In this document: positions 1 to 58,512 of the stretch, one piece after another
Layout: the number at the start of each line of letters is the position of its first letter
How positions within the stretch are numbered: the first letter of the stretch is position 1
From: a virus
Length of the DNA stretch: 58,512 bases
IMG/VR virus record: IMGVR_UViG_3300037151_000031
Coordinates: 1 to 58,512 of that record
Strand: one strand, 5' to 3'
The notes under the pieces: generated by a model
What the model saw: the letters and a program-made list of their open reading frames with translations, nothing else
Database searches by the model: none
What the model was told of the DNA's origin: nothing
Position numbers and translations under genes: made by a program

Positions 1-73
1 GTTCCTCCGCTTTGGTGTGCTGCGTTTTGGTTTACGTTTCGCGGTCATGGCTTCCGCCGCACGGCGCCTGAAA
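1..73 (-). repeat. Duplicated leader block, copy 1 (matches 590-662)
   Basis: The first bases of the window repeat those beginning at position 590, and the identity runs for about 100 nt into the hexamer tract. In copy 2 this block is the 5' leader of a leftward gene whose ATG is at 583. By analogy a second, paralogous leftward gene starts about 8 nt outside the left edge. Both leaders include a GGAGG ribosome-binding site on the minus strand. Confidence 0.8.
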
Positions 74-74
74 C

Positions 75-257
75 GGACCCGGACCCGTACCCGGACCCGT
101 ACCCGGCCCCGTACCCGGACCCGTCCCCGTACCCGTACCCGTACCCGTCCCCGTACCCGGACCCGTACCCGTACCCGTCCCCGTACCCGGACCCGTACCC
201 GTACCCGTACCCGTACCCGTACCCGTACCCGGACCCGTACCCGGCCCCGGACCCGAC
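75..257. repeat. Hexanucleotide tandem repeat (CCCGTA/CCCGGA)n, copy 1
   Basis: About 180 nt of tandem hexamers, mostly CCCGTA with interspersed CCCGGA, CCCCGT and CCCGGC variants. It lies between the stop of the 266-583 gene and the leader of the gene beyond the left edge. Reading frames through it give only Arg-Thr or Gly-Tyr dipeptide polymers, which I regard as artefacts. Hexamer expansion by slippage is the likely origin. Confidence 0.85.
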
Positions 258-265
258 TGGCCTCG

Positions 266-583
266 CTACAGGCCCCACGAATCACTCACGGGAATGCAGA
301 AAACTTCGCTTGCCTCTGGCACGTCGACGTCCGAGATCTTGCGCAGATCCGCCTTCGTAGCTTTCGGGTTATCGATGACCGCCGCGAATCCTCCGCCAGG
401 CCACGAGAAGACGTGAATCGCTCGCGTTAGTCGGATCCGCCCATTCGCTCGTGTTGCGTCACCCGCGAAGATCCATCCACGGTCCACAACCAACACCACG
501 CGGCTGCCCGCGATTGGCTTTGGCGCGAAGTCCTTGCGGACATACTCTACGTCATCGATTTTGATCGTTGTCGGCTCGGCCAT
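266..583 (-). CDS. Small phage protein, DUF6948-like
   Basis: A 105-residue protein starting MAEPTT. ATG 583 was chosen because a GGAGG ribosome-binding site lies upstream on the minus strand; the longer upstream frame runs into the Arg-Val polymer of the hexamer repeat. The sequence has the feel of a small all-beta protein, with RVVLVVDRGWIFAGD near residues 28-42 and a C-terminal CIPVSDSWG. From memory this resembles small phage proteins catalogued as DUF6948; function is unknown. The gene and its leader appear tandemly duplicated, with the other copy beyond the left edge. Confidence 0.7.
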   Translation of the reverse strand: MAEPTTIKIDDVEYVRKDFAPKPIAGSRVVLVVDRGWIFAGDATRANGRIRLTRAIHVFSWPGGGFAAVIDNPKATKADLRKISDVDVPEASEVFCIPVSDSWGL

Positions 584-589
584 CTTCGT

Positions 590-662
590 GTTCCTCCGCT
601 TTGGTGTGCTGCGTTTTGGTTTACGTTTCGCGGTCATGGCTTCCGCCGCACGGCGCCTGAAA
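590..662 (-). repeat. Duplicated leader block, copy 2 (matches 1-73)
   Basis: Leader of the 266-583 gene on the minus strand, containing its GGAGG site. It is identical to window positions 1-73, and the identity continues into the hexamer repeat, so the duplication is recent or maintained by recombination. Confidence 0.85.
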
Positions 663-663
663 C

Positions 664-718
664 GGACCCGGACCCGTACCCGGACCCGTACCCGTACCCG
701 TACCCGTACCCGTACCCG
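664..718. repeat. Hexanucleotide tandem repeat (CCCGTA/CCCGGA)n, copy 2
   Basis: Shorter copy (about nine units) of the hexamer tract seen at 75-257. Both tracts are followed by the same 12-nt sequence ACTGGCCTCGCT. In copy 1 that sequence contains the stop codon of the 266-583 gene, so the duplicated unit seems to include gene plus leader. The length difference between copies points to slippage. Confidence 0.85.
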
Positions 719-755
719 ACTGGCCTCGCTGCTATACTGCGGAGACTGGGGGCGG

Positions 756-1157
756 TCACGACTCGCCTCGCCGAAAGCCATCCGCGACGACTTCTAGGAC
801 GTCGTCCAAGATTTCGCGAATGACCTGGTGCGTGCTTGGGTCACGTCGGTGCGCGTTCAGGGCTGCGCGCACTTCAGGCGTTGGATGCTGGCTCAGTCCG
901 TAGATAGCTCCCTCCTGCACAACCGCCTCTGGGTGCCTCAGCAGCGCCAAGAGCGGTGGGATCGAGACGGTCCCATCCCGAACTCGCCCAAGCGCCTCGG
1001 CTGCCAGCGAAATAGCTCCCGGCGTCGACGCGCCCGCGAGGTCGGCGTCCGCTGCCGGAGCGCGGCCCGCGCATCCGTCCGCCTCTTGCTGCTCCGCGAG
1101 ATCGAGCTGCGCCTTCCGCCGCGATGACGCTCGGGGGCTCTGGGGGCCGCGGGTCAT
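756..1157 (-). CDS. HEAT-repeat-like small protein
   Basis: A 133-residue protein at the downstream end of the leftward recombination operon. Residues 65-120 (IPPLLALLRHPEAVVQEGA, then a second helical pair) look like one to two HEAT or PBS-lyase-type helical repeats. The N-terminal third is Ala/Arg-rich and probably disordered. AGGGTG precedes ATG 1157 at a normal distance. HEAT modules usually mediate protein contacts; no specific role can be assigned. Confidence 0.6.
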   Translation of the reverse strand: MTRGPQSPRASSRRKAQLDLAEQQEADGCAGRAPAADADLAGASTPGAISLAAEALGRVRDGTVSIPPLLALLRHPEAVVQEGAIYGLSQHPTPEVRAALNAHRRDPSTHQVIREILDDVLEVVADGFRRGES

Positions 1158-1172
1158 AACTTCACCCTGTGG

Positions 1173-1658
1173 TCAGAACGGGATGTCATCTTCGCCTCCA
1201 CCATCCATCTCGCTTGCGCCGTCATCGAAGAGCGGCTCTGGTGCTTGTCGCTTGGCTGCTGGCTTCGTGCGAACGCGCAGCGCCCACCCTCTTGCACGAG
1301 CCGCGTCGCGCAGGTCGTAGCCGGCGTATTTCGGGTCGGCGCCATCGCGTGGGTTCTCCGCCTTCCACTTGAGAAAGTCCGCCATCACCTCGAGGTATTG
1401 CGGCTCGGTCTGGCTGTAGCGACAGCCGGCATAGCTCTGCCCCTGCCAGCGCGGAGGATCTTTCCTGATCAGGGGGTCGCCCTTCTCGGAGTCGAGGTCG
1501 CGGTCATCGGCAACGGCATCGGAGGCCACGGCGCGGCCGGAGGCGCTTGGCTTCGTCGCGTTCGCCCCAATACCGAGATGGGCCGCGATGCGCTCGAGCA
1601 AAGCGCGGTTCTCTCGCGTTTCTTTGAGTAACGCCGCGATGGCTTCGCCGGCTGTCAT
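1173..1658 (-). CDS. Recombination-operon protein with SSB-like acidic tail
   Basis: A 161-residue protein whose start overlaps the end of the exonuclease gene by 4 nt, so the two are translationally coupled. The N-terminus (residues 3-30) is a helical, coiled-coil-like segment and the middle is linker-rich. The last residues GGGEDDIPF closely imitate the C-terminal peptide by which bacterial SSB recruits partner enzymes. I see no OB-fold signature, so calling it SSB would go too far. It may use the tail to join SSB-interacting repair enzymes, or be a divergent ssDNA-binding protein. Confidence 0.6.
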   Translation of the reverse strand: MTAGEAIAALLKETRENRALLERIAAHLGIGANATKPSASGRAVASDAVADDRDLDSEKGDPLIRKDPPRWQGQSYAGCRYSQTEPQYLEVMADFLKWKAENPRDGADPKYAGYDLRDAARARGWALRVRTKPAAKRQAPEPLFDDGASEMDGGGEDDIPF

Positions 1659-2794
1659 GCGACCCTCGAGCGGCGCGGCTTCTTCGCCTCGTAGCGCTTA
1701 TGGGTGCTCGTCTTGACTGCGCTGATGCCGGCGAGCTCCTCGCGGACGGCCTTGGCCTTCGGGCGTCCGATGGTCCTCTCCAGTGCAGCCCAGGTGACCG
1801 TATGCGTGACGGCCTCGCCTCCGCCCGCTCGTTCGAGGACGTCGAGCGCCCCGGGCACGTCGAGCGTTGGCTTCTCTGTCGTGACTTCTTGACCCGCCCA
1901 CGTGGACCCGTCCTCCAACAGGATGCCGCCGTGGGTATCGGCGAAGTCGCGGAGCTTGCTTTTGATGACTCGGCACGCCTCCTCGACAAGATCGACCGCC
2001 GTGAGACTCCATGCGGCGTGCTGCTCGCTCTCGATCTGCGCGCTGAGCTTGAAGCGGGTCAGCAATTCCGTCGGCATCGTCTGCGCCAGCGCTTCGACTG
2101 TCGCCGGACATCCGCTCCGGGCCGGGCAGTAGCGCTCTCTACACCATGGCCCCGGGCGTGGCTGCGGGTCCAGGTTCAGCTGGTTGAGCGCGTCGCGAAG
2201 AGTGTCCGCCTCGAGGTCGAGCGCAAACGCATCCAGCACGTGCACGTCGATGAGTCGCGCGTCCACCTCGTTGACGAGGATGGTGCCGACGGTGACGCTG
2301 TCGACGCCCAGCGCGCGCGCCGCAAAGAGTGCCAACGTGTGTAGCTGATGGCGCGCGTCGACTTCGTGTCCGGGCACGTCGTTCTTCGCGTCGTAGATGC
2401 CAATCGCGCCGAGTGGCGAAACGACCAGCAAGTCCGTGGTCCCGCACATCTCGTGGTCGGCAGCATTCGCATAAGCGGCGCGGCCGGTTCCGAGGACTCG
2501 TGCCGTGTCGTCGAACGACGTCCAAGCGAACGCGACTTCTGTCTCTGCTCGGCTGGGGCCGTCGCCCTTGTCGGCGCAGAGCGTCTCCATGACGGGTCGC
2601 ATCGCGACGGTCTTCGCGCGCGCGGGCTCGGACAGGAGCACGACTTCACCCGTGGCAAGCGACTCGAAGCCGCGATGCGCCTCGTGCCCTGCGTCAGCGT
2701 TTTCCGTGGAGACGTTGTCCCACGGCACATCCGGTAATGCCCAGTACTGGCACTCCGAAAACAGCGCCCGCTTGCTCGCGGTGAGCCGGACCAT
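1655..2794 (-). CDS. Cas4/AddB-like PD-(D/E)XK exonuclease
   Basis: A 379-residue nuclease in the lambda-exonuclease role, partner of the RecT-like protein directly upstream. The PD-(D/E)XK core is visible as D121 in GTTDLLVV followed by the D135-A-K137 motif in IYDAKND. Four cysteines placed as in Cas4/AddB iron-sulfur nucleases are present: C15 near the N-terminus and C218, C223 and C229 in a WCRERYCPARSGCP stretch. The family resects dsDNA ends to give ssDNA for annealing. The stop abuts the RecT gene boundary and the start is at ATG 2794. Confidence 0.82.
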   Translation of the reverse strand: MVRLTASKRALFSECQYWALPDVPWDNVSTENADAGHEAHRGFESLATGEVVLLSEPARAKTVAMRPVMETLCADKGDGPSRAETEVAFAWTSFDDTARVLGTGRAAYANAADHEMCGTTDLLVVSPLGAIGIYDAKNDVPGHEVDARHQLHTLALFAARALGVDSVTVGTILVNEVDARLIDVHVLDAFALDLEADTLRDALNQLNLDPQPRPGPWCRERYCPARSGCPATVEALAQTMPTELLTRFKLSAQIESEQHAAWSLTAVDLVEEACRVIKSKLRDFADTHGGILLEDGSTWAGQEVTTEKPTLDVPGALDVLERAGGGEAVTHTVTWAALERTIGRPKAKAVREELAGISAVKTSTHKRYEAKKPRRSRVA

Positions 2795-3727
2795 TCAATC
2801 TTCTCCGGGCTGACGGCCGGCCAGTTCTCCGGTCACCTCGTCGAACGCCGCTTCCGTCGCCGACGCCTTTTCTTCGGGCGCGACGGGCGCTGGCTCGCTG
2901 GGAGGCGGCACAGGCTGCGGCTTTCCGAGCGCCGTCTTACGCGCCACGTAGAGCGCGCGAAGGTCGCCTTGAGACGTCGGCGACAGCTTCCCTTTGGCCT
3001 TCTCAATCGCGACGCCAACGCGCGAGAGGTCCTGCGTTGTCTTGGCCTTCGCGATGCGGCCCGTGAACCCGTCGACAATCTCTCGCTCATCGGGCTCGGC
3101 GACGCCCTCAATCACGGGCTTGCTGCTCGGCTCCGCCGGCGTGACGGACACCTCGATACGCTGCGGCGGCTCGCGGTTATCGGTGAGCTCGTCGGGGTCG
3201 TACAGCCCGCCGACGACGTCAGGGTAGACGGCTCGGGCGAGCGCCATCGACGCCCGAGCGCGGAGCATCGCGGCCGGGTACGACTTCCATGTCCCCTTCC
3301 CGGTCAACCCCGCGACGGTGGCTTCCTCGATCGTGAAGCTCATCGTGGTCGGGTCTTCGCCTTTGCGCTTCGTTCGATACGTCGCGATCTTCGGCGTCGA
3401 CTCGATGAGCTGAAACTGCTCGCAGATCGGGCGCTGCTTCACAAGCCCGACGGCCAGGTCGGCGTACATCCCGATCTTGCCGTCGATGGAGAAGAGCATG
3501 CGGACCGACTGCATCGCCGTGAGGCCGAACTCACGTCCCGCGACGATGATCGTGAATGCCGCCTCGGGGGTCGTGATGCCTTTCGGGAGGATGCGCCCCG
3601 CGTGGAGGATCTTCGCTAACCGGTAGCACTCGTCGATGCTCGTCGGCTCGAAGGCGCGGCTGTCGTCGCGTAGCGAGAGTGGCGTGGGCGGCCCGTTCGT
3701 CGTCGTCGTCTGCATTGCCTGAGTCAT
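2795..3727 (-). CDS. RecT-family ssDNA-annealing recombinase
   Basis: A 310-residue protein. Family hallmarks are the segment around residues 60-105 (AAFTIIVAGREFGLTAMQS and IDGKIGMYADLAVGL) and KSYPAAMLRARASMALARAVYPDVVGGLYDPDEL near 155-185, the conserved RecT block. RecT/Bet proteins anneal complementary ssDNA produced by a partner exonuclease, here the next gene. The C-terminal 80 residues are Pro/Glu-rich and variable. A GAAAGG site precedes ATG 3727. It overlaps the preceding gene by 4 nt. Confidence 0.85.
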   Translation of the reverse strand: MTQAMQTTTTNGPPTPLSLRDDSRAFEPTSIDECYRLAKILHAGRILPKGITTPEAAFTIIVAGREFGLTAMQSVRMLFSIDGKIGMYADLAVGLVKQRPICEQFQLIESTPKIATYRTKRKGEDPTTMSFTIEEATVAGLTGKGTWKSYPAAMLRARASMALARAVYPDVVGGLYDPDELTDNREPPQRIEVSVTPAEPSSKPVIEGVAEPDEREIVDGFTGRIAKAKTTQDLSRVGVAIEKAKGKLSPTSQGDLRALYVARKTALGKPQPVPPPSEPAPVAPEEKASATEAAFDEVTGELAGRQPGED

Positions 3728-3945
3728 GGTGTGCCTTTCTTCTCCGTGGTGGTGTCCACGATATGTATCAAGTGTCGCGCGGCGTTGTTCAAGCGGAGCT
3801 CCGCTTCGACCGTCAGCTCGCGCCAGAAGTGCTGCTCGGCCAGATTCATCTCTTCGGCGGCTCGCGCGAAGGAGCCGCGCCCTTCCGGGTTCTCTGGTGT
3901 CCGGTACGTGAGCGGCTTCGCTCGCCTAGGATCGTCGCGAGTCAT
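3724..3945 (-). CDS. Hypothetical protein of the recombination operon
   Basis: A 73-residue, mostly helical protein, overlapping both neighbours by 4 nt. Residues 26-62 form one continuous amphipathic helix region (ARAAEEMNLAEQHFWREL and onward). The leader TATAAGGATCGCTC before ATG 3945 contains an AAGGA site. I do not recognise a family. Confidence 0.65.
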   Translation of the reverse strand: MTRDDPRRAKPLTYRTPENPEGRGSFARAAEEMNLAEQHFWRELTVEAELRLNNAARHLIHIVDTTTEKKGTP

Positions 3946-4334
3946 GAGCGATCCTTATACTGGCGCTCCAGAGCGAGACTCGCGCCGAGCTCGGTCTTCA
4001 CCTGATCGACAATCGAATAGGCGAGGTTTGCTTGCCGGTTCTCGAGGAGCTGTGCGGCGAGCCGCAACCTGTCGGGCGGCGCGAGCTCGCGAATCTTGAC
4101 GGCGAGATCCTCGAGGTTGGAGCTCGGGGGCGGTATCGTGTCACTCATCGAAGATCCTTTCGCTTGCATGACGCACGTGAAGCAGTGGCCGCACGCGTCG
4201 TGATTGTCGGGACAGAAGCAACCAATCTCGCCGCACGTGGGGCACGGCGGCTCGTCATCTTGCCCGCGGTCGTCGGGCTGGTATCCGGCGTCGTCGACGT
4301 CGTGACTGTCAGCCTTCCAATCGTCGTACGTCAT
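3942..4334 (-). CDS. Zinc-ribbon-containing protein, first gene of leftward operon
   Basis: A 130-residue protein. ATG 4334 was chosen over the longer frame because TGGAGG lies 7 nt upstream. The N-terminal part is acidic, followed by a Cys-rich knuckle (CPTCGEIGCFC and CGHCFTC, residues about 30-56) fit to bind zinc. From about residue 63 a second segment beginning MSDTIP is helical; it has its own methionine and could be a separately translated product. First gene after the leftward promoter at 4360-4388. Confidence 0.65.
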   Translation of the reverse strand: MTYDDWKADSHDVDDAGYQPDDRGQDDEPPCPTCGEIGCFCPDNHDACGHCFTCVMQAKGSSMSDTIPPPSSNLEDLAVKIRELAPPDRLRLAAQLLENRQANLAYSIVDQVKTELGASLALERQYKDRS

Positions 4335-4359
4335 GAGGCAGCCTCCATCGGTGACGTCC

Positions 4360-4388
4360 ACACTACGGTGCGCGGTTTATGCCGTCAA
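4360..4388 (-). promoter_or_regulatory. Leftward early promoter
   Basis: On the minus strand TTGACG (4388-4383) is followed after exactly 17 nt by TAGTGT (4365-4360), a good sigma-70-type promoter. It faces the recombination operon whose first ATG is at 4334. The -35 box lies inside operator O1, so the operator-binding protein should repress it. Confidence 0.65.
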
Positions 4389-4395
4389 GGCATAA
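4377..4395. promoter_or_regulatory. Operator O1, 19-bp inverted repeat
   Basis: Perfect palindrome TTATGCC-N5-GGCATAA, the size expected for a dimeric Xre/Cro-type repressor. It covers the -35 box of the leftward promoter. Confidence 0.75.
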
Positions 4396-4414
4396 TTGGT
4401 GATGCGCTTTCCGG

Positions 4415-4443
4415 TTGACACGTATACCACCACGGCATAAGCA
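4415..4443 (+). promoter_or_regulatory. Rightward promoter of the regulator gene
   Basis: TTGACA at 4415-4420 with a weak -10 (TAAGCA) at 4438-4443, spacing 17. Transcription would begin at or next to GTG 4450, giving a leaderless or nearly leaderless regulator mRNA, as in lambda cI from PRM. The -10 match is poor, so this may need activation. Confidence 0.45.
4422..4440. promoter_or_regulatory. Operator O2, imperfect 19-bp inverted repeat
   Basis: GTATACC-N5-GGCATAA: the right half is identical to O1 and the left half matches 5 of 7, with the same 5-nt spacer. Its centre is 45 bp from that of O1, and it overlaps the spacer and -10 of the rightward promoter, so it could mediate autoregulation. 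Confidence 0.6.
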
Positions 4444-4449
4444 AAAGGG

Positions 4450-4710
4450 GTGAAGTCGGTACGTTCGGGTGTGGGTTGGAGGAATCTGTCCGCGGGGGCC
4501 GCTCTACTAGGCGAGCGGTGCGACGCTGGACGTTGGGCCACCCAGGCGGAGCTCGCGGCGTCTCTCGGTGTGACGCAGTCGATCGTGAGCAGGTGGCGGA
4601 GCGGCGAGCGGCAGCCGAGCTACGCGGCTGCTGCGATCATGGAGAAGGTGCTGAAGATTCCGATGGCGTCATGGGCTGTCCCGGCGCACAAACGGCGAAG
4701 CGTGGCATAG
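4450..4710 (+). CDS. Cro/CI-like HTH transcriptional regulator
   Basis: An 86-residue protein. A helix-turn-helix lies at residues about 32-58 (TQAELAASLGVTQSIVSRW), the classic Xre/Cro arrangement, followed by SGERQPS and a short helix. GTG 4450 is used because it is the first in-frame start after the promoter; no good ribosome-binding site precedes it. GTG near 4519 is an alternative. It sits beside two matching operators and is the obvious candidate to bind them, controlling the choice between the leftward recombination operon and rightward transcription. Confidence 0.75.
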   Translation: MKSVRSGVGWRNLSAGAALLGERCDAGRWATQAELAASLGVTQSIVSRWRSGERQPSYAAAAIMEKVLKIPMASWAVPAHKRRSVA

Positions 4711-4783
4711 GCCATCGTCCGGCGGCTCTCAACACGCTCTAGGCAGGTGGTGGGAGACCCTGGTTCGACCCCAGGGGATGGCA
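4711..4783 (+). other. tRNA-like 3' half; degenerate tRNA or att core
   Basis: Begins right after the regulator stop. A perfect T-arm is present: CCTGG, loop TTCGACC, CCAGG (4759-4775). It is followed by a GATGGC acceptor strand that pairs with GCCATC at 4711-4716. Total length is 73 nt, typical for a tRNA without CCA. However, I cannot draw a D-arm or a stable anticodon stem, so it is not an ordinary functional tRNA. A phage-carried 3' end of a host tRNA gene (attachment core) would look like this. Confidence 0.35.
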
Positions 4784-4813
4784 CGAAGGACACACTCAAC
4801 GGAGGCGACGACC

Positions 4814-5215
4814 ATGGCGACGAGAGCAGATCTGGATCGTGAGGATGAAGGGCCGAGGGCGCTGGGCGTGATCCTCGCGGAGTTTGAGCAGGGGTCGTTT
4901 CACGCGGACGCGAGCCGCGATCTGATGAAGCTGAATCTCGCGTTGCATGACCACGCAAAGCTCCGTGGCGCGGCGTCGGGCGAGATGGTTCTCACGCTCA
5001 AGTTGAAGTGTGACGACCAGGACGTCGTGACCATCGCGGCGACGTACAAGGTGAAGGCGCCGCTGGCCCCGCGCCGTTCGTCGGTCTTCTTCCTCAGTAA
5101 GGGCGGCAATCTCTCGACCCGCAACCCGAAGCAGCAGGAGCTCCCGCTGCGTGACGTCTCGGCGCCGGCGCAAGTCGATGTCCTCGACAAGCCCTCCACC
5201 CGAAAGGACCACTGA
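4814..5215 (+). CDS. Hypothetical protein, start of rightward early operon
   Basis: A 133-residue protein. ATG 4814 is preceded by GGAGG at good distance. The centre (MVLTLKLKCDDQDVVTIAA, residues about 56-74) suggests a beta-rich fold. It ends 2 nt before the DUF2303 gene, and similar small proteins often accompany DUF2303 genes in phages. Function unknown. Confidence 0.7.
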   Translation: MATRADLDREDEGPRALGVILAEFEQGSFHADASRDLMKLNLALHDHAKLRGAASGEMVLTLKLKCDDQDVVTIAATYKVKAPLAPRRSSVFFLSKGGNLSTRNPKQQELPLRDVSAPAQVDVLDKPSTRKDH

Positions 5216-5217
5216 CC

Positions 5218-6135
5218 ATGAGCGACGACTCCAAGCGTACCGTCGGCGACGCTGATGCCATCATCGAAGCGATGCGGTCCGCGTCTCCGCTCCACAGCAT
5301 GAGCCTCGGGGCCGACACTAACGGCGTCCCGCGCGCCGTCATGATCGTCAAGCAAGGGCACGACGTCTTCGACATGAAGCCGTTCCTCGACAAGTACCTC
5401 GTGCGCCCCGAGCGTCGGAAGGGAACGGCGACGTTCACGACGCTCGCCTCGTTCATCCACCACGCGAATCGCTTCAAGGACGAGGACAGCGCCATCTTCT
5501 GCAACGACAGCCAGAGTTCCCCGGGGCTGACGTCGGTGCTCGACTACCACCAGCGCACGGCCAAGGGTCTCCCCCAGTTCGGCGAGCATCGCGGGCACTA
5601 CTCCTTCCCGCTCTCCGACGAGTGGAAGGCGTGGAAGGCGAAGAACGGCGTAGTCATGGGTCAGACGGACTTCGCCCGATTCCTCGAGGACCGCGTCGTC
5701 GACGTTGCGGACGCCGCGCGGGAAAGGCCGGACGGCTCCGCGTGGACCTGGGCGACCAAGCTCGGGCAGAAGTTCGCGTCCGCCGCCGAGCTGCTCGAAC
5801 TCTCCAAGGGGCTGCATGCGACGGTCAAGCACGAGGTCAGAAACGAGGGGAATCTCTCGACGGGCGAGAAGGCCATCTTCTTCGCGAAGTCGAACCTCGA
5901 CCCGAACGGTCAGCCGCTGGCCATCGCCTCGGCGTTCCTCATCGGCATTCCGGTCTTCAAGCTCGGGCCGCTCTATCCAATCCCGGTGAGGCTTCGTCAC
6001 AAGATCGACGAGAAGGTGACCTGGTCATTCGAACTCGCGAGGCTCGATGCCGTGTTTGAGGACGCCATCGACGGGGCGTGCTCTGAAGCCGCTTCGGCAA
6101 CCGCGCTCCCGCTTTTCCGTGGCAGCCCAGAGTGA
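5218..6135 (+). CDS. DUF2303 (YfdQ-like) phage protein
   Basis: A 305-residue protein matching the DUF2303 pattern known from E. coli prophage YfdQ: the TATFTTLASFIHHANRF segment (about 72-90), the VLDYH motif near residue 108, an H-(Y)-SFPLSDEWKAWKAKNG region (128-148), DFARFLEDRVVDVAD, and a C-terminal LRHKIDEKVTWSFEL half. The family is widespread next to phage recombination genes and has no established function. High-quality start with the previous stop 2 nt upstream. Confidence 0.82.
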   Translation: MSDDSKRTVGDADAIIEAMRSASPLHSMSLGADTNGVPRAVMIVKQGHDVFDMKPFLDKYLVRPERRKGTATFTTLASFIHHANRFKDEDSAIFCNDSQSSPGLTSVLDYHQRTAKGLPQFGEHRGHYSFPLSDEWKAWKAKNGVVMGQTDFARFLEDRVVDVADAARERPDGSAWTWATKLGQKFASAAELLELSKGLHATVKHEVRNEGNLSTGEKAIFFAKSNLDPNGQPLAIASAFLIGIPVFKLGPLYPIPVRLRHKIDEKVTWSFELARLDAVFEDAIDGACSEAASATALPLFRGSPE

Positions 6136-6136
6136 C

Positions 6137-6361
6137 ATGGGGTTCCTGACTCGTCGCTTCGCCATCGACACCGCCGATGGCAGAACGTTCTTCTTTTATT
6201 CAAAGAACGCGCAGACTGCTCTTGATGAGGTCCGGCGACTCCGTGTCGCCGAGCCGCTCATCGTGCGTCGAAGCGGCTACATCGACGGGCACGGCCGGCT
6301 CGTGGAGGAGGACCCTCGCGACTCCGGCCGCTTCATCGAAGACAAGCGAGTCGGCGCATGA
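6137..6361 (+). CDS. Hypothetical small protein
   Basis: A 74-residue protein; ATG 6137 follows the DUF2303 stop by 1 nt. It starts MGFLTRRFAIDTADGRTFFF, suggestive of a small alpha/beta fold, and overlaps the next gene by 4 nt, so it belongs to the same operon. No family recognised. Confidence 0.6.
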   Translation: MGFLTRRFAIDTADGRTFFFYSKNAQTALDEVRRLRVAEPLIVRRSGYIDGHGRLVEEDPRDSGRFIEDKRVGA

Positions 6362-6543
6362 GCAGCGAGGCGTGCTTCGCGAGCTTCCGCGTCTCGCGCG
6401 CGAAGAGAGACCCCGACGCGGCGGCTCGGGCGGCACGTGCGTATGAGAGGCGCAGAATAGTCGAGATCATCAAGGCCGTACCCGTGCCCGGCCGAGACAT
6501 GCGCGCCGTCGTCGAGCGCATCCTCCTGGCGATTGGGGCGTGA
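6358..6543 (+). CDS. Hypothetical small basic protein
   Basis: A 61-residue Arg/Ala-rich, helical protein coupled by ATGA overlap to the gene before it. The segment ARAARAYERRRIVEIIKAV is a long basic helix. No family recognised. Confidence 0.55.
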   Translation: MSSEACFASFRVSRAKRDPDAAARAARAYERRRIVEIIKAVPVPGRDMRAVVERILLAIGA

Positions 6544-6722
6544 TGCGGATTGTGGCCAAGGTGCGCGGCTATCAGCGCGGCATGCACTCGGTCTTCGTTG
6601 TGGAATGCCAGACCTGCCGCCGCACGTATCAGACGACTGGAGATCGGGCCGACATCGAGCGGCGAGGGTCATGCAATGGCTGTCGGCCCAAGGCGCGCGA
6701 CGGCCGCGGGCGCTTCGCTTGA
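6543..6722 (+). CDS. Small zinc-ribbon protein
   Basis: A 59-residue protein with two knuckles, CQTCRRTY and a later CNGC, spaced to bind one zinc ion. ATG 6543 (or GTG 6540) overlaps the previous stop. It probably binds nucleic acid or a partner protein; nothing more specific can be said. Confidence 0.6.
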   Translation: MRIVAKVRGYQRGMHSVFVVECQTCRRTYQTTGDRADIERRGSCNGCRPKARDGRGRFA

Positions 6723-6787
6723 CCCGCGACGTCGAGGTCGTGCTCTGCCTGGTTTTCTTGCTCGCCTTCGTGGTCGGCCGGTGCGGC

Positions 6788-7282
6788 TCAGAAAAACGCG
6801 GCGACCAGCGCTCGGGCGGTCTTGATCCTCGAGCGCGACAAGTCGAGCCGGTGGTCGCAGTCTCGGCCCCAGGCCAGCTGCGCCAGCCGTTCGTCGACAG
6901 GGTGCCGTGCGCAGAACCGGAAGCTCTCGTGCGCAGCCGCCAGCCAGATGGGCGCTGCGGTCGCCGGGTCCATCAACTCCGCCCGCATGTCCGACACGGG
7001 ACGGCTGAGCAGCCTGGACGCGTAGTCAGGGTTCACCTCGAGGACGCCCAGGCTTGCCCCGCTGTCGCCCTTGGCGTCGGGCTGGAAGCGGCTCTCGCGC
7101 TCTGCCCAGGCAACCAGGATGGCGGCCGTCAGGGGCACGTCAGGGCCGTCTACGCCCATGAACGGGCTCGCCTCGGCAGCGGCCACGAAAGCGGCGGCTG
7201 TCTCGGGATACGAGGCTAGCCACCCGCTCCTGGGAACCAGGGAGATCATGGCAGCAAGGACCGACAGGATGAGGTTGTTCAT
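6788..7282 (-). CDS. Lysozyme-like / lytic transglycosylase with signal anchor
   Basis: A 164-residue leftward gene between rightward operons. ATG 7282 is preceded by AAGGG. Residues 1-25 form a hydrophobic signal or anchor (MNNLILSVLAAMISLVP). The catalytic region resembles soluble lytic transglycosylases: AAILVAWAERESRFQPDA contains the expected catalytic Glu in the ERES motif, followed by SGASLGVLEVNP, where the family usually has a Gly-rich SxGxxQ-type motif. It may act as an endolysin or as a virion-independent cell-wall enzyme. Confidence 0.7.
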   Translation of the reverse strand: MNNLILSVLAAMISLVPRSGWLASYPETAAAFVAAAEASPFMGVDGPDVPLTAAILVAWAERESRFQPDAKGDSGASLGVLEVNPDYASRLLSRPVSDMRAELMDPATAAPIWLAAAHESFRFCARHPVDERLAQLAWGRDCDHRLDLSRSRIKTARALVAAFF

Positions 7283-7330
7283 GAGCGCCCTTATACGGCA
7301 GGAATCACCCACGATCGAGGAGGGCTCGCC

Positions 7331-7561
7331 ATGAGCTACGACCCCGGAGACCCTGCAAATCCAGAGGAACGCGTCGAGGACGTGCTCAGCGCCGAGGCCA
7401 TCGCGATGCTGCCCTTCCTCCGAGGCCGTTCGAGGCACGCCAGCACCGTCGAGATGCGAAGATCCATCGCCCGACTGCTTCGCGAAAAGGGCTGGAGTTA
7501 CGAGCGGATCGGAACCGTTCTTTCACGTCATCACACAAGCGTGCTCGCACTGTTGAAGTGA
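7331..7561 (+). CDS. DnaA-domain-IV-like HTH protein
   Basis: A 76-residue protein. Residues 43-76 (RRSIARLLREKGWSYERIG followed by SRHHTSVLALL) match the signature helix-turn-helix of the DnaA C-terminal DNA-binding domain (LGRDHSTV type). No ATPase domain is present. AGGAGGG lies just before ATG 7331. Proteins of this kind in phages are thought to bind origin DnaA-box-like sites or act as regulators; position ahead of the replication genes fits both. Confidence 0.7.
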   Translation: MSYDPGDPANPEERVEDVLSAEAIAMLPFLRGRSRHASTVEMRRSIARLLREKGWSYERIGTVLSRHHTSVLALLK

Positions 7562-7626
7562 TTTCGAGGTTGACCGTTCCGGATGAGGCGCGGCATAGGA
7601 AGAGCTTCGCAAAGTGGAGGAGATGG

Positions 7627-7881
7627 ATGAAGACGTTCGGTGAACGGGTGCGGGAGCGGCGTATGGCCAAGGGTCTGACGCTTCGAGCCGTCGGGGAGAA
7701 GATGGGCCTCAGCCTCACGTACATGCACGAGGTCGAGAAGGGTACCCGCGTGCTCGTCTATCAGCGCCTCCCCGAGCTCGCAGGCGCCCTCGACCTGCCC
7801 TTCGGTACAGTGCTCGACTGGGCAGGCCTGTGCAGGCAATGCCACGGCTCGGGGAAGTCTCACCTGGTGGCTGTGGCGTGA
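7627..7881 (+). CDS. Xre-family HTH regulator
   Basis: An 84-residue protein. ATG 7627 was selected because GGAGGAG lies 4-10 nt upstream; a longer frame from 7558 lacks such a site. The Xre helix-turn-helix spans residues 5-57 (RVRERRMAKGLTLRAVGEK and SLTYMHEVEKG). The C-terminus ends CRQCHGSGKSH, a possible metal-binding CxxCH. It overlaps the replication initiator gene by 4 nt. Confidence 0.75.
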   Translation: MKTFGERVRERRMAKGLTLRAVGEKMGLSLTYMHEVEKGTRVLVYQRLPELAGALDLPFGTVLDWAGLCRQCHGSGKSHLVAVA

Positions 7882-8840
7882 GCCTCCGCAACGGTCGGGC
7901 GGTCATCGTCGTTCGGGTGGGTGTGCACCTCCCTTCGCACCCTCGGATGCTCCGCGTGCCGAAGGGGAACGTCCGGGGCGCCGCCCTCGGCGCGTGGCTG
8001 ACGGCCAACTGTTACAGCCGGCTCGAGGAGTGCGACGGCTGGTGTCCAGCCGAAGCGCTCGACGGCGTGGCGACGGCCGATACCCTGCGGCGCCTGGTTG
8101 AGGTCGGGCTCTTTGAGGTTGCCGAGCGGGACGGCGTACACGGCTACATCGTCGTCCGATACGACGAGTTCAACGAGACAAAGGCGGAGATCGACTCGAG
8201 GCTCCTGGCGGACCGCCGCAGGAAGTCCGGCAAGGCTCCGTCTGGATTCCGTCCGGAATCCGATCGGAAGGTCAATGGCGTTCCGATGTCGGTCCGGGCG
8301 CCTTCCGATGAAATTCCCCCACCCACGCGCGCGGGCGCTGGTGATGGTGATGGTGATGGTGATGGTGATGGTGATGGTGATGGTGATGGTGATGGTGATG
8401 GTGATGGTGATCTCTCTCTGGGGGTCCAGGGGGGTCCGTTGCCAGCGGAACCCGCGCTGCCCGCCGGCATCGGGTTCTTCGGCGACGAGCGTCACTGGTT
8501 CCAATCCGCCGTGCGGGAGGCAACCGGCGAGCGGGAGTACGTGGCCCCCGCTCCGGCGAGGTGCGGCGGGTTGCTGGAGATCCTGAAGGCCCACGGCGAG
8601 CCGGACCACGACGCAGCGAAGGCGTGGCTCACGTCGAGCGTCGCGGCGTTCGTGGTCGCCACGGATGCCATGCGCAAGTTCTGGCCACTGACACCCGACA
8701 AATGGGTCGCGTGGGTGGGGCTAAAGTCGCCTTCGGCGGCGCAGCTGAACGCTCAAGAAAAGCGCGGCCCCGCCAAAATACGTGTGGTCCAAGGCGGCGA
8801 CGTTCCAGAGAAATTCTGGGAAGGGAAGGATCGGTTCTGA
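7878..8840 (+). CDS. Putative replication initiator with poly-(Gly-Asp) linker
   Basis: A 320-residue protein with a GTG start that overlaps the regulator stop (GTGA). The N-terminal ~120 residues resemble winged-helix phage replication proteins (LPSHPRMLRVPKGNVRGAA, then DTLRRLVEVGLFEVAERDG), as in DnaT/replisome-organiser N-domains. A central linker contains 12 Gly-Asp repeats encoded by a GGTGAT hexamer array. The C-terminal domain (AAKAWLTSSVAAF to VAWVGLKSP) precedes a DnaC-like loader gene, the usual initiator-loader order. Confidence 0.65.
   Translation: MSLRNGRAVIVVRVGVHLPSHPRMLRVPKGNVRGAALGAWLTANCYSRLEECDGWCPAEALDGVATADTLRRLVEVGLFEVAERDGVHGYIVVRYDEFNETKAEIDSRLLADRRRKSGKAPSGFRPESDRKVNGVPMSVRAPSDEIPPPTRAGAGDGDGDGDGDGDGDGDGDGDGDGDLSLGVQGGPLPAEPALPAGIGFFGDERHWFQSAVREATGEREYVAPAPARCGGLLEILKAHGEPDHDAAKAWLTSSVAAFVVATDAMRKFWPLTPDKWVAWVGLKSPSAAQLNAQEKRGPAKIRVVQGGDVPEKFWEGKDRF
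8340..8411 (+). repeat. (GGTGAT)12 hexanucleotide repeat inside the initiator gene
   Basis: Seventy-two nucleotides of perfect GGTGAT repeats, encoding 12 Gly-Asp dipeptides in the linker of the 7878-8840 protein. Because the unit is six nucleotides, slippage changes linker length but not frame. Confidence 0.95.
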
Positions 8841-9544
8841 TGTCCGAAATCGCGGAGTTGCAGGAGATCATGGCCCAGTGCGCGGAGACCTGGAGCCTCC
8901 GCCAGCGGTTCACGCCGGAGGAGCAGGCCCGGCTGGACGCCGAGGCCCAAGACCGCGGGAGAGCCCAACGCTTCGCCGCTGTGGCGGCTCTAACGCCCTC
9001 GGCGCATCGATGGGCACACGCGGACGCCCCGGAGCTCGCGACGCGCGTGAAGCACCCCCACGCCCGAGCATGGGCCGAGTCCCCCCCCGGGTCGACGTTC
9101 GTGCTCATCGCGGGGACGACGGCGACGGGCAAGACGTCCCTGGCCTGCGCCGCGATGCGGACGGCGGTCATTCGGCGCCATCGGGAGGCTTCGGAGTGCG
9201 TGTTCATGAGCGCCCATCGGCTCGGGGTGTCGCGCATCCAGTCCAAGGCTGGGACCGGGGAGTCCGCTGACGTCGAGCGGGCGATGTCGTGCGGCTGGCT
9301 CCTGCTCGACGACCTTGGGAGCGAACGGGACACGGCGAACAACGCGATCCCAGACGTCATCTGGGAGCGATACGATCGCGAGCTCACGACCTGGGTCACG
9401 ACGGGGCTCACGGGCGCCGAGATCAAGGGTCGCTACGGCGCGGGCTTTCTCCGGCGCCTGCTCGATCGGTCGACGGTCGTGAAACTGCTCACGGACGAAG
9501 AGCGTGCGGAACTGGCCACGAAGCAAACGCCCACCACAGCGTGA
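8840..9544 (+). CDS. DnaC/IstB-like helicase-loader ATPase
   Basis: A 234-residue AAA+ protein. Walker A is AGTTATGKTS (residues 91-100) and Walker B is WLLLDDLGSE (153-162). A sensor-like segment WVTTGLTG and an arginine-rich FLRRLLDRSTVVKL follow. DnaC-type proteins load the replicative helicase onto initiator-opened DNA; the host helicase is the presumed client, since no phage helicase is in the window. ATG 8840 overlaps the previous stop (TGATG). Confidence 0.82.
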   Translation: MSEIAELQEIMAQCAETWSLRQRFTPEEQARLDAEAQDRGRAQRFAAVAALTPSAHRWAHADAPELATRVKHPHARAWAESPPGSTFVLIAGTTATGKTSLACAAMRTAVIRRHREASECVFMSAHRLGVSRIQSKAGTGESADVERAMSCGWLLLDDLGSERDTANNAIPDVIWERYDRELTTWVTTGLTGAEIKGRYGAGFLRRLLDRSTVVKLLTDEERAELATKQTPTTA

Positions 9545-9555
9545 AAGGGACGGAG

Positions 9556-10188
9556 ATGCCGACTGCAAACATCAAAGACTTCATCGGAAGACGGATTCTG
9601 GTTTCGTCCAAGTACGGATACCTCGTCGAGGAACTGAAGGTGCTCGAAGTGTCGCCGGCGGGGACATATGTGCGGGTCATGGACGTGCACGGGAGGAAGT
9701 ACTGGCGCGGGGTCGTCGAGGTGCTTATGGTCGAAGCGCTGACGGACTTCGAGCCAAGGCCTCGGACGGTCGACGTTCCGGAGCACCGTTTCGGGTGTGG
9801 GTTGGAGGACGTGGCCAATCGCGGCATCGGCGAACCTGGACGGGACGCGGAGCTCGCGGCCGTACAGACGCAGCTCGCCGACGCGCTCAAGAGCTGCGGA
9901 GAAGCCGCCGACCTTCGGAAAGCGAAGGACGTGGAACTCGCGGCCGCGCACGAGGCGCTCGCGCAATCGCGCCTTGAGAACAAACTGTACGTCGAGGCGC
10001 GCGTCGCGAATGCCCTGATCGCGGAGCGGGACTTTCTCGCCGCGACATTTGAGCAGAGCGCGAAGATATTCGAGACGTCGTGGCGTGAGGACGGCACCCG
10101 AGAAGACGCAAAGTCCTACGACGCGTGCCTGAAAGGGATCGCGGAAGACATCCGTGCACGCATGTCGAAGACAGCGGGGCATCCGTAA
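9556..10188 (+). CDS. Hypothetical protein with small beta N-domain and coiled coil
   Basis: A 210-residue protein. Residues 1-60 look like a compact beta domain (RRILVSSKYGYLVEELKVLE and VRVMDVHGRKYW). From about residue 95 to 190 the sequence is Ala/Glu/Lys-rich helix likely to form a coiled coil. It is followed by an HNH gene with a TAATG junction. No family recognised. Confidence 0.65.
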   Translation: MPTANIKDFIGRRILVSSKYGYLVEELKVLEVSPAGTYVRVMDVHGRKYWRGVVEVLMVEALTDFEPRPRTVDVPEHRFGCGLEDVANRGIGEPGRDAELAAVQTQLADALKSCGEAADLRKAKDVELAAAHEALAQSRLENKLYVEARVANALIAERDFLAATFEQSAKIFETSWREDGTREDAKSYDACLKGIAEDIRARMSKTAGHP

Positions 10189-10643
10189 TGCCCATTCGAC
10201 CCGAGATGGCCGCGCGGTATCCGGCCGACTGGCGCGAGATCACGGCCAAGATTCGCAAGCGCGCCGGCAACGCGTGCGAGTGTCGCGGCGAGTGCGGGCA
10301 TTCGCACGGCGTCGTGGGCCGCAGCATTGTCGTTGGAGCAAACGGGTACCTCGAGTCTTCTCCGGCGACGTGCGATGCGCCCAATGGCGCGATGGTCGTC
10401 CGCGACCGGAAGGAGCCGCAGCACTGGGCGATGTGTCTCGGCGACGGAAGTCAGCCTCGAGCCGTCAGGATTGTCCTGACCGTTGCCCATCGCGATCACA
10501 CTCCGGAGAACGTCGCGGACGACAATCTTTTCGCGGCTTGTCAGTTTTGCCATCTCGCATACGACCGCGACGAACACACCAAGAACTCCCGAGCCACGCG
10601 CGCGAAGAAGCGAGCCGTCGGCAACCTGCCAGGTATCGAATGA
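10188..10643 (+). CDS. HNH endonuclease-like protein
   Basis: A 151-residue protein. Zinc ligands CECRGECG (residues 25-32) and CQFCH (about 126-130) surround a central LTVAHRDHTPEN motif that supplies the metal-binding His residues of an HNH beta-beta-alpha fold, closed by LAYDRDEH. Phage HNH proteins act in packaging, homing or DNA processing; the gene sits in the replication block, away from terminase, so DNA processing or homing is more likely. Confidence 0.75.
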   Translation: MPIRPEMAARYPADWREITAKIRKRAGNACECRGECGHSHGVVGRSIVVGANGYLESSPATCDAPNGAMVVRDRKEPQHWAMCLGDGSQPRAVRIVLTVAHRDHTPENVADDNLFAACQFCHLAYDRDEHTKNSRATRAKKRAVGNLPGIE

Positions 10644-10924
10644 GCGTCATCCAAGATCGCGATCTCCTAACGGAGGTCCTCGAGTCCGACATCGACGACA
10701 AGCGGAAGACCATCGCCGAAGACATGCTGGCGAAGCTCGATATGTTCGATCGTCCGCTGACACCCGCACAGCGGAAGTTCGCGCAGAGCATGCTCACGGG
10801 GGAGCGCTTCGTGCCGGAGGAGAAATACGAGAACCTTGTGTCGAGCGGTCAGGTGCCACGCGGCAAGGAAGTCGAGTTGAATGTCGGGCCTCTGCCGCTC
10901 AGGCCACCGGCGAGGCGCGCGTGA
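10640..10924 (+). CDS. Hypothetical replication-region protein
   Basis: A 94-residue protein coupled by ATGA overlap at both ends. It is acidic and helical, with LTPAQRKFAQSMLTGERF near residues 40-57 and a basic Pro/Arg tail. No family recognised. Confidence 0.6.
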   Translation: MSVIQDRDLLTEVLESDIDDKRKTIAEDMLAKLDMFDRPLTPAQRKFAQSMLTGERFVPEEKYENLVSSGQVPRGKEVELNVGPLPLRPPARRA

Positions 10925-11313
10925 CAAAGATTCGCATCGAGGGGATGTCGCTGCTGACGCCAAACGCCACGCGCTTCACAACGCGCGGAGCAGCGATGGC
11001 CCACGCTCGAGCGAAGCGCACCGTCCGAGACTGCGTACAGATGCACGTCGCGGCCGTGTGGCGGCGGCGCGCGGACGGACTCCCATGCTCGATCCTTGTC
11101 ACGAGAATTGGGCCAGGGACGCTCGACGACGACAACCTGGTCGCCAGCCTCAAGGACCCGCTCGACGGCATCGCCCTTGCGCTCGGCGTGAACGACAGAA
11201 CGTTCGTGCTTCTGGGTGACCGCGAAGGGATCCGTATCGAACCGCGGCAACGCAGCGAAGGACGAGGGCGGTACGCGCTCGAAGTCCAATTCATGTACGC
11301 AGAGGATTGCTGA
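10921..11313 (+). CDS. RusA-like Holliday-junction resolvase
   Basis: A 130-residue protein starting at GTG 10921. The family core is visible: ILVTRIGPGTLDDDNLVAS followed by LKDPLDGIALALGVND, which contains the acidic D-D-D-N and K-D-x-LDG positions that bind catalytic metal in RusA. RusA enzymes cleave four-way junctions made by recombination, consistent with the RecT/exonuclease pair. Length agrees with family members of about 120 residues. Confidence 0.72.
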   Translation: MTKIRIEGMSLLTPNATRFTTRGAAMAHARAKRTVRDCVQMHVAAVWRRRADGLPCSILVTRIGPGTLDDDNLVASLKDPLDGIALALGVNDRTFVLLGDREGIRIEPRQRSEGRGRYALEVQFMYAEDC

Positions 11314-11324
11314 AAGGACAAGTC

Positions 11325-11996
11325 ATGCTGTACGTGGTTTCCACTGGCCTCAACGCCCCGACGAAAGCGCGATGCATCCGCACCGTCGATATGCAGCAGT
11401 TTCCGAAAGACGAGTATCGCCACATCTACGTCGAGGCGGGCGAGCAGACACCGCCGCGCGGGGCGCTCGAGAACTTCGTCGACGCCGTCGCTTCCGCGAA
11501 GATGGAGCCGATGGACGTGATTATTTCTCTCGATGGAGACGACTGGTTCCCGAATGGGCTCGCGCTGAAGATCGTCTCGCTCCTGTTCGCCAACCCGAAC
11601 GTATGGATCTCGTACGGTTCGTTCATGTACGGGGACAGCCGGCCCGGCTTCGCGTCGGCGTACACGGACGAAGACTGGAAGGATCTCCGGAAGGCCGACT
11701 GGAAGGCGACGCACCTGAAGTGCTACCGCCATGGGCTCTTCGCCAAGCTCGGTGACGCCGAGTTCAAGCGCGCCGACGGCGCGTATCGCCGGCTCGCCTG
11801 GGACCAGGCGCTGATGCTCCCCATGCTCGAGATGGCCGGTCCCGAGCACTCGCGATTCTGCGAGGACATCCTGTGCGTGTACAACTTCGCGAACGCGTAC
11901 GAGTTCACCATGAATGCCGAGGGCCTCGCGGCAGAGCGTGCAGAGAGCGCGGAGATCCGAACGCTGCCGAAGCGCGAGAGGCTGGTGGCGCTGTGA
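11325..11996 (+). CDS. GT-A glycosyltransferase (GT2-like)
   Basis: A 223-residue protein starting the glycan cassette. ATG 11325 follows an AAAGGA site. The nucleotide-sugar binding DxD is in VIISLDGDDWFPNG (about residues 64-77), as in family 2 transferases, with an N-terminal VVSTGLNAPTKARCIRTV that matches the substrate-entry strand. The C-terminal region holds a possible catalytic acid (RLAWDQALM). It likely transfers a sugar from a nucleotide donor; the acceptor is unknown. Confidence 0.7.
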   Translation: MLYVVSTGLNAPTKARCIRTVDMQQFPKDEYRHIYVEAGEQTPPRGALENFVDAVASAKMEPMDVIISLDGDDWFPNGLALKIVSLLFANPNVWISYGSFMYGDSRPGFASAYTDEDWKDLRKADWKATHLKCYRHGLFAKLGDAEFKRADGAYRRLAWDQALMLPMLEMAGPEHSRFCEDILCVYNFANAYEFTMNAEGLAAERAESAEIRTLPKRERLVAL

Positions 11997-12217
11997 TTCT
12001 TGTTCACACGGCCGGAGCCAACTCGCTGTGGCTGATTGTGGCGCATATCGTCGCATTCAGCCCATCCGCGACGAAGACTGCGACGCATCCGACGAAGACT
12101 GCGACGCATCCAGGCACGGATATCCGCACCACGTGCGGATACGTGTGGGAGGTAACGGAGACCGTCGATGCAGTCGCCGAGATGATCGTCAAGGCGGCGA
12201 CAGGGAGGATGGCGTGA
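11993..12217 (+). CDS. Small hypothetical protein with tandem TKTATHP repeat
   Basis: A 74-residue protein with GTG start overlapping the previous stop. It contains two consecutive copies of TKTATHP from a 21-bp duplication. The C-terminal half (TTCGYVWEVTETVDAVAEMI) resembles the other small alpha/beta proteins scattered between glycosyltransferases here. Function unknown. Confidence 0.55.
   Translation: MILVHTAGANSLWLIVAHIVAFSPSATKTATHPTKTATHPGTDIRTTCGYVWEVTETVDAVAEMIVKAATGRMA
12070..12111 (+). repeat. 21-bp direct tandem duplication
   Basis: GACGAAGACTGCGACGCATC plus one C occurs twice head to tail with no mismatch, adding seven residues to the protein encoded at 11993-12217. Confidence 0.95.
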
Positions 12218-12564
12218 GCGTCTTCGTTGTCCTTGACGGCAACTATCACCAGGAGCTTCCCGTGGCCGTGTGGTCGACCCTCGAGGCCGCAGAGGCACAC
12301 GTCCTCCGGCTCGACGCATCGCCAGAGAGCGTGAAGAACGGGCGGAATGCAATGATCCACGAGGTCCCGTTCAACGAAGATGCAGGGCCCATCCCGGACC
12401 TCGGCGAAGACTTACTTCTTCGACAGCTAGAGACCGTTGCACGACGGATCGCCTTTTGGGAGGCCGGCAGCAATGCCGACGCCGAGGAAATGCGCGTGAT
12501 CCTGTGTCGGATCGATCGATCGCGCGGTCATGCGTCAGGCGATGAGGGGACGCCATGCGCCTGA
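12214..12564 (+). CDS. Small hypothetical protein in glycan cassette
   Basis: A 116-residue protein. GTG 12214 has GGAGG upstream. The N-terminus (VFVVLDGNYHQELPVAVWS, then TLEAAEAHVLRLD) is a beta-strand pair followed by a helix that handles S-L-x-x-A-E; the same plan recurs in the proteins at 14005 and 15190. Overlaps the fucosyltransferase-like gene by 10 nt. Confidence 0.6.
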   Translation: MSVFVVLDGNYHQELPVAVWSTLEAAEAHVLRLDASPESVKNGRNAMIHEVPFNEDAGPIPDLGEDLLLRQLETVARRIAFWEAGSNADAEEMRVILCRIDRSRGHASGDEGTPCA

Positions 12565-13211
12565 ATTGTCTCGGCGGTCTCTGCAATCGCCTCCGTGCGT
12601 TGCTCTCCTACCGCGCTCTCCACGGCAGCATCGAAGCCATCTGGACGCCCGAGGACATGGTCAGTCACGCGGCCTTCCTCGACGTGTTCGAGCCACTGCA
12701 CGGCGTGACCTTCGTGGACGCCAATGGTGGCTGGGACGTCCAAGCGTGGGCGCCCGCTCCAGATGCACCCAAGGGCTGGGAGCTCGGCTATGCGGAGCTG
12801 AAGCCGGTCGCTGACGTGCGGCGGCGCATCGGCTGGGGCATGCCATACGACGCGGTCCACATCCGCCGCACCGACTACCTGCCGAACATGGCGAGCCTCG
12901 GCCAGGACGTGGAGCCGATCAATGCGTTCCTCGAGTGGGCGTCGATGTCGTCGCTGCTTTACGTGGCGACCGACAACGGGACGACTCAGCGGGCCGTGAA
13001 GGAAGCGCGGCAGCGGGATGGCCTTCGCACGTTCTGGGCGACGTCTCTCGACGGCTCCGACGAGCAGGGACTCGTCGACCATCGGAGAAACGGCACTCTC
13101 GCGGACGCCGTGGTCGATCTCTACATGTGCGTCGACGGCAACAAATTCATGGGAAGCACGGGGAGCTCGTTCAGTGACACGATCAACATTCTGCGAGGGT
13201 TGAAGCGATGA
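12555..13211 (+). CDS. Fucosyltransferase-like protein 1
   Basis: A 218-residue protein with the hallmarks of alpha-fucosyltransferases of the O-FucT/GT11/GT23 type: an N-terminal GGLCNRLRALLSY donor loop, the HxRR-x-D motif at residues 102-107 (VHIRRTDY), and a C-terminal MGSTGSSFSDTINILR block. These GT-B enzymes use GDP-fucose or related GDP-6-deoxyhexoses, matching the gmd gene downstream. The protein is shorter than typical family members. A paralogue lies at 14163. Confidence 0.7.
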   Translation: MRLNCLGGLCNRLRALLSYRALHGSIEAIWTPEDMVSHAAFLDVFEPLHGVTFVDANGGWDVQAWAPAPDAPKGWELGYAELKPVADVRRRIGWGMPYDAVHIRRTDYLPNMASLGQDVEPINAFLEWASMSSLLYVATDNGTTQRAVKEARQRDGLRTFWATSLDGSDEQGLVDHRRNGTLADAVVDLYMCVDGNKFMGSTGSSFSDTINILRGLKR

Positions 13212-14008
13212 CGAACGTTTTGGTCACATTCGGTGGAGTCGGTTACGACTGGACCGTCGAGCGCACACTCGCATTAGCGCCGTCGCGAGGCATCGATCGC
13301 GTCATGGTCTTCGATGACGTGTGGTTGGACCGTCATCCGTTTAGACAACTCAACAAGCACCTGTGGGAGACCAAGGACCAGCGTGGGTACGGATGGCATG
13401 CCTGGAAGGCGCTATTAGTATTTGAGGCGTTCAAAACGATGAGCGACGGCGACGTCTGTCTCTATGTCGACGCGGACACTTACCCCGCATCGGCTCCGTC
13501 GTTGCTCCCGCTCTTCGACTTGTGCAAGCGTGACGGGATCGTGTGTTTCGACTGCTCGGGTAGGCCGCACAATCACTGGTGCAAACGTGATTGCTACATC
13601 GTTATGGGGCAAGACGAGCCGAAGTACCACGAGAGTGCGGCTGGCTGCGCTCGGTTCGGGTTGTGGAAGAAGGGAGACTGGCGCGCGTTCCAGTTTCTTT
13701 GCGAGTTCCTGACCTATTCGGTGAACGTGTTCGCCAACACGCGAGAGAAGGATGGCGAGCGAGACGTGCCGAGCAAGCTAGGACCCGAGCTCCCCGAGTT
13801 CCAGACCGAGCGCGGCAGCGGCTATTGCGAGCATCGGACGGAGCAGGCGATCTACACGCTGCTCGCGCACAAGTACGGCATACCGTTGCAGCCCGAGGCG
13901 AGCGCGGGGAACTCGGCTGGCCAGGGGCTTTCGTATTTTGAGCAGTCTCACGAGACGCACTCCACGAATGGCGTCGGGTCCAAGTACAGAAATGTACCCA
14001 TGCCATGA
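13208..14008 (+). CDS. GT-A glycosyltransferase-like protein
   Basis: A 266-residue protein overlapping the previous gene by 4 nt. VCLYVDADTYP (about residues 83-93) is a DxD-containing donor site. The N-terminal VTFGGVGYDW and the GYGWHAWKALLV segment resemble capsule-type or galactosyl transferases in which the substrate protein or glycan binds near a Trp-rich loop. The acceptor is unknown. Confidence 0.65.
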   Translation: MTNVLVTFGGVGYDWTVERTLALAPSRGIDRVMVFDDVWLDRHPFRQLNKHLWETKDQRGYGWHAWKALLVFEAFKTMSDGDVCLYVDADTYPASAPSLLPLFDLCKRDGIVCFDCSGRPHNHWCKRDCYIVMGQDEPKYHESAAGCARFGLWKKGDWRAFQFLCEFLTYSVNVFANTREKDGERDVPSKLGPELPEFQTERGSGYCEHRTEQAIYTLLAHKYGIPLQPEASAGNSAGQGLSYFEQSHETHSTNGVGSKYRNVPMP

Positions 14009-14166
14009 AGCTCACTTACTTCATCCTTTGCCGTCAAGGCGAGCGGACGTGGTTGGTCGAGGCCTTATGGTGCGACTCGCTCGCGGATGCTGAGCGTCAA
14101 GCATCGATGCTGAATGATCGCTTTCCCGACGTTCACCATGAACCCCGTGTGGAGTTGGTTCGATGA
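14005..14166 (+). CDS. Very small hypothetical protein between transferases
   Basis: A 53-residue protein (MKLTYFILCRQG start), joined by 4-nt overlaps on both sides, which argues that it is translated. The sequence WLVEALWCDSLADAERQAS repeats the strand-helix plan of the 12214 and 15190 proteins. Function unknown. Confidence 0.6.
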   Translation: MKLTYFILCRQGERTWLVEALWCDSLADAERQASMLNDRFPDVHHEPRVELVR

Positions 14167-14972
14167 GGCGCCTCGTCCCCATCGGCGGTTTGTCCAATCG
14201 CCTACGGTCAATTTTGTCGGCCCGCGCCGCATGGGGCGAAGTCGAAGTCCTCTGGGCCTCGAGCGACGCTGTCAGCCACGGCAGCTTCACCGACGTGTTC
14301 GCCCCACTTGAGCGCGTGACGTTCCTACATGCTGGCGACGGCCACGCACACGAGTTGGATCTCGCGCAGTGGAAGTACGACAAGATGACCTCCAACCCGG
14401 TCGACGATGCGCCGGACGGATGGACGGAGGGGTACGCCGACCTTCGCCCGCTGCCTCACGTGCAGGCCCGCATCGACGAGCTCCGCGCCACGATGGGCGG
14501 CAGGTACGTGGCGATCCACGCGCGCAGGCTGGACCACGTCACGCACTCGGTGCCGTTCGGCCACTCCACGACGGACCAGGAGCTGCTGGATTGGCTGCAA
14601 GGCTGCACGCTGCCCGTCTACATCGCGACCGATGACCCGGTGACGCTGGAGTGGTTCAGGGCACGCATCCCGACGTCGTCGCACTGGCATCGCATGCCGG
14701 AGCGCGTGCACGGTTACGAGATCCGACCTGGCTCTCTTGCCGATGCCGTGGTCGACATGTTCGTTTGCGTGGGCGCAGTCGCGTTCATGGGCAGCTGGAT
14801 CTCCAGTTTCAGCGAGACCATCGACGTCCTCCGTTGCGGGGGAAAGCCGCCTGGCGGATTCGTCCCGCGTCTCCACATGCAGAGCGCAGACGCCGAGTGG
14901 TACCGGGGGCGCCAAGACAGAGCGGACGAGATGATCGCGACGCAACGAAGGGAGCGTGGGAAGTGTCCATGA
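14163..14972 (+). CDS. Fucosyltransferase-like protein 2
   Basis: A 269-residue paralogue of the 12555 protein. Shared features are GGLSNRLRSILSAR at the N-terminus, HARRLD at residues 119-124 in place of HIRRTD, and LADAVVDMFVCVGAVAFMG with SSFSETIDVLR at the C-terminus. It extends about 50 residues further. The Thr-to-Leu change within the HxRR-x-D motif may alter donor or acceptor choice. Confidence 0.7.
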   Translation: MRRLVPIGGLSNRLRSILSARAAWGEVEVLWASSDAVSHGSFTDVFAPLERVTFLHAGDGHAHELDLAQWKYDKMTSNPVDDAPDGWTEGYADLRPLPHVQARIDELRATMGGRYVAIHARRLDHVTHSVPFGHSTTDQELLDWLQGCTLPVYIATDDPVTLEWFRARIPTSSHWHRMPERVHGYEIRPGSLADAVVDMFVCVGAVAFMGSWISSFSETIDVLRCGGKPPGGFVPRLHMQSADAEWYRGRQDRADEMIATQRRERGKCP

Positions 14973-15193
14973 AATTCGATCGTGAGTGGGTCGAGCGCGT
15001 GGCTGGCCGCGGCGTCGAAGCCGAAAAGGGACTTGTGGGCGACGTCGTGTTCACCCACACGATCAGCGATCCGGACGTGCTGGCTATGGGCATCACGCAG
15101 AAAGGAATCGACATCATGAAACGGGTCAAGGAAGCCGAAGCACGCGGCGACCATGAGGCAGTGGAAGCCATCTGGGCGGAGGTCGGGCTATGA
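14963..15193 (+). CDS. Small hypothetical protein
   Basis: A 76-residue helical protein. GTG 14963 is favoured because GGAG lies 8 nt upstream; ATG 14969 is the alternative. It overlaps the transferase before it by 10 nt and the gene after it by 4 nt. No family recognised. Confidence 0.55.
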   Translation: MSMKFDREWVERVAGRGVEAEKGLVGDVVFTHTISDPDVLAMGITQKGIDIMKRVKEAEARGDHEAVEAIWAEVGL

Positions 15194-15396
15194 GCGGACG
15201 AGATCCGGAGGCTCTATCCTGCTACTGGCCGCACGAGAAGAAGCAGAGGAAGCCGTGGCTCGTGGTGTCAGTCCAAGAGGACTTGGACTTGGACTATGAC
15301 CACTTCGATACACAGGATGAAGCGCGATCGTTCGTGGATGTCCTCGATCGCAAGGCCTGCATCGTCGGCCCTGAGTCTGTGGAGGATCACACATGA
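15190..15396 (+). CDS. Small hypothetical protein
   Basis: A 68-residue acidic protein (WLVVSVQEDLDLDYDHFD core), with ATGA overlaps on both sides. Same strand-helix design as the 12214 and 14005 proteins. Function unknown. Confidence 0.55.
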   Translation: MSGRDPEALSCYWPHEKKQRKPWLVVSVQEDLDLDYDHFDTQDEARSFVDVLDRKACIVGPESVEDHT

Positions 15397-16154
15397 TCAC
15401 CGAAGAGCGAATCAACCAGGAGCTGCAGATCTTCTTCACCAACTCGGGGTTGCCCCCCGAGCCGATCATGTCGGATCTGACGATCGCTGCGGCACGCGAC
15501 ACGATCCCGCGGATGCTCGATGTGATGCTGGCCGCAACGCGGATGTCGTCGCCCGTGGTTCCGGTGCACGACTTCTCTCACCCATCATCGGCGGAACTAG
15601 GGGCTCTCTTCCACAAGTATCGGTCCGACAAGTCGACCCATCACAACTACCACATCCTCTACGCCAGCATCCTCGGGCCGCGACGCGATGAGCAGCTCGC
15701 GTTGCTCGAGATCGGTCTCGGCACCAACAACACGGACGTCGTCAGCAACATGGGAGTCGACGCCAAGCCGGGGTCATCGCTGCGTGCCTGGCGGGACTAC
15801 CTCCCCAAGGCCAGCATCTTCGGCGCGGACGTCGACAAGCGAGTGCTCTTCACGGAAGAGCGGATCCAGACGTTCTACGTGGACCAGACGCAGCCGCACA
15901 CGTTCGACGCGATGGGCATGCCGACGCTCGACATCGTCATCGACGACGGGCTGCACTCCACGCACGCAAACTTCGCGACCCTCGCGTGGGCGCTCGGCAA
16001 GGTGCGAGTCGGCGGCTGGATCGTGATCGAAGACATTCGCCAGAGCTCGCTGCCGGCGTGGCACATGATGGCGCTGGCACTGCCTCGAGGCAGATTCCGC
16101 TCGCAAGTGGTGTCCGCCGACCACGGGTTTCTTTTTGTAGTGGAGAAGACGTAA
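15393..16154 (+). CDS. Class I SAM-dependent methyltransferase (sugar/macrocin type)
   Basis: A 253-residue protein. Motif I is LLEIGLGTNN (about residues 105-114), then GSSLRAWRDYLPKASIFGADVD, and the motif IV/metal site DIVIDDGLHS (about 180-189), all typical of TylF/MycE-like O-methyltransferases that modify deoxysugars. In a glycan cassette it may cap a 6-deoxyhexose. The stop at 16154 is where the IS200/IS605 insertion begins. Confidence 0.75.
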   Translation: MITEERINQELQIFFTNSGLPPEPIMSDLTIAAARDTIPRMLDVMLAATRMSSPVVPVHDFSHPSSAELGALFHKYRSDKSTHHNYHILYASILGPRRDEQLALLEIGLGTNNTDVVSNMGVDAKPGSSLRAWRDYLPKASIFGADVDKRVLFTEERIQTFYVDQTQPHTFDAMGMPTLDIVIDDGLHSTHANFATLAWALGKVRVGGWIVIEDIRQSSLPAWHMMALALPRGRFRSQVVSADHGFLFVVEKT

Positions 16155-16161
16155 TCAAACC

Positions 16162-16177
16162 CCGCCCTAAAGGGCGG
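16162..16177. repeat. Subterminal hairpin at the tnpB-side end
   Basis: CCGCCC-TAAA-GGGCGG perfect stem-loop containing the tnpB stop codon. In IS605-type elements this end encodes the 3' part of the TnpB guide RNA (omega RNA), transcribed here leftward, with the guide read from the flanking DNA just left of 16155. Confidence 0.7.
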
Positions 16178-17372
16178 AGCTTTCGGAGAGAGGACGACGT
16201 GGGACACGCAATCCAATCCGTTTCCTGTTTCGCAGGGTGCCCAACTTCGGCGAGCCCTCCGCAGGCAGTCCCGAGCGATTCGCACGGGCAAGTAGAACCT
16301 TCGCAGCATTGAGGTCCGCATGGTCCGAGAAACCACACGAGGTACAAGCGAACGACGACTGCGACCGACGCGACATTGCGTTCACGGCGCCGCACTCGCT
16401 GCACGTCTGCGAGCTGTACGCGGCGGGCACCTCGACGAGCGAGCCTCCCGACCACGCGAGCTTGTAGCGGAGCATGTCCGCGAAGCGGGACCATCCCGCG
16501 TCCGCGATGCTGCGAGCGCAGCGACCTCGAGTCATTCCCGCGACGTTCAGTTTCTCCAGCACAACGACGCCGTGGCTCTTGGTGAGTTGTGCAGACTGGA
16601 CGTGCAGGAAGTGGTCGCGCTGCCGCCTCACCTTGCGGTGGATGCGGGCGACGCGAGCCTTGGCCTTCTCTCTGTTCTTGGAACCTTTCTTCCGTCGACT
16701 GACGGTGCGTTGTGCGTGAGCGAGTCTCGTGAGCGAGGCTTCGAGGTGGCGCGGGTTGGCGATCATGTCGCCGTCGGAGGTCGCGCCGAAGTTCGCGATG
16801 CCGCGGTCGATCGCGACGACGGGACCTTCGCGCAGAGTGGGCTCGGCGAGGTTCAGCTCGCAGACGATCGAGACGAACCACTGATCCCCATCGCGATTGA
16901 GGGAGCACGTCTTCGGCTTCCCTTCGAGCGGTCGGTGCATCACTGTTCGGAGCGTGCCCAGCTTGGGGAAGCGGACGTCCGAGCCGTCGACTCTCCACGC
17001 CTTCGGGTGCGGCTCGCAGAAGCCGAGAGAGTCGCGGCCCCTCCGCTTCCACCGAGGGGCGCGAGCCAACTTGGCGAAGCAGCGTTGCCATGCTCGGTCC
17101 AGCTCGACCAAGAGCTGCGAGCACACGTTGCGAGGCACATCGGCAAGCCACGGGAGCGCAGCGCGGAGTTCGGTCAGTTCGTTGATCTGGTCGAATGCCG
17201 TGGGGTAGCGGCGCTCGTCTCGGGGACGAGCAAGCCCGAGCTTCCGCTGTTCGAGTGCAATGTTCCAGAGGAAGCGCAGCGCGCTCTCCCACGCGTCGAG
17301 GCGGGCGACCTGCTCGGGCGTCGGGTAGACGCGGAAGCGAAAGGCTTTGCTCGTCCTCACCCGGCAAAGCAT
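16167..17372 (-). CDS. tnpB: TnpB RNA-guided nuclease
   Basis: About 400 residues. An upstream in-frame ATG at 17384 exists; 17372 better matches the usual M-x-K-A-F-x-F-R-x-Y-P-T-P-E-Q start. Numbering from 17384, the RuvC residues are D193 (AIDRGIANFG), E277 (VVLEKLNVAGM) and D357 (DHADLNAAK). The zinc finger is C328/C331 and C347/C350. All are present, so nuclease function should be retained. TnpB with its omega RNA cleaves DNA next to the TAM and helps keep the element at donor sites. Confidence 0.88.
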   Translation of the reverse strand: MLCRVRTSKAFRFRVYPTPEQVARLDAWESALRFLWNIALEQRKLGLARPRDERRYPTAFDQINELTELRAALPWLADVPRNVCSQLLVELDRAWQRCFAKLARAPRWKRRGRDSLGFCEPHPKAWRVDGSDVRFPKLGTLRTVMHRPLEGKPKTCSLNRDGDQWFVSIVCELNLAEPTLREGPVVAIDRGIANFGATSDGDMIANPRHLEASLTRLAHAQRTVSRRKKGSKNREKAKARVARIHRKVRRQRDHFLHVQSAQLTKSHGVVVLEKLNVAGMTRGRCARSIADAGWSRFADMLRYKLAWSGGSLVEVPAAYSSQTCSECGAVNAMSRRSQSSFACTSCGFSDHADLNAAKVLLARANRSGLPAEGSPKLGTLRNRKRIGLRVPRRPLSESSAL

Positions 17373-17382
17373 ACTTGGTCTC

Positions 17383-17814
17383 ATGCCTCACGCAAGCGAC
17401 TTTCGGACGGGCAGACACGTTGTATACGCGTTGACGGTTCACTTGGTCTTCGTCACCAAGTACCGACGCAAGGCCATCACCGAGAGGGTCTTCGACGTGC
17501 TCAAGGCCTCGTGGGAGGCCACTTGCGTGCAGTTCGAGTGCGAGCTTCGGGAGGTTGGCTGGGAGCACGACCACGCCCACCTGCTCGTTGGCTTCCCGCC
17601 GAAAGTCTCGTTGTCGACGCTCGTCAACTCGCTCAAGGGCGGGTCGGCTCATCGCCTTCGGCAGCACAAGTTCCCCGAGGTCACGTCGAAGCTCTGGGGT
17701 CGACACTTCTGGAGTCCAAGCTACTGCGCAGTGTCGTGCGGGGGTGCCCCGCTCGAGATCGTCAAACGCTATGTGGAGGCGCAACGCGGAGACGGCGCTT
17801 CCTCCCCGGCTTGA
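17383..17814 (+). CDS. tnpA: TnpA Y1 (HUH) transposase
   Basis: A 143-residue protein of normal family size. The HUH motif is H64-A-H66 in WEHDHAHLLVGF, and the catalytic tyrosine is Y130 in IVKRYVEAQ. The N-terminal VYALTVHLVFVTKYRRK is the signature first strand. Y1 transposases excise and insert single-stranded DNA at the lagging strand. The start faces tnpB with almost no gap. The stop lies inside the end hairpin. Confidence 0.88.
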   Translation: MPHASDFRTGRHVVYALTVHLVFVTKYRRKAITERVFDVLKASWEATCVQFECELREVGWEHDHAHLLVGFPPKVSLSTLVNSLKGGSAHRLRQHKFPEVTSKLWGRHFWSPSYCAVSCGGAPLEIVKRYVEAQRGDGASSPA

Positions 17815-17823
17815 AAGCCGGGG
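17804..17823. repeat. Subterminal hairpin at the tnpA-side end
   Basis: Perfect stem CCCCGGCTT-GA-AAGCCGGGG overlapping the tnpA stop. Such imperfectly palindromic ends are what TnpA recognises; the cleavage site should lie a short distance outside, near 17835. Confidence 0.75.
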
Positions 17824-17842
17824 GTTTCCGCGCCGGTGAACG

Positions 17843-18802
17843 ATGAAAGCCATGATCACCGGCATCACTGGGCAGGATGGTTCCTATCTCGCCGAGTTCC
17901 TTCTCGAGAAAGGGTACGAAGTCCACGGCATCGTGCGGCGATCATCTTCATTCAATACTGGTCGAATCGACCACATCTACGAGCGGATCAAACTCCATTA
18001 TGGTGATCTTGCCGACTCGACGTCGTTACGCGCGGTCCTCGATGAAGTTCAGCCTGATGAAATCTACAATCTCGCGGCCCAGTCGCATGTTCGCGTGTCC
18101 TTCGACGTGCCCGAGTACACCGCCGACATTACGGCGGTCGGCACGCTGCGTCTTCTCGACGCCATGCGTCGCAGTGGGTCCAGAGCCAGGTTCTACCAGG
18201 CGAGTTCGTCCGAGATGTTCGGTAACGCTCCAGGACCGCAGTCTGAATCCACGCAGTTTCAGCCAGCGAGCCCATACGCGGTTGCGAAGACCTTCGCCTA
18301 CTACACGACGGTCAATTATCGAGATGCGTATCAGATGAACGTCTTCAACGGCATCCTCTTCAACCACGAGAGCCCACGACGCGGCGAGACGTTCGTCACG
18401 CGCAAGATCACGCGCGCGTTCGGGCGCATCAAGCACGGACTTCAAAAGACGCTCACGCTTGGCAATTTGGATGCGTCACGTGACTGGGGCCACGCCAAGG
18501 ATTATGTGCGCGCAATGTGGATGATGCTCCAGGGTGTCCCGCGCGACTATGTCATCGCGACGGGGCGTGCTTATTCGGTGAGATCGTTCCTCGATATTGC
18601 GGCAGAGCGCGCTGGAATCGATTGGCACGAGCACGTGCATCTCGATGCCCGACTCGTTCGACCGAAGGAGGTTGTTTGGCTGTGTGGCGATGCCAGACGT
18701 GCGAAGGACGAGCTTGGATGGAGCCCGTCGATCGAGTTTCGTCAGCTCGTCAACGAGATGGTCGACTCTGACATGAAGCTGGCAGCGGCGGAGGCGGCAT
18801 GA
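17843..18802 (+). CDS. gmd: GDP-mannose 4,6-dehydratase
   Basis: A 319-residue short-chain dehydrogenase/reductase. The NADP-binding motif [10 protein letters not shown] is at residues 7-16; the active site SSSEMFG (121-127) and Y145-x3-K149 (PYAVAKT) are complete. SFNTGRIDH and [17 protein letters not shown] are GMD-specific. It converts GDP-mannose to GDP-4-keto-6-deoxymannose, precursor of GDP-fucose, GDP-rhamnose and GDP-perosamine. No downstream epimerase-reductase is seen, so the host must finish the sugar or the transferases use the keto sugar or GDP-rhamnose. Confidence 0.92.
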
Positions 18803-18978
18803 CCATCGCTTTCGCGCACGTCCTCTGCCCGGACTGCTTCAAGCGGCTCTGGCCCAACGGGCATGAAGAGAAGTCATGCGCGCACGGGTTCATGGCGGTC
18901 GCCTGTGTCGAGTGCGGCAAGGCACGCAAGCTCGGCGAGAAACCATACTGGCCATGCCTGGGAACGAGGGAGCCATGA
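18799..18978 (+). CDS. Small zinc-ribbon protein
   Basis: A 59-residue protein beginning [10 protein letters not shown]. Two pairs, CPDC and CVEC, plus an intervening C-x-H are fit for zinc binding. Four-nucleotide overlaps with both neighbours support it. Confidence 0.6.
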
Positions 18979-19808
18979 CCGTCGATATCATGATCGCGCA
19001 CGCCGCCTTCGACGTACGGCGGCACGCGCCGTTGACAAGACTGCTCGTCGCACTGGGCGGTCACCCGCTCGTCCTGGCGAGTCAGGAGCGCGTCCACGCG
19101 AACGTGTGGGCGACCGCGCTCTGGAATGCCGTGGCGAGATCGAAGGCCGACACGGTCGTATGCCTGAACGACGACGTCATCCCGCACCCGCAGTTGCGGC
19201 AGCACGTAACGACGCTCGCGGAACTCCTGCCCGACCAGGTGCTGTCGCTGCATCCGCAGTTCCCCGCGATACGAGACGTGGCCAAGGCCGGAGGACGGCT
19301 CGCACGCTGCTACTGGCCGACGGGCCCCGCCATGGCCATGTCCCCAGACTTCGCGCGCGAGCTGCTCGAGTGGCTCAAGACCGTGCCGGAAGGCTGGTTC
19401 GGGAATGACGTGAACGAGGATGGTGCCCTTGCGTCTTTCCTGTGGAGCCGACAGCAGCCCGCGTGGTGCGCGATTCCCGCGCTCGTAAGGCACGACACGA
19501 CGGTGCCGAGCACGCTCCCGGGGTATGACCAGCATCCGCATCGGACCTCGCCGGTGGACTGGGATGACTACCCGCCCCACTGGACCCGCGAGCACGTCGC
19601 CAGCGCTCCGTACACCCCCGTGCCATGGATCTCAGACGACGGGCTACGCAAGCTCGGAGACTCCCTCCGCGGGGTCAGCAAGATGTGCGTGCTGTGCGGC
19701 GCGTATCCAGCCCATCTCTTTCACAAGCGAGGCACCGGACTCTGCGAAGTCTGCGTCCGGAGCCTCATCTTTGCAGCGAAACAGCAGCCCCGCATGGAGG
19801 CACCGTGA
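18975..19808 (+). CDS. Glycosyltransferase-like protein with C-terminal zinc finger
   Basis: A 277-residue protein. The N-terminal two thirds is GT-A-like: VDIMIAHAAFDVRRHAPL, then CLNDDVIPHP (about residues 62-71) in the position of a DxD. The last 60 residues add CVLCGAYPAHLF and GLCEVCVRS, a CxxC-x(n)-CxxC zinc ribbon not normally found on these enzymes. It could anchor the enzyme to a partner or nucleic acid. Confidence 0.6.
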   Translation: MTVDIMIAHAAFDVRRHAPLTRLLVALGGHPLVLASQERVHANVWATALWNAVARSKADTVVCLNDDVIPHPQLRQHVTTLAELLPDQVLSLHPQFPAIRDVAKAGGRLARCYWPTGPAMAMSPDFARELLEWLKTVPEGWFGNDVNEDGALASFLWSRQQPAWCAIPALVRHDTTVPSTLPGYDQHPHRTSPVDWDDYPPHWTREHVASAPYTPVPWISDDGLRKLGDSLRGVSKMCVLCGAYPAHLFHKRGTGLCEVCVRSLIFAAKQQPRMEAP

Positions 19809-20521
19809 CAGCCAAGATCTTCCTCGCCACGCCCACGCACGACGGCAACGTGACTTCGTCATACAGCAACTCTGTCCTGCGGCTCATCGGCTCGCAGACA
19901 TCCTTCTCCGTCGTGTGCGGTCATCGAGTCTATGACAACGACGTCGTGCGCGCGCGCTCGTGGCTCGTGGCCGACTTCCTCGAGGTCGAAGACGCCACGC
20001 ACCTGCTCTTCGTGGATTCTGACTGCGATTTCACTCCAGCCATGGTCGAAGGCATGCTCTCCACGGGTCACGACTTCGTCTGCTGCCCATATCCGAAGAA
20101 GCGGCCAGGGCCAGCGATCTACCCGGGCACGTTCCTCAGCGACAAGCCCGAGGTCGACGCCGAGCACAAGTGCGTCGAGATCGCCGGCTTCGGTCTCGGC
20201 ATGACGCTCCTGTCGCGAAGCATGCTCGAGACGATGGTCTCGTACTACGCGCCGACGCTGACCTTCGGCGACTACCGCAAGGGCCTCGACAAGAAGTCCA
20301 CGTCGGTCGGCATCTTCAACCTCGTGATCGAGAACCCGGGCGAGAACGGTGTCCTTCACTCAGAGGACTACTCGCTTTCGTACCGCTGGAGGGCCATCGG
20401 TGGACGACTCTGGCTCTACCTCGGCGCCGGCGTCTGCGGACACACGGGTACTTGTAGATATACGGGCAGCGTTGATGACTTCAAGAACATGCGAATGCCG
20501 AAAGAGGAGGTCGCACCATGA
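19805..20521 (+). CDS. GT-A glycosyltransferase-like protein
   Basis: A 238-residue protein with GTG start overlapping the previous stop. THLLFVDSDCDFTPAMVE (about residues 63-80) is the donor-binding DxD region found in phage and host GT-A proteins; GFGLGMTLLSRSM and EDYSLSYRWRAIGGRLWLY follow the expected acceptor-side order. Last enzyme of the glycan cassette. Confidence 0.7.
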   Translation: MTAKIFLATPTHDGNVTSSYSNSVLRLIGSQTSFSVVCGHRVYDNDVVRARSWLVADFLEVEDATHLLFVDSDCDFTPAMVEGMLSTGHDFVCCPYPKKRPGPAIYPGTFLSDKPEVDAEHKCVEIAGFGLGMTLLSRSMLETMVSYYAPTLTFGDYRKGLDKKSTSVGIFNLVIENPGENGVLHSEDYSLSYRWRAIGGRLWLYLGAGVCGHTGTCRYTGSVDDFKNMRMPKEEVAP

Positions 20522-20727
20522 AGAACGAGAAGATCGAAACGGCCATCGCGGAGTCGAGGCTTCGACAGGCGGAGCTCATCGCCGCAGTCGAGCAGAACGC
20601 GAATGCGCTGCAGGCGTTCAAGGCCGCAGCCGATGGCCTGGACCGCGCGAAGAGGGCGTCCGCGATTGCAGACGAAGTGCTTGTGAAGACCATCCACGGA
20701 GAAGGGCTGCTCGACTATGGCCAGTAA
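20518..20727 (+). CDS. Small coiled-coil protein
   Basis: A 69-residue, Ala/Glu-rich, wholly helical protein that starts by ATGA overlap with the transferase. Likely a short coiled coil; no family recognised. It overlaps the next gene by 11 nt. Confidence 0.6.
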   Translation: MKNEKIETAIAESRLRQAELIAAVEQNANALQAFKAAADGLDRAKRASAIADEVLVKTIHGEGLLDYGQ

Positions 20728-20953
20728 GACGTGTCCGATGTGCAAGGGTCAGCGGCTCGTTCTCCGAGACATCGGCGAAGGCCGGAAGAAGCAGACGCAG
20801 TGCAGCCAGTGCCTCGGCATCGGCCAGGTCCACGACCCGAACGCAGCCGAGATCTACAAGGCCGCCGTCGCCGACGTCGAGCGCTGCGAGCAGGAACTCG
20901 CCGGCGCCAGGCTGCGGCTCGAGACCGCGGCGGAAGCGGTGAAGCGTGAGTGA
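20717..20953 (+). CDS. DnaJ-type zinc-ribbon protein
   Basis: A 78-residue protein with CPMCKGQR at residues 6-13 and CSQCLGIGQV at about 32-41, a DnaJ-like CxxCxG pair, then a helical tail. It ends 8 nt before the first repeat array, and its last codons (GTGAGTGA) resemble block B of that array. Role unknown. Confidence 0.65.
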   Translation: MASKTCPMCKGQRLVLRDIGEGRKKQTQCSQCLGIGQVHDPNAAEIYKAAVADVERCEQELAGARLRLETAAEAVKRE

Positions 20954-20961
20954 AGCTAACG

Positions 20962-21503
20962 CAGTGAATACGAGGCGGCCACAACGAGCGATTGAGCAGC
21001 AGTGAAAACGAAAGCGGACCAACGAGCGACTTCTGCGCAGTGAAAACGAGCGAACCAGAGCGAGCGAAGCCACAACAGTGAATGCGAACGTTCAACAGCG
21101 AGCGATCACCGGCCAGTAAAAACGACGAAAGCACAGCGAGCGAAGGTTCCCCAGTGAAACGAGAGCCCGACAGCGAGCGAGATCGAGAACCAGTGAAAAC
21201 GAGAGTGCTCCAACGAGCGAGTCTTGTGCAGTGAAAACGAAGAAGATGCAGCGAGCGAAGATAAGAGAACGAGAGCGATAAGAAGACAGCGAGCGACCGT
21301 GCCGCAGTGAAACGAGACGGAAGCAACGAGCGAAGCACCGCCAACGAAGAGACAGGACCTCAGCGAGCGAGCAGCAGTGAAAACGACGAAGGAGTAGCGA
21401 GCGAGCCTCGTGCAGTGGAAACGACGAAGGAGCAGCGAAGAAGCTGACAGCGTGCGAAAGCTTTGCAGTGAACGCGAAGGTAGAGCAGCGAGCGCACACA
21501 CCA
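20962..21503. repeat. Two-block, two-spacer 38-bp repeat array A (14 units)
   Basis: Non-coding region of about 565 nt. The unit is CAGTGAAAACGA (block A), a variable 8-mer, CAGCGAGCGA (block B), another variable 8-mer: 38 bp. Units begin at 20962, 21000, 21038, 21076, 21114, 21152, 21191, 21229, 21267, 21305, 21342, 21375, 21413 and 21466; most steps are exactly 38. Both blocks fit CAGYGA...CGA, so the array alternates two related half-sites. First spacers are purine-rich, second spacers mixed. The last unit runs into the ribosome-binding site of the next gene. Units 9, 11 and 13 are degenerate or altered. Confidence 0.93.
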
Positions 21504-21518
21504 CCAGGAGAGCGAAAC

Positions 21519-22028
21519 ATGGCGAACCAAGCAGATGTGATTCCGATGGGCCGGCTTGCAGAATCGGCGACACGCATCAAGGCCGCGATGAGGGCAGGCG
21601 ACACCGGCTACGCGATGATCGCGCACGAGGTCGTCAGCATCGAGCAACGATGGGACATCCTGAAGGGAGAGGCCGAAGGGCGGTCCATCCATCGATGGAT
21701 CAAGGAAGAGATCGGCACGAAGGACCTGGCGTGGTGGCGGCGTCTCGCGAGTGGCGTGACGCGCCTGTCCAGGCATGTCGCGGCGCACTTCTCGACGCAG
21801 GCGATCTTCTGGCTGACGCAGAGCGTGCCAGAGCGCTACCTCGACGAGGTGCGTGACGCTTCGCTCGCGCTGCAACGACGCGAGAAGCAGCCTTCGCCCG
21901 TGACGCTCGCCCAGGCGAAGCGGATGGGGAAGACGATCCTGCCAGCCCACCCGAAGGTCGACGGCTGCGCAGACTGCGAGGCCCTCCGCGCACAGGTGCG
22001 GGAGATGGGGGGCGAACCGAGAGTGTGA
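21519..22028 (+). CDS. Hypothetical protein framed by the repeat arrays
   Basis: A 169-residue protein. ATG 21519 is preceded by AGGAGAG. It is helical throughout: TRIKAAMRAGDTGYAMIAHE, IHRWIKEEIGTKDLAWWRRL, then LSRHVAAHFSTQAIFWLTQ, with a Cys pair (CADC) near the C-terminus. The Trp/Arg-rich middle looks capable of binding nucleic acid. Because array A precedes it and array B follows it immediately, it is a candidate array-binding protein. I do not recognise a family. Confidence 0.65.
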   Translation: MANQADVIPMGRLAESATRIKAAMRAGDTGYAMIAHEVVSIEQRWDILKGEAEGRSIHRWIKEEIGTKDLAWWRRLASGVTRLSRHVAAHFSTQAIFWLTQSVPERYLDEVRDASLALQRREKQPSPVTLAQAKRMGKTILPAHPKVDGCADCEALRAQVREMGGEPRV

Positions 22029-22036
22029 AAATTGAC

Positions 22037-22290
22037 CAGTGAATACGAGGCGGCCACAACGAGCGATCGAGCAGCAGTGAAAACGACGAAGGACCAGCGA
22101 GCGACCGCAGAACAGTGAAAACGAAGAAGACGCAGCGAGCGATTCATGCGCAGCGAATGCGAAGTGCGGGCAGCGAGCGAGGTTCGCCCAGTGAAAACGA
22201 GTCTGAGACAGCGAGCGCGCATGCGAAGAATGCACAGCGCGCGATACTCCTAGAGTGAAGACGACGATGTAGCAGCGAGTGACCCACCAC
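22037..22290. repeat. Two-block, two-spacer 38-bp repeat array B (7 units)
   Basis: Same unit as array A. Units begin at 22037, 22075, 22113, 22151, 22189, about 22215 (5' truncated) and 22253. The first unit matches the first unit of array A at 37 of 38 positions, spacers included, while later spacers mostly differ. The array begins exactly 8 nt after the preceding stop codon, as array A does, and ends at the ribosome-binding site of the transposase-domain gene. Confidence 0.93.
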
Positions 22291-22309
22291 AACCGAAAGG
22301 ACAACGACC

Positions 22310-23440
22310 ATGAGCATCGAAGAAGCAGTGAACATGCTGGCCCCGAAGAAGCGAACGCGGGTCGCGCGAAAGGTGATGCCGGACGCGCCGGTGATTCCCG
22401 TGCATGAGGAGCCTCGCAAGGAGCTGCGACGTCTCGTCGGCATGCACGCACGGTGGACCCGTGAAGCGCGGACCTTCGGGCAGATGGTCGGGCCGATCCC
22501 GATCTTCCCCTCCGATGGCAAGCCGGTCATCGAGAAGGGGAAGCTTCCGAAACGTCCGACGGACAAGGACCCGGTCACCGTCGTTGCCATCAAGGCGGCG
22601 CAGAAGCAGCTCCAGCATGCCGCGGGCGAACTGGAGAAGGCGATGGTCGCCGAACTGAAGAAGCTTCCCGTCTTCAATCTCTTCCTCGACCGCGTCTACG
22701 GCATCGGCCCGGTCGTCGCTGCATACATCGCGGCAAACGTGGACATCAGCCGCGCGTGGCAGCCCAGCAAGCTGGCGAGATACTTCGGCAACACCCCAGG
22801 GCCATCGGGCCGCATGGAGCGAAGGGTCGCGGGTAGCGCGCCGAAGTATGCGCCGAACGGAGAACTCGACAGCGCGCGCGGCGGCTCCCCCAACGACACG
22901 ATGAGGACCATCCTCTGGCAGGGCATGGTCGCGATGCGAAAGAACTCGGCCAAGTTCACCAGGTGCGCAGCGCACGATGCAGCCTGGGGCGAACTGAAGC
23001 CAGCCGACAGAGCAGCCTTCCGTCGCGAGAAGTGCGCAGAGTGCCCCGAGTGCGCGAAGACCGCCTCCCCGTTCGGCCAGACGTCGAAGTACCTGGATCG
23101 CTGGGCAGAGTCACTCCACGCGAGCCGGACCATGCCGTACGTGAACCCAGACGGGAAGCCGACGAACATCGACAAGAAGGGCCGCATGAAGGCGGCCGAC
23201 GTCTTCATTCACGACCTCTACATGATCATGCGCGCCATCGACGGGCTCGACGTTTTCCCGACGTATGCGACCGTGAAGCGAGATCGAGAGCATGGGATGA
23301 ACGGCCCAGTGAACAACGGCCAAGGCGCCAAGATGTCCGTCGACGAAGCTCTCGCCATGATCGGCGAGGTGGGCAAGCGGCCAGCCACCCGCTTCATGTT
23401 TGATGCCGATGTGGAAGAGGAGGATGGCGATGACGAGTAA
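22310..23440 (+). CDS. IS110-type transposase C-terminal-domain protein (no DEDD domain)
   Basis: A 376-residue protein with AAAGGA upstream. Residues 34-120 resemble the coiled-coil linker of IS110 recombinases. Residues 125-210 carry the Transposase_20 signature: VYGIGPVVAAYIAANVDIS (helix-hairpin-helix), LARYFGNTPGPSG with S166 at the position of the catalytic serine, and DTMRTILWQ. A Cys-rich insertion (C219, C242, C245, C248) follows, then a YLDRWAESLH and AADVFIHDLYMIMRAI end. The N-terminal DEDD RuvC-like domain is absent and no IS ends are visible, so it looks domesticated rather than a transposon. Confidence 0.75.
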   Translation: MSIEEAVNMLAPKKRTRVARKVMPDAPVIPVHEEPRKELRRLVGMHARWTREARTFGQMVGPIPIFPSDGKPVIEKGKLPKRPTDKDPVTVVAIKAAQKQLQHAAGELEKAMVAELKKLPVFNLFLDRVYGIGPVVAAYIAANVDISRAWQPSKLARYFGNTPGPSGRMERRVAGSAPKYAPNGELDSARGGSPNDTMRTILWQGMVAMRKNSAKFTRCAAHDAAWGELKPADRAAFRREKCAECPECAKTASPFGQTSKYLDRWAESLHASRTMPYVNPDGKPTNIDKKGRMKAADVFIHDLYMIMRAIDGLDVFPTYATVKRDREHGMNGPVNNGQGAKMSVDEALAMIGEVGKRPATRFMFDADVEEEDGDDE

Positions 23441-23819
23441 GCGAAAGCCAGTGCGGACGTTGACATGCCGACTCTGCGGGGAGCGCAAGGTAAGTGCCAG
23501 TGAAGGTCCGTGCGCCTCGTGCCAGGAATTGGGAAGCTTCCGGAGCGCTACCCATGACGCGTGCCGCATGGCGGCGCTATACAAGATGTACCTGGACTCG
23601 TATCGAGGATGGAGTCCTGGGACTACACACGTCGAGGAGTCGATCGCCTGTGCTCTGGGCGTGATGTATTCGCGCCGTGATAAGCACAGGGGAGCGGTTC
23701 TTCTGCCAGAGGACCTGGTCGCCAGGGTCGACCAGGCATTGCCGAAGGCGCCTCTCGCCCGTCTCGCGTGCATTCGTGGCAGCTATGAGAAAGCGAAGGC
23801 GGAGCCAAGTGACGGCTGA
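23430..23819 (+). CDS. Zinc-ribbon protein
   Basis: A 129-residue protein; ATG 23430 overlaps the stop of the gene before by 11 nt. CRLCGERK and CASCQEL form a zinc ribbon at residues 10-33. The rest is alpha-helical (HDACRMAALYKMYLDSYRG). Function unknown; located in the array-associated operon. Confidence 0.6.
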   Translation: MTSKRKPVRTLTCRLCGERKVSASEGPCASCQELGSFRSATHDACRMAALYKMYLDSYRGWSPGTTHVEESIACALGVMYSRRDKHRGAVLLPEDLVARVDQALPKAPLARLACIRGSYEKAKAEPSDG

Positions 23820-24738
23820 AGTCGGGAAGTGGAATCCGCAGCTTCACGCCGAGTACAGAGCAATGCCAGAGGGCAGCCGAAAGCGTGCGCTCGCTGGGAG
23901 GATCATTCGAGAGAATGAGCCGCTAATCAAGACGATCGTGAATCAACTCATCAATAAAGGCGCGCCGACCACTCGCAGGAAGAGCGCCGCCGCACGCATG
24001 GGAGGTTGCCAAGGACTAGGCGAAATTGAATGGGAAGACGCAATGCAAGCGGGCCGAATTGCGATGCTGAAAGCGATCGGTAGTTTCGATCCATCGAAAG
24101 GAAAGATCGCTTTCCACTTCCTGATGCAGGTGCGGTACCAGTTACAAAAAATCGAGACGTTCGAGCTCCACCTTGCCCGGAGCCCGCAGGGCAAGGCGGA
24201 CCAGCGGCCGAAGCTCGGGTTGGTCGGGATGCCTGCGACGAGCGAGGAGCACTCGGCGAGCTCGACGGAGTGGGGGTACGTGAACGCGACGACGGACCTG
24301 GGGGAGATGCTGCCGAGCATGACGCCGACGGGGTCGCATGATCGGCTCGGGGTCGTCGCCGAGGGGGTCGACTGGGTCGGGGGCGTGGAGGGGGTGACGC
24401 CGGAGCTCTTGGCGGAGTGGGAGGAGACCGGGGAGTGGCCGGACAGCGTCGAGGCCTTCGTCGAGGCGAGGAAGCCGGCGGTCGTCTACAGCATCCCGAA
24501 GCCGGCGTTGACCGGGTGGAGTCTGTTCCTGGGCAAGGTGAAGCTCGCGGTGTCGGGGCGAGTGGGCGCGGCGAAGGCGTTTCAGGTCTACGCCATGGGG
24601 TGCGCGGAGCTCGGGGAGCGCTGGCTACCAAGAGCGGCCTTCTTCAAGGCTCTCGAGCCGAAGCTGGTCAGGCAGATCACGATCGGAAGCGGCTACAAGT
24701 CAGAGAAGGGGCTGGCAGGTCTTAGGCTGGTCGCGTGA
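23809..24738 (+). CDS. Sigma-70 region-2-like protein with winged-helix-like C-terminus
   Basis: A 309-residue protein. GTG 23809 was chosen because GGAG precedes it and a longer frame overlaps the preceding gene heavily. Residues 20-110 resemble sigma region 2: LAGRIIRENEPLIKTIVNQL, then WEDAMQAGRIAMLKAIGSFD and IAFHFLMQVRYQLQKIE. No region 4 is obvious. The C-terminal 90 residues (LFLGKVKLAVSGRVGAAKA to KSEKGLAGLRL) look like the DNA-binding tail found on D5-type primases. It may direct host RNA polymerase to late promoters. Confidence 0.62.
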   Translation: MTAEVGKWNPQLHAEYRAMPEGSRKRALAGRIIRENEPLIKTIVNQLINKGAPTTRRKSAAARMGGCQGLGEIEWEDAMQAGRIAMLKAIGSFDPSKGKIAFHFLMQVRYQLQKIETFELHLARSPQGKADQRPKLGLVGMPATSEEHSASSTEWGYVNATTDLGEMLPSMTPTGSHDRLGVVAEGVDWVGGVEGVTPELLAEWEETGEWPDSVEAFVEARKPAVVYSIPKPALTGWSLFLGKVKLAVSGRVGAAKAFQVYAMGCAELGERWLPRAAFFKALEPKLVRQITIGSGYKSEKGLAGLRLVA

Positions 24739-24761
24739 TCGCAGCACAAAATACCATGCAC

Positions 24762-24767
24762 TACCTT
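24762..24767 (+). promoter_or_regulatory. TACCTT late-type -10 element
   Basis: CACTACCTTCGCGG: same core as the late-gene elements, but here 17 nt before ATG 24785 with a separate AGGTG ribosome-binding site between. This supports reading the core as a promoter element and not a translation signal. Confidence 0.5.
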
Positions 24768-24784
24768 CGCGGCCGAGGTGCAAG

Positions 24785-24994
24785 ATGGTAGCTAAGAAGA
24801 CGCCCAAGATGACCGCGCCAAAGAAGAGGCTTCTCTCCCACATCGACCGGGCCAAGCTGGTCGTGGAGACGTCCTGCGCGGAGCGGACGATCAAACGATG
24901 GGAGGACGGCGACCCCGTAACGGCCGCGACCGCGATCCGGCTGAAGAAAGCGGCGCGCAAGCTGGGTATCCCCATACCCGAGGCGAGGGCGTGA
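24785..24994 (+). CDS. Small HTH-like protein
   Basis: A 69-residue basic protein. Residues 20-60 (IDRAKLVVETSCAERTIKR, then AATAIRLKKAARKLG) resemble a helix-turn-helix of the MerR/Xre type, with AERTIKRWEDG as the recognition helix. A terminator-like hairpin follows the gene. Confidence 0.65.
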   Translation: MVAKKTPKMTAPKKRLLSHIDRAKLVVETSCAERTIKRWEDGDPVTAATAIRLKKAARKLGIPIPEARA

Positions 24995-25008
24995 CGTACG
25001 GATGAAAC

Positions 25009-25036
25009 TGCCCGGCGCTCTTACGGAGCCCGGGCT
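25009..25036 (+). terminator. Possible intrinsic terminator
   Basis: GCCCGG...CCGGGC stem with an inner CTC/GAG pair and a short TTT after it, immediately downstream of the small HTH gene. The T-run is short, so termination may be partial. Confidence 0.5.
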
Positions 25037-25063
25037 TTGACCAGCACCATGCGAGGGATGCCG

Positions 25064-25402
25064 ATGAGGAAGACTACACCGAAGCGCAGGGCCGTGAAGA
25101 CCAAGGATTTGACGAATAAGACGGAAGAAACCGCGCTGATTCCGCTCACCGTGTGCGGGCACCAGTTTCCAGTGCTGCTAGACGACGACGGGGAGGAGCA
25201 CGTCAAGGTGGCCGACCTTTGCGCTCCATCGCCGGCGGAACAGGTCGCGAGGATGCGCCTCGCTGTCTGCGCCCCCGAGATGGCGAGGCTTCTCCTCTCC
25301 ATGCTCGCGGACAACGAGGCAGCATTCCAGCGTAGCGACCCCGGTGGCTTCGATTCGTACCCAGTCCAGGCGCTCCTTCGGAAAGCCGGCGCGCTTCCGT
25401 AG
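25064..25402 (+). CDS. Hypothetical protein
   Basis: A 112-residue protein. ATG 25064 was chosen over 25049 and 25058 because GAGGG lies 6 nt upstream. The N-terminus is a Lys/Arg-rich tail (MRKTTPKRRAVKTKD), then a beta-rich LTVCGHQFPVLLDDDGEEHVK and a helical C-terminus. No family recognised. Confidence 0.6.
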   Translation: MRKTTPKRRAVKTKDLTNKTEETALIPLTVCGHQFPVLLDDDGEEHVKVADLCAPSPAEQVARMRLAVCAPEMARLLLSMLADNEAAFQRSDPGGFDSYPVQALLRKAGALP

Positions 25403-25407
25403 TCCAT

Positions 25408-25809
25408 CTAGCCGTCGACGAACATCCAGTCCTCGATAAGCTGCGAGACCGTCTTCCCCTCCCGTTCGGCCCGGGCCTCGAGCCGCCGGATGGCCTCGGG
25501 CAGGAGCCGCAGGGACCGGAGCTTCCGTGAGCGCTTGGACTCCGGCGTCTTGCCGCTGGGGCCGCTCGGGGACGGGCGCTTGAACCCGTGGGCGCGCAGC
25601 CAGCGCCAGAGCGGGGAGTCGACGTCGTACTGCCGGCCGAGTTCGCGGTATGTTCGAGTGTCGACGAGGAAGCCGTAGCCGTCCTGCAGCACCATCTGCC
25701 CGTTGACGTCGTTCACGTACAGACGCTGCTTCTTCCGTGGCCCCGAGGTGATGGCGAAGCTGTCGGAGAGACCCGCGGCGAGGCGTGCCTTGTGGCCGGC
25801 TTCGGTCAT
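25408..25809 (-). CDS. Protein with ribbon-helix-helix-like C-terminus
   Basis: A 133-residue leftward protein converging on the 25064 gene with 5 nt between them. The C-terminal 45 residues (SLRLLPEAIRRLEARAERE, then GKTVSQLIEDWM) have the strand-helix-helix pattern of CopG/Arc regulators. The N-terminal part contains RLYVNDVNGQMVLQDGYGF. It may be a DNA-binding regulator. Confidence 0.6.
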   Translation of the reverse strand: MTEAGHKARLAAGLSDSFAITSGPRKKQRLYVNDVNGQMVLQDGYGFLVDTRTYRELGRQYDVDSPLWRWLRAHGFKRPSPSGPSGKTPESKRSRKLRSLRLLPEAIRRLEARAEREGKTVSQLIEDWMFVDG

Positions 25810-25858
25810 GGCTCCCCCTTGGAGCCAAAGGAGAAAACGTCGGCGACGGTCGGGACGA

Positions 25859-26089
25859 TCATGGCCGCACGTCCGACAGCACGGCGAGGAGCGCTTTCGC
25901 GTGATCTACGTCGCGAGAGGTGATCAGCATCACCATCCCGTCGTCGCTCACGCGGTGAATGCTGCACATTCCGTCGAGGCATTCGCGTCGCGCTCGCTTC
26001 GGAAGCGACGGATCACGGTCCCGTCCCCCGCGGGGCCTTCGCCTTCGGTGTCGTACAGCACTTCCCAGACTTTGATCGTGCGAGCCATG
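25859..26089 (-). pseudogene. Small protein gene with apparent frameshift
   Basis: A good ribosome-binding site (AAGGAA) and ATG at 26089 open a frame (MARTIKVWEVLYDTEGEG) that stops at 25948 after 46 residues. The next frame continues with CSIHRVSDDGMVMLITSRD and a helical end to 25859. The two pieces read together like one 76-residue alpha/beta protein, so a single-base change near 25960-25980 probably disrupts it, or the assembly has an error there. Confidence 0.45.
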
Positions 26090-26130
26090 CGTGTGTTCCT
26101 TTCGTGTGGTGTGGTGATGCGATTGCCTGC

Positions 26131-26149
26131 GCCCCCCCCGAAGGGGGGC
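26131..26149. terminator. GC-rich hairpin between leftward genes
   Basis: GCCCCCC-CCGAA-GGGGGGC, a perfect 7-bp stem with a 5-nt loop between the stop of the 26163 gene and the start of the next leftward gene. No T-run follows, so it may be an attenuator or RNA-processing element instead of a full terminator. Confidence 0.45.
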
Positions 26150-26162
26150 ACAAGCCAACGCG

Positions 26163-26486
26163 TCACGCGGCGGAGGTAACTAGCTCTGGGTATCCGTCGC
26201 CCTCAAGAAACGCCGCGAGTGTCGGGCCAGTCACGCGTTCAATCAACGCACGCTCGCGAGACAGATTGAAACGCACGACGGTCCACACGCCAACGGCCGT
26301 GCGGCTTCGATTGTTCGTCTCGCCCGCCCATCCGTTGAGCACAGGCTCGCCGCTACGGTTTTTCCGCTCGGGAGAAGTGTGGAGCAAGTAGCGCTCACTT
26401 CCTGTGCTCGTGTCCAGAATGCGCGTGAGATATCCCGTTGCGCCCTCTCCCAATACGCTGCCGTAGTAGTCATGGTCGATCCACAT
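26163..26486 (-). CDS. Hypothetical protein
   Basis: A 107-residue leftward protein; AGAGAGG precedes ATG 26486. The sequence looks beta-rich (YLTRILDTSTGSERYLLHT, then VGVWTVVRFNLSRERALIE). No family recognised. About 200 nt of untranslated DNA separates it from the next rightward gene; I see no clear feature in that gap besides AT-rich promoter-like sequence. Confidence 0.55.
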   Translation of the reverse strand: MWIDHDYYGSVLGEGATGYLTRILDTSTGSERYLLHTSPERKNRSGEPVLNGWAGETNNRSRTAVGVWTVVRFNLSRERALIERVTGPTLAAFLEGDGYPELVTSAA

Positions 26487-26689
26487 GGTCTAGCCTCTCT
26501 AGTGTCGGCTCGAATGCCGCGCACGACGTCCCCCGAGATGGGGGGGCGCCGTACGCGATCGGCGAGCTACGCGCGAGCGGCCCGGCGCGTCATCGGAAAA
26601 GCCTTTCGTTTGTGGGGTGGCGTCCCTTGCTACATGACAGAATATACGCGCGGTTCCCGCGCGCGTCAAGCGCCTGCCTAGCTTTTCTT

Positions 26690-27905
26690 ATGTCCGAAGA
26701 GTGGCTGTCGATTTCAGAACTCCGCCCATGGGCGAAAAACCCGCGCAAGAACGATGGAACGCCTGTCGATAAGGTGGCCAGATCCATCGAACGGTTCGGA
26801 TTCGTGGCCCCCATTGTCATATGGCGCAGCGCGGGCCGAATGGTGGCCGGCCACACCAGGCTGAAAGCGCTCACGAAGCTTCTGGCAGCCGACCCCGCCT
26901 TCATCCCGAAAGGCGCGCCTCAAGCCGGCGTGGCCCGAGTGATCTGGCACGAGTTCGAAAGCGAGGAAGAGGCGGACGCATATGCGCTGGCGGACAATCG
27001 CCTCAACCAGGATGCGGCGTGGGACGACAAGCTACTCGCGGAGATCCTTCGCGGCATTGGCCAAGAGCGATCGAAAGCAGCCGGCTTCGACGACAAGGAC
27101 ATCACAGCGCTGCTGGATGCGGGTGAAGGGCCGCCCGAGGAGGACGACGTTCCGGACCTGCCCAAAGACCCCGTCACGAAACCAGGCGACATCTGGCTCC
27201 TCGGCAAGCATCGGCTCGTGTGCGGCGATAGTTGTCAGCCTGCGGTGGTTGCTCACGCAGGGGGGGGGGGCACTCGCGGACCTGCTATGGACCGACCCGC
27301 CGTACAACGTGAGTTACGTGGGCAAGACGAAGGACGCGCTCACCATTGAGAACGACACCATGGCCGACGGAGACTTCCGCCAGTTCCTCGTGGACGCGTT
27401 CAGCGCCGCATCCACCGGCATGCGCGACGGAGCCGTGTTCTACGTCGCACACGCGGACTCGGAAGGCCTCAACTTCCGTGGCTCGGTCCTCGATGTCGGC
27501 TGGAAGCTCGCACAGTGCCTCATCTGGGTGAAGGACCGATTCGTGATGGGGCGTCAGGATTACCACTGGCGTCACGAGCCCATCCTCTACGGCTGGAAGC
27601 TCGGGGCCGGTCACCGGATGCTCGAGGACCGGACTCAGGACACCGTCTGGGAGATCCCGCGTCCAGCCAGAAACGCTCAGCACCCCACGATGAAGCCGCT
27701 GGCGCTCATCGACAGGGCCATCCGGAACTCGTCCAATCGGGGCGACCTCGTCCTGGACACCTTCGCGGGCAGTGGCTCGAGCCTGATCGCATGCGAGGCC
27801 GCCGGGCGATGGTGCGCCGCCGTCGAACTCGACCCGGCATACTGCGACGTCATCGTCGAACGGTGGGAGAACGCCACCGGCGGGAAGGCCAGCAGAGCCA
27901 GCTAG
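26690..27905 (+). CDS. ParB-domain DNA methyltransferase, frame broken at an 11-G run
   Basis: Two frames make one protein of about 404 residues. The first (26690-27349) has a ParB/Srx-type domain (ELRPWAKNPRKND, then GRMVAGHTRLKAL and YALADNRLNQDAAW) and ends with DIWLLGKHRLVCGDS, the usual lead-in to a methylase. The second supplies DPPYN, the catalytic motif IV, then DTFAGSGSSLIACE (motif I, SAM binding), ending at 27905. Ten instead of eleven G residues at 27260-27270 would join them. Beta-class adenine or N4-cytosine methylases with ParB domains are common in phages. Confidence 0.8.
27260..27270 (+). repeat. Poly-G tract (11 nt) at the methylase frame junction
   Basis: Eleven consecutive G residues inside the ParB-methyltransferase gene; loss of one restores a single open frame. 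Either a slippage-prone phase-variation switch or an assembly error. Confidence 0.9.
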
Positions 27906-27980
27906 ACCGCGTCGTTCTCCGGTCGCAAGCCGAGGAACACCTCCAACCCACACCCAAACAGTCACCGGCTTCACCCGACG

Positions 27981-28463
27981 TCAACCGACATCCGGGTGCC
28001 CCATCGACTGCCACTTGGACAGCGGTAGGAAACAGTAGTCGCGCTTCTCCCGGATGCTCCGCTCGAGCTCCGAGGCGCTCACGACCTCGTCCTGGTAGAT
28101 GTGTCGCACATCCCCCCAGCCACGCTCGAGCAGCCCCATCGCCACCTGGAAGTGCCGGTGGCAGTCCCCAGGCGCCTCCTCCATGCACATGAGCATGAGC
28201 GTCCGCCCCTGCACCTCCGACGCATCCCGAAGCCAGTTCAGCCCGTTCTCGGTCACGTGGTTCGTCCCCCGGTTCCCCAGGCAGTCCCCACGCCACTGGT
28301 ACCTGCCCGGACCCAGGAGCGTCTCCAGCTGCCGGCAGCCGAAGCCAGCCTTGCTCCGCCCCTTCCCGCCACGGACGTCCACCAGCTGCGCCCCCAGCGA
28401 CCTCAAGAGCCCGTCCAGGTACGCCGGCGTGATGCGCTGGTAGCCGATGCTGAAGATCATCAA
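27981..28463 (-). CDS. DUF488 family protein
   Basis: A 160-residue leftward protein. Family features are the opening IFSIGYQRITPAYLDGLL, LVDVRGGKGRSKAGF (residues about 27-41), a LGNRG segment, and CMEEAPGDCHRHFQ near the end, which contains the conserved Cys and His. DUF488 members occur widely in bacteria and phages; the biochemical role is not established. Second methionine (28460) may be the true start. Confidence 0.8.
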   Translation of the reverse strand: MMIFSIGYQRITPAYLDGLLRSLGAQLVDVRGGKGRSKAGFGCRQLETLLGPGRYQWRGDCLGNRGTNHVTENGLNWLRDASEVQGRTLMLMCMEEAPGDCHRHFQVAMGLLERGWGDVRHIYQDEVVSASELERSIREKRDYCFLPLSKWQSMGHPDVG

Positions 28464-28542
28464 AAAAGCGTACTACGGCACGCCCAGCTTGACAGGATTT
28501 TCGCGAGGGCCTCTTAATGGCCCAGACGTCCTCTTCATGGCA

Positions 28543-29001
28543 TCACCGCGACATCGGGCCCCAGGCTGGGTACTGCTTCGGAGGTAGTCGCTCGACAGTA
28601 GCGAGGCCGCGGACCCTCACGAGGCGGTCCTTGGTTCGCTGAATCCGTGCGGCCGAGAACTTCCGCCAAGGGATCAGGACGAGCGGGTGTGTGGGTGTCC
28701 AGACGTAGACCTTGATGCCAGCCAGTTCGAGCATCTCGAACATGGCCCGTTGGCACGTTCGGACGTAGTCGTGGGCGCTCTTCACCTCCACGCCGTAGGT
28801 CTTACCGCCTTCGCGGACGAGGAAGTCGGGCCAGCCGTTTCGTGTGATCGTCTTGCCCTTGCTGATGGCCGCCTCAGCGAAACGCTGCTCGACCCGTGTG
28901 CAAGACCACTTCGGGTCATCGTATTGTGCGTCCGACAGATTCTTCAGCTGCGAGGAAAGCCGATCGACCAGGTACTCCTTCTTTTTGCGTAGAATGGTCA
29001 C
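28543..29001 (-). CDS. VRR-NUC-like nuclease
   Basis: A 152-residue protein if GTG 29001 is the start (TILRKKKEYLVDRL follows); a longer upstream frame overlaps the divergent gene and lacks similarity. The nuclease core reads VEQRFAEAAISKGKTITRN, WPDFLVREGGKTYGVEVKS (about residues 62-80), with D and E-x-K as metal ligands of the VRR-NUC/Holliday-resolvase fold, then KVYVWTPTH. Structure-selective DNA cleavage is likely. Confidence 0.72.
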   Translation of the reverse strand: MTILRKKKEYLVDRLSSQLKNLSDAQYDDPKWSCTRVEQRFAEAAISKGKTITRNGWPDFLVREGGKTYGVEVKSAHDYVRTCQRAMFEMLELAGIKVYVWTPTHPLVLIPWRKFSAARIQRTKDRLVRVRGLATVERLPPKQYPAWGPMSR

Positions 29002-29025
29002 GCCGCAAGTCTTACTACGATCCAC

Positions 29026-29031
29026 TACGTT
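29026..29031 (+). promoter_or_regulatory. TACGTT, variant of the late -10 element
   Basis: CTACGTTCGCCAG ends directly at ATG 29038 with 6 nt between TACGTT and the start, one mismatch from the late consensus. It would drive the packaging genes. Confidence 0.5.
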
Positions 29032-29037
29032 CGCCAG

Positions 29038-29715
29038 ATGAGACGCGTTCGATCGCCCGAGAAGCCGCTGAGTCCGTCTGCCGCCGCCCTGTTGGAGGTC
29101 ACCCGCAAACTCGGACAGGTCAGAATCGTGGCTCAAGAACTGGGGGTGAGCGAAGGGGCCATCCGCCATCTGCTAAACGGTCTCCATGTGCCGAAGCTGC
29201 CATTGCGGCAGAACGCTGCCCGTCTCTGGCAGATCCCGGTTGACGGATGGGAGTTGCCAGAGCCGGCCCCTTCGGCCGAGATAAAGGCGCCTCCCGCCGT
29301 AGTGGAGGCTAGTACGATGCAGCCTGGGGGTCAGGGGGTGGCTACGATCGCCGGACGCGCCGCTGTCCTCGTCGAGTTCGAGACGGAAGCCCTCGCGGCC
29401 TCCTTCCGAGACAAGCTCCACAAGGCAGGCGTGGTCGCGAAGCTCGTGGAGACGAAGACCGACGAGCTTGACCCGAACGCCGGACCGGAGGTCATGGCGG
29501 CCGAGTCGCTGGGGTACCTGCGCGGCGTCGTGCGGGATGCTCCGAAGGGGAGGCAGACTCAGGCGGGGATATCGGCGGCCAAGGCCGTCTTAGATCATGT
29601 CCACGCCATCACACCTCCACCAAAGCGGCTGGAGGACGTTGACGTGCAAGTCAAGCCGACGCTTAGCCTTGAGGACGAGCTCCGTCTCGACGAGGAACGC
29701 GGCGCCCAGCAATGA
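29038..29715 (+). CDS. Putative terminase small subunit
   Basis: A 225-residue protein immediately upstream of the terminase large subunit, the canonical small-subunit position. Residues 22-58 form a helix-turn-helix (GQVRIVAQELGVSEGAIRH), as in small terminases that bind pac or cos DNA. The C-terminal half is helical with an acidic tail (LEDELRLDEERGAQQ) that could contact the large subunit. Assignment rests on position and HTH. Confidence 0.6.
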   Translation: MRRVRSPEKPLSPSAAALLEVTRKLGQVRIVAQELGVSEGAIRHLLNGLHVPKLPLRQNAARLWQIPVDGWELPEPAPSAEIKAPPAVVEASTMQPGGQGVATIAGRAAVLVEFETEALAASFRDKLHKAGVVAKLVETKTDELDPNAGPEVMAAESLGYLRGVVRDAPKGRQTQAGISAAKAVLDHVHAITPPPKRLEDVDVQVKPTLSLEDELRLDEERGAQQ

Positions 29716-29763
29716 TAGACACTTCAGCGGCCGGAGGCGCGACGCTCCGGATGGTCCGGTAGC

Positions 29764-31278
29764 ATGGCTGTCAGCACAGAGGCGCTTCTCGTCGGTCCGC
29801 GCGCGTTTGGGCTGACGACGGCGAGCCCGCTTCAGCGCGCAATCGCGCGAGCGGCGGACGGTCTGCCGCTTGGTGATCTGGCCCATGATCCGGTGGTGTC
29901 CACCGTCTTCGGAGGCCCCGATGTCATCGCCAAACTTCCGAATGAGCCGCCCAAAGAGTTCGTGATCGTAGCGGCCATTCGGTCAGGCAAAAGCCTGTTC
30001 TCTGCGGCGCTGGCGCTGAAGATCGCATTGACGATCGACCTGTCCTTCATCTCTCAGACTGAGATCGCGCGCGTCAGCGTAGTCAGTCTCGACAAGGACA
30101 AGGCGAAGGTTGTCATGCAACATCTCATGGGCGCTCTTGAACGAGAGGGGGGGGCACTTTGCCGGTATCTGGTGAAGAAGCCGAAGGCCACGCAAGATCG
30201 CGTCTTCATCCGTCGCGACGACGGGCGCAAGGTCGAGATCGTCATCGCTGCTGGGAAGGCTGGTGGCGGGTCTCTCGTGAGTCGCTGGACCGTTGCGGCA
30301 ATCTTTGACGAAGCGGCGAGGCAGCAAGGGCAGGCTGACGGCATCGTCAACTATGACGACATGCGAGCCGGAGTCATCGCGAGGCTCTCGCTCGTCAAGG
30401 GTGCGCAGCTCATCGCCGTATCGAGTCCGTGGGCTGCTCGAGGGCCGATCTTCGAGGCCGTGCAATCCTACAAGGGTCCGTCGCAATTCATGGTCCTCGT
30501 GCAAGCGACGGGACCGCAGCTAAATCCACGATTCTGGACGCCCGAAGCATGCGAAACGGTCCGCCTGACGGATGAAGGTGCATACGTGACCGACGTGCTG
30601 GGCCTCTTTGCCGATGCCGAGTCAGGGCTCTTCATCCAATCAGACCTTATCAAGCACACTCGCGAGCACTCGATGACGTTGCCACGTGAAGCTGGATGGC
30701 ACTATTTCGCCGCGCAAGACCCGGCAATCTCGCGCAATGCGTGGACGCTCGTGATCGTTGGATACGCACCGTCTCACGACGGGAATCCAGAAAACGGGCG
30801 TTTCCGCGTCGCTCGCACTAGGCAGTGGCAGGGCAGCACACTCGAGCCGCTGAAGGCAAAGGTGGTGCTGCGAGAGCTTGCGGAGGAGCTCCGCGCATAC
30901 GGTCTTCGCGAAGTACACAGCGACTCGTGGGGTGCGGGTCTCCTTTCGGAACTCGCCGAGGAGTCCAGGCTGACGGTCATCACTGACAGCGACACGACGG
31001 TGCAGAAGGACCAGCGGTGGCTGGACCTGCGCAACCGAGTGATTTCGGGACAGGTCGAACTCTCTCCAGACCCGACTGTGCGCGCAGATCTCCTCAGCGC
31101 ACGGAAGAGGCTCACTGCGAACGGCACGAAGATCGACCTGCCGATCACTCGCGACGGAAGACACGCGGACTTCGCGCCCGCATTGAATCTGGCAATTGGC
31201 AAGGCGGCGCAAGGTCCCGGTTGGGCAGAAATCCTGACTGCATGGCGCGCCAACAATAAGGGCGCACCCGTTTATTGA
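29764..31278 (+). CDS. terL: Terminase large subunit
   Basis: A 504-residue packaging motor. Walker A is AAIRSGKSLF (residues 70-79), Walker B is AAIFDEAARQ (178-187), followed by a coupling motif in LIAVSSPWAARG. The C-terminal RNase-H-like nuclease begins with FAAQDPAISRN (D319) and continues through EVHSDSWGAGLL (about 379-390). It cuts concatemers and translocates DNA into the prohead through the portal. Confidence 0.9.
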   Translation: MAVSTEALLVGPRAFGLTTASPLQRAIARAADGLPLGDLAHDPVVSTVFGGPDVIAKLPNEPPKEFVIVAAIRSGKSLFSAALALKIALTIDLSFISQTEIARVSVVSLDKDKAKVVMQHLMGALEREGGALCRYLVKKPKATQDRVFIRRDDGRKVEIVIAAGKAGGGSLVSRWTVAAIFDEAARQQGQADGIVNYDDMRAGVIARLSLVKGAQLIAVSSPWAARGPIFEAVQSYKGPSQFMVLVQATGPQLNPRFWTPEACETVRLTDEGAYVTDVLGLFADAESGLFIQSDLIKHTREHSMTLPREAGWHYFAAQDPAISRNAWTLVIVGYAPSHDGNPENGRFRVARTRQWQGSTLEPLKAKVVLRELAEELRAYGLREVHSDSWGAGLLSELAEESRLTVITDSDTTVQKDQRWLDLRNRVISGQVELSPDPTVRADLLSARKRLTANGTKIDLPITRDGRHADFAPALNLAIGKAAQGPGWAEILTAWRANNKGAPVY

Positions 31279-31303
31279 CTCAGCATGAGACGACGCCTAC
31301 CTT
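31275..31303 (+). promoter_or_regulatory. Late promoter with TTGACT -35 and TACCTT -10
   Basis: TTGACT (31275-31280), 17 nt, TACCTT (31298-31303). Six nucleotides later is ATG 31310. This is the best complete promoter among the late elements and starts the Acb2-like gene. Confidence 0.7.
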
Positions 31304-31309
31304 ATGGCG

Positions 31310-31549
31310 ATGCACAAAGAGTTTACGGTTCACATGCTGAACGATGAGGGGAAGAAGAATGCGCGCGCGATCGCGGAGGCATTCGACGAGCTACTGACGA
31401 AGCTAGAGGCGCTCTGCCCGGTCGGGCGGGAGCTAGCGCTCGTCCGCACCAAGCTCGAGGAGGCGTCGTTCTTCGCGAAGAAGGCGATGGCGTCGTGTCC
31501 GGATCATCTCGTGTCCAACGCGCCCGTTGCCGGAGAACCCGTTCCGTGA
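31310..31549 (+). CDS. Acb2-like cyclic-nucleotide sponge (anti-CBASS candidate)
   Basis: A 79-residue protein. ATG 31310 is preferred to 31304 because it sits 6 nt after TACCTT as in other late genes. The helical hairpin contains GRELALVRTKLEEASFFAKK (about residues 39-58), matching the R-x-LA-x-T-K-LEEA pattern of Acb2/Tad1-hairpin proteins. Those small phage proteins assemble into hexamers that sequester cyclic oligonucleotides and block CBASS immunity. Position next to the terminase gene is common for such proteins. Not verified by search. Confidence 0.65.
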   Translation: MHKEFTVHMLNDEGKKNARAIAEAFDELLTKLEALCPVGRELALVRTKLEEASFFAKKAMASCPDHLVSNAPVAGEPVP

Positions 31550-31797
31550 GCTACCGCGTTCACCAGGACGGAAGCATCTCCGCAGACACTGTCGATGAGG
31601 CGGTCGCGTTGTCGCGCGTGCTCATGCTGGAGCGGCGACGCCTGTCGTGTGACACGAAGACCGACGACACGGCGGCGTTTCAGGCTGCAATAGACCAAGC
31701 CATCGGCTCCCCGGAGTGGTGGGCAGCGTTCCACGAGGAGCATGGGCGCGACCCGACGCCGGCAGAGATGAGCGCCGAGGCGAGGAGGAAGTTTTGA
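31546..31797 (+). CDS. Hypothetical protein with duplicated C-terminus
   Basis: An 83-residue protein, GTG start overlapping the previous stop. Its last 30 residues (from GSPEWWAAFHEEHGRDPTP) and their DNA are repeated exactly at the end of the 31794-32231 gene. N-terminus YRVHQDGSISADTVDEA is a small beta-helix unit. Function unknown. Confidence 0.55.
   Translation: MSYRVHQDGSISADTVDEAVALSRVLMLERRRLSCDTKTDDTAAFQAAIDQAIGSPEWWAAFHEEHGRDPTPAEMSAEARRKF
31703..31797 (+). repeat. 95-bp direct repeat, copy 1 (copy 2 at 32138-32231)
   Basis: The segment from GGCTCCCCGGAGTGG through the TTTTGA stop is identical in the two copies, ending both genes with the same residues. Confidence 0.9.
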
Positions 31798-32231
31798 CGC
31801 GGAAACATCGGACTGGCTGGTCGCAAGAGATGGTCGACGCAGCCTGCAATCCCGTGTTTACGTGGCCAGAAGCAATCAAGGCGGCGGCCGAGCGCAAGGT
31901 GCGCGAAGAGACGGACCTCGCCATCAACGCGGCCGTCGAGCGTCAGAAGCGAGAGAACAGGTTGCCGTATTCATCGCCGTCCCCGGCATCTCGCCCGGAC
32001 CTCTACGAGTGCGCGAGCTGCATGGCGAAGAGCGGGAGCCCAGCGCTGTGCGATCGGTGCCTGAAGGCGCGAGACATCGCCGGCAAGAATTGGCTCGGCG
32101 GCGCGCTGCACTTCGGCGTCCATTCCGAGCAAGTCGTCGGCTCCCCGGAGTGGTGGGCAGCGTTCCACGAGGAGCATGGGCGCGACCCGACGCCGGCAGA
32201 GATGAGCGCCGAGGCGAGGAGGAAGTTTTGA
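31794..32231 (+). CDS. Mosaic protein with HNH-derived N-terminus
   Basis: A 145-residue frame that probably starts at TTG 31794, six nt after AGGAGG. The first 17 residues (TRKHRTGWSQEMVDAA) are identical to the middle of the HNH gene at 32239. The middle has a Cys pair set (YECASCMAKSG, LCDRC), and the last 30 residues duplicate the end of the preceding gene. It looks assembled from pieces of its neighbours by recombination. Expression is uncertain. Confidence 0.5.
   Translation: MTRKHRTGWSQEMVDAACNPVFTWPEAIKAAAERKVREETDLAINAAVERQKRENRLPYSSPSPASRPDLYECASCMAKSGSPALCDRCLKARDIAGKNWLGGALHFGVHSEQVVGSPEWWAAFHEEHGRDPTPAEMSAEARRKF
32138..32231 (+). repeat. 95-bp direct repeat, copy 2
   Basis: Matches 31703-31797; 5' and 3' of the match the sequences differ. 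Confidence 0.9.
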
Positions 32232-32238
32232 GAAAGTC

Positions 32239-32619
32239 ATGACCGTGCCCAAGGCGTCGAAGATCTGCCGATGCGGGAAGGTCATGCTGCGTACGAAGGC
32301 GGGGAAGCTCCGCCGAGTGTGCGCGCCATGCGTTCGCGCGAGACATAGTGAGAATCATCGTGTGAAAGGCAGGCGCCGGCGGCAGACGCATCCACATCTC
32401 TATGCGAAATGGAACCGGAAACATCGGACTGGCTGGTCGCAAGAGATGGTCGACGCAGCCTGGAAGACGCAGAAGGGGAAGTGCGCCGGCTGCAACGTGC
32501 AGATGGACCCGAAGGGCAAGCAGTGGAACTCCGTCGCATGCGAGCGCGGGCGGACGACGATGCGGTGCCGGCGATGCCTATTCGGTGCTGCACGTGCGCG
32601 ATCTCGATCCTCGGGCTGA
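32239..32619 (+). CDS. HNH / endonuclease VII-like nuclease
   Basis: A 126-residue protein. CRCGKVMLRTKAGKLRRVC forms an N-terminal zinc knuckle; KHRTGWSQEMVDAAWKTQK then CAGCNVQMDP and CRRCLFG provide the Cys pairs of an endonuclease-VII-type or HNH fold. The catalytic His is not clear, so it may be inactive or frameshifted near its end, where it overlaps the next gene by 46 nt. It may be a homing-type nuclease. Confidence 0.55.
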   Translation: MTVPKASKICRCGKVMLRTKAGKLRRVCAPCVRARHSENHRVKGRRRRQTHPHLYAKWNRKHRTGWSQEMVDAAWKTQKGKCAGCNVQMDPKGKQWNSVACERGRTTMRCRRCLFGAARARSRSSG

Positions 32620-32798
32620 ACGCCATGCAGATCCGGCGCATGTCGTGGCCACTCGACCCGCCATTCGGGCCGATGATCCCGTGGCTGATCGCGACGGGGC
32701 ATGGAGACGCCGTGCTGTGCGAGGTCGACCACTCCGTCGCGTTCGTTCTGCCGGGCGTCATTCAGGGCGCGCAGCTGACTGGCACATGGGTGGCGTGA
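32574..32798 (+). CDS. Small hypothetical protein
   Basis: A 74-residue protein (MPIRCCTCAISILG start) with Cys-Cys and Pro-rich segments (PLDPPFGPMIPWL). It overlaps the preceding frame. No family recognised. Confidence 0.45.
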   Translation: MPIRCCTCAISILGLNAMQIRRMSWPLDPPFGPMIPWLIATGHGDAVLCEVDHSVAFVLPGVIQGAQLTGTWVA

Positions 32799-32865
32799 CC
32801 CTTGCGTACAGGCGTCACGCCCGGGGCGTGAGACCGTCACCGGGCACCAACCAAAGGCGAAGACA

Positions 32866-33057
32866 ATGCTCATCATCCTCATCCCGTTGCTCGTTACCGT
32901 CGTGGGCGCGCTCATATACGCGCTCTCTGCGAATCCGAAGCTCGTCATGATGGGATTGATCATGTTCGCAGTCGGACTCTTCTGGACGGTGCGTGACGTA
33001 TCGGACAGCGTCATGTCACTCGGCAGCACCACGCATTCGCGTCACGCCATCGACTGA
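32866..33057 (+). CDS. Small membrane protein, two transmembrane helices (holin candidate)
   Basis: A 63-residue protein: LIILIPLLVTVVGALIYALS (residues 2-21), then LVMMGLIMFAVGLFWTVRD (26-44). The pattern (IPLLV, LYALSANPK, then a second helix) is common in small phage membrane proteins near terminase genes. A holin role is possible but unproven. Confidence 0.65.
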   Translation: MLIILIPLLVTVVGALIYALSANPKLVMMGLIMFAVGLFWTVRDVSDSVMSLGSTTHSRHAID

Positions 33058-33063
33058 AACGCC

Positions 33064-33858
33064 TCACTCGGCGGCGAGGTCGTCTTCTTCGCCTGGCTCG
33101 TCAGCCTCCTCGAACTCGTCAACGATAGGAGAGGGGGTGCACCGGCACTGAAAATCCCGACCTGCATGCGCGAGTGTGCCGTCGTCGTCCACTTCAGGTG
33201 GATCATCCCAAGAGATGATCTCCCCATCGAGTTCCTCATGTCGCGGCCGCACACGCTCGTCGCCGACTGTCGACCAGCGATATTGGGTGATCCCAGCAGA
33301 GCGCTGGCGATGCTCAGCAATCTGGCTATTCAAACGAAGCGTCTGGTCCCTTGCGATGAGCATCGCCCGGCTCTTCGACACGTCGGTGCGCTCCTGCAGC
33401 GCTTTGCGGATGGACTCGGGCGGCTCGCCTTCGCGCTCCTCGAGCGTCTCGCGAACCTGCTGGAGGAAGTCGCTCGTCGCATTGGCGATGAGTGCCACGT
33501 TCATGCGTCTCGCGTGGTCGATTGCCGCGTCGACGCCGGCGACGTGCTTGACGTGAATGCCGTGGAGGACCGCGGCTGCCTGCGTCTTCGAGTCGACTCC
33601 GGCGGACATCCGGTCGAAGGCGTCCTCGACGCGTGGCTTCTGCCACTTCACCACGCGCTGCAGGAGCTTAGTCCCCAGGCCCGCGGGCGGCTTCTTTGCG
33701 TCCGAGTGGATGGGCGGCGACAGGTGCTCGTGTTCCACGACCTTCATGATGCCGTCGTGGGTGCCGCGCATGATCTGGACGAGGTCGAGCACGTAGCGAG
33801 ACTCGGCGCGCTTCGACGCGCCCCACGCCTTCGCCATGGCCTTCGCGCGCTTGGGCAT
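33064..33858 (-). CDS. Head morphogenesis protein (Mu F / SPP1 gp7-like)
   Basis: A 264-residue leftward protein. The C-terminal signature is TQYRWSTVGDERVRPRHEEL, GEIISWDDPP, and GRDFQCRCTPSP, the closing motif of the Mu F-like domain. N-terminal half is a long helical region with LIARDQTLRLNSQIAEHRQ. Members associate with the portal and aid head assembly or DNA ejection. It is downstream of the portal in the same leftward block. Confidence 0.85.
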   Translation of the reverse strand: MPKRAKAMAKAWGASKRAESRYVLDLVQIMRGTHDGIMKVVEHEHLSPPIHSDAKKPPAGLGTKLLQRVVKWQKPRVEDAFDRMSAGVDSKTQAAAVLHGIHVKHVAGVDAAIDHARRMNVALIANATSDFLQQVRETLEEREGEPPESIRKALQERTDVSKSRAMLIARDQTLRLNSQIAEHRQRSAGITQYRWSTVGDERVRPRHEELDGEIISWDDPPEVDDDGTLAHAGRDFQCRCTPSPIVDEFEEADEPGEEDDLAAE

Positions 33859-34151
33859 CACTCCTCCGGCGGGTGATTGTCCGGCCGGCTCCCGAGCTTA
33901 CCATCGTGCGGCAGCCAGCCTGGCGTCCCCTTCGGCACGAGGCGCCGGTCGCCGTCGCACCCGAAGATGTCAAGGATCCGTTCCTTGAATCCCTGGCACG
34001 CGTGCGGTGAGAAGTGCTTTGCGGTCGCGGTGACGTTGCGCGGGAACCGAGCGAAGCAAGTGCCAGGCTGACAGAGCACGCACTCGAGCTCGAAGCGAGA
34101 CGCACGCTCGACGCACGTGATCGGATGCTTGTCAGTCGCCACTGCCGCCAC
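33858..34151 (-). CDS. Cys-rich hypothetical protein
   Basis: A 97-residue protein between portal and head morphogenesis genes, overlapping both slightly (20 nt and 1 nt). It has cysteines at VLCQPGTCF and in ACQGF and FGCDG, suggesting a metal site or disulfides. Function unknown. Confidence 0.55.
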   Translation of the reverse strand: MAAVATDKHPITCVERASRFELECVLCQPGTCFARFPRNVTATAKHFSPHACQGFKERILDIFGCDGDRRLVPKGTPGWLPHDGKLGSRPDNHPPEE

Positions 34152-36165
34152 CGATCTCCCCGGCCTTCATCATGTGTGCGGTCGCTGCCTTGTCGTGGTC
34201 GGCGGCGACAGCCAGGTGCTTCTTCGCCGCGGTGTCGTTCCCAAGACGGGCATGGCGCGCCGCGAGCATCCGTCGCTCGACCGATGCGTGGGCGTGCGCG
34301 GTCGCTGCCTCGAGGTGTGATTCCGGCTCGGCGCTCGCATCGGCTGCAGTGCTGAAGAGCGCAGCGTCGCGGCTCGACGCAGAGGCGCGCTGCTCGGCGA
34401 GCTTACCCCGGTCGCGCGGCTGTTTCGGGTCGTGCGCGTCGGCGGAGTCCTTGCCCGCTTTGCTCTTGGCCTTCGTCTTCGGGACTGGGCGTAGCTTGGA
34501 CGGCGTGCCCTCCGTCGCGACGGGCACTTTGCCGCCGGCCTTCGCTGGGGGCATTCCGCCGCCGAGCAGCGGCATCGGCACTTGCGGGCCACCGATGGGC
34601 TCGCCTTGGCCCGAGCCGCTCACTGCGGCCGATCCTGTCGGGCTGACAGGGCCAGCGCCGAAGGCGCCCTTCGCCGGTCCCGCTCCGCCCCCGGGGCCAG
34701 TGGGCTTCGGCTCGGGGTCGTTTGGATATGGCTCGAAGCTCTTCTGCGCCTTGAGCACCTCCTCGCGCGCCTCGACGTCCAGGTTCGGGTACGTGTCGCC
34801 CAAGTCGACGGCGACCTCCTCCGGCTTCACGACGTCGGTCTGCAGGTAGATCTGGTCGCGCTTGGCAATCGTGTAGCTCGTCGCCGCCGTCTCCGCGTCG
34901 GTCGGCAGCCAGAGAGGCTTGTGGTGGATCTTGAATCGAAGGTCTTTGCCGCCCTTGACGGGACCCTGCTTGCTCATCGCGAGTAGCCGGTAGATGCGTT
35001 TCAACTTCGGCGTGAGGTCGACTTCCTGCTCGCTCGCGATCGTGTCGTACCAGGCGCGCGTGTCGGAGTCCCCGGTCGCGTTCAGCCCCGCGGGAGCTCG
35101 CCCGAAGAGCCTGGTCGCCGGCATGTCGGCCGCGCACGCAAGGCGCAGCATCATGCGGTCGATGATCTCCGCGATACCGCCGAGCGGCGTCGGGACGCGC
35201 GTGAATGATTCCGGAGCGTGGTTCGCGTCCCCAGCGTCGAGCGCGATGCCTCGCATGACGCTGCGCGAGTACTCCATCAGCGCGAGCCGGTCCGCGAAGG
35301 CGCCACGCTGGCCGCTCGTGATGGCCTTCAGCAGGCCCTGGAGCACGAAGACACCCTGACTCGCATCGGCGAGCAGGTATCCAACGCTGTCGAACGCGTG
35401 CTCGAACTGGCGCATGGCATCGTAGACGCGCTGCAACACGGACCACGTCCAGCCGGCGAGCGTCTGCCGCGTCACGATGTCGGTGTCGTTCCCGTCGAAG
35501 CGGATGACCCGCGACTCGTGGACGAGCGACGCCATGCCGCCCTCCTTCACGATCTGCCAGCCCGTCTTCTTCTCGAGCGGCCCGTGGCTATTCCAGCCGG
35601 AGACCGCGACGGCATTCGAGATCATGTAGATCTCCGGCAGTCCGTACTTCGCGCGGTTCATCGACGAGTACTGGCTCTGCACGTACGCGTACCGGCGGTC
35701 GACGAGCGAGATGCTGTCGAAGCTGCGGATGTTCTCCTCGTCGAGCGGCTCCCACGGATAGCCGCCATCGTTGATGTTCAGCAGCAGCAGGCAGCCGCCG
35801 TACTGCCGACCCCAGCGCATCCCCTCCTTCATGTTCGTGTCGAGGTCCATCTCCTCGGTCGCGAACTCCCTCAGATCATCGGTCTGGCTCGCCGAGAGCC
35901 CGTCGCACTCGATGTCGTACCCGCGGCGGAACATCTCGATGGGCCGCTGGTCGACAATCTTGGCCGCTATGTCCGAGCCGTTGTGGAGGCTGGTCAGCTC
36001 TTGGTCTAAAATTCGATTGACCGGGAAGAAACGGCCATGCCTTGTTTTGTCTGCCGATGAGCCGATGCCGGTCGCGTAGTTCTTCCAAGAATCGCTGTGT
36101 TGCTCGCGCTCCGGCGACGCCTCCATAGGCCGTCCAAACCGGTCCACCAGCACGGGAATCACCAT
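34132..36165 (-). CDS. Portal protein (DUF1073-like)
   Basis: A 677-residue leftward protein. ATG 36165 is set by the TACCTT element 7 nt upstream on the minus strand. The portal core runs to about residue 480: DRFGRPMEASPERE, LVDRRYAYVQSQYSSMN, DIVTRQTLAGWTWSVLQRVYD, and the crown region ADMPATRLFGRAPAGLNATG, characteristic of DUF1073 portals. The long C-terminal tail (500-677) is Gly/Pro/Lys/Ala-rich. It forms the dodecameric ring at the packaging vertex. Confidence 0.85.
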   Translation of the reverse strand: MVIPVLVDRFGRPMEASPEREQHSDSWKNYATGIGSSADKTRHGRFFPVNRILDQELTSLHNGSDIAAKIVDQRPIEMFRRGYDIECDGLSASQTDDLREFATEEMDLDTNMKEGMRWGRQYGGCLLLLNINDGGYPWEPLDEENIRSFDSISLVDRRYAYVQSQYSSMNRAKYGLPEIYMISNAVAVSGWNSHGPLEKKTGWQIVKEGGMASLVHESRVIRFDGNDTDIVTRQTLAGWTWSVLQRVYDAMRQFEHAFDSVGYLLADASQGVFVLQGLLKAITSGQRGAFADRLALMEYSRSVMRGIALDAGDANHAPESFTRVPTPLGGIAEIIDRMMLRLACAADMPATRLFGRAPAGLNATGDSDTRAWYDTIASEQEVDLTPKLKRIYRLLAMSKQGPVKGGKDLRFKIHHKPLWLPTDAETAATSYTIAKRDQIYLQTDVVKPEEVAVDLGDTYPNLDVEAREEVLKAQKSFEPYPNDPEPKPTGPGGGAGPAKGAFGAGPVSPTGSAAVSGSGQGEPIGGPQVPMPLLGGGMPPAKAGGKVPVATEGTPSKLRPVPKTKAKSKAGKDSADAHDPKQPRDRGKLAEQRASASSRDAALFSTAADASAEPESHLEAATAHAHASVERRMLAARHARLGNDTAAKKHLAVAADHDKAATAHMMKAGEIGGGSGD

Positions 36166-36172
36166 GAGGCAA

Positions 36173-36178
36173 AAGGTA
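36173..36178 (-). promoter_or_regulatory. TACCTT element, portal gene (minus strand)
   Basis: On the minus strand GGCTACCTTTTGCCTC ends 7 nt after the core at ATG 36165. Its mirror partner at 36198 faces the other way, giving divergent leaderless promoters within 45 bp. Confidence 0.65.
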
Positions 36179-36197
36179 GCCTTGAGGCCCGCGCTCC

Positions 36198-36203
36198 TAC
36201 CTT
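36198..36203 (+). promoter_or_regulatory. TACCTT element, protease-scaffold gene
   Basis: CCTACCTTGGACGC followed directly by ATG 36210, 6 nt after the core. No ribosome-binding site in between. Confidence 0.65.
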
Positions 36204-36209
36204 GGACGC

Positions 36210-37502
36210 ATGGCAGAAGAGCGCGTTCTTCGGTTCGATAGGTCGGCGATCTCCAAGACTCGGCAAGGCCCATCGGGCGGCCTCATTGTCTCGGGAAACC
36301 TGCGCCGCACCGGCGTTCTCGAGTATCGGCTCGCGGACGGCTCGACGCGACGCGAGCTCGTGCATCCTGACGAGGCCTTCCATGCCGACGCGCGCGAGAG
36401 CTTCAAGGGAGCCCCGATCACGGAGGACCATCCTGGGCGCGTAGACCCGTCGAACTGGGCAGCCCACGCCGTCGGCCACGTGGGGGACACGCCGACCCAA
36501 GACGGGCGCTTTCTTCGGGCCGAGCTCCACATCCAAGACGGCAAGACGATCCAGAAGGTGAAGTCGAAGCAGCTGCAGGAGATCTCCTGCGGATACGAGT
36601 GCGGCATCGACCCCACGCCCGGTGAGTGGAACGGGCAGAAATACGACTGCGTACAGACGAATCCGATCGGCAATCACGTCGCGCTCGGACCGGCCGGATG
36701 GGGCCGCGCGGGGCCTGAAGTCAGCCTTCACATGGATGGCGGAGTCAGCACGACTGTCGACGAAGTCGGCGAGACACACGTGGATGCTCCCGCTCTCAAC
36801 GAAGATCAGGAAACGGTCAAACCTACCTTCGCGGGCATGACCGAAGAAGAGAAAGCGCGTCTCGCTAAACTCGAGGCTGATCTGAAGTCGAAGGATGAGG
36901 AGCTCGCAGCGCTTCGCGCCGACTCCGCCAAAGCGACCACGGCAGCCGAAAAGGCCGTCGCAGACGCCAAGGAACTCGAGGTGCTCCGCGCCAAGACCCA
37001 GTTGCTCGAGGCCCAGGCGGCTCGATTCGACGAGGCCAAGAACGAGCTGGAGAACCAGGCTCGTCAGGACTCGACGATCAACGAGATCGTCAGCCTTCGC
37101 GAGATGGCCCGCAAGGTCTTCTCGACATCGAAGGACCCGTCGGGCGCGAAGTGGAAGGCGGACGGCAAGAAGCCGGACGACATCCGCCGAGAGGTCCTCG
37201 CGGTCATCGAGCCGAACTTCAAGCTCGTCAAGCAGGACGGCACGGCCCTCGACGGCGACGCGCTTGACGCCGTCTATCGCCAGGCCATCGACCACGCGGC
37301 ACGCGTCGACACGGCACGCGGCGCAGCCCATCACGCGGCGGCTGGACCCCGCGTCGACGGGAAGAAGAAGGACGAAGACGAGGACGACGACATGGAAATG
37401 GACGCCGCCAAGGCGCGCAAGGACATGATCAAGCGCGACAAGGCTCGTTACGTCTCCGCAGTCGATCGCAAGGACCGCATGTTTCAGAAAGGGGCACGCT
37501 GA
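36210..37502 (+). CDS. DUF2213 prohead protease-scaffold fusion
   Basis: A 430-residue protein. Residues 1-165 match DUF2213: [68 protein letters not shown]. This domain is a putative capsid-maturation protease whose His and Ser in ITEDHP and EISCGY are likely active-site residues. Residues 210-430 form a charged coiled-coil scaffold ([19 protein letters not shown]) with a Lys/Asp-rich tail. The second half can be made alone from an internal start. Confidence 0.82.
36824..36829 (+). promoter_or_regulatory. Internal TACCTT element for the scaffold
   Basis: ACCTACCTTCGCGGGC precedes in-frame ATG 36837 (codon 210 of the 36210 gene) by 7 nt. A 24-nt stretch from here through ATGACCGA is identical to that upstream of the sheath leader at 41995-42018. 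Confidence 0.6.
36837..37502 (+). CDS. Internal-start capsid scaffold protein
   Basis: A predicted 221-residue separate product identical to the C-terminal half of the protease-scaffold fusion, starting [13 protein letters not shown]. Support is the late element placed as at true starts and the analogy with lambda C/Nu3, where the scaffold is translated from within the protease gene. Not proven by sequence alone. Confidence 0.55.
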
Positions 37503-38092
37503 TGCCGCAGACAAGCATTCCGCAGAACGCGATTGCCGGTCAGCCAGGCATGGCGTTCGACCTCGAGGCCAGCAATCGCGACGTCGTGTCGCGCATCGCC
37601 GCGGTCGCCATTCCGTTCGGTGTCTACTGCGAGTTGAACGGGGCAGGCCTGCTCGTTCCCATGCAGGACTCCACGACCGGGACGAACTTCAACCCGAGCG
37701 CGTTCGGCATCTCGCTCTTCGACCCGCTCGGCGTCGAAGAGAACTACGTGACGTTCCCCGTCCCCGCATCGACGGCCGGCTCGTCGTCCAGCGGCTACCT
37801 GAAGGGTCAGTCGGTCCCCGTCATGCGCAAGGGTCGCATCTGGGCCGCGACCGACGGCGGCGGCGTTGCGACGCGCTCCGGCCCAATCAACGTCGAGCAC
37901 TCCTCGACGGGCGCGCACAGCCAGGGCGTGTTCACCTTCTCGGCAGTGTCCGCGGTCTCGGGCAACGAGATCGACATCGCGCCGAGCGTCACGGTCTACA
38001 ACCCTGACCTCCTCTACGGCGGAACGGGTCAAGCGATGACGGACGTCTTCGGCAATACGTACAACTCGATTCCGGTGGAGATCAACCTCTGA
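37502..38092 (+). CDS. Capsid stabilisation / head decoration protein
   Basis: A 196-residue protein between scaffold and major capsid genes, the standard place for a structural cement protein. The sequence is Gly/Ser/Thr/Val-rich and beta-type (LLVPMQDSTTGTNF, then GQSVPVMRKGRIWA). ATG overlaps the previous stop (TGATG). Assigned by position and composition. Confidence 0.7.
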   Translation: MPQTSIPQNAIAGQPGMAFDLEASNRDVVSRIAAVAIPFGVYCELNGAGLLVPMQDSTTGTNFNPSAFGISLFDPLGVEENYVTFPVPASTAGSSSSGYLKGQSVPVMRKGRIWAATDGGGVATRSGPINVEHSSTGAHSQGVFTFSAVSAVSGNEIDIAPSVTVYNPDLLYGGTGQAMTDVFGNTYNSIPVEINL

Positions 38093-39195
38093 TGAACACT
38101 TCACCGCTTTCTACGGTCAACGGCGTCAGCATGTGGGCCGGCGGCTCCGGTGGATTCAACCCCGCCGCCGGGCTCCTTCATTGCGACAGCGTTGATGACC
38201 TCCACGCCTATGTCCGTCACCAGTTCGGCTGGAAGATGGACGCGGGACAGACGTTCGCATTTGCTCGAGAGCTCGAGCACATCATGTCGAAGGTCTACCA
38301 GGCCAAGTACGCCAAGTACCGCGCCAAGGAGTTCTTCCCGATCAACAGCGAAGTCGACCCCGGCGCGCTGTCCTACACGTACCGGATGTCGCAGCGCTTC
38401 GGGAATGCCGCGATCATCAACAACGGCAACGCGAAGGATCTCCCCAATGCGGACGTGGGCGGCGAGGAGTTCCAGGCGCCGGTCGTTACGCTCGGAGTCT
38501 CCTACAACTTCAACGTCATCAACCAGATGTCCGCCTCGATGGCGAACATCCCGCTTGAGGCCTTGAAGGCGGACGCTGCTCGTCAGGCCATCGAGGCCCT
38601 CGAGGAGCAGATCTTCGCTCTCGGCTCTTCTGCCGCTGGCGTCGCTGGCATCACGAACCTCCCAGGCATGGTCGCGACGACCAAGGTCTCGACAGGCACG
38701 TGGGCCGCTCAGGTAGCAGCCGCCGCAACAACGGCAGCCCTGTCGTCGACGCTCGTCGGTGCGCTCGCATCCGACCTCAACGCGATGGCCAACACCATCA
38801 TCCAGAGCAACGGCCACTTCGAGGCGACCGACTGCCTCCTTCCGGTCAACCTCTACTCGCTGCTCAAGACGATCCCGCAGTCCACGCTGTTCAACAGCAA
38901 GAGCCTGCTGACCTTCCTCGAGGAGCAGACCGGCCTCCATTTCGACTACTGGCCGATCCTGCTCAACGCAGGCGCGGTCCCCGGCAGCGTGGCCACTGGG
39001 TATCCAGGCGGCGCCTACACCCGCATCATGGTCTACGACCGCGATCCCGAGGTGGCGTCGCTCGTCATTCCGCAGCCGTTCACTCAGCTCGCCCCGCAAA
39101 TCACCGCGCTCGTGTGGGAAGTGCCATGCTTCTCGCGCATCGGTGGGGCATTTAGTCCCCAACCCTTGGGGATTACTTACCTTGATGGCGCCTAG
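38092..39195 (+). CDS. Major capsid protein (DUF2184-like)
   Basis: A 367-residue protein. Its sequence follows DUF2184 coat proteins: FARELEHIMSKVYQAKYAK and FFPINSEVDPGALSYTYRM near the N-terminus, AIINNGNAKDLPNADVG, then the ALEALEEQ-type helix and a C-terminal MVYDRDPEVASLVIPQPF. HK97 fold is expected. It overlaps the decoration protein gene by 1 nt. About 110 nt of untranslated sequence follow before the next gene, containing a late promoter element. Confidence 0.85.
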   Translation: MNTSPLSTVNGVSMWAGGSGGFNPAAGLLHCDSVDDLHAYVRHQFGWKMDAGQTFAFARELEHIMSKVYQAKYAKYRAKEFFPINSEVDPGALSYTYRMSQRFGNAAIINNGNAKDLPNADVGGEEFQAPVVTLGVSYNFNVINQMSASMANIPLEALKADAARQAIEALEEQIFALGSSAAGVAGITNLPGMVATTKVSTGTWAAQVAAAATTAALSSTLVGALASDLNAMANTIIQSNGHFEATDCLLPVNLYSLLKTIPQSTLFNSKSLLTFLEEQTGLHFDYWPILLNAGAVPGSVATGYPGGAYTRIMVYDRDPEVASLVIPQPFTQLAPQITALVWEVPCFSRIGGAFSPQPLGITYLDGA

Positions 39196-39296
39196 AAGTA
39201 GGCGTAATCATTAGGGTTTTCGGAGTGTTGTTGCACCAAGCGGACAGCGGCCATCCTCGCGAAGGTCAAGCTGGCCGCTGGGATGTCCTTCGACGC

Positions 39297-39302
39297 TACC
39301 TT
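39297..39302 (+). promoter_or_regulatory. TACCTT element
   Basis: GCTACCTTCGCCGC directly precedes ATG 39309, 6 nt after the core. Confidence 0.65.
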
Positions 39303-39308
39303 CGCCGC

Positions 39309-39503
39309 ATGAAAGCACACGCCGTTCGGATCCCTTCGCGCCGTGAGCGGCGTGCGTTGGCGAAGCAGCACAACGAGCCCTTCGCGCCGCTTTACAATGG
39401 CGGCGGGTATCGTCTCGCTAGCGACGTGGCGCGACCCTTTGCGCCGCTGGCGTCGCTGCTTTCCGAGGTCGAAAAGCAGAACCTCGCACGGAGGCCAGCA
39501 TGA
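39309..39503 (+). CDS. Small hypothetical head-region protein
   Basis: A 64-residue basic protein (RIPSRRERRALAKQHNEPF). Start fixed by the late element. Overlaps the next gene by 4 nt. Function unknown. Confidence 0.6.
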   Translation: MKAHAVRIPSRRERRALAKQHNEPFAPLYNGGGYRLASDVARPFAPLASLLSEVEKQNLARRPA

Positions 39504-39757
39504 GCGAGCTTTACGCGAACTCGGAACCCATCACGATCTCGTCGGTGGACTGGGTGCCAACGGCTCCGTACACGCGCACGAGTGCGGTGCTCTGCATCAC
39601 GGGCGGCATCCTCTACTGCGACTTCCTGGGTACTGCGACGGGCACGGTTGGGAACACCAACCAGGGCATCACGATGACGACTGGACAGGTGCTACCTCTC
39701 GCGATCCTGAAGGCGCGACACGCCAGTAGTACTGGGACGTACTTGGCCCTGTACTAG
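39500..39757 (+). CDS. Small beta-rich head-region protein
   Basis: An 85-residue Thr/Gly-rich protein (SAVLCITGGILYCDFLGTA). Resembles small decoration or cement proteins by composition and place after the capsid gene; no motif decides this. Confidence 0.5.
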   Translation: MSELYANSEPITISSVDWVPTAPYTRTSAVLCITGGILYCDFLGTATGTVGNTNQGITMTTGQVLPLAILKARHASSTGTYLALY

Positions 39758-39777
39758 GCCTTTCCCGTGCGTACTGC

Positions 39778-39783
39778 TACCTT
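39778..39783 (+). promoter_or_regulatory. TACCTT element
   Basis: GCTACCTTCGCATC directly precedes ATG 39790, 6 nt after the core. Confidence 0.65.
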
Positions 39784-39789
39784 CGCATC

Positions 39790-40188
39790 ATGAACGATAC
39801 AGCCGTCACCACCGACCCGAAGTCGAAGAAAGCCAGTCCCGCCGTAGAGGCTCCGCCGAAGAAAGAGAAGGGGCCGCCACCGTCTGGGCACGCATTCATG
39901 CGAGCCATTGTCGGCCAGGAGTTCGCCGCGGACAATGAGTCGATCAGCCCGCGTCATGCGGCGTTCCTCGCTGCGTACGCGTCGATGGTGAAGCCGGAGG
40001 TCGACGCAATGACGACCGACGAGGCGCGGCTTTGGGTGAAGATCTGGCGTCAGCAAAACCCGGGCGCGTGGCGCGCTTCTCGCGGCGGCGATTCTCACGG
40101 GTTCAGCCGGCAGGCGCCTTTCGGAGACGTCGAGCGCAAGGACTTCCTTGCGTTCCAGAAGCTCGTCTCTGACCTGTTCAACTACTGA
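39790..40188 (+). CDS. Hypothetical head-tail region protein
   Basis: A 132-residue protein with a Pro/Lys-rich N-terminal tail and a helical C-terminal half (RHAAFLAAYASMVKPEVDA). Start fixed by the late element. Possibly a connector accessory; unassigned. Confidence 0.55.
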   Translation: MNDTAVTTDPKSKKASPAVEAPPKKEKGPPPSGHAFMRAIVGQEFAADNESISPRHAAFLAAYASMVKPEVDAMTTDEARLWVKIWRQQNPGAWRASRGGDSHGFSRQAPFGDVERKDFLAFQKLVSDLFNY

Positions 40189-40194
40189 GCCCCA

Positions 40195-40785
40195 ATGACC
40201 CCGGCGACGTTCTTTCAGCTCTTCCCGGAGTTCGCGGAGACAAGCCCGAACGTCGTAAGCGGGAAGCTGATGCTCGCCGCCGTCGAGATGGGCGGACCTG
40301 ACTTCTCGGTCTGGCCGCAGTTTGCCAGCACGAGCCAGCAGGGGCTGCCCATCACGCCACTGTCGGTCGGGGACCTGGCCCACGGGTACCTGGCCGCGCA
40401 TCTGCTGCAGAGCACGGCGTTCGGCACGGAGACGATGCTCCAGCCGACGCAGGAGACGACATACGGCCGGAAGTTCGACGAGCTCATGAGGTCGGTCGCT
40501 GGCGGGATGGTCGTCGCGGGGCTCGGGCTGGGGAGTCCAGCGGGCCCGGCGCCCGGGTTCGTCCTCGAGCCTGGCTCTGGCACCGTGACGCTCGTGAACG
40601 GTTCGCTGAACGTCACCTTCTCGATCCCGCAGTCGTTGGGAGCGGGGACGGTGATGGCCTTCGTCGGGCTCCAGCCGGGCGCGCTGTACGCCTTGGCGGC
40701 GAACGTGGACGGCACCAGCGGTACGCTCACGGCGCCGTACACGGGCACGTCGGGCGCTTCCAGCTGGAACGTCCAACAGACCTGA
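40195..40785 (+). CDS. Head-completion protein (DUF4054-like) with C-terminal beta module
   Basis: A 196-residue protein. Residues 1-110 look like DUF4054 connector proteins (FFQLFPEFAETSPNVVSGK, LAHGYLAAHLLQ, a late KFDELMRSVAGG). Residues 128-196 are an added beta module (VTLVNGSLNVTFSIPQSL, LQPGALYALAA, SGTLTAPYTG) shared with the tail sheath and baseplate J. The module is probably exposed on the virion neck. Confidence 0.72.
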   Translation: MTPATFFQLFPEFAETSPNVVSGKLMLAAVEMGGPDFSVWPQFASTSQQGLPITPLSVGDLAHGYLAAHLLQSTAFGTETMLQPTQETTYGRKFDELMRSVAGGMVVAGLGLGSPAGPAPGFVLEPGSGTVTLVNGSLNVTFSIPQSLGAGTVMAFVGLQPGALYALAANVDGTSGTLTAPYTGTSGASSWNVQQT

Positions 40786-40879
40786 GCTACGGTCCGCTGC
40801 TCCTGGTGACGGTGCGGGCCGGCGGACGCGAGGACGTGGTGTGCTCGCGTCCGTTCGGTTTTTGTGGCGGGTTGGAGGC

Positions 40880-40885
40880 TACCTT
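40880..40885 (+). promoter_or_regulatory. TACCTT element
   Basis: GCTACCTTTGCCGC directly precedes GTG 40892, 6 nt after the core; it decides the GTG start. Confidence 0.65.
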
Positions 40886-40891
40886 TGCCGC

Positions 40892-41410
40892 GTGCCTGGA
40901 ACGCGCATCGAGGACAAGGATCGAGGCTACAAGGCCCTGGTCGAGCGCCTGTACGGCATGGCGAAAGAGAAGCCGGTCGTCCGCGTCGGGCTGCTCGCAA
41001 AGGATGGCGACCGCCCGTATGTCCGGAAGGCCGATCAGGCCTCGAATGACAACGGTGCCGACGAGGCAATCACCATCCTCCAGGTCGGGATCTTCAACGA
41101 GTTCGGCACGGACAGGATCCCAGAGCGCAGCTTCATCCGCGCGTGGTTCGACGAGCACCAGGCCGAGATCCGCGACAAGTTCACGGTGCTGATGAAGTCC
41201 GTCGTGCGTGGCGACCGGACGAAGGAGCAGATCCTCGACATCATCGGTCTCTGGTGCGTCGGCAGCATCCAGCAGCGGATCTCTGCGGGCATCGGGCCGG
41301 AGAACGCCGAGAGCACGGTCAAGGCGAAGGGGAAGGGGAGCTCGACACCTCTCGTGGACACCGGATCGTTGCGATCAAGTATCAGCTACGAGATTGGGGG
41401 CGGCGGATGA
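40892..41410 (+). CDS. Neck / head-tail joining protein (HK97 gp10-like)
   Basis: A 172-residue protein. Its centre VGIFNEFGTDRIPERSFIR (about residues 65-83) is the hallmark of gp10-type virion morphogenesis proteins (E-x-GT...IP-x-R-x-FxR), and the end TPLVDTGSLRSSISYEI matches the closing TG-x-L-xxSI strand. These proteins connect capsid and tail. Confidence 0.8.
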   Translation: MPGTRIEDKDRGYKALVERLYGMAKEKPVVRVGLLAKDGDRPYVRKADQASNDNGADEAITILQVGIFNEFGTDRIPERSFIRAWFDEHQAEIRDKFTVLMKSVVRGDRTKEQILDIIGLWCVGSIQQRISAGIGPENAESTVKAKGKGSSTPLVDTGSLRSSISYEIGGGG

Positions 41411-41979
41411 CGCAGCAGAACCCATTCGTTCCCGGCGAGATCTTCCCCGAGGAGCAATTCCTCAAGATCCTGACGCTGGCGTCTGGCGTCCAGGTCGTAT
41501 GGAGGGCATCGAAGCGGCCTCACCTCGGGCAGGCTGCGGGAGGGGTCGCCGCGTGGATCGAGGTCTTCGACACGGGTAGCGAGGACGTCGGGCGGGACGA
41601 GCGACGGGTGCAACCGAATCCGGCGACGTCTCCCCCTCAGCAGAGCGCCATCACGATCGGGCATCGCCACGTGACTCTCTCGTGCATGGCGTACAGCCTG
41701 ACGAAGACGCTCAAGGCGAGAGACGTGCTCGCGCGCCTTCGGTTCGGCTTCAACCGGGCGGCCGTGCACGACCTCATGCAGCCGAACATCTCGCTTCGCT
41801 GGTGCGAGCGGATCACGAATCTGCCGGAAGCGGAGGCGAACGGGCGCACCATCTGGAAGGCACACATGGACGTGCAAATGAACCACGTCGTGTCCGCCGA
41901 CACGCTGGATCCGTCGGTCGAGGGGTACGCCCTCTCGGTCAACGGGGGCGGCTTCACTCCGGGGGCGCTGGACCCGTAG
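41407..41979 (+). CDS. Tail terminator / neck protein
   Basis: A 190-residue protein just before the sheath. It begins with a helical segment then LASGVQVVWRASKRPHLG and ends with a beta-hairpin region; order and length suit a tail-terminator. ATGA overlap couples it to the gp10-like gene. Confidence 0.6.
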   Translation: MTQQNPFVPGEIFPEEQFLKILTLASGVQVVWRASKRPHLGQAAGGVAAWIEVFDTGSEDVGRDERRVQPNPATSPPQQSAITIGHRHVTLSCMAYSLTKTLKARDVLARLRFGFNRAAVHDLMQPNISLRWCERITNLPEAEANGRTIWKAHMDVQMNHVVSADTLDPSVEGYALSVNGGGFTPGALDP

Positions 41980-41997
41980 AGAGAAACGCCTCTCACC

Positions 41998-42003
41998 TAC
42001 CTT
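41998..42003 (+). promoter_or_regulatory. TACCTT element upstream of the sheath leader
   Basis: ACCTACCTTCGCGGGC precedes ATG 42011 by 7 nt after the core. Confidence 0.65.
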
Positions 42004-42010
42004 CGCGGGC

Positions 42011-42058
42011 ATGACCGAGGCAGAAACTTGGGCGGCTAGCGGGCGGTGCGGCCGATGA
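42011..42058 (+). CDS. 15-residue leader peptide of the sheath gene
   Basis: ATG 42011 sits at the late-element distance and opens a 15-codon frame (MTEAETWAASGRCGR) whose TGA overlaps the sheath ATG (ATGA). Translation of this leader would couple ribosomes to the sheath start at 42055, which has no good ribosome-binding site of its own. Confidence 0.5.
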   Translation: MTEAETWAASGRCGR

Positions 42059-44160
42059 GTCTCTCCGACTTCGTCGAGAGTACTCTCGCAATCTCGGACG
42101 CAAGCTCTCCGACCGTTCAGAGCCTCAACGTTGGGCTCATCGCCGCGTATCACACGCAATACCCGGCGCGGGTGAAGGTCTACAGCACTTCGTCCGTACT
42201 GACTGAGCTCGTCGCCGATGGCTTCGAGACGTACAGTCCGGTCTACAAGGCGGCAGAGGCTTACGCGGCGGCTCCCAATGCCCCTGCGCTTTTCGCGGTC
42301 GGTCGCCGCGCGCTGGCACCGACGCAGACGCTCCAACTCGCGTGTACGGACGGAACGGTCGGCGACGCGTACGCCTTCACGCTTGTCGGCTCTGGCGGTG
42401 TCGCGAGTCAGCTGAACTACACCAACGTGATCAACCCCGGCGTCGGAATCGACGGCTCCGGCATCACGCTCGCCGGCGACGTCACGCTGGTGCCTGGCTC
42501 GGAGGCGGTGACCTTCGCCAGCGCGCAGACGCTCACGGAGGGCGAGCTCCTCACGTTCTCGGCTCAGCCCACGGTCACCTACGAAGTCGCTGCGGCCACG
42601 ACAGCATCGACGGCCGCAACGCTGACGGCTCCGTACTGGGGCGCGGCGAGCTCGGTCGCGACGACGACGGTGGCCGATCGCACGTCGGTCACCAATGGCC
42701 TGACCACGGTCACGTTCTCGGGGCCGCAGACGCTCGCCAAGGGCTCTCTCCTGATGTTCGAGAGTCAGCCCGGCGTGTACTACGCGCTCGCCGCGCTCGT
42801 CTCTTCCTCGACATCCGGCACGCTCACTACGGCGTACTCCGGCACGACGAACGCAGCGACGCCGACCACGGCGGTCGCGGCGCTCGCGGGTACGTTCGAC
42901 GTCATCAACGGAAGCGCCACGGTCGCGACGACCTCGAGCCAGGTCGCCGGCGTCAATCCGGGCGACAGCCTCCAGTTCTCGACGCAGCTCGGAACGTACT
43001 ACACGGTCGAAGCCGTCACCGCGTCGGCGGTCACGCTCACCTCGCCGTACTCCGGCGTGACGACCACACTGGGATACGCCTCGAACGTCTGCACGGTCTC
43101 GACGGCCGCGGCATATCTCGCATACCTCATCGGCCTCCTGGGGAGCGCGACGGTTCCCAACAACATCGGCACGGTCTCGGTCATCAATAGCCCGGCGCCT
43201 GCATTCCCGACCGTGCTGAAGCTCGTGCAGGTCGCCGGCGCGTTGAACGACGTCCAGTCGTGGGTCGCGAACGGCTTCCACAACATCCAGGTCCAAGACG
43301 TCACGACCGACCCCGGCATCGCGTCCGACCTGGCTGCGATGATCGCCGCCGACAGTGCAGCCTTCTACGGCGTCTTCCTCGACAGCAACTCGCAGGCTGA
43401 GATCGAAGCCGCGGCCGAGCTCATTGAGGCGACGGGCACGGGCGGCAAGACGTTCTGGGGCAACACGAGTGACTACCAGAACACGCTGAGCTCGGTCACC
43501 ACGGACGTCTTCAGCGAGCTCGAGCTCCTGACGCTCAACCGCTCCTTCGTCCAGCAGAACGACCAGCAGCTGCTCTGCTTTGCGGGCGCGGCGACGTGCG
43601 GGCAGGCGCTCGCGATGAACCCTGGCAGCTACACGCTCGCCTACAAGAGTCTCCCCCTCGTCCCGGCAGACAGCGACACGACTCTCACCGAGGGCCAAGC
43701 GCTCGTCATCAACTCGATGACCGCGTCGAACCCAGGCCCCGGCGGCAAGAAGGGGAACTACTACAAGACCGTCGCCGGGCAGAATTGGCTCTGGCCAGGG
43801 TGCGCTCCGTCCGGTCAGTTCTTCGACCTCACCATCGGGATGGACTCGCTGGCGTTGGCGATTCAGCAGGCCGTCGCGGCCACGCTCGCCGGGCTACCGA
43901 AGGTGCCGTTCGATGACTTCGGGCTGCAACTGCTCGGAAGCGCCATCTACGGCGTGCTCGTCCTCTACTCGACGAGCCAATACAACTTCATCCTCCCGAA
44001 CGGACAGGACCCGGCGAGGCCCATCCAGGTCAACACGCCCACGGCCGCGAGCCTCACGTCCGCGCAGCGCGCGAGCCGCGACGTGACCGGCTTCTCGTGG
44101 TCCGCCGGTCTCCAAGGCGCGATTCAGAACGCGGTGCTCAACGGGAAGCTGATTCCATGA
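42055..44160 (+). CDS. Tail sheath protein (DUF3383-like) with three inserted beta modules
   Basis: A 701-residue protein. The N-terminus (SLSDFVESTLAISDASSPTV, then FNV/IAAYHT and TYSPVYKAAEAYAAA) and the C-terminus (DDFGLQLLGSAIYGVLVLY) are of the DUF3383 sheath type. Between them, codons at 42478-43086 encode three successive beta modules of about 65 residues rich in Thr and Ser, making this sheath about 200 residues longer than usual. The sheath contracts to drive the tube through the envelope. Confidence 0.85.
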   Translation: MSLSDFVESTLAISDASSPTVQSLNVGLIAAYHTQYPARVKVYSTSSVLTELVADGFETYSPVYKAAEAYAAAPNAPALFAVGRRALAPTQTLQLACTDGTVGDAYAFTLVGSGGVASQLNYTNVINPGVGIDGSGITLAGDVTLVPGSEAVTFASAQTLTEGELLTFSAQPTVTYEVAAATTASTAATLTAPYWGAASSVATTTVADRTSVTNGLTTVTFSGPQTLAKGSLLMFESQPGVYYALAALVSSSTSGTLTTAYSGTTNAATPTTAVAALAGTFDVINGSATVATTSSQVAGVNPGDSLQFSTQLGTYYTVEAVTASAVTLTSPYSGVTTTLGYASNVCTVSTAAAYLAYLIGLLGSATVPNNIGTVSVINSPAPAFPTVLKLVQVAGALNDVQSWVANGFHNIQVQDVTTDPGIASDLAAMIAADSAAFYGVFLDSNSQAEIEAAAELIEATGTGGKTFWGNTSDYQNTLSSVTTDVFSELELLTLNRSFVQQNDQQLLCFAGAATCGQALAMNPGSYTLAYKSLPLVPADSDTTLTEGQALVINSMTASNPGPGGKKGNYYKTVAGQNWLWPGCAPSGQFFDLTIGMDSLALAIQQAVAATLAGLPKVPFDDFGLQLLGSAIYGVLVLYSTSQYNFILPNGQDPARPIQVNTPTAASLTSAQRASRDVTGFSWSAGLQGAIQNAVLNGKLIP
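42478..43086 (+). repeat. Three tandem copies of a ~65-residue beta module in the sheath
   Basis: Copies start near 42478, 42673 and 42889. Shared pattern: V-x-G-x2-VTF-x2-PQTL-x2-G-x-LL-F-x-SQPG-x-YY-x-LAA, then SGTLT-x-YSGT. The same pattern occurs once at 40576-40782 and once at 55675-55880. Confidence 0.75.
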
Positions 44161-44612
44161 CGACCTTCAACGTCCAAGAGTACGACGCCGACCAGATCGT
44201 CATCATCGTCGCCGGCGTAGCGATCAGCCAGGGCGCGGGCCAGTCCGGCTACGCCGACGGGGAGTTCCTCAGCATCAAGTTCCCCGAGGGCTTCACCTTC
44301 GTGAAGGGCACGGACGGGACGATCGCGCGGTCGAAGACCAACGATCCCAGCTGCGAGATCATGCTGAATCTTCTCCAGACGAACAGCGCGAACGCCGCAC
44401 TTTCCGCGCTCTACGCGCTCGACATCAACCAGCCGAACGGCGCTGGCATCGGGTCCTTCGTGATGAAGGACCTGCAGGGCACGTCTCTCGTCGTCTGCAC
44501 GACGGCGTGGATCAGCAAGCCGGCAGACATCACGCTCGACCGCGGTGCCAAGGGTCGGTCGTGGAGCATCTCGGGGGTGCTTGCCCTAGCTCCGCTAATT
44601 GGAGGCAACTGA
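44157..44612 (+). CDS. Tail tube protein (DUF3277-like)
   Basis: A 151-residue protein right after the sheath, the fixed position of the tube gene. Begins TTFNVQEYDADQIVIIVAG, then GYADGEFLSIKFPEGFTF and SCEIMLNLLQTNSAN, matching DUF3277 tube proteins. It polymerises into the rigid inner tube. Confidence 0.85.
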   Translation: MTTFNVQEYDADQIVIIVAGVAISQGAGQSGYADGEFLSIKFPEGFTFVKGTDGTIARSKTNDPSCEIMLNLLQTNSANAALSALYALDINQPNGAGIGSFVMKDLQGTSLVVCTTAWISKPADITLDRGAKGRSWSISGVLALAPLIGGN

Positions 44613-44616
44613 AAGT

Positions 44617-44632
44617 CTAGCGATTACGCTAG
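44617..44632. terminator. Hairpin after the tube gene
   Basis: CTAGCG-ATTA-CGCTAG perfect stem-loop 4 nt after the tube stop, followed by GTTATAT. It may attenuate transcription into the homing endonuclease gene. Confidence 0.45.
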
Positions 44633-44683
44633 GTTATATGTCGACGTAGCTTCCGCAGTCCCGGCGCTGTAGGACCGTCCACA

Positions 44684-45565
44684 ATGTGGACAATCTACTG
44701 CGTGACTCATGTCGCATCGGGCCGTCGGTACATCGGGCAGACGAAGCTCAGTCTCGAGCGCCGATGGAGGGGCCACCTCGACGCTGCGTTGCGCGGCAAG
44801 CACGACGGACGAAGCCGCTTCGTAAACGCGATGCACAAGTACGGCGCGGAGGCGTTCGTTCGCCACGTCCTAGAGACCTGCAGAACTCAGGAGGATGGGG
44901 ACGATGCCGAGCGTGCGTGGATCGCGTCTTTTTCGACGCAGCATGTCGAGTTCGGATTCAACCTCATGCCGGGCGGCCGAGGTCGCGTGTCCGACGACAA
45001 TCGACGCAGCCCGTGGGCACGCCCCGAGTATCGGGCGTGGCGATCGTCTCCAGAAAGAATGGCGAAGCTTCGTTCTAGACCGTGCCGGTTTTGTGGTCAG
45101 CCAAAGACTGGCCAAGAGAATCGGTGCGTGCCGTGTCGAACAGCATCCCAAGCAAAGCGTCGCCCGACGATGAGCGCATCGGAGCGAGAACGACTGAAGG
45201 CCCACCTCGCCAAGACCTCGGCTGCTTCATGGAAGGATCCAGAGACTCGCGCCAATCGCCTCGCGAAGATGGGTCCAGCGATCTCGGCGGCGTTCAATGC
45301 CCCAGGTCGCCGCGAGCGTGCGTCAGCGTTAGCCAAGGCGCAGTGGCAAGATCCAGACATCCGTTCGAGGAACGTCGCGAGCATGACGGCGACCATGCGG
45401 TCTCCGGAGCGCCGCGCGCGTTGTGCAGCGCGTCCATGCCGGAAGTGCGGCCGTCCGCGGCTGTCGACGAATGCTGGACACCCACGCTGCGGGCCGTGTC
45501 ACGCGAAGGCAGAGCGTGAACGCAAGCAGGCGAAGCGACAGGCGGTTCTCGACGCGGCCGAGTAG
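44684..45565 (+). CDS. Free-standing GIY-YIG homing endonuclease
   Basis: A 293-residue protein with GIY-YIG core WTIYCVTHVASGRRYIGQTK (residues 2-21), ERRWRGHL Arg motif and ERAWIASF Glu motif. The C-terminal part holds two zinc ribbons (CRFCGQ...CVPC, CRKCGRP...CGPC) and helix-turn-helix-like repeats (LAKTSAASWKDPETRAN; ALAKAQWQDPDIRSRN) of the NUMOD type that bind DNA. Such genes invade intergenic sites of T-even-like late operons. Here it separates the tube from the following tail genes. Confidence 0.85.
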   Translation: MWTIYCVTHVASGRRYIGQTKLSLERRWRGHLDAALRGKHDGRSRFVNAMHKYGAEAFVRHVLETCRTQEDGDDAERAWIASFSTQHVEFGFNLMPGGRGRVSDDNRRSPWARPEYRAWRSSPERMAKLRSRPCRFCGQPKTGQENRCVPCRTASQAKRRPTMSASERERLKAHLAKTSAASWKDPETRANRLAKMGPAISAAFNAPGRRERASALAKAQWQDPDIRSRNVASMTATMRSPERRARCAARPCRKCGRPRLSTNAGHPRCGPCHAKAERERKQAKRQAVLDAAE

Positions 45566-45577
45566 CAGGCTCAAGCC

Positions 45578-45583
45578 TATCTT
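45578..45583 (+). promoter_or_regulatory. TATCTT element after the homing endonuclease
   Basis: GCCTATCTTCTCGGG directly precedes GTG 45590, 6 nt after the core. It would restart late transcription past the inserted endonuclease gene. Confidence 0.55.
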
Positions 45584-45589
45584 CTCGGG

Positions 45590-45742
45590 GTGACTGACAC
45601 ACCGATTCCTCCCGCCCCGGCTCCGAAGAAGAAGCCGTGTCCGGCGTGCGGTGAGAAGAAGGCTGACTCGGTCCCTGACACCGAGCCCGCCCCGCGCCAC
45701 GACTCGGGCACGGCGGACGGATCCATGCGGTACGGAGGCTAG
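45590..45742 (+). CDS. Small protein with CPACG knuckle
   Basis: A 50-residue protein beginning VTDTPIPPAPAPKKKPCPAC. Only one CxxC pair, otherwise Pro/Lys-rich and disordered. GTG start set by the late element; stop is 2 nt before the next gene. Confidence 0.5.
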   Translation: MTDTPIPPAPAPKKKPCPACGEKKADSVPDTEPAPRHDSGTADGSMRYGG

Positions 45743-45744
45743 CC

Positions 45745-46155
45745 GTGGCAGCGAACACCCATATGTCGATCGCGACGTGGAACGCCGCGCTGGACGCTGG
45801 CCTGAACCCGCTCAATAGCGGGTTCCTAGAGATCTGGTCCGGGTCGCAACCGGCGACGCCTGACGTTGCTCCGACGGGCGGGAACGTGCTCCTCGCGACG
45901 TTGAACCTGTCGGCGACGGCCTTCACGGCGAGCTCGGGCGGGACGAAGACAGCGAACGCCATCACCTCGGGGACGGCTGCGGCCACCGGGACGGCGACCT
46001 GGTTCCGTGCGTACGACAGCAACGGAACGACGGCCGTGATCGATGGCAGCGCCGGGATCTCCGGAACGGACATGATTCTCGCGACCGCTTCGATCGTGAC
46101 GGGCGCCGTCGTGAGCTGTTCGGGGTGGTCGGTCTCGATGCCGGTGGGCCAGTAA
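45745..46155 (+). CDS. Thr/Ala-rich tail-associated protein
   Basis: A 136-residue protein, GTG start. It is Thr/Ser/Ala/Gly-rich and probably beta (FLEIWSGSQPATPDVAPTG, TATWFRAYDSNGTTAVID). Similar small proteins are found among tail genes of phages with tail-tube accessory proteins; unassigned. Confidence 0.55.
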   Translation: MAANTHMSIATWNAALDAGLNPLNSGFLEIWSGSQPATPDVAPTGGNVLLATLNLSATAFTASSGGTKTANAITSGTAAATGTATWFRAYDSNGTTAVIDGSAGISGTDMILATASIVTGAVVSCSGWSVSMPVGQ

Positions 46156-46156
46156 G

Positions 46157-46513
46157 ATGGGTGCCCCCGTACAGAACCCGAATGACGGCACGACGCTGGG
46201 AACGTCGGAGGTCATCTCCGACGAGGCGATTGATCCCCAGGTTGGCGGTCGCCGTGACCAATACCTCCCGGTCACGCTCTACAAAGCGCCGCGGTCCAAG
46301 ATTGCGGTCGGTCCATACGGGCAGGACTGGGGCGATGCCACTCAAGACCAGCCACTCGCCGTCGAGTCGCGTTCGCAACGGCAAATCGCCGAGACGGTGA
46401 GCCTCACGCAACGCGACCAGGCGCAGTCCGATTTCATTGCAGCCGCGGGATTTCACAACTTGACGCTAAGCGACTCACGAGGCGCCCACTTCAGCAACCG
46501 AGGCACACGATGA
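46157..46513 (+). CDS. Hypothetical tail-region protein
   Basis: A 118-residue protein starting MGAPVQNPNDGTTL. Polar, with RDQYLPVTLYKAPRSKIAVG. Overlaps the next gene by 4 nt. No family recognised. Confidence 0.55.
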   Translation: MGAPVQNPNDGTTLGTSEVISDEAIDPQVGGRRDQYLPVTLYKAPRSKIAVGPYGQDWGDATQDQPLAVESRSQRQIAETVSLTQRDQAQSDFIAAAGFHNLTLSDSRGAHFSNRGTR

Positions 46514-47175
46514 TATTCGAAGGCATTGCCCAGAGGTTCGTTCAGCGCGCTGCCAGCCAGTTGGCCTCGAGGTTCACAGAGCTCGGGTCCTTGGCTGTCG
46601 ACCAGGTAAAGGAGTCCGGCGACGAGATGACGCGCGCTGGGTGCCGTTACCACCTCAGCGCAGAAGGCGCGACTGGCGTCGCGGCCGGCGTCACGATTCC
46701 GTCCACTGCGGCCAGCTGGATGCTCTACAACCCGATCGCCAACAACGTGACGGCGTGGATCGACCGCATCGCGGCGGTCAACAACTCTGGCACCGGTGGT
46801 GCGACGGGCGGCGCCATATGGGTGTGTCTCGTTCCACCAAAGTTCGCTCCGTCGTCGATCGCCACTGTCAGCACGGCGAACGTCACGATCCAGAACGCCA
46901 ATCCCGCGAGCACGAAGCAGTCGAACCTCGTGTGCACGTCGGGCGTGACGCTGCAAAACGCCGCCGTAGGCAACTGGTTCCCGGTTGCGAGCTCGACGTC
47001 TGCTACTGCCGTCCTCCTAAACGGCTACCTCATCGATTCCGGATGGGACATCCGCGGCAAGATCGCCATTCCGCCTGGTTGTGGCCTCGCGATGTATGTC
47101 GTGATGGCTATCGCAAACTCCCCCGTATTCGTGCCGCTATTCTCCTGGCGCGAGTACGCCTCCGACACGGAGTAA
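46510..47175 (+). CDS. Hypothetical tail-region structural protein
   Basis: A 221-residue protein. The first 45 residues are helical, and the rest is beta-rich with many Ala/Thr/Ser/Val (TVSTANVTIQNANPASTK). Probably a virion component given composition and neighbours. Confidence 0.5.
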   Translation: MIFEGIAQRFVQRAASQLASRFTELGSLAVDQVKESGDEMTRAGCRYHLSAEGATGVAAGVTIPSTAASWMLYNPIANNVTAWIDRIAAVNNSGTGGATGGAIWVCLVPPKFAPSSIATVSTANVTIQNANPASTKQSNLVCTSGVTLQNAAVGNWFPVASSTSATAVLLNGYLIDSGWDIRGKIAIPPGCGLAMYVVMAIANSPVFVPLFSWREYASDTE

Positions 47176-47181
47176 CCCTCC

Positions 47182-48090
47182 GTGGCGGGCGGACTCGGGT
47201 CCTACGCGCTCCTCCTCGTCGAGGCGAGCGGACTTGCGCCCGTCAATTTGACGGGCGGCCAGACCGCGCTTCGACTCGGCGGCAGGCTGACGGCCATCGT
47301 TCCGAATCCGGTCGCGCTCGTTGGGTCGCAAAAGGTCCTGAACAGTGGCGGCCGCATCCTTCCGCTCGCCACGGTGCCGCGCACGGTCGCCCCGTACCTG
47401 CGTGGGCCGGCGGGGCTCGGGGGCGCGGCGACGCTGGTACGGGTCGCGCTCGCGCGACCCGTACCAGTCAAGGCTGCTCCGACGCCCACGCCGCAGTCCT
47501 ACGCCTCCGCCATCGTCCAGGGGCTCGGGTCGGTCACCCAGGTCGCCACAGCAGCCGAGACGATCACGAGCACGGCGGCGCAATCGGTCGGTGGAGTCCA
47601 GCAGACCGCATCAGAGGCAGAGCTCATCTCAGGCACGGCGGCGCAACGCGTCATCGGTGTCATCCAGTCAGCGGCCGTAGCCGAGACCATCGCGACGAGC
47701 GCGACGCAGCATGTCGTGGGCGTGCGGCAGACAGCAGCCGAGGCGGAGCTTGTCGCGACGTCGATCGTCCAGCGCGTGACCGGCGTTCGACAGACAGCCT
47801 CGGAGACCGAGCTTGTCACCTCCACGGTCGCGCAGCGCGTCGGGGGAGTCGTCCAGTCGGCGACGGAAGCCGAGGCGATCTCTGCCGCCGTCGCGCAGCG
47901 CGTTCTAGGCGTCCGACAGTCGGCGGTCGTGGGCGTGCAGAACGCTCTCCTGGTGCGCTTGCGCCAGCGAGCGCGAGGCGTGACGCAGTTCGCTTTCGCA
48001 CAGCAATCGGTCACCCCGGTGCCCGCTGTGGCCCACGCGCGTCAGCGGATTGGCGCGGTGCAGCAGTTCGCCTTTATCTCGAAAGAATAG
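47182..48090 (+). CDS. Tail-region protein with tandem 21-residue repeats
   Basis: A 302-residue protein, GTG start. From about residue 115 to 250 it contains six or seven 21-residue repeats of pattern AQRV-x-GV-x-Q-x-A-x2-AE-x-I-x2-(S/T), encoded by 63-bp DNA repeats (about 47520-47960). Heptad-like periodicity suggests an elongated coiled-coil or solenoid fibre. The C-terminus repeats RQRARGVTQFAFAQQ and RQRIGAVQQFAF. Likely a fibre or whisker. Confidence 0.6.
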   Translation: MAGGLGSYALLLVEASGLAPVNLTGGQTALRLGGRLTAIVPNPVALVGSQKVLNSGGRILPLATVPRTVAPYLRGPAGLGGAATLVRVALARPVPVKAAPTPTPQSYASAIVQGLGSVTQVATAAETITSTAAQSVGGVQQTASEAELISGTAAQRVIGVIQSAAVAETIATSATQHVVGVRQTAAEAELVATSIVQRVTGVRQTASETELVTSTVAQRVGGVVQSATEAEAISAAVAQRVLGVRQSAVVGVQNALLVRLRQRARGVTQFAFAQQSVTPVPAVAHARQRIGAVQQFAFISKE

Positions 48091-48100
48091 ACGTCCTGCC

Positions 48101-48106
48101 TACCTT
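48101..48106 (+). promoter_or_regulatory. TACCTT element
   Basis: CCTACCTTTGGGGC directly precedes ATG 48113, 6 nt after the core. Confidence 0.65.
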
Positions 48107-48112
48107 TGGGGC

Positions 48113-48586
48113 ATGAGCCGGACGGTTACGAAGCTGACGATCGAAGGGGTCGTCTACGAGATTACGCAGGTCGGTGCCGAGACCGGAGACGCGATCCTTT
48201 TCCGCGTCGGGCAGGCCCTTGCGATGTCGCTCACGGCCACCTCGCTCGCCGACATCCTGGTGCGGCTGATGCGCAATCTGTCGATCGAGGACTTCGTCTG
48301 GCTCCGCAACGAGATGAAGAAGTGCACCAAGGTGGGCATCGTCGACACCGTGGGGGATGGCCGAGTGACGTTCACGCCGCTGGCGCCGCTCTATGACGAC
48401 CACTTCGCCGGCCGATACATGGCGGCGCTCGAGTGGCTGAAGGGAGCGCTCGAATCGAACTTCGGCGCTTTTTTCGTCGAGTTCATCCGACGCGCGCAGT
48501 CCGCAAAGGCCGTGGAGGCGTCGGCCTCCGAGAACCCGAAGGCGGCCGCTGGTTCCTCTGGCGCATCCTCCTCAGCGAGCGGATGA
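48113..48586 (+). CDS. Tail assembly chaperone (short form)
   Basis: A 157-residue zero-frame product between the tail region and the tape measure. Core helices run through SLADILVRLMRNLSIEDFVW, and FAGRYMAALEWLKGALESNFGAFFVEFI precedes a low-complexity tail (SSGASSSASG). Chaperones of this position coat the tape measure during tail assembly. ATG is set by the late element. Confidence 0.8.
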   Translation: MSRTVTKLTIEGVVYEITQVGAETGDAILFRVGQALAMSLTATSLADILVRLMRNLSIEDFVWLRNEMKKCTKVGIVDTVGDGRVTFTPLAPLYDDHFAGRYMAALEWLKGALESNFGAFFVEFIRRAQSAKAVEASASENPKAAAGSSGASSSASG

Positions 48587-48717
48587 AGGTGGTCTCGCTC
48601 GCCGACCTCGAGCGGGATTGGTCGATCGTGGACTGCATGGTCGCCCACGAGTGGCTGAATGAGTTCGAGGACGCCGAGGCAACCATGCGAGCGCGGCAGG
48701 AGACGAAGACCCCATGA
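48113..48717 (+). CDS. Tail assembly chaperone, -1 frameshift long form (G-T type)
   Basis: Ribosomes slipping -1 at the T-TTT-TTC heptamer (48469-48475) leave the short frame after about residue 121 and read on without a stop to 48717, giving about 201 residues. The added part ends ERMKVVSLADLERDWSIVD, then HEWLNEFEDAEA, typical of the T domain of phage G-T proteins. The T domain may also start alone at ATG 48583. Confidence 0.72.
48469..48475 (+). promoter_or_regulatory. Slippery heptamer for -1 frameshifting
   Basis: TTTTTTC read in zero frame as GCT TTT TTC, an exact X-XXY-YYZ site. It lies in the last quarter of the short chaperone frame, and the -1 frame is open from here to the end of the next product. 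Confidence 0.8.
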
Positions 48718-50375
48718 GCGACTCCAATGCTTTGCGAGAATTGCTCGCCGTTTTTCGCATCGACGTTGACGCCGAAGACCTTGAGAAGGGCGAGAAGCTC
48801 ATTGAGGGCTTCAAGGAGACCCTCACCGGCTTCGGGGAGATGGTGGCGGAGGCCTTCGCCGTTCATGAGGTGAAGGAGTTCATCTCGAGCCAGATCGAGG
48901 CGGGCGCCGCCCTGGGCCACACGACCGAGATGCTCGGCGTCACCGTGGGGGAGTTCGAGGCGTTCGCATTCGCCGTGAAGTCGGCTGGCGGAAGTGCCGA
49001 GTCCGCGAGCGGCGCGCTTCGGTTCCTGAGCCGCAACATGGCCGCGGCGGCGAGCGGCTCCGGGGAACAGGCGGAAGCGTTCACCAGCATGGGCATCGCC
49101 ATCAAGGATGGCTCCGGGCAGATGCGCCCGGCGATCGACGTGATGGCCGATCTCGCCGACAAGATGAAGGCTACGGACGACCCGACGAAGAAGGTCGGGA
49201 TCTCCATGAAGCTGCTCGGGCGCGCGGGCGCACAGATGATCCCCGCGCTCAATCAGGGTGGTGAGGCCTTCCGCAAGGCGCGCGAGGAAGTCGACGAGCT
49301 CGGGGGCAACCTGGGCGAGGAGTTCGTGCGCAACGCGAAGCTCGCCGAGGAGGGACTCGTCAAGGTCGACACGGCGACGACCGGTCTGAAGCGCGAGATC
49401 ATGATGGAGCTCTTCCCCGGCGTCCTGAAGATCATCGGGGTGATGAAGGACTTGACGGGATGGCTCGTGCAGACGGAGAAGAAGTCGCACCTGTTCTCGG
49501 ATGCTCTCGACTTCCTCAAGGCCGGCGCGATCGTGGGCGGCATCCTGAAGATCGTGTCGGCGCTGAACGCGATGACGAAGGCGGAGGCGCTTGCGCTCAT
49601 CACGAATCCGTTCGTGCTGTGGGTCGTTGGCATCGGGCTCGTGCTCCTCGCGTACAACGACCTGAAGGTCGCCCTCGAGGGAGGCAAGAGCGTCTTCGGC
49701 GATCTCTTCGGGCAGACCGGCATCAAGGAACTACGCGAGGACCTCGACGGACTTGTTGGTGCGTTCGACCTCGTGAAGGCCGCGGCGCAAGAGGTGCTGT
49801 CTGGGCTCGAGATCATGGGCAACTCCATCCAGTTCATCGGGAACAAGGTGGGATGGCTGCTCGCGAAGGCTCACGAACTCAACTCGTCGGGGACTGAGTC
49901 CGAGGGATGGCGAAGGTCCGCGCAGCAGTACAGCGACGCCGCCGATGCCGACGTCGACAAGATGCACCAGCACAAGGATGAGTCCGATGCTGGCTGGGAC
50001 AAGGCGAGGAAGAGCGTGCGCGCGCGCGCCGGCATTCCGGAGCTCGAGAACTTCAACGACGAACGCGCTCAAGGGCGTCTGTCATCCGACAACAGCGAGT
50101 TCCCGCTGAAGTCGACGCCGCACCCGTACGGCGGAAACGACAGCTGGTCGCCTCCGGGATCGTTCAACGCGACAGCGCCTCCGATGCTCATGGGAGGTCC
50201 GAACAGCACGTCGAGTTCCTCGGCGAGCAGCACGACGATCAACCAGAACAACCCCGTCACGGTCACGGTGCAGACGAACAATCCGCAGGCCGTGGTGAAG
50301 CCCATCAAGAGCGCCGTGGCCACTGCGAATCAGATCGACATGACGAACGGGAAGACGACGAGGGCTAGGCCGTGA
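48714..50375 (+). CDS. Tape measure protein
   Basis: A 553-residue protein directly after the chaperone pair, the invariable tape-measure position. It is helical, with LEKGEKLIEGFKETLTGFG, an M-GVTVGEFEAF segment like lambda-type tape measures, and a hydrophobic transmembrane-like region about residues 285-315 (LITNPFVLWVVGIGLVLLA). Ser/Asn-rich C-terminus. It sets tail length and may enter the host membrane; about 553 residues implies a rather short tail. Confidence 0.85.
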   Translation: MSDSNALRELLAVFRIDVDAEDLEKGEKLIEGFKETLTGFGEMVAEAFAVHEVKEFISSQIEAGAALGHTTEMLGVTVGEFEAFAFAVKSAGGSAESASGALRFLSRNMAAAASGSGEQAEAFTSMGIAIKDGSGQMRPAIDVMADLADKMKATDDPTKKVGISMKLLGRAGAQMIPALNQGGEAFRKAREEVDELGGNLGEEFVRNAKLAEEGLVKVDTATTGLKREIMMELFPGVLKIIGVMKDLTGWLVQTEKKSHLFSDALDFLKAGAIVGGILKIVSALNAMTKAEALALITNPFVLWVVGIGLVLLAYNDLKVALEGGKSVFGDLFGQTGIKELREDLDGLVGAFDLVKAAAQEVLSGLEIMGNSIQFIGNKVGWLLAKAHELNSSGTESEGWRRSAQQYSDAADADVDKMHQHKDESDAGWDKARKSVRARAGIPELENFNDERAQGRLSSDNSEFPLKSTPHPYGGNDSWSPPGSFNATAPPMLMGGPNSTSSSSASSTTINQNNPVTVTVQTNNPQAVVKPIKSAVATANQIDMTNGKTTRARP

Positions 50376-51346
50376 CCCAGTCGATCACTGTCGGTTCTGG
50401 CGCGAACTGGTACGGCGCTCCGGGGAGTCCCGCGCCCAAGGCGGTCGTTCAATTCATCGACGCGAGCGGCGCGAACAACACGCTCACCTTCGATGCGGTC
50501 GTCAAAGAAGAGTGGGACGAGGGAGCAGATATCACTGAGCATGCCGTCGAGGTGGGCAGCAACATTGCCGACCACGTTCGCGTCAAACTCATCACGTGCA
50601 GCTTGCAAGTCTACATATCCAACGAGCCGCTCGGGGTGGCCAGCAACTCCGGACAGGGCGCGAATCAGCCGACCGAGACTCCAACGTCGCTCAATGTGCC
50701 CACGGTCACGTGGACGAAGCATTCGCGCGATCTCATCTATCCAATCTGGGAGAACCAGATCCTTGCAAGGTCGCTCTTTCAGCTGGCCGCGGGGACTGTT
50801 GGTGACGTTGCAGGAGGCGGCACGGGGAGCGCGATAGGAGCGATCGGCGGAGAACTACTCGCCGGCCTGCTCTTTCAGGGGAAGGCCGTGACCGTCGCTA
50901 CTCCGACGACCGCGGGTCTCAGCCCTGTGGTGCAGCCTGGACCGACGGCACTCGTGAACTTGTTCGCCGACGAAACGGACTATGTCGCAGCCATGCACAC
51001 GGCTCTCTCGACGCTCAAGAGCTCGGCGCAATTGTTCAGTGTGCTTGGCACCAAAAAAGTGCTTTTCCCGATGGCAATCGAGAGCCTCGACTTCTCGCGT
51101 TCGGCAGAGACAGGCTCGGGGGAGAACATCACGATCGGCTTCAAAGAGATGCGGATCGTGACCACTCAGGTCGTGCCCGCGCCGATCCCTAACTTATCCG
51201 CCGGCGGAGGCACGCCGGCCGCCAATCATGGTGGGCAGGACCCCGCGCCCGTCGTCCAGCAGTCGGCTGCATCCGCCGCGCTCGCTGCGGTCGTGGGCTA
51301 CTTCTCGCCGGCCACGCAATCCGCTGTCACCGGAGCGGGCCTGTGA
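50372..51346 (+). CDS. Baseplate protein (Dit-like N-terminus)
   Basis: A 324-residue protein, GTG start overlapping the tape-measure stop. Residues 35-80 (FDAVVKEEWDEGADITEHA, ADHVRVKLITCSLQVYIS) resemble Dit-like phage tail N-domains. A Gly-rich hydrophobic stretch (AIGAIGGELLAGLLFQG) lies in the middle. Likely attaches tail tube end to the hub. Confidence 0.62.
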   Translation: MTQSITVGSGANWYGAPGSPAPKAVVQFIDASGANNTLTFDAVVKEEWDEGADITEHAVEVGSNIADHVRVKLITCSLQVYISNEPLGVASNSGQGANQPTETPTSLNVPTVTWTKHSRDLIYPIWENQILARSLFQLAAGTVGDVAGGGTGSAIGAIGGELLAGLLFQGKAVTVATPTTAGLSPVVQPGPTALVNLFADETDYVAAMHTALSTLKSSAQLFSVLGTKKVLFPMAIESLDFSRSAETGSGENITIGFKEMRIVTTQVVPAPIPNLSAGGGTPAANHGGQDPAPVVQQSAASAALAAVVGYFSPATQSAVTGAGL

Positions 51347-51771
51347 TTCTCAGCGTCCCCACCTTCTCGGACCCTTCATGGACCCAGTCCACGACGTTCG
51401 AGGGAACGAAGTACACGCTGGAGTTCGACTACAACCAGCGATGCGCGAGCTACTACATGAGCATCGCGGACGCCGACGGGGTCGACATCTACAACGGCGT
51501 GAAGGTGGTGTGCGGGTTTCTGCTGCTGAGGAAATGCAAGGACTCGCGTCGACCGCCCGGCGACCTCATCTGTCTATCATCGAAGCCCGACACGTCGCCG
51601 CCGACGATGCTGGATCTCCTGCCAGGCTCGGGCCGATGCACGCTGTACTACATCACCAGCGACTGGCTCCAGATCGTAGAGTCTGGCAACGTGGCGGCCA
51701 TCGAGGCGCTGTTTGTTCAGATCGCTGCCAACGCCCAGACATCGTCTCTATCCACCTACGGACAACAGTGA
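51343..51771 (+). CDS. Baseplate plug protein (DUF6983-like)
   Basis: A 142-residue protein, GTG start. The pattern TTFEGTKYTLEFDYNQRCASYYM, then ADADGVDIYNGVKVVCGFLLLR and RRPPGDLICLSS, follows the DUF6983 family typified by the plug protein of the cyanophage Pam3 baseplate. It probably closes the central tube at the hub. Confidence 0.7.
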   Translation: MILSVPTFSDPSWTQSTTFEGTKYTLEFDYNQRCASYYMSIADADGVDIYNGVKVVCGFLLLRKCKDSRRPPGDLICLSSKPDTSPPTMLDLLPGSGRCTLYYITSDWLQIVESGNVAAIEALFVQIAANAQTSSLSTYGQQ

Positions 51772-51778
51772 GGACACC

Positions 51779-52051
51779 ATGAAAGTTGAGCACACGGTTA
51801 CGTATCGCGGCGGCAAGCCGGTCACGAAGGTCGTGAAGCCCGCGGCCCCGAAGCTTCCGACCCGCACGGAGCTCGTCAATGCGAAGAAGGCTGCGGCCGG
51901 ACATCGCAAGTTCCAGGCGGACTATGTCGCTAAGGCGAAGGCCGCGACCGGCAAGGACAAGGCAGACTTCGAGGCGCTCGCCGCGACGCACAAGTCCGCC
52001 GCCGAGAAGGCCGAGAAGACCCTCCAGAGCGCGCCGAAAAAGAAGAACTGA
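51779..52051 (+). CDS. Small Lys/Ala-rich baseplate-region protein
   Basis: A 90-residue basic protein. GAGGA lies upstream of ATG 51779. Composition Lys/Ala-rich with helical repeats (AKKAAAGHRKFQADYVAKA). Function unknown. Confidence 0.6.
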   Translation: MKVEHTVTYRGGKPVTKVVKPAAPKLPTRTELVNAKKAAAGHRKFQADYVAKAKAATGKDKADFEALAATHKSAAEKAEKTLQSAPKKKN

Positions 52052-52052
52052 C

Positions 52053-52967
52053 GTGACGCAGTCGGCGATCCCGGCGCCGTTCTCGCTGTTCCTGCGCTCG
52101 TGCGTGGTGACCGTGGGAACGATCCAGGTTAGCAACGTCGGGCTCCAGAGTGGGCTCGACATCTGGTTCAAGATCAAGCGCACGCTCAAGCCGGGCGAAA
52201 GCAGCACGTGCGACCTGAAGCTGACGAACCTCGCCGACGCCACGCGCCAGACGATCGAGTCCTATACGAAGGCGAGCGTGCCGACGGGCGCTCCACCGGG
52301 AGCCACGCCGACGAGTATTGTCCCGGTGACGATTGCGGCGGGCTACGTGGGCAACTCGAGCACGATCTTCGCGGGCCAGATGCGAAGCGCGCAGACCGTC
52401 CAGAACGACGCCGACTTCATCACGGAGCTGAACACGGGCGACGGGGACGAGGCGAAGCTGCTCGCGCGTTCGACCGCGAGCTTCGGCACGGGCGCGAATG
52501 CCTACGTCGTGGCGGTGAAGCTCATGAACGACATGGGGTGTGGCTTCGGTAATCTGGCGTCGGTTGCGAGCATCTTGCGCGCGGCCCCGCTCTTCTCTGC
52601 CGGGTGCGTCATCAAGGGCAACAGCAACTCGATTCTATCCGACGTTGCGACCGCATGCGGGCTCGAGGTCAGCATCCAGGGCGGCGTCGCGCAGTGGCTC
52701 ACGCAGGGGCAACCACTCGGGGGCCAGGCATACTTGCTCAGCTCCAACACGGGCATGATTGGCTCCCCCACGGTCGACACGAAGGGCATCCTTCACGTCG
52801 AGACGGTTCTCCTGCCGGGGCTGGCCCCGGGGCAACCGATCCAGGTCAATGCGAAGTTCGTGCAGGGGCTATTCAGGATCCGCGACATCGAGACCACGGC
52901 TGACACGAGCACCGAGAATTGGGGACATAGCCTGGAGTGCGCTCGCATCGGTCTGGGGGTTGGCTGA
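52053..52967 (+). CDS. Baseplate hub protein (gpD/gp27-like)
   Basis: A 304-residue protein, GTG start. The order VTVGTIQVSNVGLQSGLDI, CDLKLTNLADATRQTIESY, then GYVGNSSTIFAGQMRSAQT and a late KGNSNSILSDVATACGLEV is that of phage hub proteins in which a barrel domain is followed by a second domain. It precedes the spike gene as expected. Confidence 0.75.
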   Translation: MTQSAIPAPFSLFLRSCVVTVGTIQVSNVGLQSGLDIWFKIKRTLKPGESSTCDLKLTNLADATRQTIESYTKASVPTGAPPGATPTSIVPVTIAAGYVGNSSTIFAGQMRSAQTVQNDADFITELNTGDGDEAKLLARSTASFGTGANAYVVAVKLMNDMGCGFGNLASVASILRAAPLFSAGCVIKGNSNSILSDVATACGLEVSIQGGVAQWLTQGQPLGGQAYLLSSNTGMIGSPTVDTKGILHVETVLLPGLAPGQPIQVNAKFVQGLFRIRDIETTADTSTENWGHSLECARIGLGVG

Positions 52968-52970
52968 GCG

Positions 52971-53819
52971 ATGGAGCGCCAAGTCCAAGTCTCCGAAGTC
53001 GTGTCCGCCGGCACCGACGCCCTCCTCGGGTCGGTCTATATCTCCATGCTTGCGAGCGTCATTTCCTACAACGCGATGACTCAGGTCGCGATGGTGCAGC
53101 CCATCCTGCAAGACGTTCGGTTCGACCTCGACACGGACGTTCCGTACGGCGAGCCGTGGCCGTCGTTCTCGGTCAAGGTGGCGTGGCCGACGTTCGGCGG
53201 ATGCGTGCTCGCGGGGAACCTGAAGCCGAACGACGTGGTGACGCTCGAGGCCTTCGACTTCGATCCGTCGGTCATCACGAAGCTCGGCAGCGCAACCGTC
53301 ATGCCGGTCGACGTGCGCAAGCTCGGGGGGCATGCGTGGCGCGCGGTCCCGCAAGGGCTGATCGTGCCCATCGCGACGGCGGAGGCGACCGCAGCGGCGG
53401 CCGGCCTGGTGATCGGGGTCGTCGGGGGCGCCCAGTGGCGCGTGACGACGGCGGGCGCGGTCTCGCTCGTGGGGGCCACCTCGGCGTCCATCGGCGACGC
53501 CACGACGACGAGCGCCAGCCTCGGCGGGGCGAACACGGCCATAGCGACCATCGGGGGCGCCTCCACGACGTCTGTCGCGCTTGGCCCGGGGACGACGCCC
53601 ATGGCGCTGGCCCCCCCGCTCGTGACCGCTCTGACGGCCCTGGCGGCCTACTGTCAGGGGCTCACGGCCGCAGCGACGGCGGGGGCCGCGGTGCCCGACC
53701 CGACTGGGGTGGCCTTCCAGACGTTCGCCATCGCCCTCGAGGGACTCGGCCCCGTGGTTGCGGCGGCGCTGGCTGCGGCAGAATCGGCGACACCCGCGCT
53801 CGTGGTCAAGGGCGCGTAG
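52971..53819 (+). CDS. Baseplate spike (Gp138 N-domain, gpV-like)
   Basis: A 282-residue protein. Residues 20-125 (VYISMLASVISYNAMTQVA, VKVAWPTFGGCVLAGNLKP) correspond to the Gp138/gpV OB-fold domain. The centre is a Thr/Ser/Gly repeat stalk (ATSASIGDATTTSASLGG...) of the triple-beta-helix spike type. The spike punctures the outer membrane. Confidence 0.8.
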   Translation: MERQVQVSEVVSAGTDALLGSVYISMLASVISYNAMTQVAMVQPILQDVRFDLDTDVPYGEPWPSFSVKVAWPTFGGCVLAGNLKPNDVVTLEAFDFDPSVITKLGSATVMPVDVRKLGGHAWRAVPQGLIVPIATAEATAAAAGLVIGVVGGAQWRVTTAGAVSLVGATSASIGDATTTSASLGGANTAIATIGGASTTSVALGPGTTPMALAPPLVTALTALAAYCQGLTAAATAGAAVPDPTGVAFQTFAIALEGLGPVVAAALAAAESATPALVVKGA

Positions 53820-53830
53820 TCAAAGGGGGC

Positions 53831-54022
53831 CTAGCGGCGACGATTGGCCCAGCACTTCGGACAGTGAATCCACTGCATCCCGGTGTCACCGAACCAGCCA
53901 CCTAATTGGCCGGATTTCATCCAGCCGGACTCGGCGATGTCAGGATGAGGCGTGATCGTCTCGGCGCACGAATCGCAGTCGAGGCGCACGAGCTTCCCCT
54001 CTTTGGAATAGACACGTCCCAT
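53831..54022 (-). CDS. Small zinc-ribbon protein in leftward cassette
   Basis: A 63-residue protein with CDSC and CPKC pairs (residues about 16-19 and 54-57). Its ATG lies 2 nt from the stop of the secreted protein gene, so they form a leftward cassette within the rightward baseplate operon. Confidence 0.6.
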   Translation of the reverse strand: MGRVYSKEGKLVRLDCDSCAETITPHPDIAESGWMKSGQLGGWFGDTGMQWIHCPKCWANRRR

Positions 54023-54023
54023 G

Positions 54024-54725
54024 TCAGTGACATTCCGAGTGCCAGCCGCGCCAAGCGTGCTTCCGGACCTTCACGTACTCCGCCGCGAAGGACGCGAGCG
54101 TGGCCTCATCCTGCTGAATCTGCGCGCCGGCCATGTGTAGGTCGACCACGTTGACGTAGCCGGAGGGGTTGGCGTTCTCGTGGACGATGAAGGCGCGCTG
54201 CGTCTCGCGGTCCTGGTCGGCGGCGCACATCGGCTGGACGGTCACCGTGAAGAAGTCGCGCTCGGCCTGCTCCGCACGCCGCTTGCCGATGCACTTGGCG
54301 TCTGCTCGGCACGTCTTCTCGGCAGTGACGTCATGCTGAAACGCCTCGAGCAACGCCGGCGGCGGCTCGGCCACCGGATGTCCGCAGTCCGCCACGATCG
54401 CCCGCATGCGAGCAAGGGATGCCATGATCTCGTCAACGGCGGTGTCGACGGCGGCATCGGGCCGTGTGACCAGCGATGCGCTCCAGTCGCGCAGCTGCGC
54501 CCCGAGCACTTTGAGCTCGGCCTGCTCGGCGAAGACACGTCGCTGCTCGGCATGCAGCGCGGTCGTGGCTTCGACCGACTCACGTCCCGTCATCGGCGCG
54601 GGCTTCATCGCGAGGACGGCGGAGATGCTCGCGCCCAGCGTGGCGCCCCATGTGGGGGCATCCGTTTCTGCAAGCGCCGGTCGCGCGAGCGTCATGATGA
54701 GAACCAGTGTGCTAAGCGTCTTCAT
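54024..54725 (-). CDS. Secreted/periplasmic protein, phage moron candidate
   Basis: A 233-residue protein with a clear signal peptide (MKTLSTLVLIMTLARPALA, cleavage after ALA). AAGGAAA precedes ATG 54725. The mature part is helical with cysteines in ADCGHP, KTCRADAKCIG and MCAADQD. Opposite orientation, own leader hairpin and signal peptide are typical of morons expressed from a prophage or early in infection to modify the envelope, for example superinfection exclusion. No family recognised. Confidence 0.65.
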   Translation of the reverse strand: MKTLSTLVLIMTLARPALAETDAPTWGATLGASISAVLAMKPAPMTGRESVEATTALHAEQRRVFAEQAELKVLGAQLRDWSASLVTRPDAAVDTAVDEIMASLARMRAIVADCGHPVAEPPPALLEAFQHDVTAEKTCRADAKCIGKRRAEQAERDFFTVTVQPMCAADQDRETQRAFIVHENANPSGYVNVVDLHMAGAQIQQDEATLASFAAEYVKVRKHAWRGWHSECH

Positions 54726-54752
54726 GTGCGGGTTTCCTTTCGCCCGCGCCAC

Positions 54753-54782
54753 GGGCTCGGGCATGTGGTGTGCCGCGAGCCC
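54753..54782 (-). promoter_or_regulatory. Strong hairpin in the moron gene leader
   Basis: GGGCTCG/CGAGCCC with inner GGCA/TGCC, one bulged G, closing a 7-nt loop, just upstream of the moron ribosome-binding site. A TATACT box lies further upstream on the same strand. It may act as a terminator for the opposite strand or as a regulatory leader. Confidence 0.45.
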
Positions 54783-54847
54783 ATTCTTATGGCGCTGAGG
54801 AGAGTATAGCTCCCTTCCCGAAGGCCCGCTAGAGCCTCCCGTCTGCC

Positions 54848-54853
54848 TACCTT
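54848..54853 (+). promoter_or_regulatory. TACCTT element after the leftward cassette
   Basis: CCTACCTTTGCGCGGG precedes ATG 54862 by 8 nt after the core; it would restart baseplate transcription after the moron cassette. Confidence 0.6.
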
Positions 54854-54861
54854 TGCGCGGG

Positions 54862-55233
54862 ATGTCGACCACGCTTCGCACTGACACGGGGGACATGGTG
54901 CTTCCGCGCGTGATCGTCACGGATCCGCTGAGCGTCTGCCTGCAAACGCTGAAGGACCATCTCGCGCTTGTTCGCGGAGAATATTTTCTAGATCAAAGCG
55001 TTGGCACGCCGTGGCTCCAGATCCTCGGCGTCAAGATCCTGAACGACGCCCAGGCGGTCGCGATGATCACGTCTGTGATCTCCGCGGTATCTGGAATCGT
55101 CAATACGGTAGTCCAGGTGAAGCTGGATCGCGTGAATCGCTCTTTTTCGTATTCCTACCAATGCACATTCAATAGCGGCGCGATCATCACGGGCGGGAAC
55201 GGCCAGCCGCCCACGGTTCAGGGAGGCAGCTGA
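54862..55233 (+). CDS. Baseplate wedge protein (gp25/W-like)
   Basis: A 123-residue protein. LRTDTGDMVLPRVIVTDPL, LKDHLALVRGEYFLDQSVG and VPWLQILGVKILN, then VDRVNRSFSYSYQCTF near the end, match gp25/DUF2634-type wedge proteins that precede baseplate J. Confidence 0.78.
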   Translation: MSTTLRTDTGDMVLPRVIVTDPLSVCLQTLKDHLALVRGEYFLDQSVGTPWLQILGVKILNDAQAVAMITSVISAVSGIVNTVVQVKLDRVNRSFSYSYQCTFNSGAIITGGNGQPPTVQGGS

Positions 55234-56747
55234 TGGCGAGCTATGGCGTGACTCCCGCGGGCTTCGTTGTTCCGCCGCTCTCTTCCATCCTTGCTGGGAT
55301 GCAGGCGCAGGTGCTCGCGACGGTCGACCCGCAATACGACCTCTCCCCCAACACGCCCGACGGCCAGATCCTCGGCATCGTCGCGAATCAATACGCGTCT
55401 CTCTGGGAACTCGCGCAGGTTTGCTGGAACTCCTACAACCGCGAGGACGTGGAGGGCGCGGGCCTCGACAATCTCGGCGACATCACGGGCACGCCGAGGG
55501 AGGGGCCGAGCTTCACGCAGGTCGTCGCGCAACTCCTCATCGCAACCGGGACGTACGCCGCAAGCACGTGGGATCCGACGACGAGTGCGTTGACGAGTTC
55601 TACTCTCGTCGCGAACGTAGCGGGCGCCCAGACGTTCACGTTCGCGAACGCGGAGACGTTCACGGTCGCTGCGTACTCGGGGACGGTCGATGTCACCTCC
55701 GGTTCGCCGGCCATCACGTTCTCGGTACCGCAGACGATCCCTGTGGGTACGGTGCTGTGGTTCGAGAGCCAGCCGGGCGTCCCATACACAACGCTGGCGG
55801 CCATCACCGCGAGCACGACGTGCACGCTGACTACGCAGTACACGGGCGGCTCGGCCCCGACGACGACGGCCATTCCAGCGACGTATACGCTCTTTCAGTC
55901 GACGGTCATCTCGACGACGCCGAGCGTGAACGCGGGGACGCTGACCGACATCACGACTCCGGTCACTGGTTGGTACACGGTCAACAACGTGCTCGCGCAG
56001 TCGCAGCTTGGCACCGACGGCGAGCTCGACGCTGCCTACGCGCTTCGCCAAGCGCAGGACGTTGCCGCGGAAGGCTCGTGCACCTCGGCAGCCACGGCGG
56101 CGGCTCTCAACGAACTCGGCGCGGCGCAGACTCCTCCCGTCAGCCTCACCGTGACGGTGCTCGAGAACACGGAGAACTTCGCGCAACTGATCACGGGCGT
56201 GCTCATGCCCCCGCACACGTACCTCGCGTCCGTGTACGACGGCGGCACGGGATGGGCGACGTCCACGGCCGGGCAAGCGGCAATCGGCGCGGTCATCTAC
56301 GCGAACAAGCCGGCGGGCATCTCGAGCGCTGGAGTCGTGGGCGCGGTCCAAGTCCCGATTCAGGACCCGTACTTGGGCGCCATTTTTGTCTACTACTTTT
56401 CGCCCGTGCAGCTTCCGCTGTACATCTCATCGACCATCGCGATTCGATCTGGGTACGTTTGGTCGCAGGTCGAAGCGGCCATCCAGCAAGCGCTCGTATC
56501 GGCGGCGGTCGCGCCAGATCTCTCGACGGGACAGGCCCCGGTCGGGCAGCTCGCGCCGGGCGCGGACGTCATCGGCTCGCAACTCTCCGCGGTCATCGCC
56601 GGCGTCCCTGGCGTGTACGACATCCAGAGTCTGACCTTCGGCTTCAGCGTCGCTCCAGTGAACACGAGCCCGCTGCTCGTCTCGGGTACGCAGGTCGCTA
56701 CCGTGCTTCCGGCGAACATCGCGCTCGTGCAGGGAAGACTGCCCTGA
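55233..56747 (+). CDS. Baseplate J-like protein with inserted beta module
   Basis: A 504-residue protein. N-terminal VPPLSSILAGMQAQVLATV, DLSPNTPDGQILGIVANQY and NYNREDVEGAGLDNLGDITG, then HYGxDGELDAAYALRQ-type region and IPGVYDIQSL-type end, are typical of the gpJ/Mu gp47 family. Between about residues 148 and 216 (55675-55880) it carries the same beta module seen in the sheath (VDVTSGSPAITFSVPQT, FESQPGVPYTTLAA). Confidence 0.82.
   Translation: MASYGVTPAGFVVPPLSSILAGMQAQVLATVDPQYDLSPNTPDGQILGIVANQYASLWELAQVCWNSYNREDVEGAGLDNLGDITGTPREGPSFTQVVAQLLIATGTYAASTWDPTTSALTSSTLVANVAGAQTFTFANAETFTVAAYSGTVDVTSGSPAITFSVPQTIPVGTVLWFESQPGVPYTTLAAITASTTCTLTTQYTGGSAPTTTAIPATYTLFQSTVISTTPSVNAGTLTDITTPVTGWYTVNNVLAQSQLGTDGELDAAYALRQAQDVAAEGSCTSAATAAALNELGAAQTPPVSLTVTVLENTENFAQLITGVLMPPHTYLASVYDGGTGWATSTAGQAAIGAVIYANKPAGISSAGVVGAVQVPIQDPYLGAIFVYYFSPVQLPLYISSTIAIRSGYVWSQVEAAIQQALVSAAVAPDLSTGQAPVGQLAPGADVIGSQLSAVIAGVPGVYDIQSLTFGFSVAPVNTSPLLVSGTQVATVLPANIALVQGRLP
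55675..55880 (+). repeat. Beta module copy in baseplate J
   Basis: About 68 residues matching the sheath modules in the pattern VTSGSPAITFSVPQTIPVG, FESQPG, then LTTQYTG. No corresponding insert is expected in J proteins of this length class. Confidence 0.7.
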
Positions 56748-56748
56748 G

Positions 56749-57414
56749 ATGTACCCCATCGAGAACGATTGGGTCGTGCCCCAGGGTCTTGCCAGGCTCA
56801 CCTCGAGTTTCATCACGCAGCCCAACATCCGCGCCATCCTTGCGGTCTACCTGCAGCCGGCCCAGACGCTCGAGTTGGTCTTCTGGGACATCATCAATGC
56901 CCGCGTGCTGTCGACGGCGATAGCCTACGACCCGAACGCGACGACGGGGCCGACGAGCAACGTCGTGTTCGACGACATCGGCGCGCTCGTCGGGCTCACG
57001 CGACAGGGTCTCGACGACACGGACTATCGCACGCTCATCTACCTGGAGATCGCGGTCAATCGGTCCTGCGGCCGGACGACGGACTTCAGCCGATTCGCGC
57101 AGCTGCTCGACCCGTACGCGGACCTCATCTATTACCTCGACGGTGACGCGGCCGTGTACTTCGGCTGCTGGAACTTCACGCTGAATCCGACCATCGTCGC
57201 GGCCCAGCTTACTCGCGCTCCGGCGAACGGCGTCGGCGGCGTGTTCGCGTACACCTTGTGGCCCGACGGCGCGGACTTCGAATGGTCCGATTGGTACGAC
57301 GGCTCGGACGGTCAGGGGGCCTCCGGCCAGTACCCGTGGGGAAGCGTGTACGATCCGGCGGAGGGCGGTCTGCTCGTCGCGGCGTTCGCGCTCGGAGGGA
57401 CTGAGTCGGCGTAG
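56749..57414 (+). CDS. Baseplate/tail protein I-like (DUF2612-like)
   Basis: A 221-residue protein after baseplate J, where gpI or DUF2612 proteins occur. It features GLARLTSSFITQPNIRAIL, IGALVGLTRQGLDDTDYRT and a C-terminal aromatic-rich segment (SDWYDGSDGQ). It likely links the baseplate to tail fibres. Confidence 0.68.
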   Translation: MYPIENDWVVPQGLARLTSSFITQPNIRAILAVYLQPAQTLELVFWDIINARVLSTAIAYDPNATTGPTSNVVFDDIGALVGLTRQGLDDTDYRTLIYLEIAVNRSCGRTTDFSRFAQLLDPYADLIYYLDGDAAVYFGCWNFTLNPTIVAAQLTRAPANGVGGVFAYTLWPDGADFEWSDWYDGSDGQGASGQYPWGSVYDPAEGGLLVAAFALGGTESA

Positions 57415-57425
57415 CGCCACGCGGC

Positions 57426-57431
57426 TACCTT
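57426..57431 (+). promoter_or_regulatory. TACCTT element of the tail-fibre gene
   Basis: GCTACCTTTGCTGC directly precedes ATG 57438, 6 nt after the core. Confidence 0.65.
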
Positions 57432-57437
57432 TGCTGC

Positions 57438-58512
57438 ATGATCACATTTATCTGGAGCGCCCCGAGCACACTCTATCCGGCTGGGTCGAATCCGTGGTCA
57501 GGGCAGCCGGTCGGGGTTTCACCGATCAATAGTTACTTCACGCCTGGCTTGAAGCCGGCCGCGGAAAACTTCAATTGGTCGTTCAGCCAGATCTCGGTCG
57601 ACCTCGCGACGCTCGCCGAGTTCGATAACACCGGCGGCAACGGCTACCCGAATACCAACACGTTCGGCGTGCGGGGCACGGGCAACGGCGGGACGCCCCA
57701 CGCTGACCCTGGTTTCACTGGCGTCATCGGCACTGGCGGGTCGGGGAACGACTTCGGCGTCGCTGGCTATGGCACTCGTACTGGCGCAGGGGTGTTCGGC
57801 ATCGGCGGCTCAAGTGGTGGCATCCTCGCCTCAGCAGGCGGCAACTTCCAAGGGGGCAGCGGCGGCGGCAATGGTGTGCAGGGAGAGGGCGGACCGTCCT
57901 CCTCGGGGGTGTTCGGGCTTGGTGGCACGAGTGGCGGCGCCGGTGTTGCTGGCGTCGGCGGGAGTAGTTCGGGCTCAGGCGTCACTGGCGTTGGTGGTAC
58001 GTCAGCCGGCATCGGCGGCAACTTCGCGGGGTATGGCGGCACGCTCGCCACCGGAGGCGGACCTGCAGGTACAGGCGTGGTCGGTACGGGTGGCGCGGGG
58101 AATAACAACGGCGGCCAGTTCTATGGCACTGGCTCGGGGCCCGGGGCCGTGGGCGAGGGCGGACCGGCGGCGTCCAGTGGGCTCCTGGGTCTTGCGGGCG
58201 GCGGTTCTGGTGGTGCTGGGGTCGCTGGCCAGGGCGATGGATCGGGTGCGGGCGGATCCTTCACGGGTGGCACGAGCGGGGCAGGCGTCAACGCGACAGG
58301 TGTCGGCACCGGCACTGGCGTGCATGGGTTCGGCGGTGCCACGGGTGGCACTGGTGTGCTGGGTGAGGGGGGCACCGACGCCAACGGTGTCTCGGGCATT
58401 GGCAACGGAACTGGGGCGGGGCTCGTTGGTCAGGGTGGCGCGACAGGCACTGGCGTTATCGGGGCCGGTGGCGCGAACGGGATCGGCGGCGTCTTCAATG
58501 GTGGGTCAAGCG
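57438..58512 (+). CDS. Gly-rich tail-fibre / adhesin protein (truncated by window end)
   Basis: At least 358 residues, open at the right edge. The first 65 residues (MITFIWSAPSTLYPAGSNP) are non-repetitive and probably attach to the baseplate. From about residue 70 on the sequence is a Gly-rich array with units like GVxGxGGxxxGxG (GVVGTGGAG, GVHGFGGATGG, GVLGEGG), resembling Gly-rich fibre shafts or polyglycine-II adhesin tips. It should determine host binding. The C-terminal receptor domain is not in the window. Confidence 0.75.
   Translation, partial: MITFIWSAPSTLYPAGSNPWSGQPVGVSPINSYFTPGLKPAAENFNWSFSQISVDLATLAEFDNTGGNGYPNTNTFGVRGTGNGGTPHADPGFTGVIGTGGSGNDFGVAGYGTRTGAGVFGIGGSSGGILASAGGNFQGGSGGGNGVQGEGGPSSSGVFGLGGTSGGAGVAGVGGSSSGSGVTGVGGTSAGIGGNFAGYGGTLATGGGPAGTGVVGTGGAGNNNGGQFYGTGSGPGAVGEGGPAASSGLLGLAGGGSGGAGVAGQGDGSGAGGSFTGGTSGAGVNATGVGTGTGVHGFGGATGGTGVLGEGGTDANGVSGIGNGTGAGLVGQGGATGTGVIGAGGANGIGGVFNGGSS

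What the first reader, a model, noticed from the sequence alone, without database searches (positions are those of the whole stretch)
20962..22290. Two non-coding arrays of a two-block, two-spacer 38-bp repeat next to an IS110-domain protein
Twenty-one units of CAGTGAAAACGA-N8-CAGCGAGCGA-N8 lie in two intergenic regions around one small gene and directly upstream of a Transposase_20-domain protein. The lengths of both spacers are fixed at 8 nt in most units while their sequences vary, so the register, not the spacer sequence, is conserved. Both blocks fit CAGYGA...CGA. The blocks are not palindromic and do not pair with each other, so this is not CRISPR, REP or an inverted-repeat hairpin. IS110 recombinases use non-coding bridge RNAs with short variable guide loops; an array with two alternating variable 8-mers per unit is therefore a tempting analogue, but protein-binding sites (partition, replication or regulatory iterons) explain the data equally well.
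Basis: partly seen in the sequence, partly recalled or inferred. Interest (0 to 1): 0.93.

Follow-up and report, generated by a model that had tools for sequence, protein, structure and literature searches.

The report
Phage TIGR guide-RNA arrays beside TasA
This phage carries two arrays of short paired guide sequences next to the gene for an RNA-binding protein; they match the recently described TIGR-Tas RNA-guided DNA-targeting systems, so the arrays are probably cut into small RNAs that lead the protein to chosen DNA sites, not protein-binding sites on DNA.

Summary
On the + strand, 20 copies of CAGTGAAAACGA alternate with 21 copies of CARCGAGCGA, separated by variable 8-nt spacers, in two intergenic arrays (20951-21495 and 22026-22282). 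The neighbour (22310-23440) is not an IS110 transposase. It is a divergent TIGR-associated (Tas) protein: NCBIfam TIGR_Tas_endo E=1.4e-12 against IS110 1.1e-6; best PDB match TasR 9mty, E=7.7e-6. It has no detectable HNH, RuvC or DEDD domain, so it fits TasA (solo Nop domain). Salicola phage CGphi29, the published TasH system, carries a relative and an array with the same 8/8 spacer anatomy; its edge repeat AAGCGAGCCA corresponds to CAGCGAGCGA here. A degenerate DNA scan that used no protein information found one further array in IMG/VR, directly behind a homologue of the same protein. Across both arrays the 12-nt repeat shows compensatory changes (G-C/A-U, U-A/C-G; 0 of 500 shuffles), so it works as RNA. 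Predicted mechanism: 38-nt tigRNAs guide TasA to 16-bp DNA targets, spacer A on one strand and spacer B on the other. Targets are unknown; none in this contig exceeds chance. It is a new, divergent member of a family first described in 2025.

The parts
20951..21495 (+). TIGR array 1: begins with the stop codon of the gene before, which stands in the place of the first box C (truncated edge GAGTGA at 20948-20953), then 14 loop repeats alternating with edge repeats, 8-nt spacers
22026..22282 (+). TIGR array 2: the stop codon of gene 21519-22028 stands in the place of the first box C; 6 loop repeats alternating with edge repeats, 8-nt spacers; ends 27 nt before the tasA start
22310..23440 (+). 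tasA-like gene, 376 aa: coiled coil about 33-117 and Nop-type C-terminal domain about 120-323 inferred from alignment; insertion at about 217-252 with C-x3-H and C-x2-C-x2-C (possible zinc site); no detectable nuclease domain
   Evidence: NCBIfam NF052498 E=1.4e-12; PDB 9mty E=7.7e-6; profile-profile with phage Tas proteins E=2.1e-9
21519..22028 (+). 169-aa protein of unknown function, helical in a low-confidence model, between the two arrays; same position as TasParB in published tasParB-tasA operons, but no detectable ParB similarity
   Evidence: position rule from PMC12045711
20987..21024 (+). one predicted 38-nt tigRNA (mid-edge to mid-edge): AGCGA-TTGAGCAG-CAGTGAAAACGA-AAGCGGAC-CAACG; cut position inferred by analogy
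   Evidence: sequence and processing rule of PMC12045711; inference
21000..21011 (+). representative loop repeat CAGTGAAAACGA: box D (AG), G-C and U-A pairs closing GAAA, box C (CGA)
21096..21105 (+). representative edge repeat CAGCGAGCGA: box D (AG), extra C-G pair, box C (CGA)

Best explanation
This is a dual-repeat TIGR-Tas system of the TasA (nuclease-less) kind. The arrays lie in the leaders of two genes in a + strand gene run with no detectable terminator between them. They are transcribed with that run and probably cut in the middle of each edge repeat into 38-nt tigRNAs: half edge, spacer A, loop repeat, spacer B, half edge. A dimer of the 376-aa Nop protein would hold one tigRNA, one protomer on the edge boxes and the other on the loop boxes. 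Spacer A (8 nt) then pairs with one strand of a DNA target and spacer B with the other, without a PAM. Lacking a nuclease, the complex would act by binding and bending DNA, most likely blocking transcription or replication of competing phages or plasmids or of host DNA. Shown here: array anatomy, RNA-level covariation, protein family, association with the protein in relatives. Inferred from the published systems: transcription, processing, dimer, two-strand targeting. Unknown: the targets.
For: Protein: TIGR_Tas_endo 48 bits against IS110 28 bits; phrog_4285, the PHROG that holds the phage Tas proteins; 9mty TasR as best PDB hit; profile-profile E=2.1e-9 against six phage proteins of that family. 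Array: two alternating repeats of 10 and 12 nt with 8-nt spacers and no conserved spacer sequence. Parsed the same way, the Salicola array is 10/8/10/8 and the Microcystis phage Mvi-JY20 array 9/9/9/9, both next to Tas genes, with edge repeats sharing GCGAGC. Box C changed from CCA to CGA in both repeat types together: position 11 of all 17 twelve-nt loops and position 9 of all 21 edges are G, as a symmetric dimer requires. Covariation of the loop hairpin with the IMG/VR relative: 96.4% paired, 9 double changes, 0/500 shuffles, best of all slid registers. Association: a pattern scan without protein information hit IMGVR_UViG_3300043777_000306, whose array starts directly after a 44%-identical tas homologue. 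Arrays begin with 5'-truncated and end with 3'-degenerate edge repeats, as published.
Against: The protein scores below NCBI's curated cut-off (48 against 100 bits). Its structure could not be modelled with confidence (pLDDT 37). No terminator follows the arrays, although published arrays typically end in one. Edge position 3 is A in 5 of 21 copies, which breaks the expected box C/D pair in three predicted tigRNAs. Several units are irregular. No transcript data and no identified target. The covariation rests on one relative plus within-array variation.
Confidence: 0.93

Rival explanations
1. DNA-level iterons: each half-unit is a binding site for a partition, replication or regulatory protein (such as the 169-aa product), and the spacers are neutral.
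For: Fixed spacing, non-coding location, directly upstream of two genes; a helical protein of unknown function lies between the arrays.
Against: Compensatory changes inside the 12-nt repeat indicate RNA pairing; the same anatomy recurs next to Tas proteins in other phages; the neighbour belongs to an RNA-guided family; the phage replication protein (7830-8840) is 12 kb away.
Confidence: 0.04
2. IS110 transposon remnant with a bridge RNA: the protein is a decayed IS110 recombinase and the array a degenerate set of bridge-RNA loops.
For: Sub-threshold Transposase_20 hit; the Nop-type domain is shared with IS110 (PMC12045711).
Against: No DEDD domain is detected and only about 90 residues precede the domain; the Tas model scores 20 bits higher; an array of 20 guide pairs is not a single bridge RNA; IS110 transposases on plasmids match only at E=0.2 or worse.
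Confidence: 0.01
3. A TIGR-derived system repurposed as an mRNA leader regulator: the arrays regulate the two genes they precede, and guide function is secondary or lost.
For: Arrays fill the 5' leaders of both genes with no terminator; several units are damaged; spacer duplicates and spacer-B composition suggest internal copying more than acquisition from outside.
Against: Spacers are diverse and kept at exactly 8 nt, and the repeats remain intact in most units; in the IMG/VR relative the array lies after the gene, not in its leader.
Confidence: 0.02

Closest known systems
SpTIGR-TasH of Salicola phage CGphi29 (PMC12045711; NC_020844)
   Same: Array of two alternating repeats with 8-nt spacers A and B; edge repeat AAGCGAGCCA against CAGCGAGCGA; Tas relative (22% identity over the aligned part, BLASTP E=6e-7); phage-borne
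   Different: Salicola protein carries an N-terminal HNH nuclease and this one shows none; loop repeat 10 nt (AAGACAACCA) against 12 nt; box C CCA against CGA; array after the gene and followed by a terminator-like hairpin with a T run
FpTIGR-TasA and other TasA loci (PMC12045711)
   Same: Nop protein without nuclease next to dual-repeat arrays; arrays may lie upstream, downstream or between two genes
   Different: Published arrays most often have 5-15 units; here 20 units in two arrays, 38-nt units, and an unrelated co-gene in the place where some loci have TasParB
Microcystis phage Mvi-JY20 locus (PP438412, annotated only as hypothetical protein)
   Same: Tas protein with dual-repeat array; edge repeat ATGCGAGCC(A)
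   Different: 9/9/9/9 anatomy, CCA-type box C, array after the gene
IS110 recombinase with bridge RNA
   Same: Related RNA-binding domain; paired short guides
   Different: No DEDD domain, no single bridge RNA; this system is an array

Membership tests
TIGR-Tas (dual-repeat) | Array of two distinct alternating 8-12 nt repeats with short (8-12 nt) variable spacers | tested here: met
   12/8/10/8 nt
TIGR-Tas (dual-repeat) | Array adjacent to a gene for a Nop-domain Tas protein | tested here: met
   Array 2 ends 27 nt before the gene; family; the Nop fold itself was not modelled
[quoted passage not shown]
   Both repeats have A[G/A] at the box D place and CGA at the box C place; CCA in Salicola and Microcystis
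TIGR-Tas (dual-repeat) | Score above the curated cut-off of NCBIfam NF052498 | tested here: not met
   48 against 100 bits, E=1.4e-12; the cut-off is the model's naming rule, not a defining feature of the family's biology
TIGR-Tas (dual-repeat) | 5'-truncated first and 3'-truncated last edge repeat (typical) | tested here: met
TIGR-Tas (dual-repeat) | Terminator after the array (typical, not essential) | tested here: not met
   none on the + strand between 20953 and 22310
TIGR-Tas (dual-repeat) | Processing into about 36-nt tigRNAs bound by the Tas protein | not testable with these tools
   needs RNA sequencing
TIGR-Tas (dual-repeat) | Tandem-spacer DNA targeting | tested here: inconclusive
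   no target in this contig above chance; host and rivals unknown
TasA subtype | No HNH or RuvC nuclease domain | tested here: met
   no Pfam or NCBIfam nuclease-domain hit; about 90 residues precede the matched Nop part
IS110 transposase | DEDD domain plus Transposase_20 domain above threshold | tested here: not met
CRISPR | One repeat of about 25-36 nt, long spacers, cas genes | tested here: not met
   repeats 10/12 nt, spacers 8 nt; no Cas-related hit among the proteins scanned
tasParB-tasA operon | ParB-like partner protein | tested here: inconclusive
   21519-22028 product has no family hit and no usable fold match

The most novel reading that the evidence does not exclude
A separate branch of TIGR-TasA in tailed phages: box C is CGA (or the stop codon UGA of the gene before), the loop repeat is a true mini-hairpin with mostly GNRA-like tetraloops, the guide arrays are built into the leaders of an operon, and an unknown helical protein works with TasA as a nuclease-free, RNA-guided silencer of competing DNA.
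Probability: 0.25. Interest if true: 0.75.

Novelty: new member of a known kind. Interest (0 to 1): 0.55.

Why it matters
TIGR-Tas systems were first described in 2025 and their natural role and targets are open. TasA, the commonest and probably ancestral form, has no known function. A phage with 20 guide pairs, a divergent TasA that the curated model does not name, duplicated units that record how an array grows, and a covarying loop hairpin adds a test case. It also indicates that many phage 'transposases' of phrog_4285 are Tas proteins.

Tried and rejected
Relatives of the Tas protein, the 169-aa protein, the terminase and the tail sheath in viral contigs: none. Tas protein in genome contigs, alone and with its relative: none. 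Exact array pattern in viral contigs: none; the degenerate pattern gave five hits, of which the four others (L013, L015, L016, L017) are single chance-like matches without an array. Further relatives of the IMG/VR homologue: only itself. Structure of the Tas protein without an alignment: pLDDT 37, unusable; of the 169-aa protein: pLDDT 59, no fold match. Self-targets: 16-nt A+rc(B) and rc(A)+B sites with gaps 0-2 reach 14 of 16 matches at most, as often as with re-paired spacers. 8-mers alone are too short to be informative. Rfam and tRNA scans: nothing. DNA similarity of array 1 to phages: none.

Full report
Observation. The two arrays were re-read from the sequence and segmented. Twelve-nt repeats (CAGTGAAAACGA; 17 copies plus three of 11 nt) alternate with ten-nt repeats (CARCGAGCGA; 21 copies), separated by 8-nt spacers. 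Over 16 units the repeats carry 1.5-1.6 bits per column and the spacers 0.06-0.18. Nothing like it occurs elsewhere in the window or on the other strand, and the composite pattern is never seen in shuffles. The window is a virus record of 58,512 bp without end repeats, encoding a contractile-tail phage: terminase, protease, major head protein, sheath, tape measure, baseplate, RecT-like protein.

The neighbour. NCBIfam gives TIGR_Tas_endo at 1.4e-12 over residues 90-305, clearly above IS110 at 1.1e-6. PHROGs gives phrog_4285, to which the other phage Tas proteins also belong. The best PDB sequence match is 9mty, which in the paper library is cited only in the TIGR-Tas paper PMC12045711. The best tblastn hit among 50,697 phage records, weak at E=3, was Salicola phage CGphi29, which that paper uses as its TasH example. 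Pairwise E is 6e-7, and profile-profile against six phage Tas proteins gives 2.1e-9 over 192 columns. No nuclease domain is detected, so it fits TasA.

Comparison of arrays. [quoted passage not shown] repeats are 8-12 nt; spacers are 9 nt, or 8 in the Salicola system; tigRNAs run from mid-edge to mid-edge; box D at the start and box C at the end of each repeat are bound by the two protomers and covary between the repeats. Parsed the same way, Salicola shows AAGCGAGCCA / 8 / AAGACAACCA / 8, and Microcystis phage Mvi-JY20 shows ATGCGAGCC / 9 / ACGAAACCC / 9. By the shared GCGAGC core and by the array ends, CARCGAGCGA is the edge repeat here and CAGTGAAAACGA the loop repeat. Box C is CGA in both repeat types instead of CCA.

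RNA evidence. In the loop repeat, positions 3-10 and 4-9 pair and close a four-base loop, GAAA in most copies. Within the window the 4-9 pair is U-A, U-G or C-G in all 20 loops (p=0.009). A pattern scan that used only the DNA found one more array, in the 4,992-bp contig IMGVR_UViG_3300043777_000306 (L014 = L018), directly after a gene whose product is 44% identical to the Tas protein. Its loops include CAGCGAAAGCGA and CAACGAAAGTGA, i.e. G-C replaced by A-U and U-A by C-G. Together: 96.4% paired, nine cells with double changes, 0 of 500 shuffles as good, and no slid register comes close. This is hard to explain by protein-binding sites on DNA. The terminase of that contig shows no detectable similarity to that of the window, so the module probably occurs on different phage backbones.

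Details. All three array starts (two in the window, one in L018) have the same form: the stop codon TGA of the gene before, eight nt, then the first loop repeat. The stop codon therefore stands in the place of the first box C. The last edge repeats are degenerate at their 3' ends (GCGC, GTGA), as expected if only the 5' half is used. Spacers repeat: GGCGGCCA opens both arrays; CGAAGGAG occurs twice and CGAAGGAC once; AGAAGATG and AGAAGACG differ by one base. Unit 2 of array 2 matches unit 12 of array 1 in both spacers apart from a short deletion and one base. Arrays thus grow at least partly by copying units. Spacer B is purine-rich (5.6 of 8) and spacer A is not (3.9 of 8; p=0.001; not seen in Salicola); this is unexplained.

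Function. No site in the contig matches a spacer pair better than re-paired controls, so the guides probably look outward, at host or competing DNA. Transcription, processing, dimerisation and two-strand targeting are inferred from the published systems. The 169-aa protein between the arrays stands where some tasA loci have TasParB, but it resembles nothing detectable.

Limits. The paper's supplementary tables could not be read, so whether this very contig was already listed among the published metagenomic TIGR loci is unknown. The protein fold was not modelled, and only one relative of this branch was found.

Verdict. A new, divergent member of the TIGR-TasA kind; the identification is firm, the role open.

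Noticed in passing
L012 (Mycobacterium phage Pinto) 2345-2680; L009 (Gordonia phage Morrissey) 2460-2740; L011 (Rhodococcus phage Peregrin) 2360-2805: Genes annotated 'transposase' or hypothetical (phrog_4285; Tas family at 1e-60 or better) are preceded by rows of inverted repeats mostly about 30-44 nt apart, as in the published stem-loop TIGR arrays; 66 Mycobacterium phage records hold relatives of Salicola TasH.
   Followed up: partly
L008 3687-4006 (Microcystis phage Mvi-JY20): Clear dual-repeat TIGR array after a Tas gene annotated only as hypothetical protein; the record annotates a small reverse-strand CDS inside the array.
   Followed up: partly
20951-22282: Spacer B is purine-rich and T-poor while spacer A is not (p=0.001); not seen in the Salicola array.
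   Followed up: partly
77-255 and 666-718: ACCCGT hexamer repeats near the left end, inside two reverse-strand reading frames and read there as YG/SG/DG or RV repeats.
   Followed up: no
8339-8411: TGGTGA x12 encoding a GD repeat in the protein 7830-8840, which matches phage replication initiation families.
   Followed up: no
23677-24738: Protein with a weak sigma-70 region 2 match (E=2e-4, below cut-off) just after the tas gene.
   Followed up: no
12555-19808: Cluster of sugar genes: GDP-mannose dehydratase, two proteins with weak O-fucosyltransferase matches, a glucosyltransferase-like protein and a methyltransferase.
   Followed up: no

What the first reader, a model, noticed from the sequence alone, without database searches (positions are those of the whole stretch)
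22310..23440. IS110-like Tnp-domain protein lacking the DEDD domain, in a phage operon
The GIGP helix-hairpin-helix and TPGPSG motif with S166 at the catalytic-serine position are retained, but the protein starts where the coiled-coil linker of IS110 recombinases would begin, so the RuvC-like DEDD domain is missing. A Cys-rich insertion is added. It is embedded in an operon with a ribosome-binding site and no transposon ends. This suggests domestication for another recombination or DNA-binding role.
Basis: partly seen in the sequence, partly recalled or inferred. Interest (0 to 1): 0.75.

Follow-up and report, generated by a model that had tools for sequence, protein, structure and literature searches.

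The report
Phage TIGR-TasA RNA-guided system

Summary
The decisive element was missed: two arrays of alternating short repeats (20944-21495 and 22019-22282) directly upstream on the same strand. Each unit is edge CAGCGAGCGA (10 nt), 8-nt spacer, loop CAGTGAAAACGA (12 nt), 8-nt spacer: 38-nt period, about 20 units. Chance expectation for the pattern is 0.01 matches; 15 were found. The best solved-structure match is TasR (E=7.7e-6); the best NCBIfam model is TIGR_Tas_endo (E=1.4e-12 but under its cut-off), ahead of IS110. Distant viral relatives, 17 TasH and one TasA, nearly all lie beside 36-nt-period arrays with similar repeats. A predicted fold matches TasH (Z 15), TasR (Z 13) and, less well, IS621/ISCro4 (Z about 9.7). 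S166 is not conserved, and no DEDD domain occurs on the contig. Likely mechanism (inferred): a TasA dimer loads a roughly 38-nt guide and binds and bends DNA matched on both strands, without cutting. Targets unknown. A divergent new member of a known kind.

The parts
20944..21495 (+). TIGR array 1: about 14 units (14 loop repeats, two of them degenerate), 38-nt period; its first, degenerate edge repeat overlaps the stop codon of the upstream gene
   Evidence: repeat finding, pattern against shuffles, parse
21519..22028 (+). 169-aa gene of unknown function lying between the two arrays; no family match and no relatives found
22019..22282 (+). TIGR array 2: 6 units, 38-nt period; its first 50 nt repeat the start of array 1 with one difference
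22310..23440 (+). tasA: 376-aa Nop-domain protein (coiled coil about 34-117, Nop/Tnp-like C-terminal domain about 118-325)
22964..23056 (+). Cys-rich insertion inside the Nop domain (residues 219-249; C219-x2-H222, C242-x2-C245-x2-C248), possible zinc site
   Evidence: zinc binding is inference

Best explanation
This is a TIGR-TasA system of a tailed phage. Shown here: a Nop-domain protein without a recognisable nuclease domain, encoded directly downstream of two arrays of alternating edge and loop repeats separated by 8-nt spacers, on the same strand. Inferred from the characterised relatives in PMC12045711: the arrays are transcribed with the operon and cut in the edge repeats into about 20 guides of about 38 nt (36 nt in the published systems); two TasA copies grip the edge and loop repeats of one guide through matching box motifs; spacer A pairs with one DNA strand and spacer B with the other over about 16 bp (order 5'-spacer A-revcomp spacer B-3', gap 0-2 bp), opening and sharply bending the target. 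With no nuclease, the likely outcome is programmable blocking or remodelling of that DNA (transcription or replication of a competing element, or host or phage regulation). Targets and biological role are not shown.
For: 15 matches to the two-repeat pattern at up to 3 mismatches against 0.01 expected, all in 20962-22282 and all on the + strand. Spacers are 8 nt almost throughout and variable. Best PDB sequence match TasR 9mty, E=7.7e-6 over residues 102-179; profile of window + relatives hits TasH and TasR far above IS621/ISCro4 (the profile contains TasH). NCBIfam TIGR_Tas_endo E=1.4e-12 against IS110 E=1.1e-6. A search confirmed with the window protein found 12 viral loci, all Tas, E down to 9e-9, all with 36-nt periodicity. 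Relatives' repeats are AAGCGAGCCA/AAGAAACCCA or GAGCGAGCCA/GAGAAACCCA with 8-nt spacers; the window edge CAGCGAGCGA is 8/10 identical, and both window repeats changed in the same way (start CA, end CGA instead of CCA), as the paper says boxes do. Predicted fold: TasH Z 15.2, TasR Z 13.0, ISCro4/IS621 Z 9.7/9.6. Tree joins it to Tas, not IS110.
Against: NCBIfam score is below the curated cut-off (48 against 100 bits). The model is only moderately confident (mean pLDDT 59, pTM 0.54) and its alignment was made of Tas relatives, so the fold match is not independent. The tree has very long branches. No terminator-like site ends the arrays. No close relative found in any collection. No target found. 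Nothing shows expression, processing or DNA binding.
Confidence: 0.93

Rival explanations
1. Domesticated or degenerate IS110 recombinase that lost its DEDD domain and now has another recombination or DNA-binding role.
For: Weak Transposase_20 match, PHROG 4285 'transposase', local YFGNTPGPSG motif similar to IS110 YFGLTPRVRQSG and weak plasmid IS110 hits (E 0.2-0.8).
Against: Tas models and structures score better; TIGR arrays adjacent; serine position not conserved in relatives; no DEDD domain on contig; tree separates it from IS110.
Confidence: 0.04
2. The protein is a TasA but the arrays are decayed or serve another purpose (for example regulatory repeats or binding sites of a DNA-binding protein), so the system is not an active guide system.
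For: Some units are irregular: loops at 21267 and 21342 are degenerate (7/12, 7/11), two loops lost one base, one spacer A is shortened; spacer B is purine-rich (72% against 49% for A, p=4e-5) and spacer B sequences resemble each other more than expected (7 close pairs, mean 2.1 shuffled, 5 of 2000 as high).
Against: Most units keep exact 8-nt spacing and near-perfect repeats, with the same box changes in edge and loop; the orientation and position match the active relatives.
Confidence: 0.12
3. TasA acts as an RNA-guided architectural factor for phage recombination or segregation rather than as a blocker of other elements.
For: The published authors propose DNA bending as an aid to integrases and note TasA-ParB operons. 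A ParB_N-like gene lies about 3 kb downstream.
Against: The ParB_N match is weak and part of a ParB-methyltransferase arrangement, with other genes in between; no integrase was identified here; no self-targets above chance.
Confidence: 0.15

Closest known systems
TIGR-TasA with dual-repeat array (Faure et al. 2025, PMC12045711; here best seen in L022, a 254-aa TasA)
   Same: Solo Nop protein with no nuclease; alternating 10-nt-class repeats, 8-nt spacers, several sub-arrays around the gene, same strand
   Different: 38-nt instead of 36-nt unit because the loop repeat is 12 nt; boxes end in CGA instead of CCA; longer protein with a Cys-rich insertion; 26% identity over 119 residues to L022
TIGR-TasH (Salicola phage CGphi29, PDB 9w03/9vzx/21kl)
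   Same: Nop domain aligned end to end; edge repeat AAGCGAGCCA 8/10 identical to CAGCGAGCGA; 8-nt spacers
   Different: TasH has an N-terminal HNH nuclease and a 36-nt unit; the window protein has no HNH match
TIGR-TasR (Thermoproteota, PDB 9mty)
   Same: Best PDB sequence match to the Nop core; fold Z 13.0
   Different: TasR has an N-terminal RuvC nuclease
IS110 recombinases (IS621, PDB 8wt6; ISCro4, 9t56)
   Same: Homologous Tnp/RNA-binding domain, fold Z 9.6-9.7; similar local YFGxTP..SG motif
   Different: No DEDD domain; TIGR arrays present; serine not conserved in Tas relatives

Membership tests
TIGR-Tas (dual-repeat type) | Nop-domain effector protein | tested here: met
   TasR E=7.7e-6; TIGR_Tas_endo E=1.4e-12, below its cut-off; fold match
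TIGR-Tas (dual-repeat type) | Two distinct alternating 8-12-nt repeats with short spacers (8-12 nt) | tested here: met
   10-nt edge, 12-nt loop, 8-nt spacers; definition
TIGR-Tas (dual-repeat type) | Array adjacent to the tas gene, several units | tested here: met
   Array 2 ends 27 bp before the tasA start; about 14 + 6 units
TIGR-Tas (dual-repeat type) | Box motifs shared between edge and loop repeats (covariation) | tested here: met
   Both begin CA(G) and end CGA, where relatives have (A/G)AG...CCA in both
TIGR-Tas (dual-repeat type) | Terminator after the array (typical, not defining) | tested here: inconclusive
   No terminator-like site after either array in a simple scan; the arrays lie inside an operon
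TIGR-Tas (dual-repeat type) | Array processed into about 36-nt guides bound by Tas | not testable with these tools
   needs small-RNA sequencing
TIGR-Tas (dual-repeat type) | Guide-directed DNA binding with each spacer pairing to a different strand | not testable with these tools
   needs biochemistry; no self-target above chance
TasA subtype | No HNH or RuvC nuclease domain | tested here: met
   No nuclease model in Pfam, PHROGs or NCBIfam; N-terminal 80 residues are poorly modelled, so a very divergent domain is not excluded
IS110 recombinase | N-terminal DEDD (RuvC-like) domain | tested here: not met
   no PF01548 match on the contig at E up to 10
IS110 recombinase | Tnp domain with catalytic serine | tested here: inconclusive
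   Serine present in an IS110-like motif, but weak Tnp score and position not conserved in relatives
IS110 recombinase | Bridge RNA and element ends | not tested
   No Rfam match on the contig at gathering score, but bridge RNA was not modelled

The most novel reading that the evidence does not exclude
A divergent branch of TIGR-TasA in which guides are 38 nt with a 12-nt loop, box C has changed from CCA to CGA together with the box-contacting residues of the protein (the HxH of relatives is N286-I-D288 here), a possible zinc module is inserted in the Nop domain, and the arrays grow by copying and mutating existing units, with the first edge repeat doubling as the stop codon of the gene before it.
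Probability: 0.3. Interest if true: 0.6.

Novelty: new member of a known kind. Interest (0 to 1): 0.45.

Why it matters
TIGR-Tas was described in 2025, and what the nuclease-less TasA form does, what it targets and how its arrays grow are stated open questions. This phage adds a divergent TasA with about 20 guides, altered but co-varying box motifs that could test how repeats and protein co-evolve, and two arrays whose first 50 nt are nearly identical, which points to expansion by duplication. It also shows that solo IS110-like Tnp-domain proteins in phages should be checked for neighbouring arrays before being called domesticated transposases.

Tried and rejected
Close relatives by peptide pattern in viral and bacterial collections: none. 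Exact repeat pattern in viral contigs: none. Relatives of the inter-array gene, the major head protein and the terminase in viral contigs: none. Arthrobacter phage Brynnie gp45 as a Tas: rejected, no family match and no array. Self-targets in the contig: 58 candidate sites in the expected order at up to 3 mismatches against 29-52 for shuffled spacer pairs, best 2 mismatches in both, so not convincing. Single-sequence structure: useless, pLDDT 37. Small hairpins near the 3' ends of both arrays (21433, 22219) looked like stem-loop edges, but similar inverted repeats occur elsewhere in the arrays. Targets in large collections were not sought: a 16-bp site with a gap of 0-2 is expected by chance many times. 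Long minus-strand ORFs across the arrays (for example 21360-22451) are judged artefacts of stop-poor repeats; the 38-nt period is not a multiple of 3. Structural search libraries listed no box C/D Nop5 match among top hits; this does not exclude kinship.

Full report
What was checked. The ORF 22310-23440 (+) encodes 376 aa, with GIGP at 131-134, TPGPSG at 162-167 and a cluster C219, H222, C242, C245, C248. Pfam gives only a sub-threshold Transposase_20 match (E=0.0077) and PHROGs a weak 'transposase' match (E=0.00037). The window is a whole viral record of 58,512 bases from a contractile-tailed phage: terminase, head protease, major head protein, tail sheath, tape measure and baseplate genes are present. 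No DEDD_Tnp_IS110 domain was found on it.

The missed element. Repeat finding showed 38-nt periodic repeats immediately upstream. The two-repeat pattern CAGTGAAAACGA-N8-CARCGAGCGA has 15 matches at up to 3 mismatches, all on the + strand between 20962 and 22282, against a mean of 0.01 in shuffles. Parsing gives array 1 (20944-21495, about 14 units) and array 2 (22019-22282, 6 units), separated by a 169-aa gene (21519-22028), with tasA starting 27 bp after array 2 (the last units of each array were read by eye from the same output). Spacers are 8 nt with few exceptions. In both arrays the first loop repeat lies exactly 8 nt after the stop codon of the preceding gene, so a degenerate first edge repeat (6 of 10 matches in each) overlaps that stop codon.

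Identity. These are the features of TIGR-Tas (PMC12045711): a Nop-domain protein next to arrays of two alternating 8-12-nt repeats with short spacers. The best PDB sequence match is TasR, E=7.7e-6 over residues 102-179, followed by TasH at E=0.76. NCBIfam TIGR_Tas_endo matches at E=1.4e-12 (48 bits, under its cut-off of 100) and beats the IS110 model (28 bits). Among 50,697 phage records the top weak tblastn hit was Salicola phage CGphi29, the published TasH phage, E=3 and therefore not significant alone.

Relatives. The CGphi29 TasH brought in 12 viral loci. An alignment search confirmed with the window protein brought in 12 loci, E=9e-9 to 5e-5, two of which (L016, L026) are contigs already found. 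All but one of the distinct loci tested show 36-nt periodicity at the tas gene; L006 did not. L022 (254 aa; L023 is identical over the protein) is a TasA without nuclease. Repeats there are AAGCGAGCCA/AAGAAACCCA-like or GAGCGAGCCA/GAGAAACCCA with 8-nt spacers. The window edge repeat is 8/10 identical to these, and both window repeats share the same departures: start CA and end CGA instead of CCA. This is the edge-loop covariation described in the paper. The unit is 38 nt because the loop repeat is 12 nt.

Fold. With 19 aligned sequences the model reached pLDDT 70-87 in the coiled coil and Nop core but 59 overall. Foldseek's top 11 matches are all TasH or TasR; VIA-align gives TasH Z 15.2, TasR 13.0, ISCro4 9.7, IS621 9.6, next unrelated 4.0. 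Because the alignment was made of Tas relatives, this supports the family but is not independent proof.

The serine. In alignments of relatives the column of S166 holds mostly H, with S, T or G in some, so it is not a conserved catalytic residue in this family. Plasmid IS110s have YFGLTPRVRQSG where the window has YFGNTPGPSG, so the local resemblance is real but short. A tree places the window with Tas, nearest L022, and apart from IS110, with long branches that make the exact place unsure.

Mechanism. Shown: gene, arrays, family. Inferred from published relatives: processing into guides of about 38 nt, binding by a TasA dimer, dual-strand DNA targeting and bending. No nuclease domain was detected, so binding without cutting is most likely. 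Targets: no enrichment in the phage's own contig. Array growth: the first 50 nt of arrays 1 and 2 are identical but for one base, and spacer B sequences are more alike than expected and purine-rich, which suggests duplication followed by mutation; this is suggestive only.

Limits. No expression data, no close relatives, no known host, no targets, and the N-terminal 80 residues remain poorly modelled.

Noticed in passing
20962-21011 and 22037-22086: The first 50 nt of both arrays (loop, spacer GGCGGCCA, edge, spacer TYGAGCAG, loop) are identical except for one base, pointing to duplication of an array start.
   Followed up: partly
20944-20953 and 22019-22028: In both arrays the first loop repeat starts exactly 8 nt after the stop codon of the upstream gene, so a degenerate first edge repeat overlaps the stop codon (CGA read as TGA).
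   Followed up: partly
spacers of arrays 20944-22282: Spacer B is 72% purine against 49% for spacer A (p=4e-5); comparator arrays show no such general bias.
   Followed up: partly
26438-27905: A ParB_N-like segment and an N6/N4 DNA methylase lie in two overlapping reading frames (26438-27349 and 26982-27905), like one fused gene split by a frameshift.
   Followed up: no
23803-24738: Weak Sigma70 region 2 match (E=2.4e-4): possible phage sigma factor two genes downstream of tasA.
   Followed up: no
window 1-58512: The phage is an orphan: terminase and major head protein found no relatives in viral contigs and only distant ones among named phages.
   Followed up: partly
21519-22028: 169-aa gene between the two arrays without any family match or relative; could be an operon partner of TasA.
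   Followed up: partly

Follow-up and report, generated by a model that had tools for sequence, protein, structure and literature searches.

Why does one short, Thr/Ser-rich sequence recur in several proteins of the same phage particle? This question is raised by a 58,512-base linear IMG/VR record, the whole of which was analysed and is referred to here as the window. The original prediction described one module of ~65 residues occurring at the C-terminus of the protein encoded from 40195, three times in tandem in the tail sheath and once in the baseplate J or wedge protein (gpJ). When the gpJ copy alone was used as query against the window's own record, exactly these five places were matched, i.e., the query itself (55689-55853), 42688-42843 (E 1.9e-13), 42490-42645 (1.1e-9), 40594-40749 (1.3e-8), and 42898-43056 (0.0023). 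The predicted coordinates agree with those obtained here, with the sheath modules spanning 42475-43101. Matches of a five-copy profile elsewhere in the window had E values of at least 0.07 and were treated as chance. The five copies show 31-48% pairwise protein identity and 12 invariant columns in their alignment. The predicted consensus was right as to the recurrence of the module but too strict as printed, with FESQPG being found in 2/5 copies.

Table 1. Module copies, carrier proteins and sugar-related genes in the window (G001, sister phage; gmd, GDP-mannose 4,6-dehydratase; FucT, fucosyltransferase).
Feature	Positions	Strand	Basis and remarks
O-fucosyltransferase-like gene (weak)	12555..13211	+	PF10250 E 3.2e-4, below cut-off; 42% to G001 gene
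Uncharacterised protein	13208..14008	+	39% over 210 aa to sister; adjoins FucT-like genes
Second O-fucosyltransferase-like gene (weak)	14163..14972	+	PF10250 E 2.2e-5, below cut-off; E 1.4e-24 to G001
GDP-mannose 4,6-dehydratase (gmd)	17843..18802	+	TIGR01472 475.3 bits, cut-off 415; 58.5% to G001 gene
Capsid cement protein without module (empty site)	37502..38092	+	PF22758 E 3.1e-11; one copy here in sister
Head-completion/adaptor-like protein, 196 aa	40195..40785	+	phrog_302 E 1.9e-7; sister adaptor stops where module starts
Module copy "ad"	40576..40782	+	gpJ-copy search and alignment; C-terminal third of 40195 protein
Tail sheath protein, 704 aa	42046..44160	+	phrog_205 E 1e-41; 58% to sister sheath
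Module copy M1, sheath	42475..42684	+	no counterpart in sister G001 sheath
Module copy M2, sheath	42679..42894	+	aligned with first sheath copy of sister G001
Module copy M3, sheath	42883..43101	+	groups with second sheath copy of sister G001, support 95/92
Baseplate J/wedge protein, 504 aa	55233..56747	+	phrog_6 E 7.4e-29
Module copy in gpJ	55680..55880	+	sister G001 has E1_FCCH module at site

The carrier proteins are otherwise unrelated, as had been proposed, with the sheath belonging to phrog_205 (E 1e-41) and the baseplate wedge protein to phrog_6 (E 7e-29). The head-completion role predicted for the 40195 protein, here called the adaptor, stands as a weak assignment (phrog_302, head and packaging, E 2e-7; DUF4054 below the cut-off). 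The structural gene order of the window matches that of other contractile-tailed phages, e.g., Pantoea phage SSEM1 and Pseudomonas phage MiCath. The window sheath comprises 704 residues compared with 483 in SSEM1, 428 in Bitten and 455 in MiCath, and the adaptor 196 residues compared with 125 in SSEM1. Directly after the tail-tube gene, a GIY-YIG endonuclease gene is located (44684-45565; PF01541, E 1.7e-9), to which two genes of the sister phage introduced below are related, one of them in the same position. Further features of the window are a protein with ~21-residue repeats of the V-x-Q-x-A-x-E-A-E type (47182-48090; 63-base spacing; no Pfam match), Gly-rich repeats of the families D6, D9, and D18 near the window end (57767-58475), perhaps part of a truncated fibre gene, and, on the minus strand (45-781), two overlapping frames with Gly-Tyr and Arg-Val repeats of low complexity.

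A sister phage, IMGVR_UViG_3300027908_000022 (G001; 104,108 bases), was reached via an alignment of gpJ N-termini (A2), its gpJ being 63% identical to that of the window over the N-terminus and ~45% over the whole protein. The five-copy profile detected three modules in G001 (E 8e-18 to 2e-13) and, as nothing from the sister had entered this profile, homology and not chance composition explains the recurrence. Counted by pairwise alignment, the window and G001 feature 0 and 1 copies in the cement protein, 1 and 0 in the adaptor, 3 and 2 in the sheath, and 1 and 0 in gpJ, respectively, so that at least four states differ between the sisters. The adaptor of G001 terminates at the point where the window module starts, and its gpJ bears an E1_FCCH segment at the module site (Pfam match of 43.5 bits, cut-off 29.5). 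In the module tree, the sole firm grouping (95/92) joins M3 to the second sheath copy of G001, the remaining six copies being left without resolution. Thus, at least one sheath copy is older than the split between the two phages, and the one kept in both is 53% identical. Concerted evolution within one genome was considered as well, but M3, being grouped with the corresponding sister copy, shows no sign of it. In both phages, all eight copies have kept their reading frames open and share the core columns.

Beyond this pair, the module was absent from the relatives compared. In an alignment of the window sheath with 22 other sheaths, the three modules lie in one stretch that is missing from 21 of them, the exception being G001. 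Likewise, none of 79 further gpJ-related viral records, many of which are fragments, contained the module (0/50 obtained with profile A1 and 0/29 with profile A6); G001 was positive with the five-copy profile and again in the 29-record search with profile A6. After leaving out 8 partial sequences from 79 gpJ homologues, the 71 complete ones represented 66 distinct proteins, and in 64 of these the spacing between two conserved blocks was 49-99 residues, i.e., without an insert. Both exceptions (L029 and L051) contain an insert of another kind at the module site. This third insert type (L029, 9974-11377; L051, 9989-11380) is characterized by W-x-G-x-T... GPTGTG-x-GIVDG...W and has no Pfam match. 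A genome-contig search with the sheath revealed no relatives, and the one with gpJ four distant matches without the module, which was found in 0/3 of these genomes when searched whole. Single-protein scans of viral contigs with the sheath, major capsid protein, gpJ, and module gave zero relatives, and viral-contig scans with window and G001 alignments of the sheath and capsid protein gave nothing beyond G001. The module sequence of the window found nothing in phage records even at E 10, the 40195 protein had no match among phage records at E 1, and no family was found for the module in Pfam and PHROGs. A 398-genome sample of one phylum yielded a single match (L120, 1483-2481, genome G211), in which a prophage-type protein with collagen-like repeats bears at its N-terminus a module of the siphophage "GT" type treated below. 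No published description of the module was found in a literature search that largely covered sources outside subscription journals and hence counts as weak evidence.

The case in which all members of each carrier family have the segment, raised together with the original prediction, did not occur, as homologues without the module exist. Judged by these alignments, the module is an accessory and not an integral part of its carrier proteins. Its gain in this lineage, with two carriers, is the simpler account because it is absent from all more distant relatives. The portability originally proposed is borne out by this absence from homologues, by the different placement in the two sisters and by the other module at the sister gpJ site.

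With regard to the fold, the check for unrelated structures covered one AlphaFold model of the aligned copies. From all eight of them, a 72-residue all-beta model with seven strands was obtained (mean pLDDT 84.9, pTM 0.69), and in this prediction the module folds on its own. A Foldseek search of the module against the PDB gave no match with E <0.001. In a second structure search against the PDB, chains of phage tailspike, tail-tip, tail-tube, and capsid proteins came first (best Z 7.6), followed further down by Uba1 FCCH regions (chain region 185-263, Z ~5.4) and ATPase barrels. With Z <8 and common arrangements, these PDB matches were set aside as evidence of family membership. Among the matches listed for predicted viral structures, the named neighbours were mainly tail, fibre, and structural proteins, with one head-to-tail adaptor and one sheath. 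Ig-like, Big, and FN3 Pfam models did not match the module, and concerning the question of an Ig fold, the best structural matches (Z <8) are a mix of phage and barrel proteins. The E1_FCCH model (PF16190) matched none of the five copies, and homology of the module to E1_FCCH is not supported by hhalign (0.3%, with 27/100 shuffles as good).

The lead to a remote family came from a weak PDB sequence match, 23gd_B (E 0.21), which was not among the 50 matches listed by either structure search. With 23gd_B as query, the GT module was found in 222 phage records. Alignment of both modules by hhalign resulted in 95.5% and a score of 44.6 over 69 columns of the 74-column profile, whereas the best of 200 column shuffles reached 19.4 (0/200 as good) and the reversed control 9.5. 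A 100/98 split in the tree separates the module copies from the siphophage GT set, of which the module is consequently a distinct branch. Being accessory, differently distributed in the sister and linked to the GT module, it belongs to a known kind of portable virion domain and is unusually mobile.

Comparison with the structurally described XM1 offers an indication of where the modules are placed in the particle. Profile A7 matches the XM1 sheath gp6 (7kh1, E 8e-53), for which an insertion domain in the N-terminal domain, possibly acquired by gene exchange, is described (PMC10457771). The same source describes an inserted wing-like domain II (residues 87-178) in gp16, which we read as the counterpart of gpJ, and a decoration protein, gp53, which lies on the capsid surface and reinforces the capsid (PMC10457771). 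By alignment, the sheath and gpJ inserts of the window would fall in variable insertion or wing regions as in XM1. The Pam3 sheath alignment passes over the entire insert region, which suggests that this region is dispensable. The cement proteins of both phages match PF22758, the family of E217 gp24 and Pam3 gp6. The placement of the sheath and gpJ inserts and the extra copy in the cement protein of the sister point indirectly to a location of the modules on the virion surface. A model of the 704-residue sheath has pLDDT <50 at residues 92-289 and 333-421, i.e., in most of the insert, and is too weak for conclusions on exposure. As the gp16 wing of XM1 is reported to cover gp12 inside the baseplate (PMC10457771), the gpJ copy may be partly exposed only, and the C-terminus of the adaptor could be turned towards the portal or tail lumen.

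The module is probably a portable accessory domain which is displayed on the outside of the virion and acts as a weak multivalent adhesion or spacer unit. The adhesion part of this explanation is inferred, weak adhesion to surfaces or glycans being the most likely function. A small all-beta barrel would be inserted in loops or added to the end of capsid-shell, neck, tail-sheath, and baseplate proteins. Starting from the sheath copies common to both phages, the module would have been duplicated and recombined into permissive loops within this lineage. Like the sheath and cement proteins themselves, the modules would be exposed on the outside in many copies per particle and could keep the virion close to the host envelope or to its glycan layer. 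Since the insertion points appear to tolerate different modules, the surface might be changed without altering the core machinery.

A different role, namely as acceptor for virion O-glycosylation, with phage enzymes adding a deoxy sugar to Thr/Ser and thereby shielding or disguising the particle, is rather unlikely in our assessment. Thr and Ser account for 26-35% of the window copies and 24-30% of the G001 copies compared with 13-20% in nine other virion segments of the window; nevertheless, such values are to some extent typical of the wider family (20-27% in ten siphophage relatives), and a Thr/Ser-rich sequence is well suited to beta strands. The window encodes gmd, which lies above the NCBIfam equivalog cut-off, and two O-FucT-like genes, which reach 24.7 and 20.8 bits against PF10250 and are therefore under Pfam's cut-off of 31.5. 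In G001, the only other carrier found, three such genes adjoin one another, namely gmd, one FucT-like gene and a GDP-L-fucose-synthase-like gene (NF047922, 363.5 bits against a cut-off of 500); tblastn with the last of these found no synthase in the window. None of the 29 module-less relatives, several of which are fragments, has either the GDP-mannose dehydratase or the O-FucT-like family, but the co-occurrence of sugar genes and module in two phages of one lineage amounts to one observation. The sugar-related genes common to both carriers lend glycosylation circumstantial support, but the cassette could instead serve lipopolysaccharide change. Directly before gmd (16167-17814), a divergent gene pair is located which we take to resemble an IS200/IS605 element. 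For a mycobacteriophage, an announcement suggests capsid glycosylation on the basis of glycosyltransferase genes (PMC11256854). That the portable Thr/Ser-rich barrel is specifically paired with the phage's own GDP-deoxysugar and O-fucosyltransferase-like genes, so that whichever part carries it becomes sugar-coated, seems quite improbable; if true, it would represent a transferable glycosylation tag for the whole virus particle, from cement and neck to sheath and baseplate.

The inserts could also be structural, with extra barrels stiffening or spacing neighbouring subunits of sheath rings, capsomer joints or the wedge and with no outside partners. The sites do occur in proteins packed as symmetrical arrays, and the decoration protein of XM1 is described as reinforcing the capsid (PMC10457771). 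Nevertheless, this explanation is unlikely, as copy number and location vary between the sisters while the core proteins are ~45-58% alike, and a different module is possible at the gpJ site, neither of which would readily be tolerated by specific interfaces. Near-neutral recombination leftovers in permissive loops, without a selected function, would fit the frequent state changes in two phages and the divergence of the copies to 26-53% identity, but are highly improbable given the open frames and same core columns in 8/8 copies and the sheath copy kept in both phages at 53% identity.

For the portable accessory domain with a presumed adhesive function, the distribution of the module represents a natural experiment on the insertion-tolerant sites of a contractile phage. 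The virus appears to shift a surface accessory around its shell, with the sister having it in other parts, and both hypotheses, adhesion and glycosylation, could be tested by a comparison of the copies in a single particle.

Among known systems, the siphophage GT module, as found in 23gd_B ("distal tail protein gp20"), N15 gp25 and tail proteins of SPN3UB and Midgardsormr38, is remotely homologous over the whole module. It stands at the N-terminus or nearly so in 8/9 examples, in tail-type or unnamed proteins, with L104 featuring an internal one, whereas the module of the window and G001 is internal, tandem or C-terminal and occurs in the sheath, adaptor, gpJ, and, in the sister, cement protein. 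Phage E1_FCCH modules (PF16190) are of similar size and take the place of the module in gpJ of the sister, but have no detectable sequence relation to it. Ig-like accessory domains of phages (PMC10385173), including Hoc, are likewise small, beta-structured and exposed on proteins of the virion, and mucus adhesion has been reported for Hoc; unlike these, the module matches no Pfam Ig family. The insertion domain of the XM1 sheath is also located in the N-terminal domain and thought to be acquired; it resembles domain D3 of the flagellar cap FliD (PMC10457771), whereas the window contains three tandem copies of a module which recurs in other virion proteins. The same principle underlies the domain mosaicism of phages, in which domains are exchanged between proteins differing in function, although recent exchange is described as centring on tail fibres, spikes, endolysins, and polymerases, and "sheath" is not mentioned in that text (PMC10684548). 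Accessory domains in phage virions and their movement by other phages are known already; what is new is that so many different virion parts bear the module in one phage, that its distribution differs in the sister and that one of the sites is occupied there by another module.
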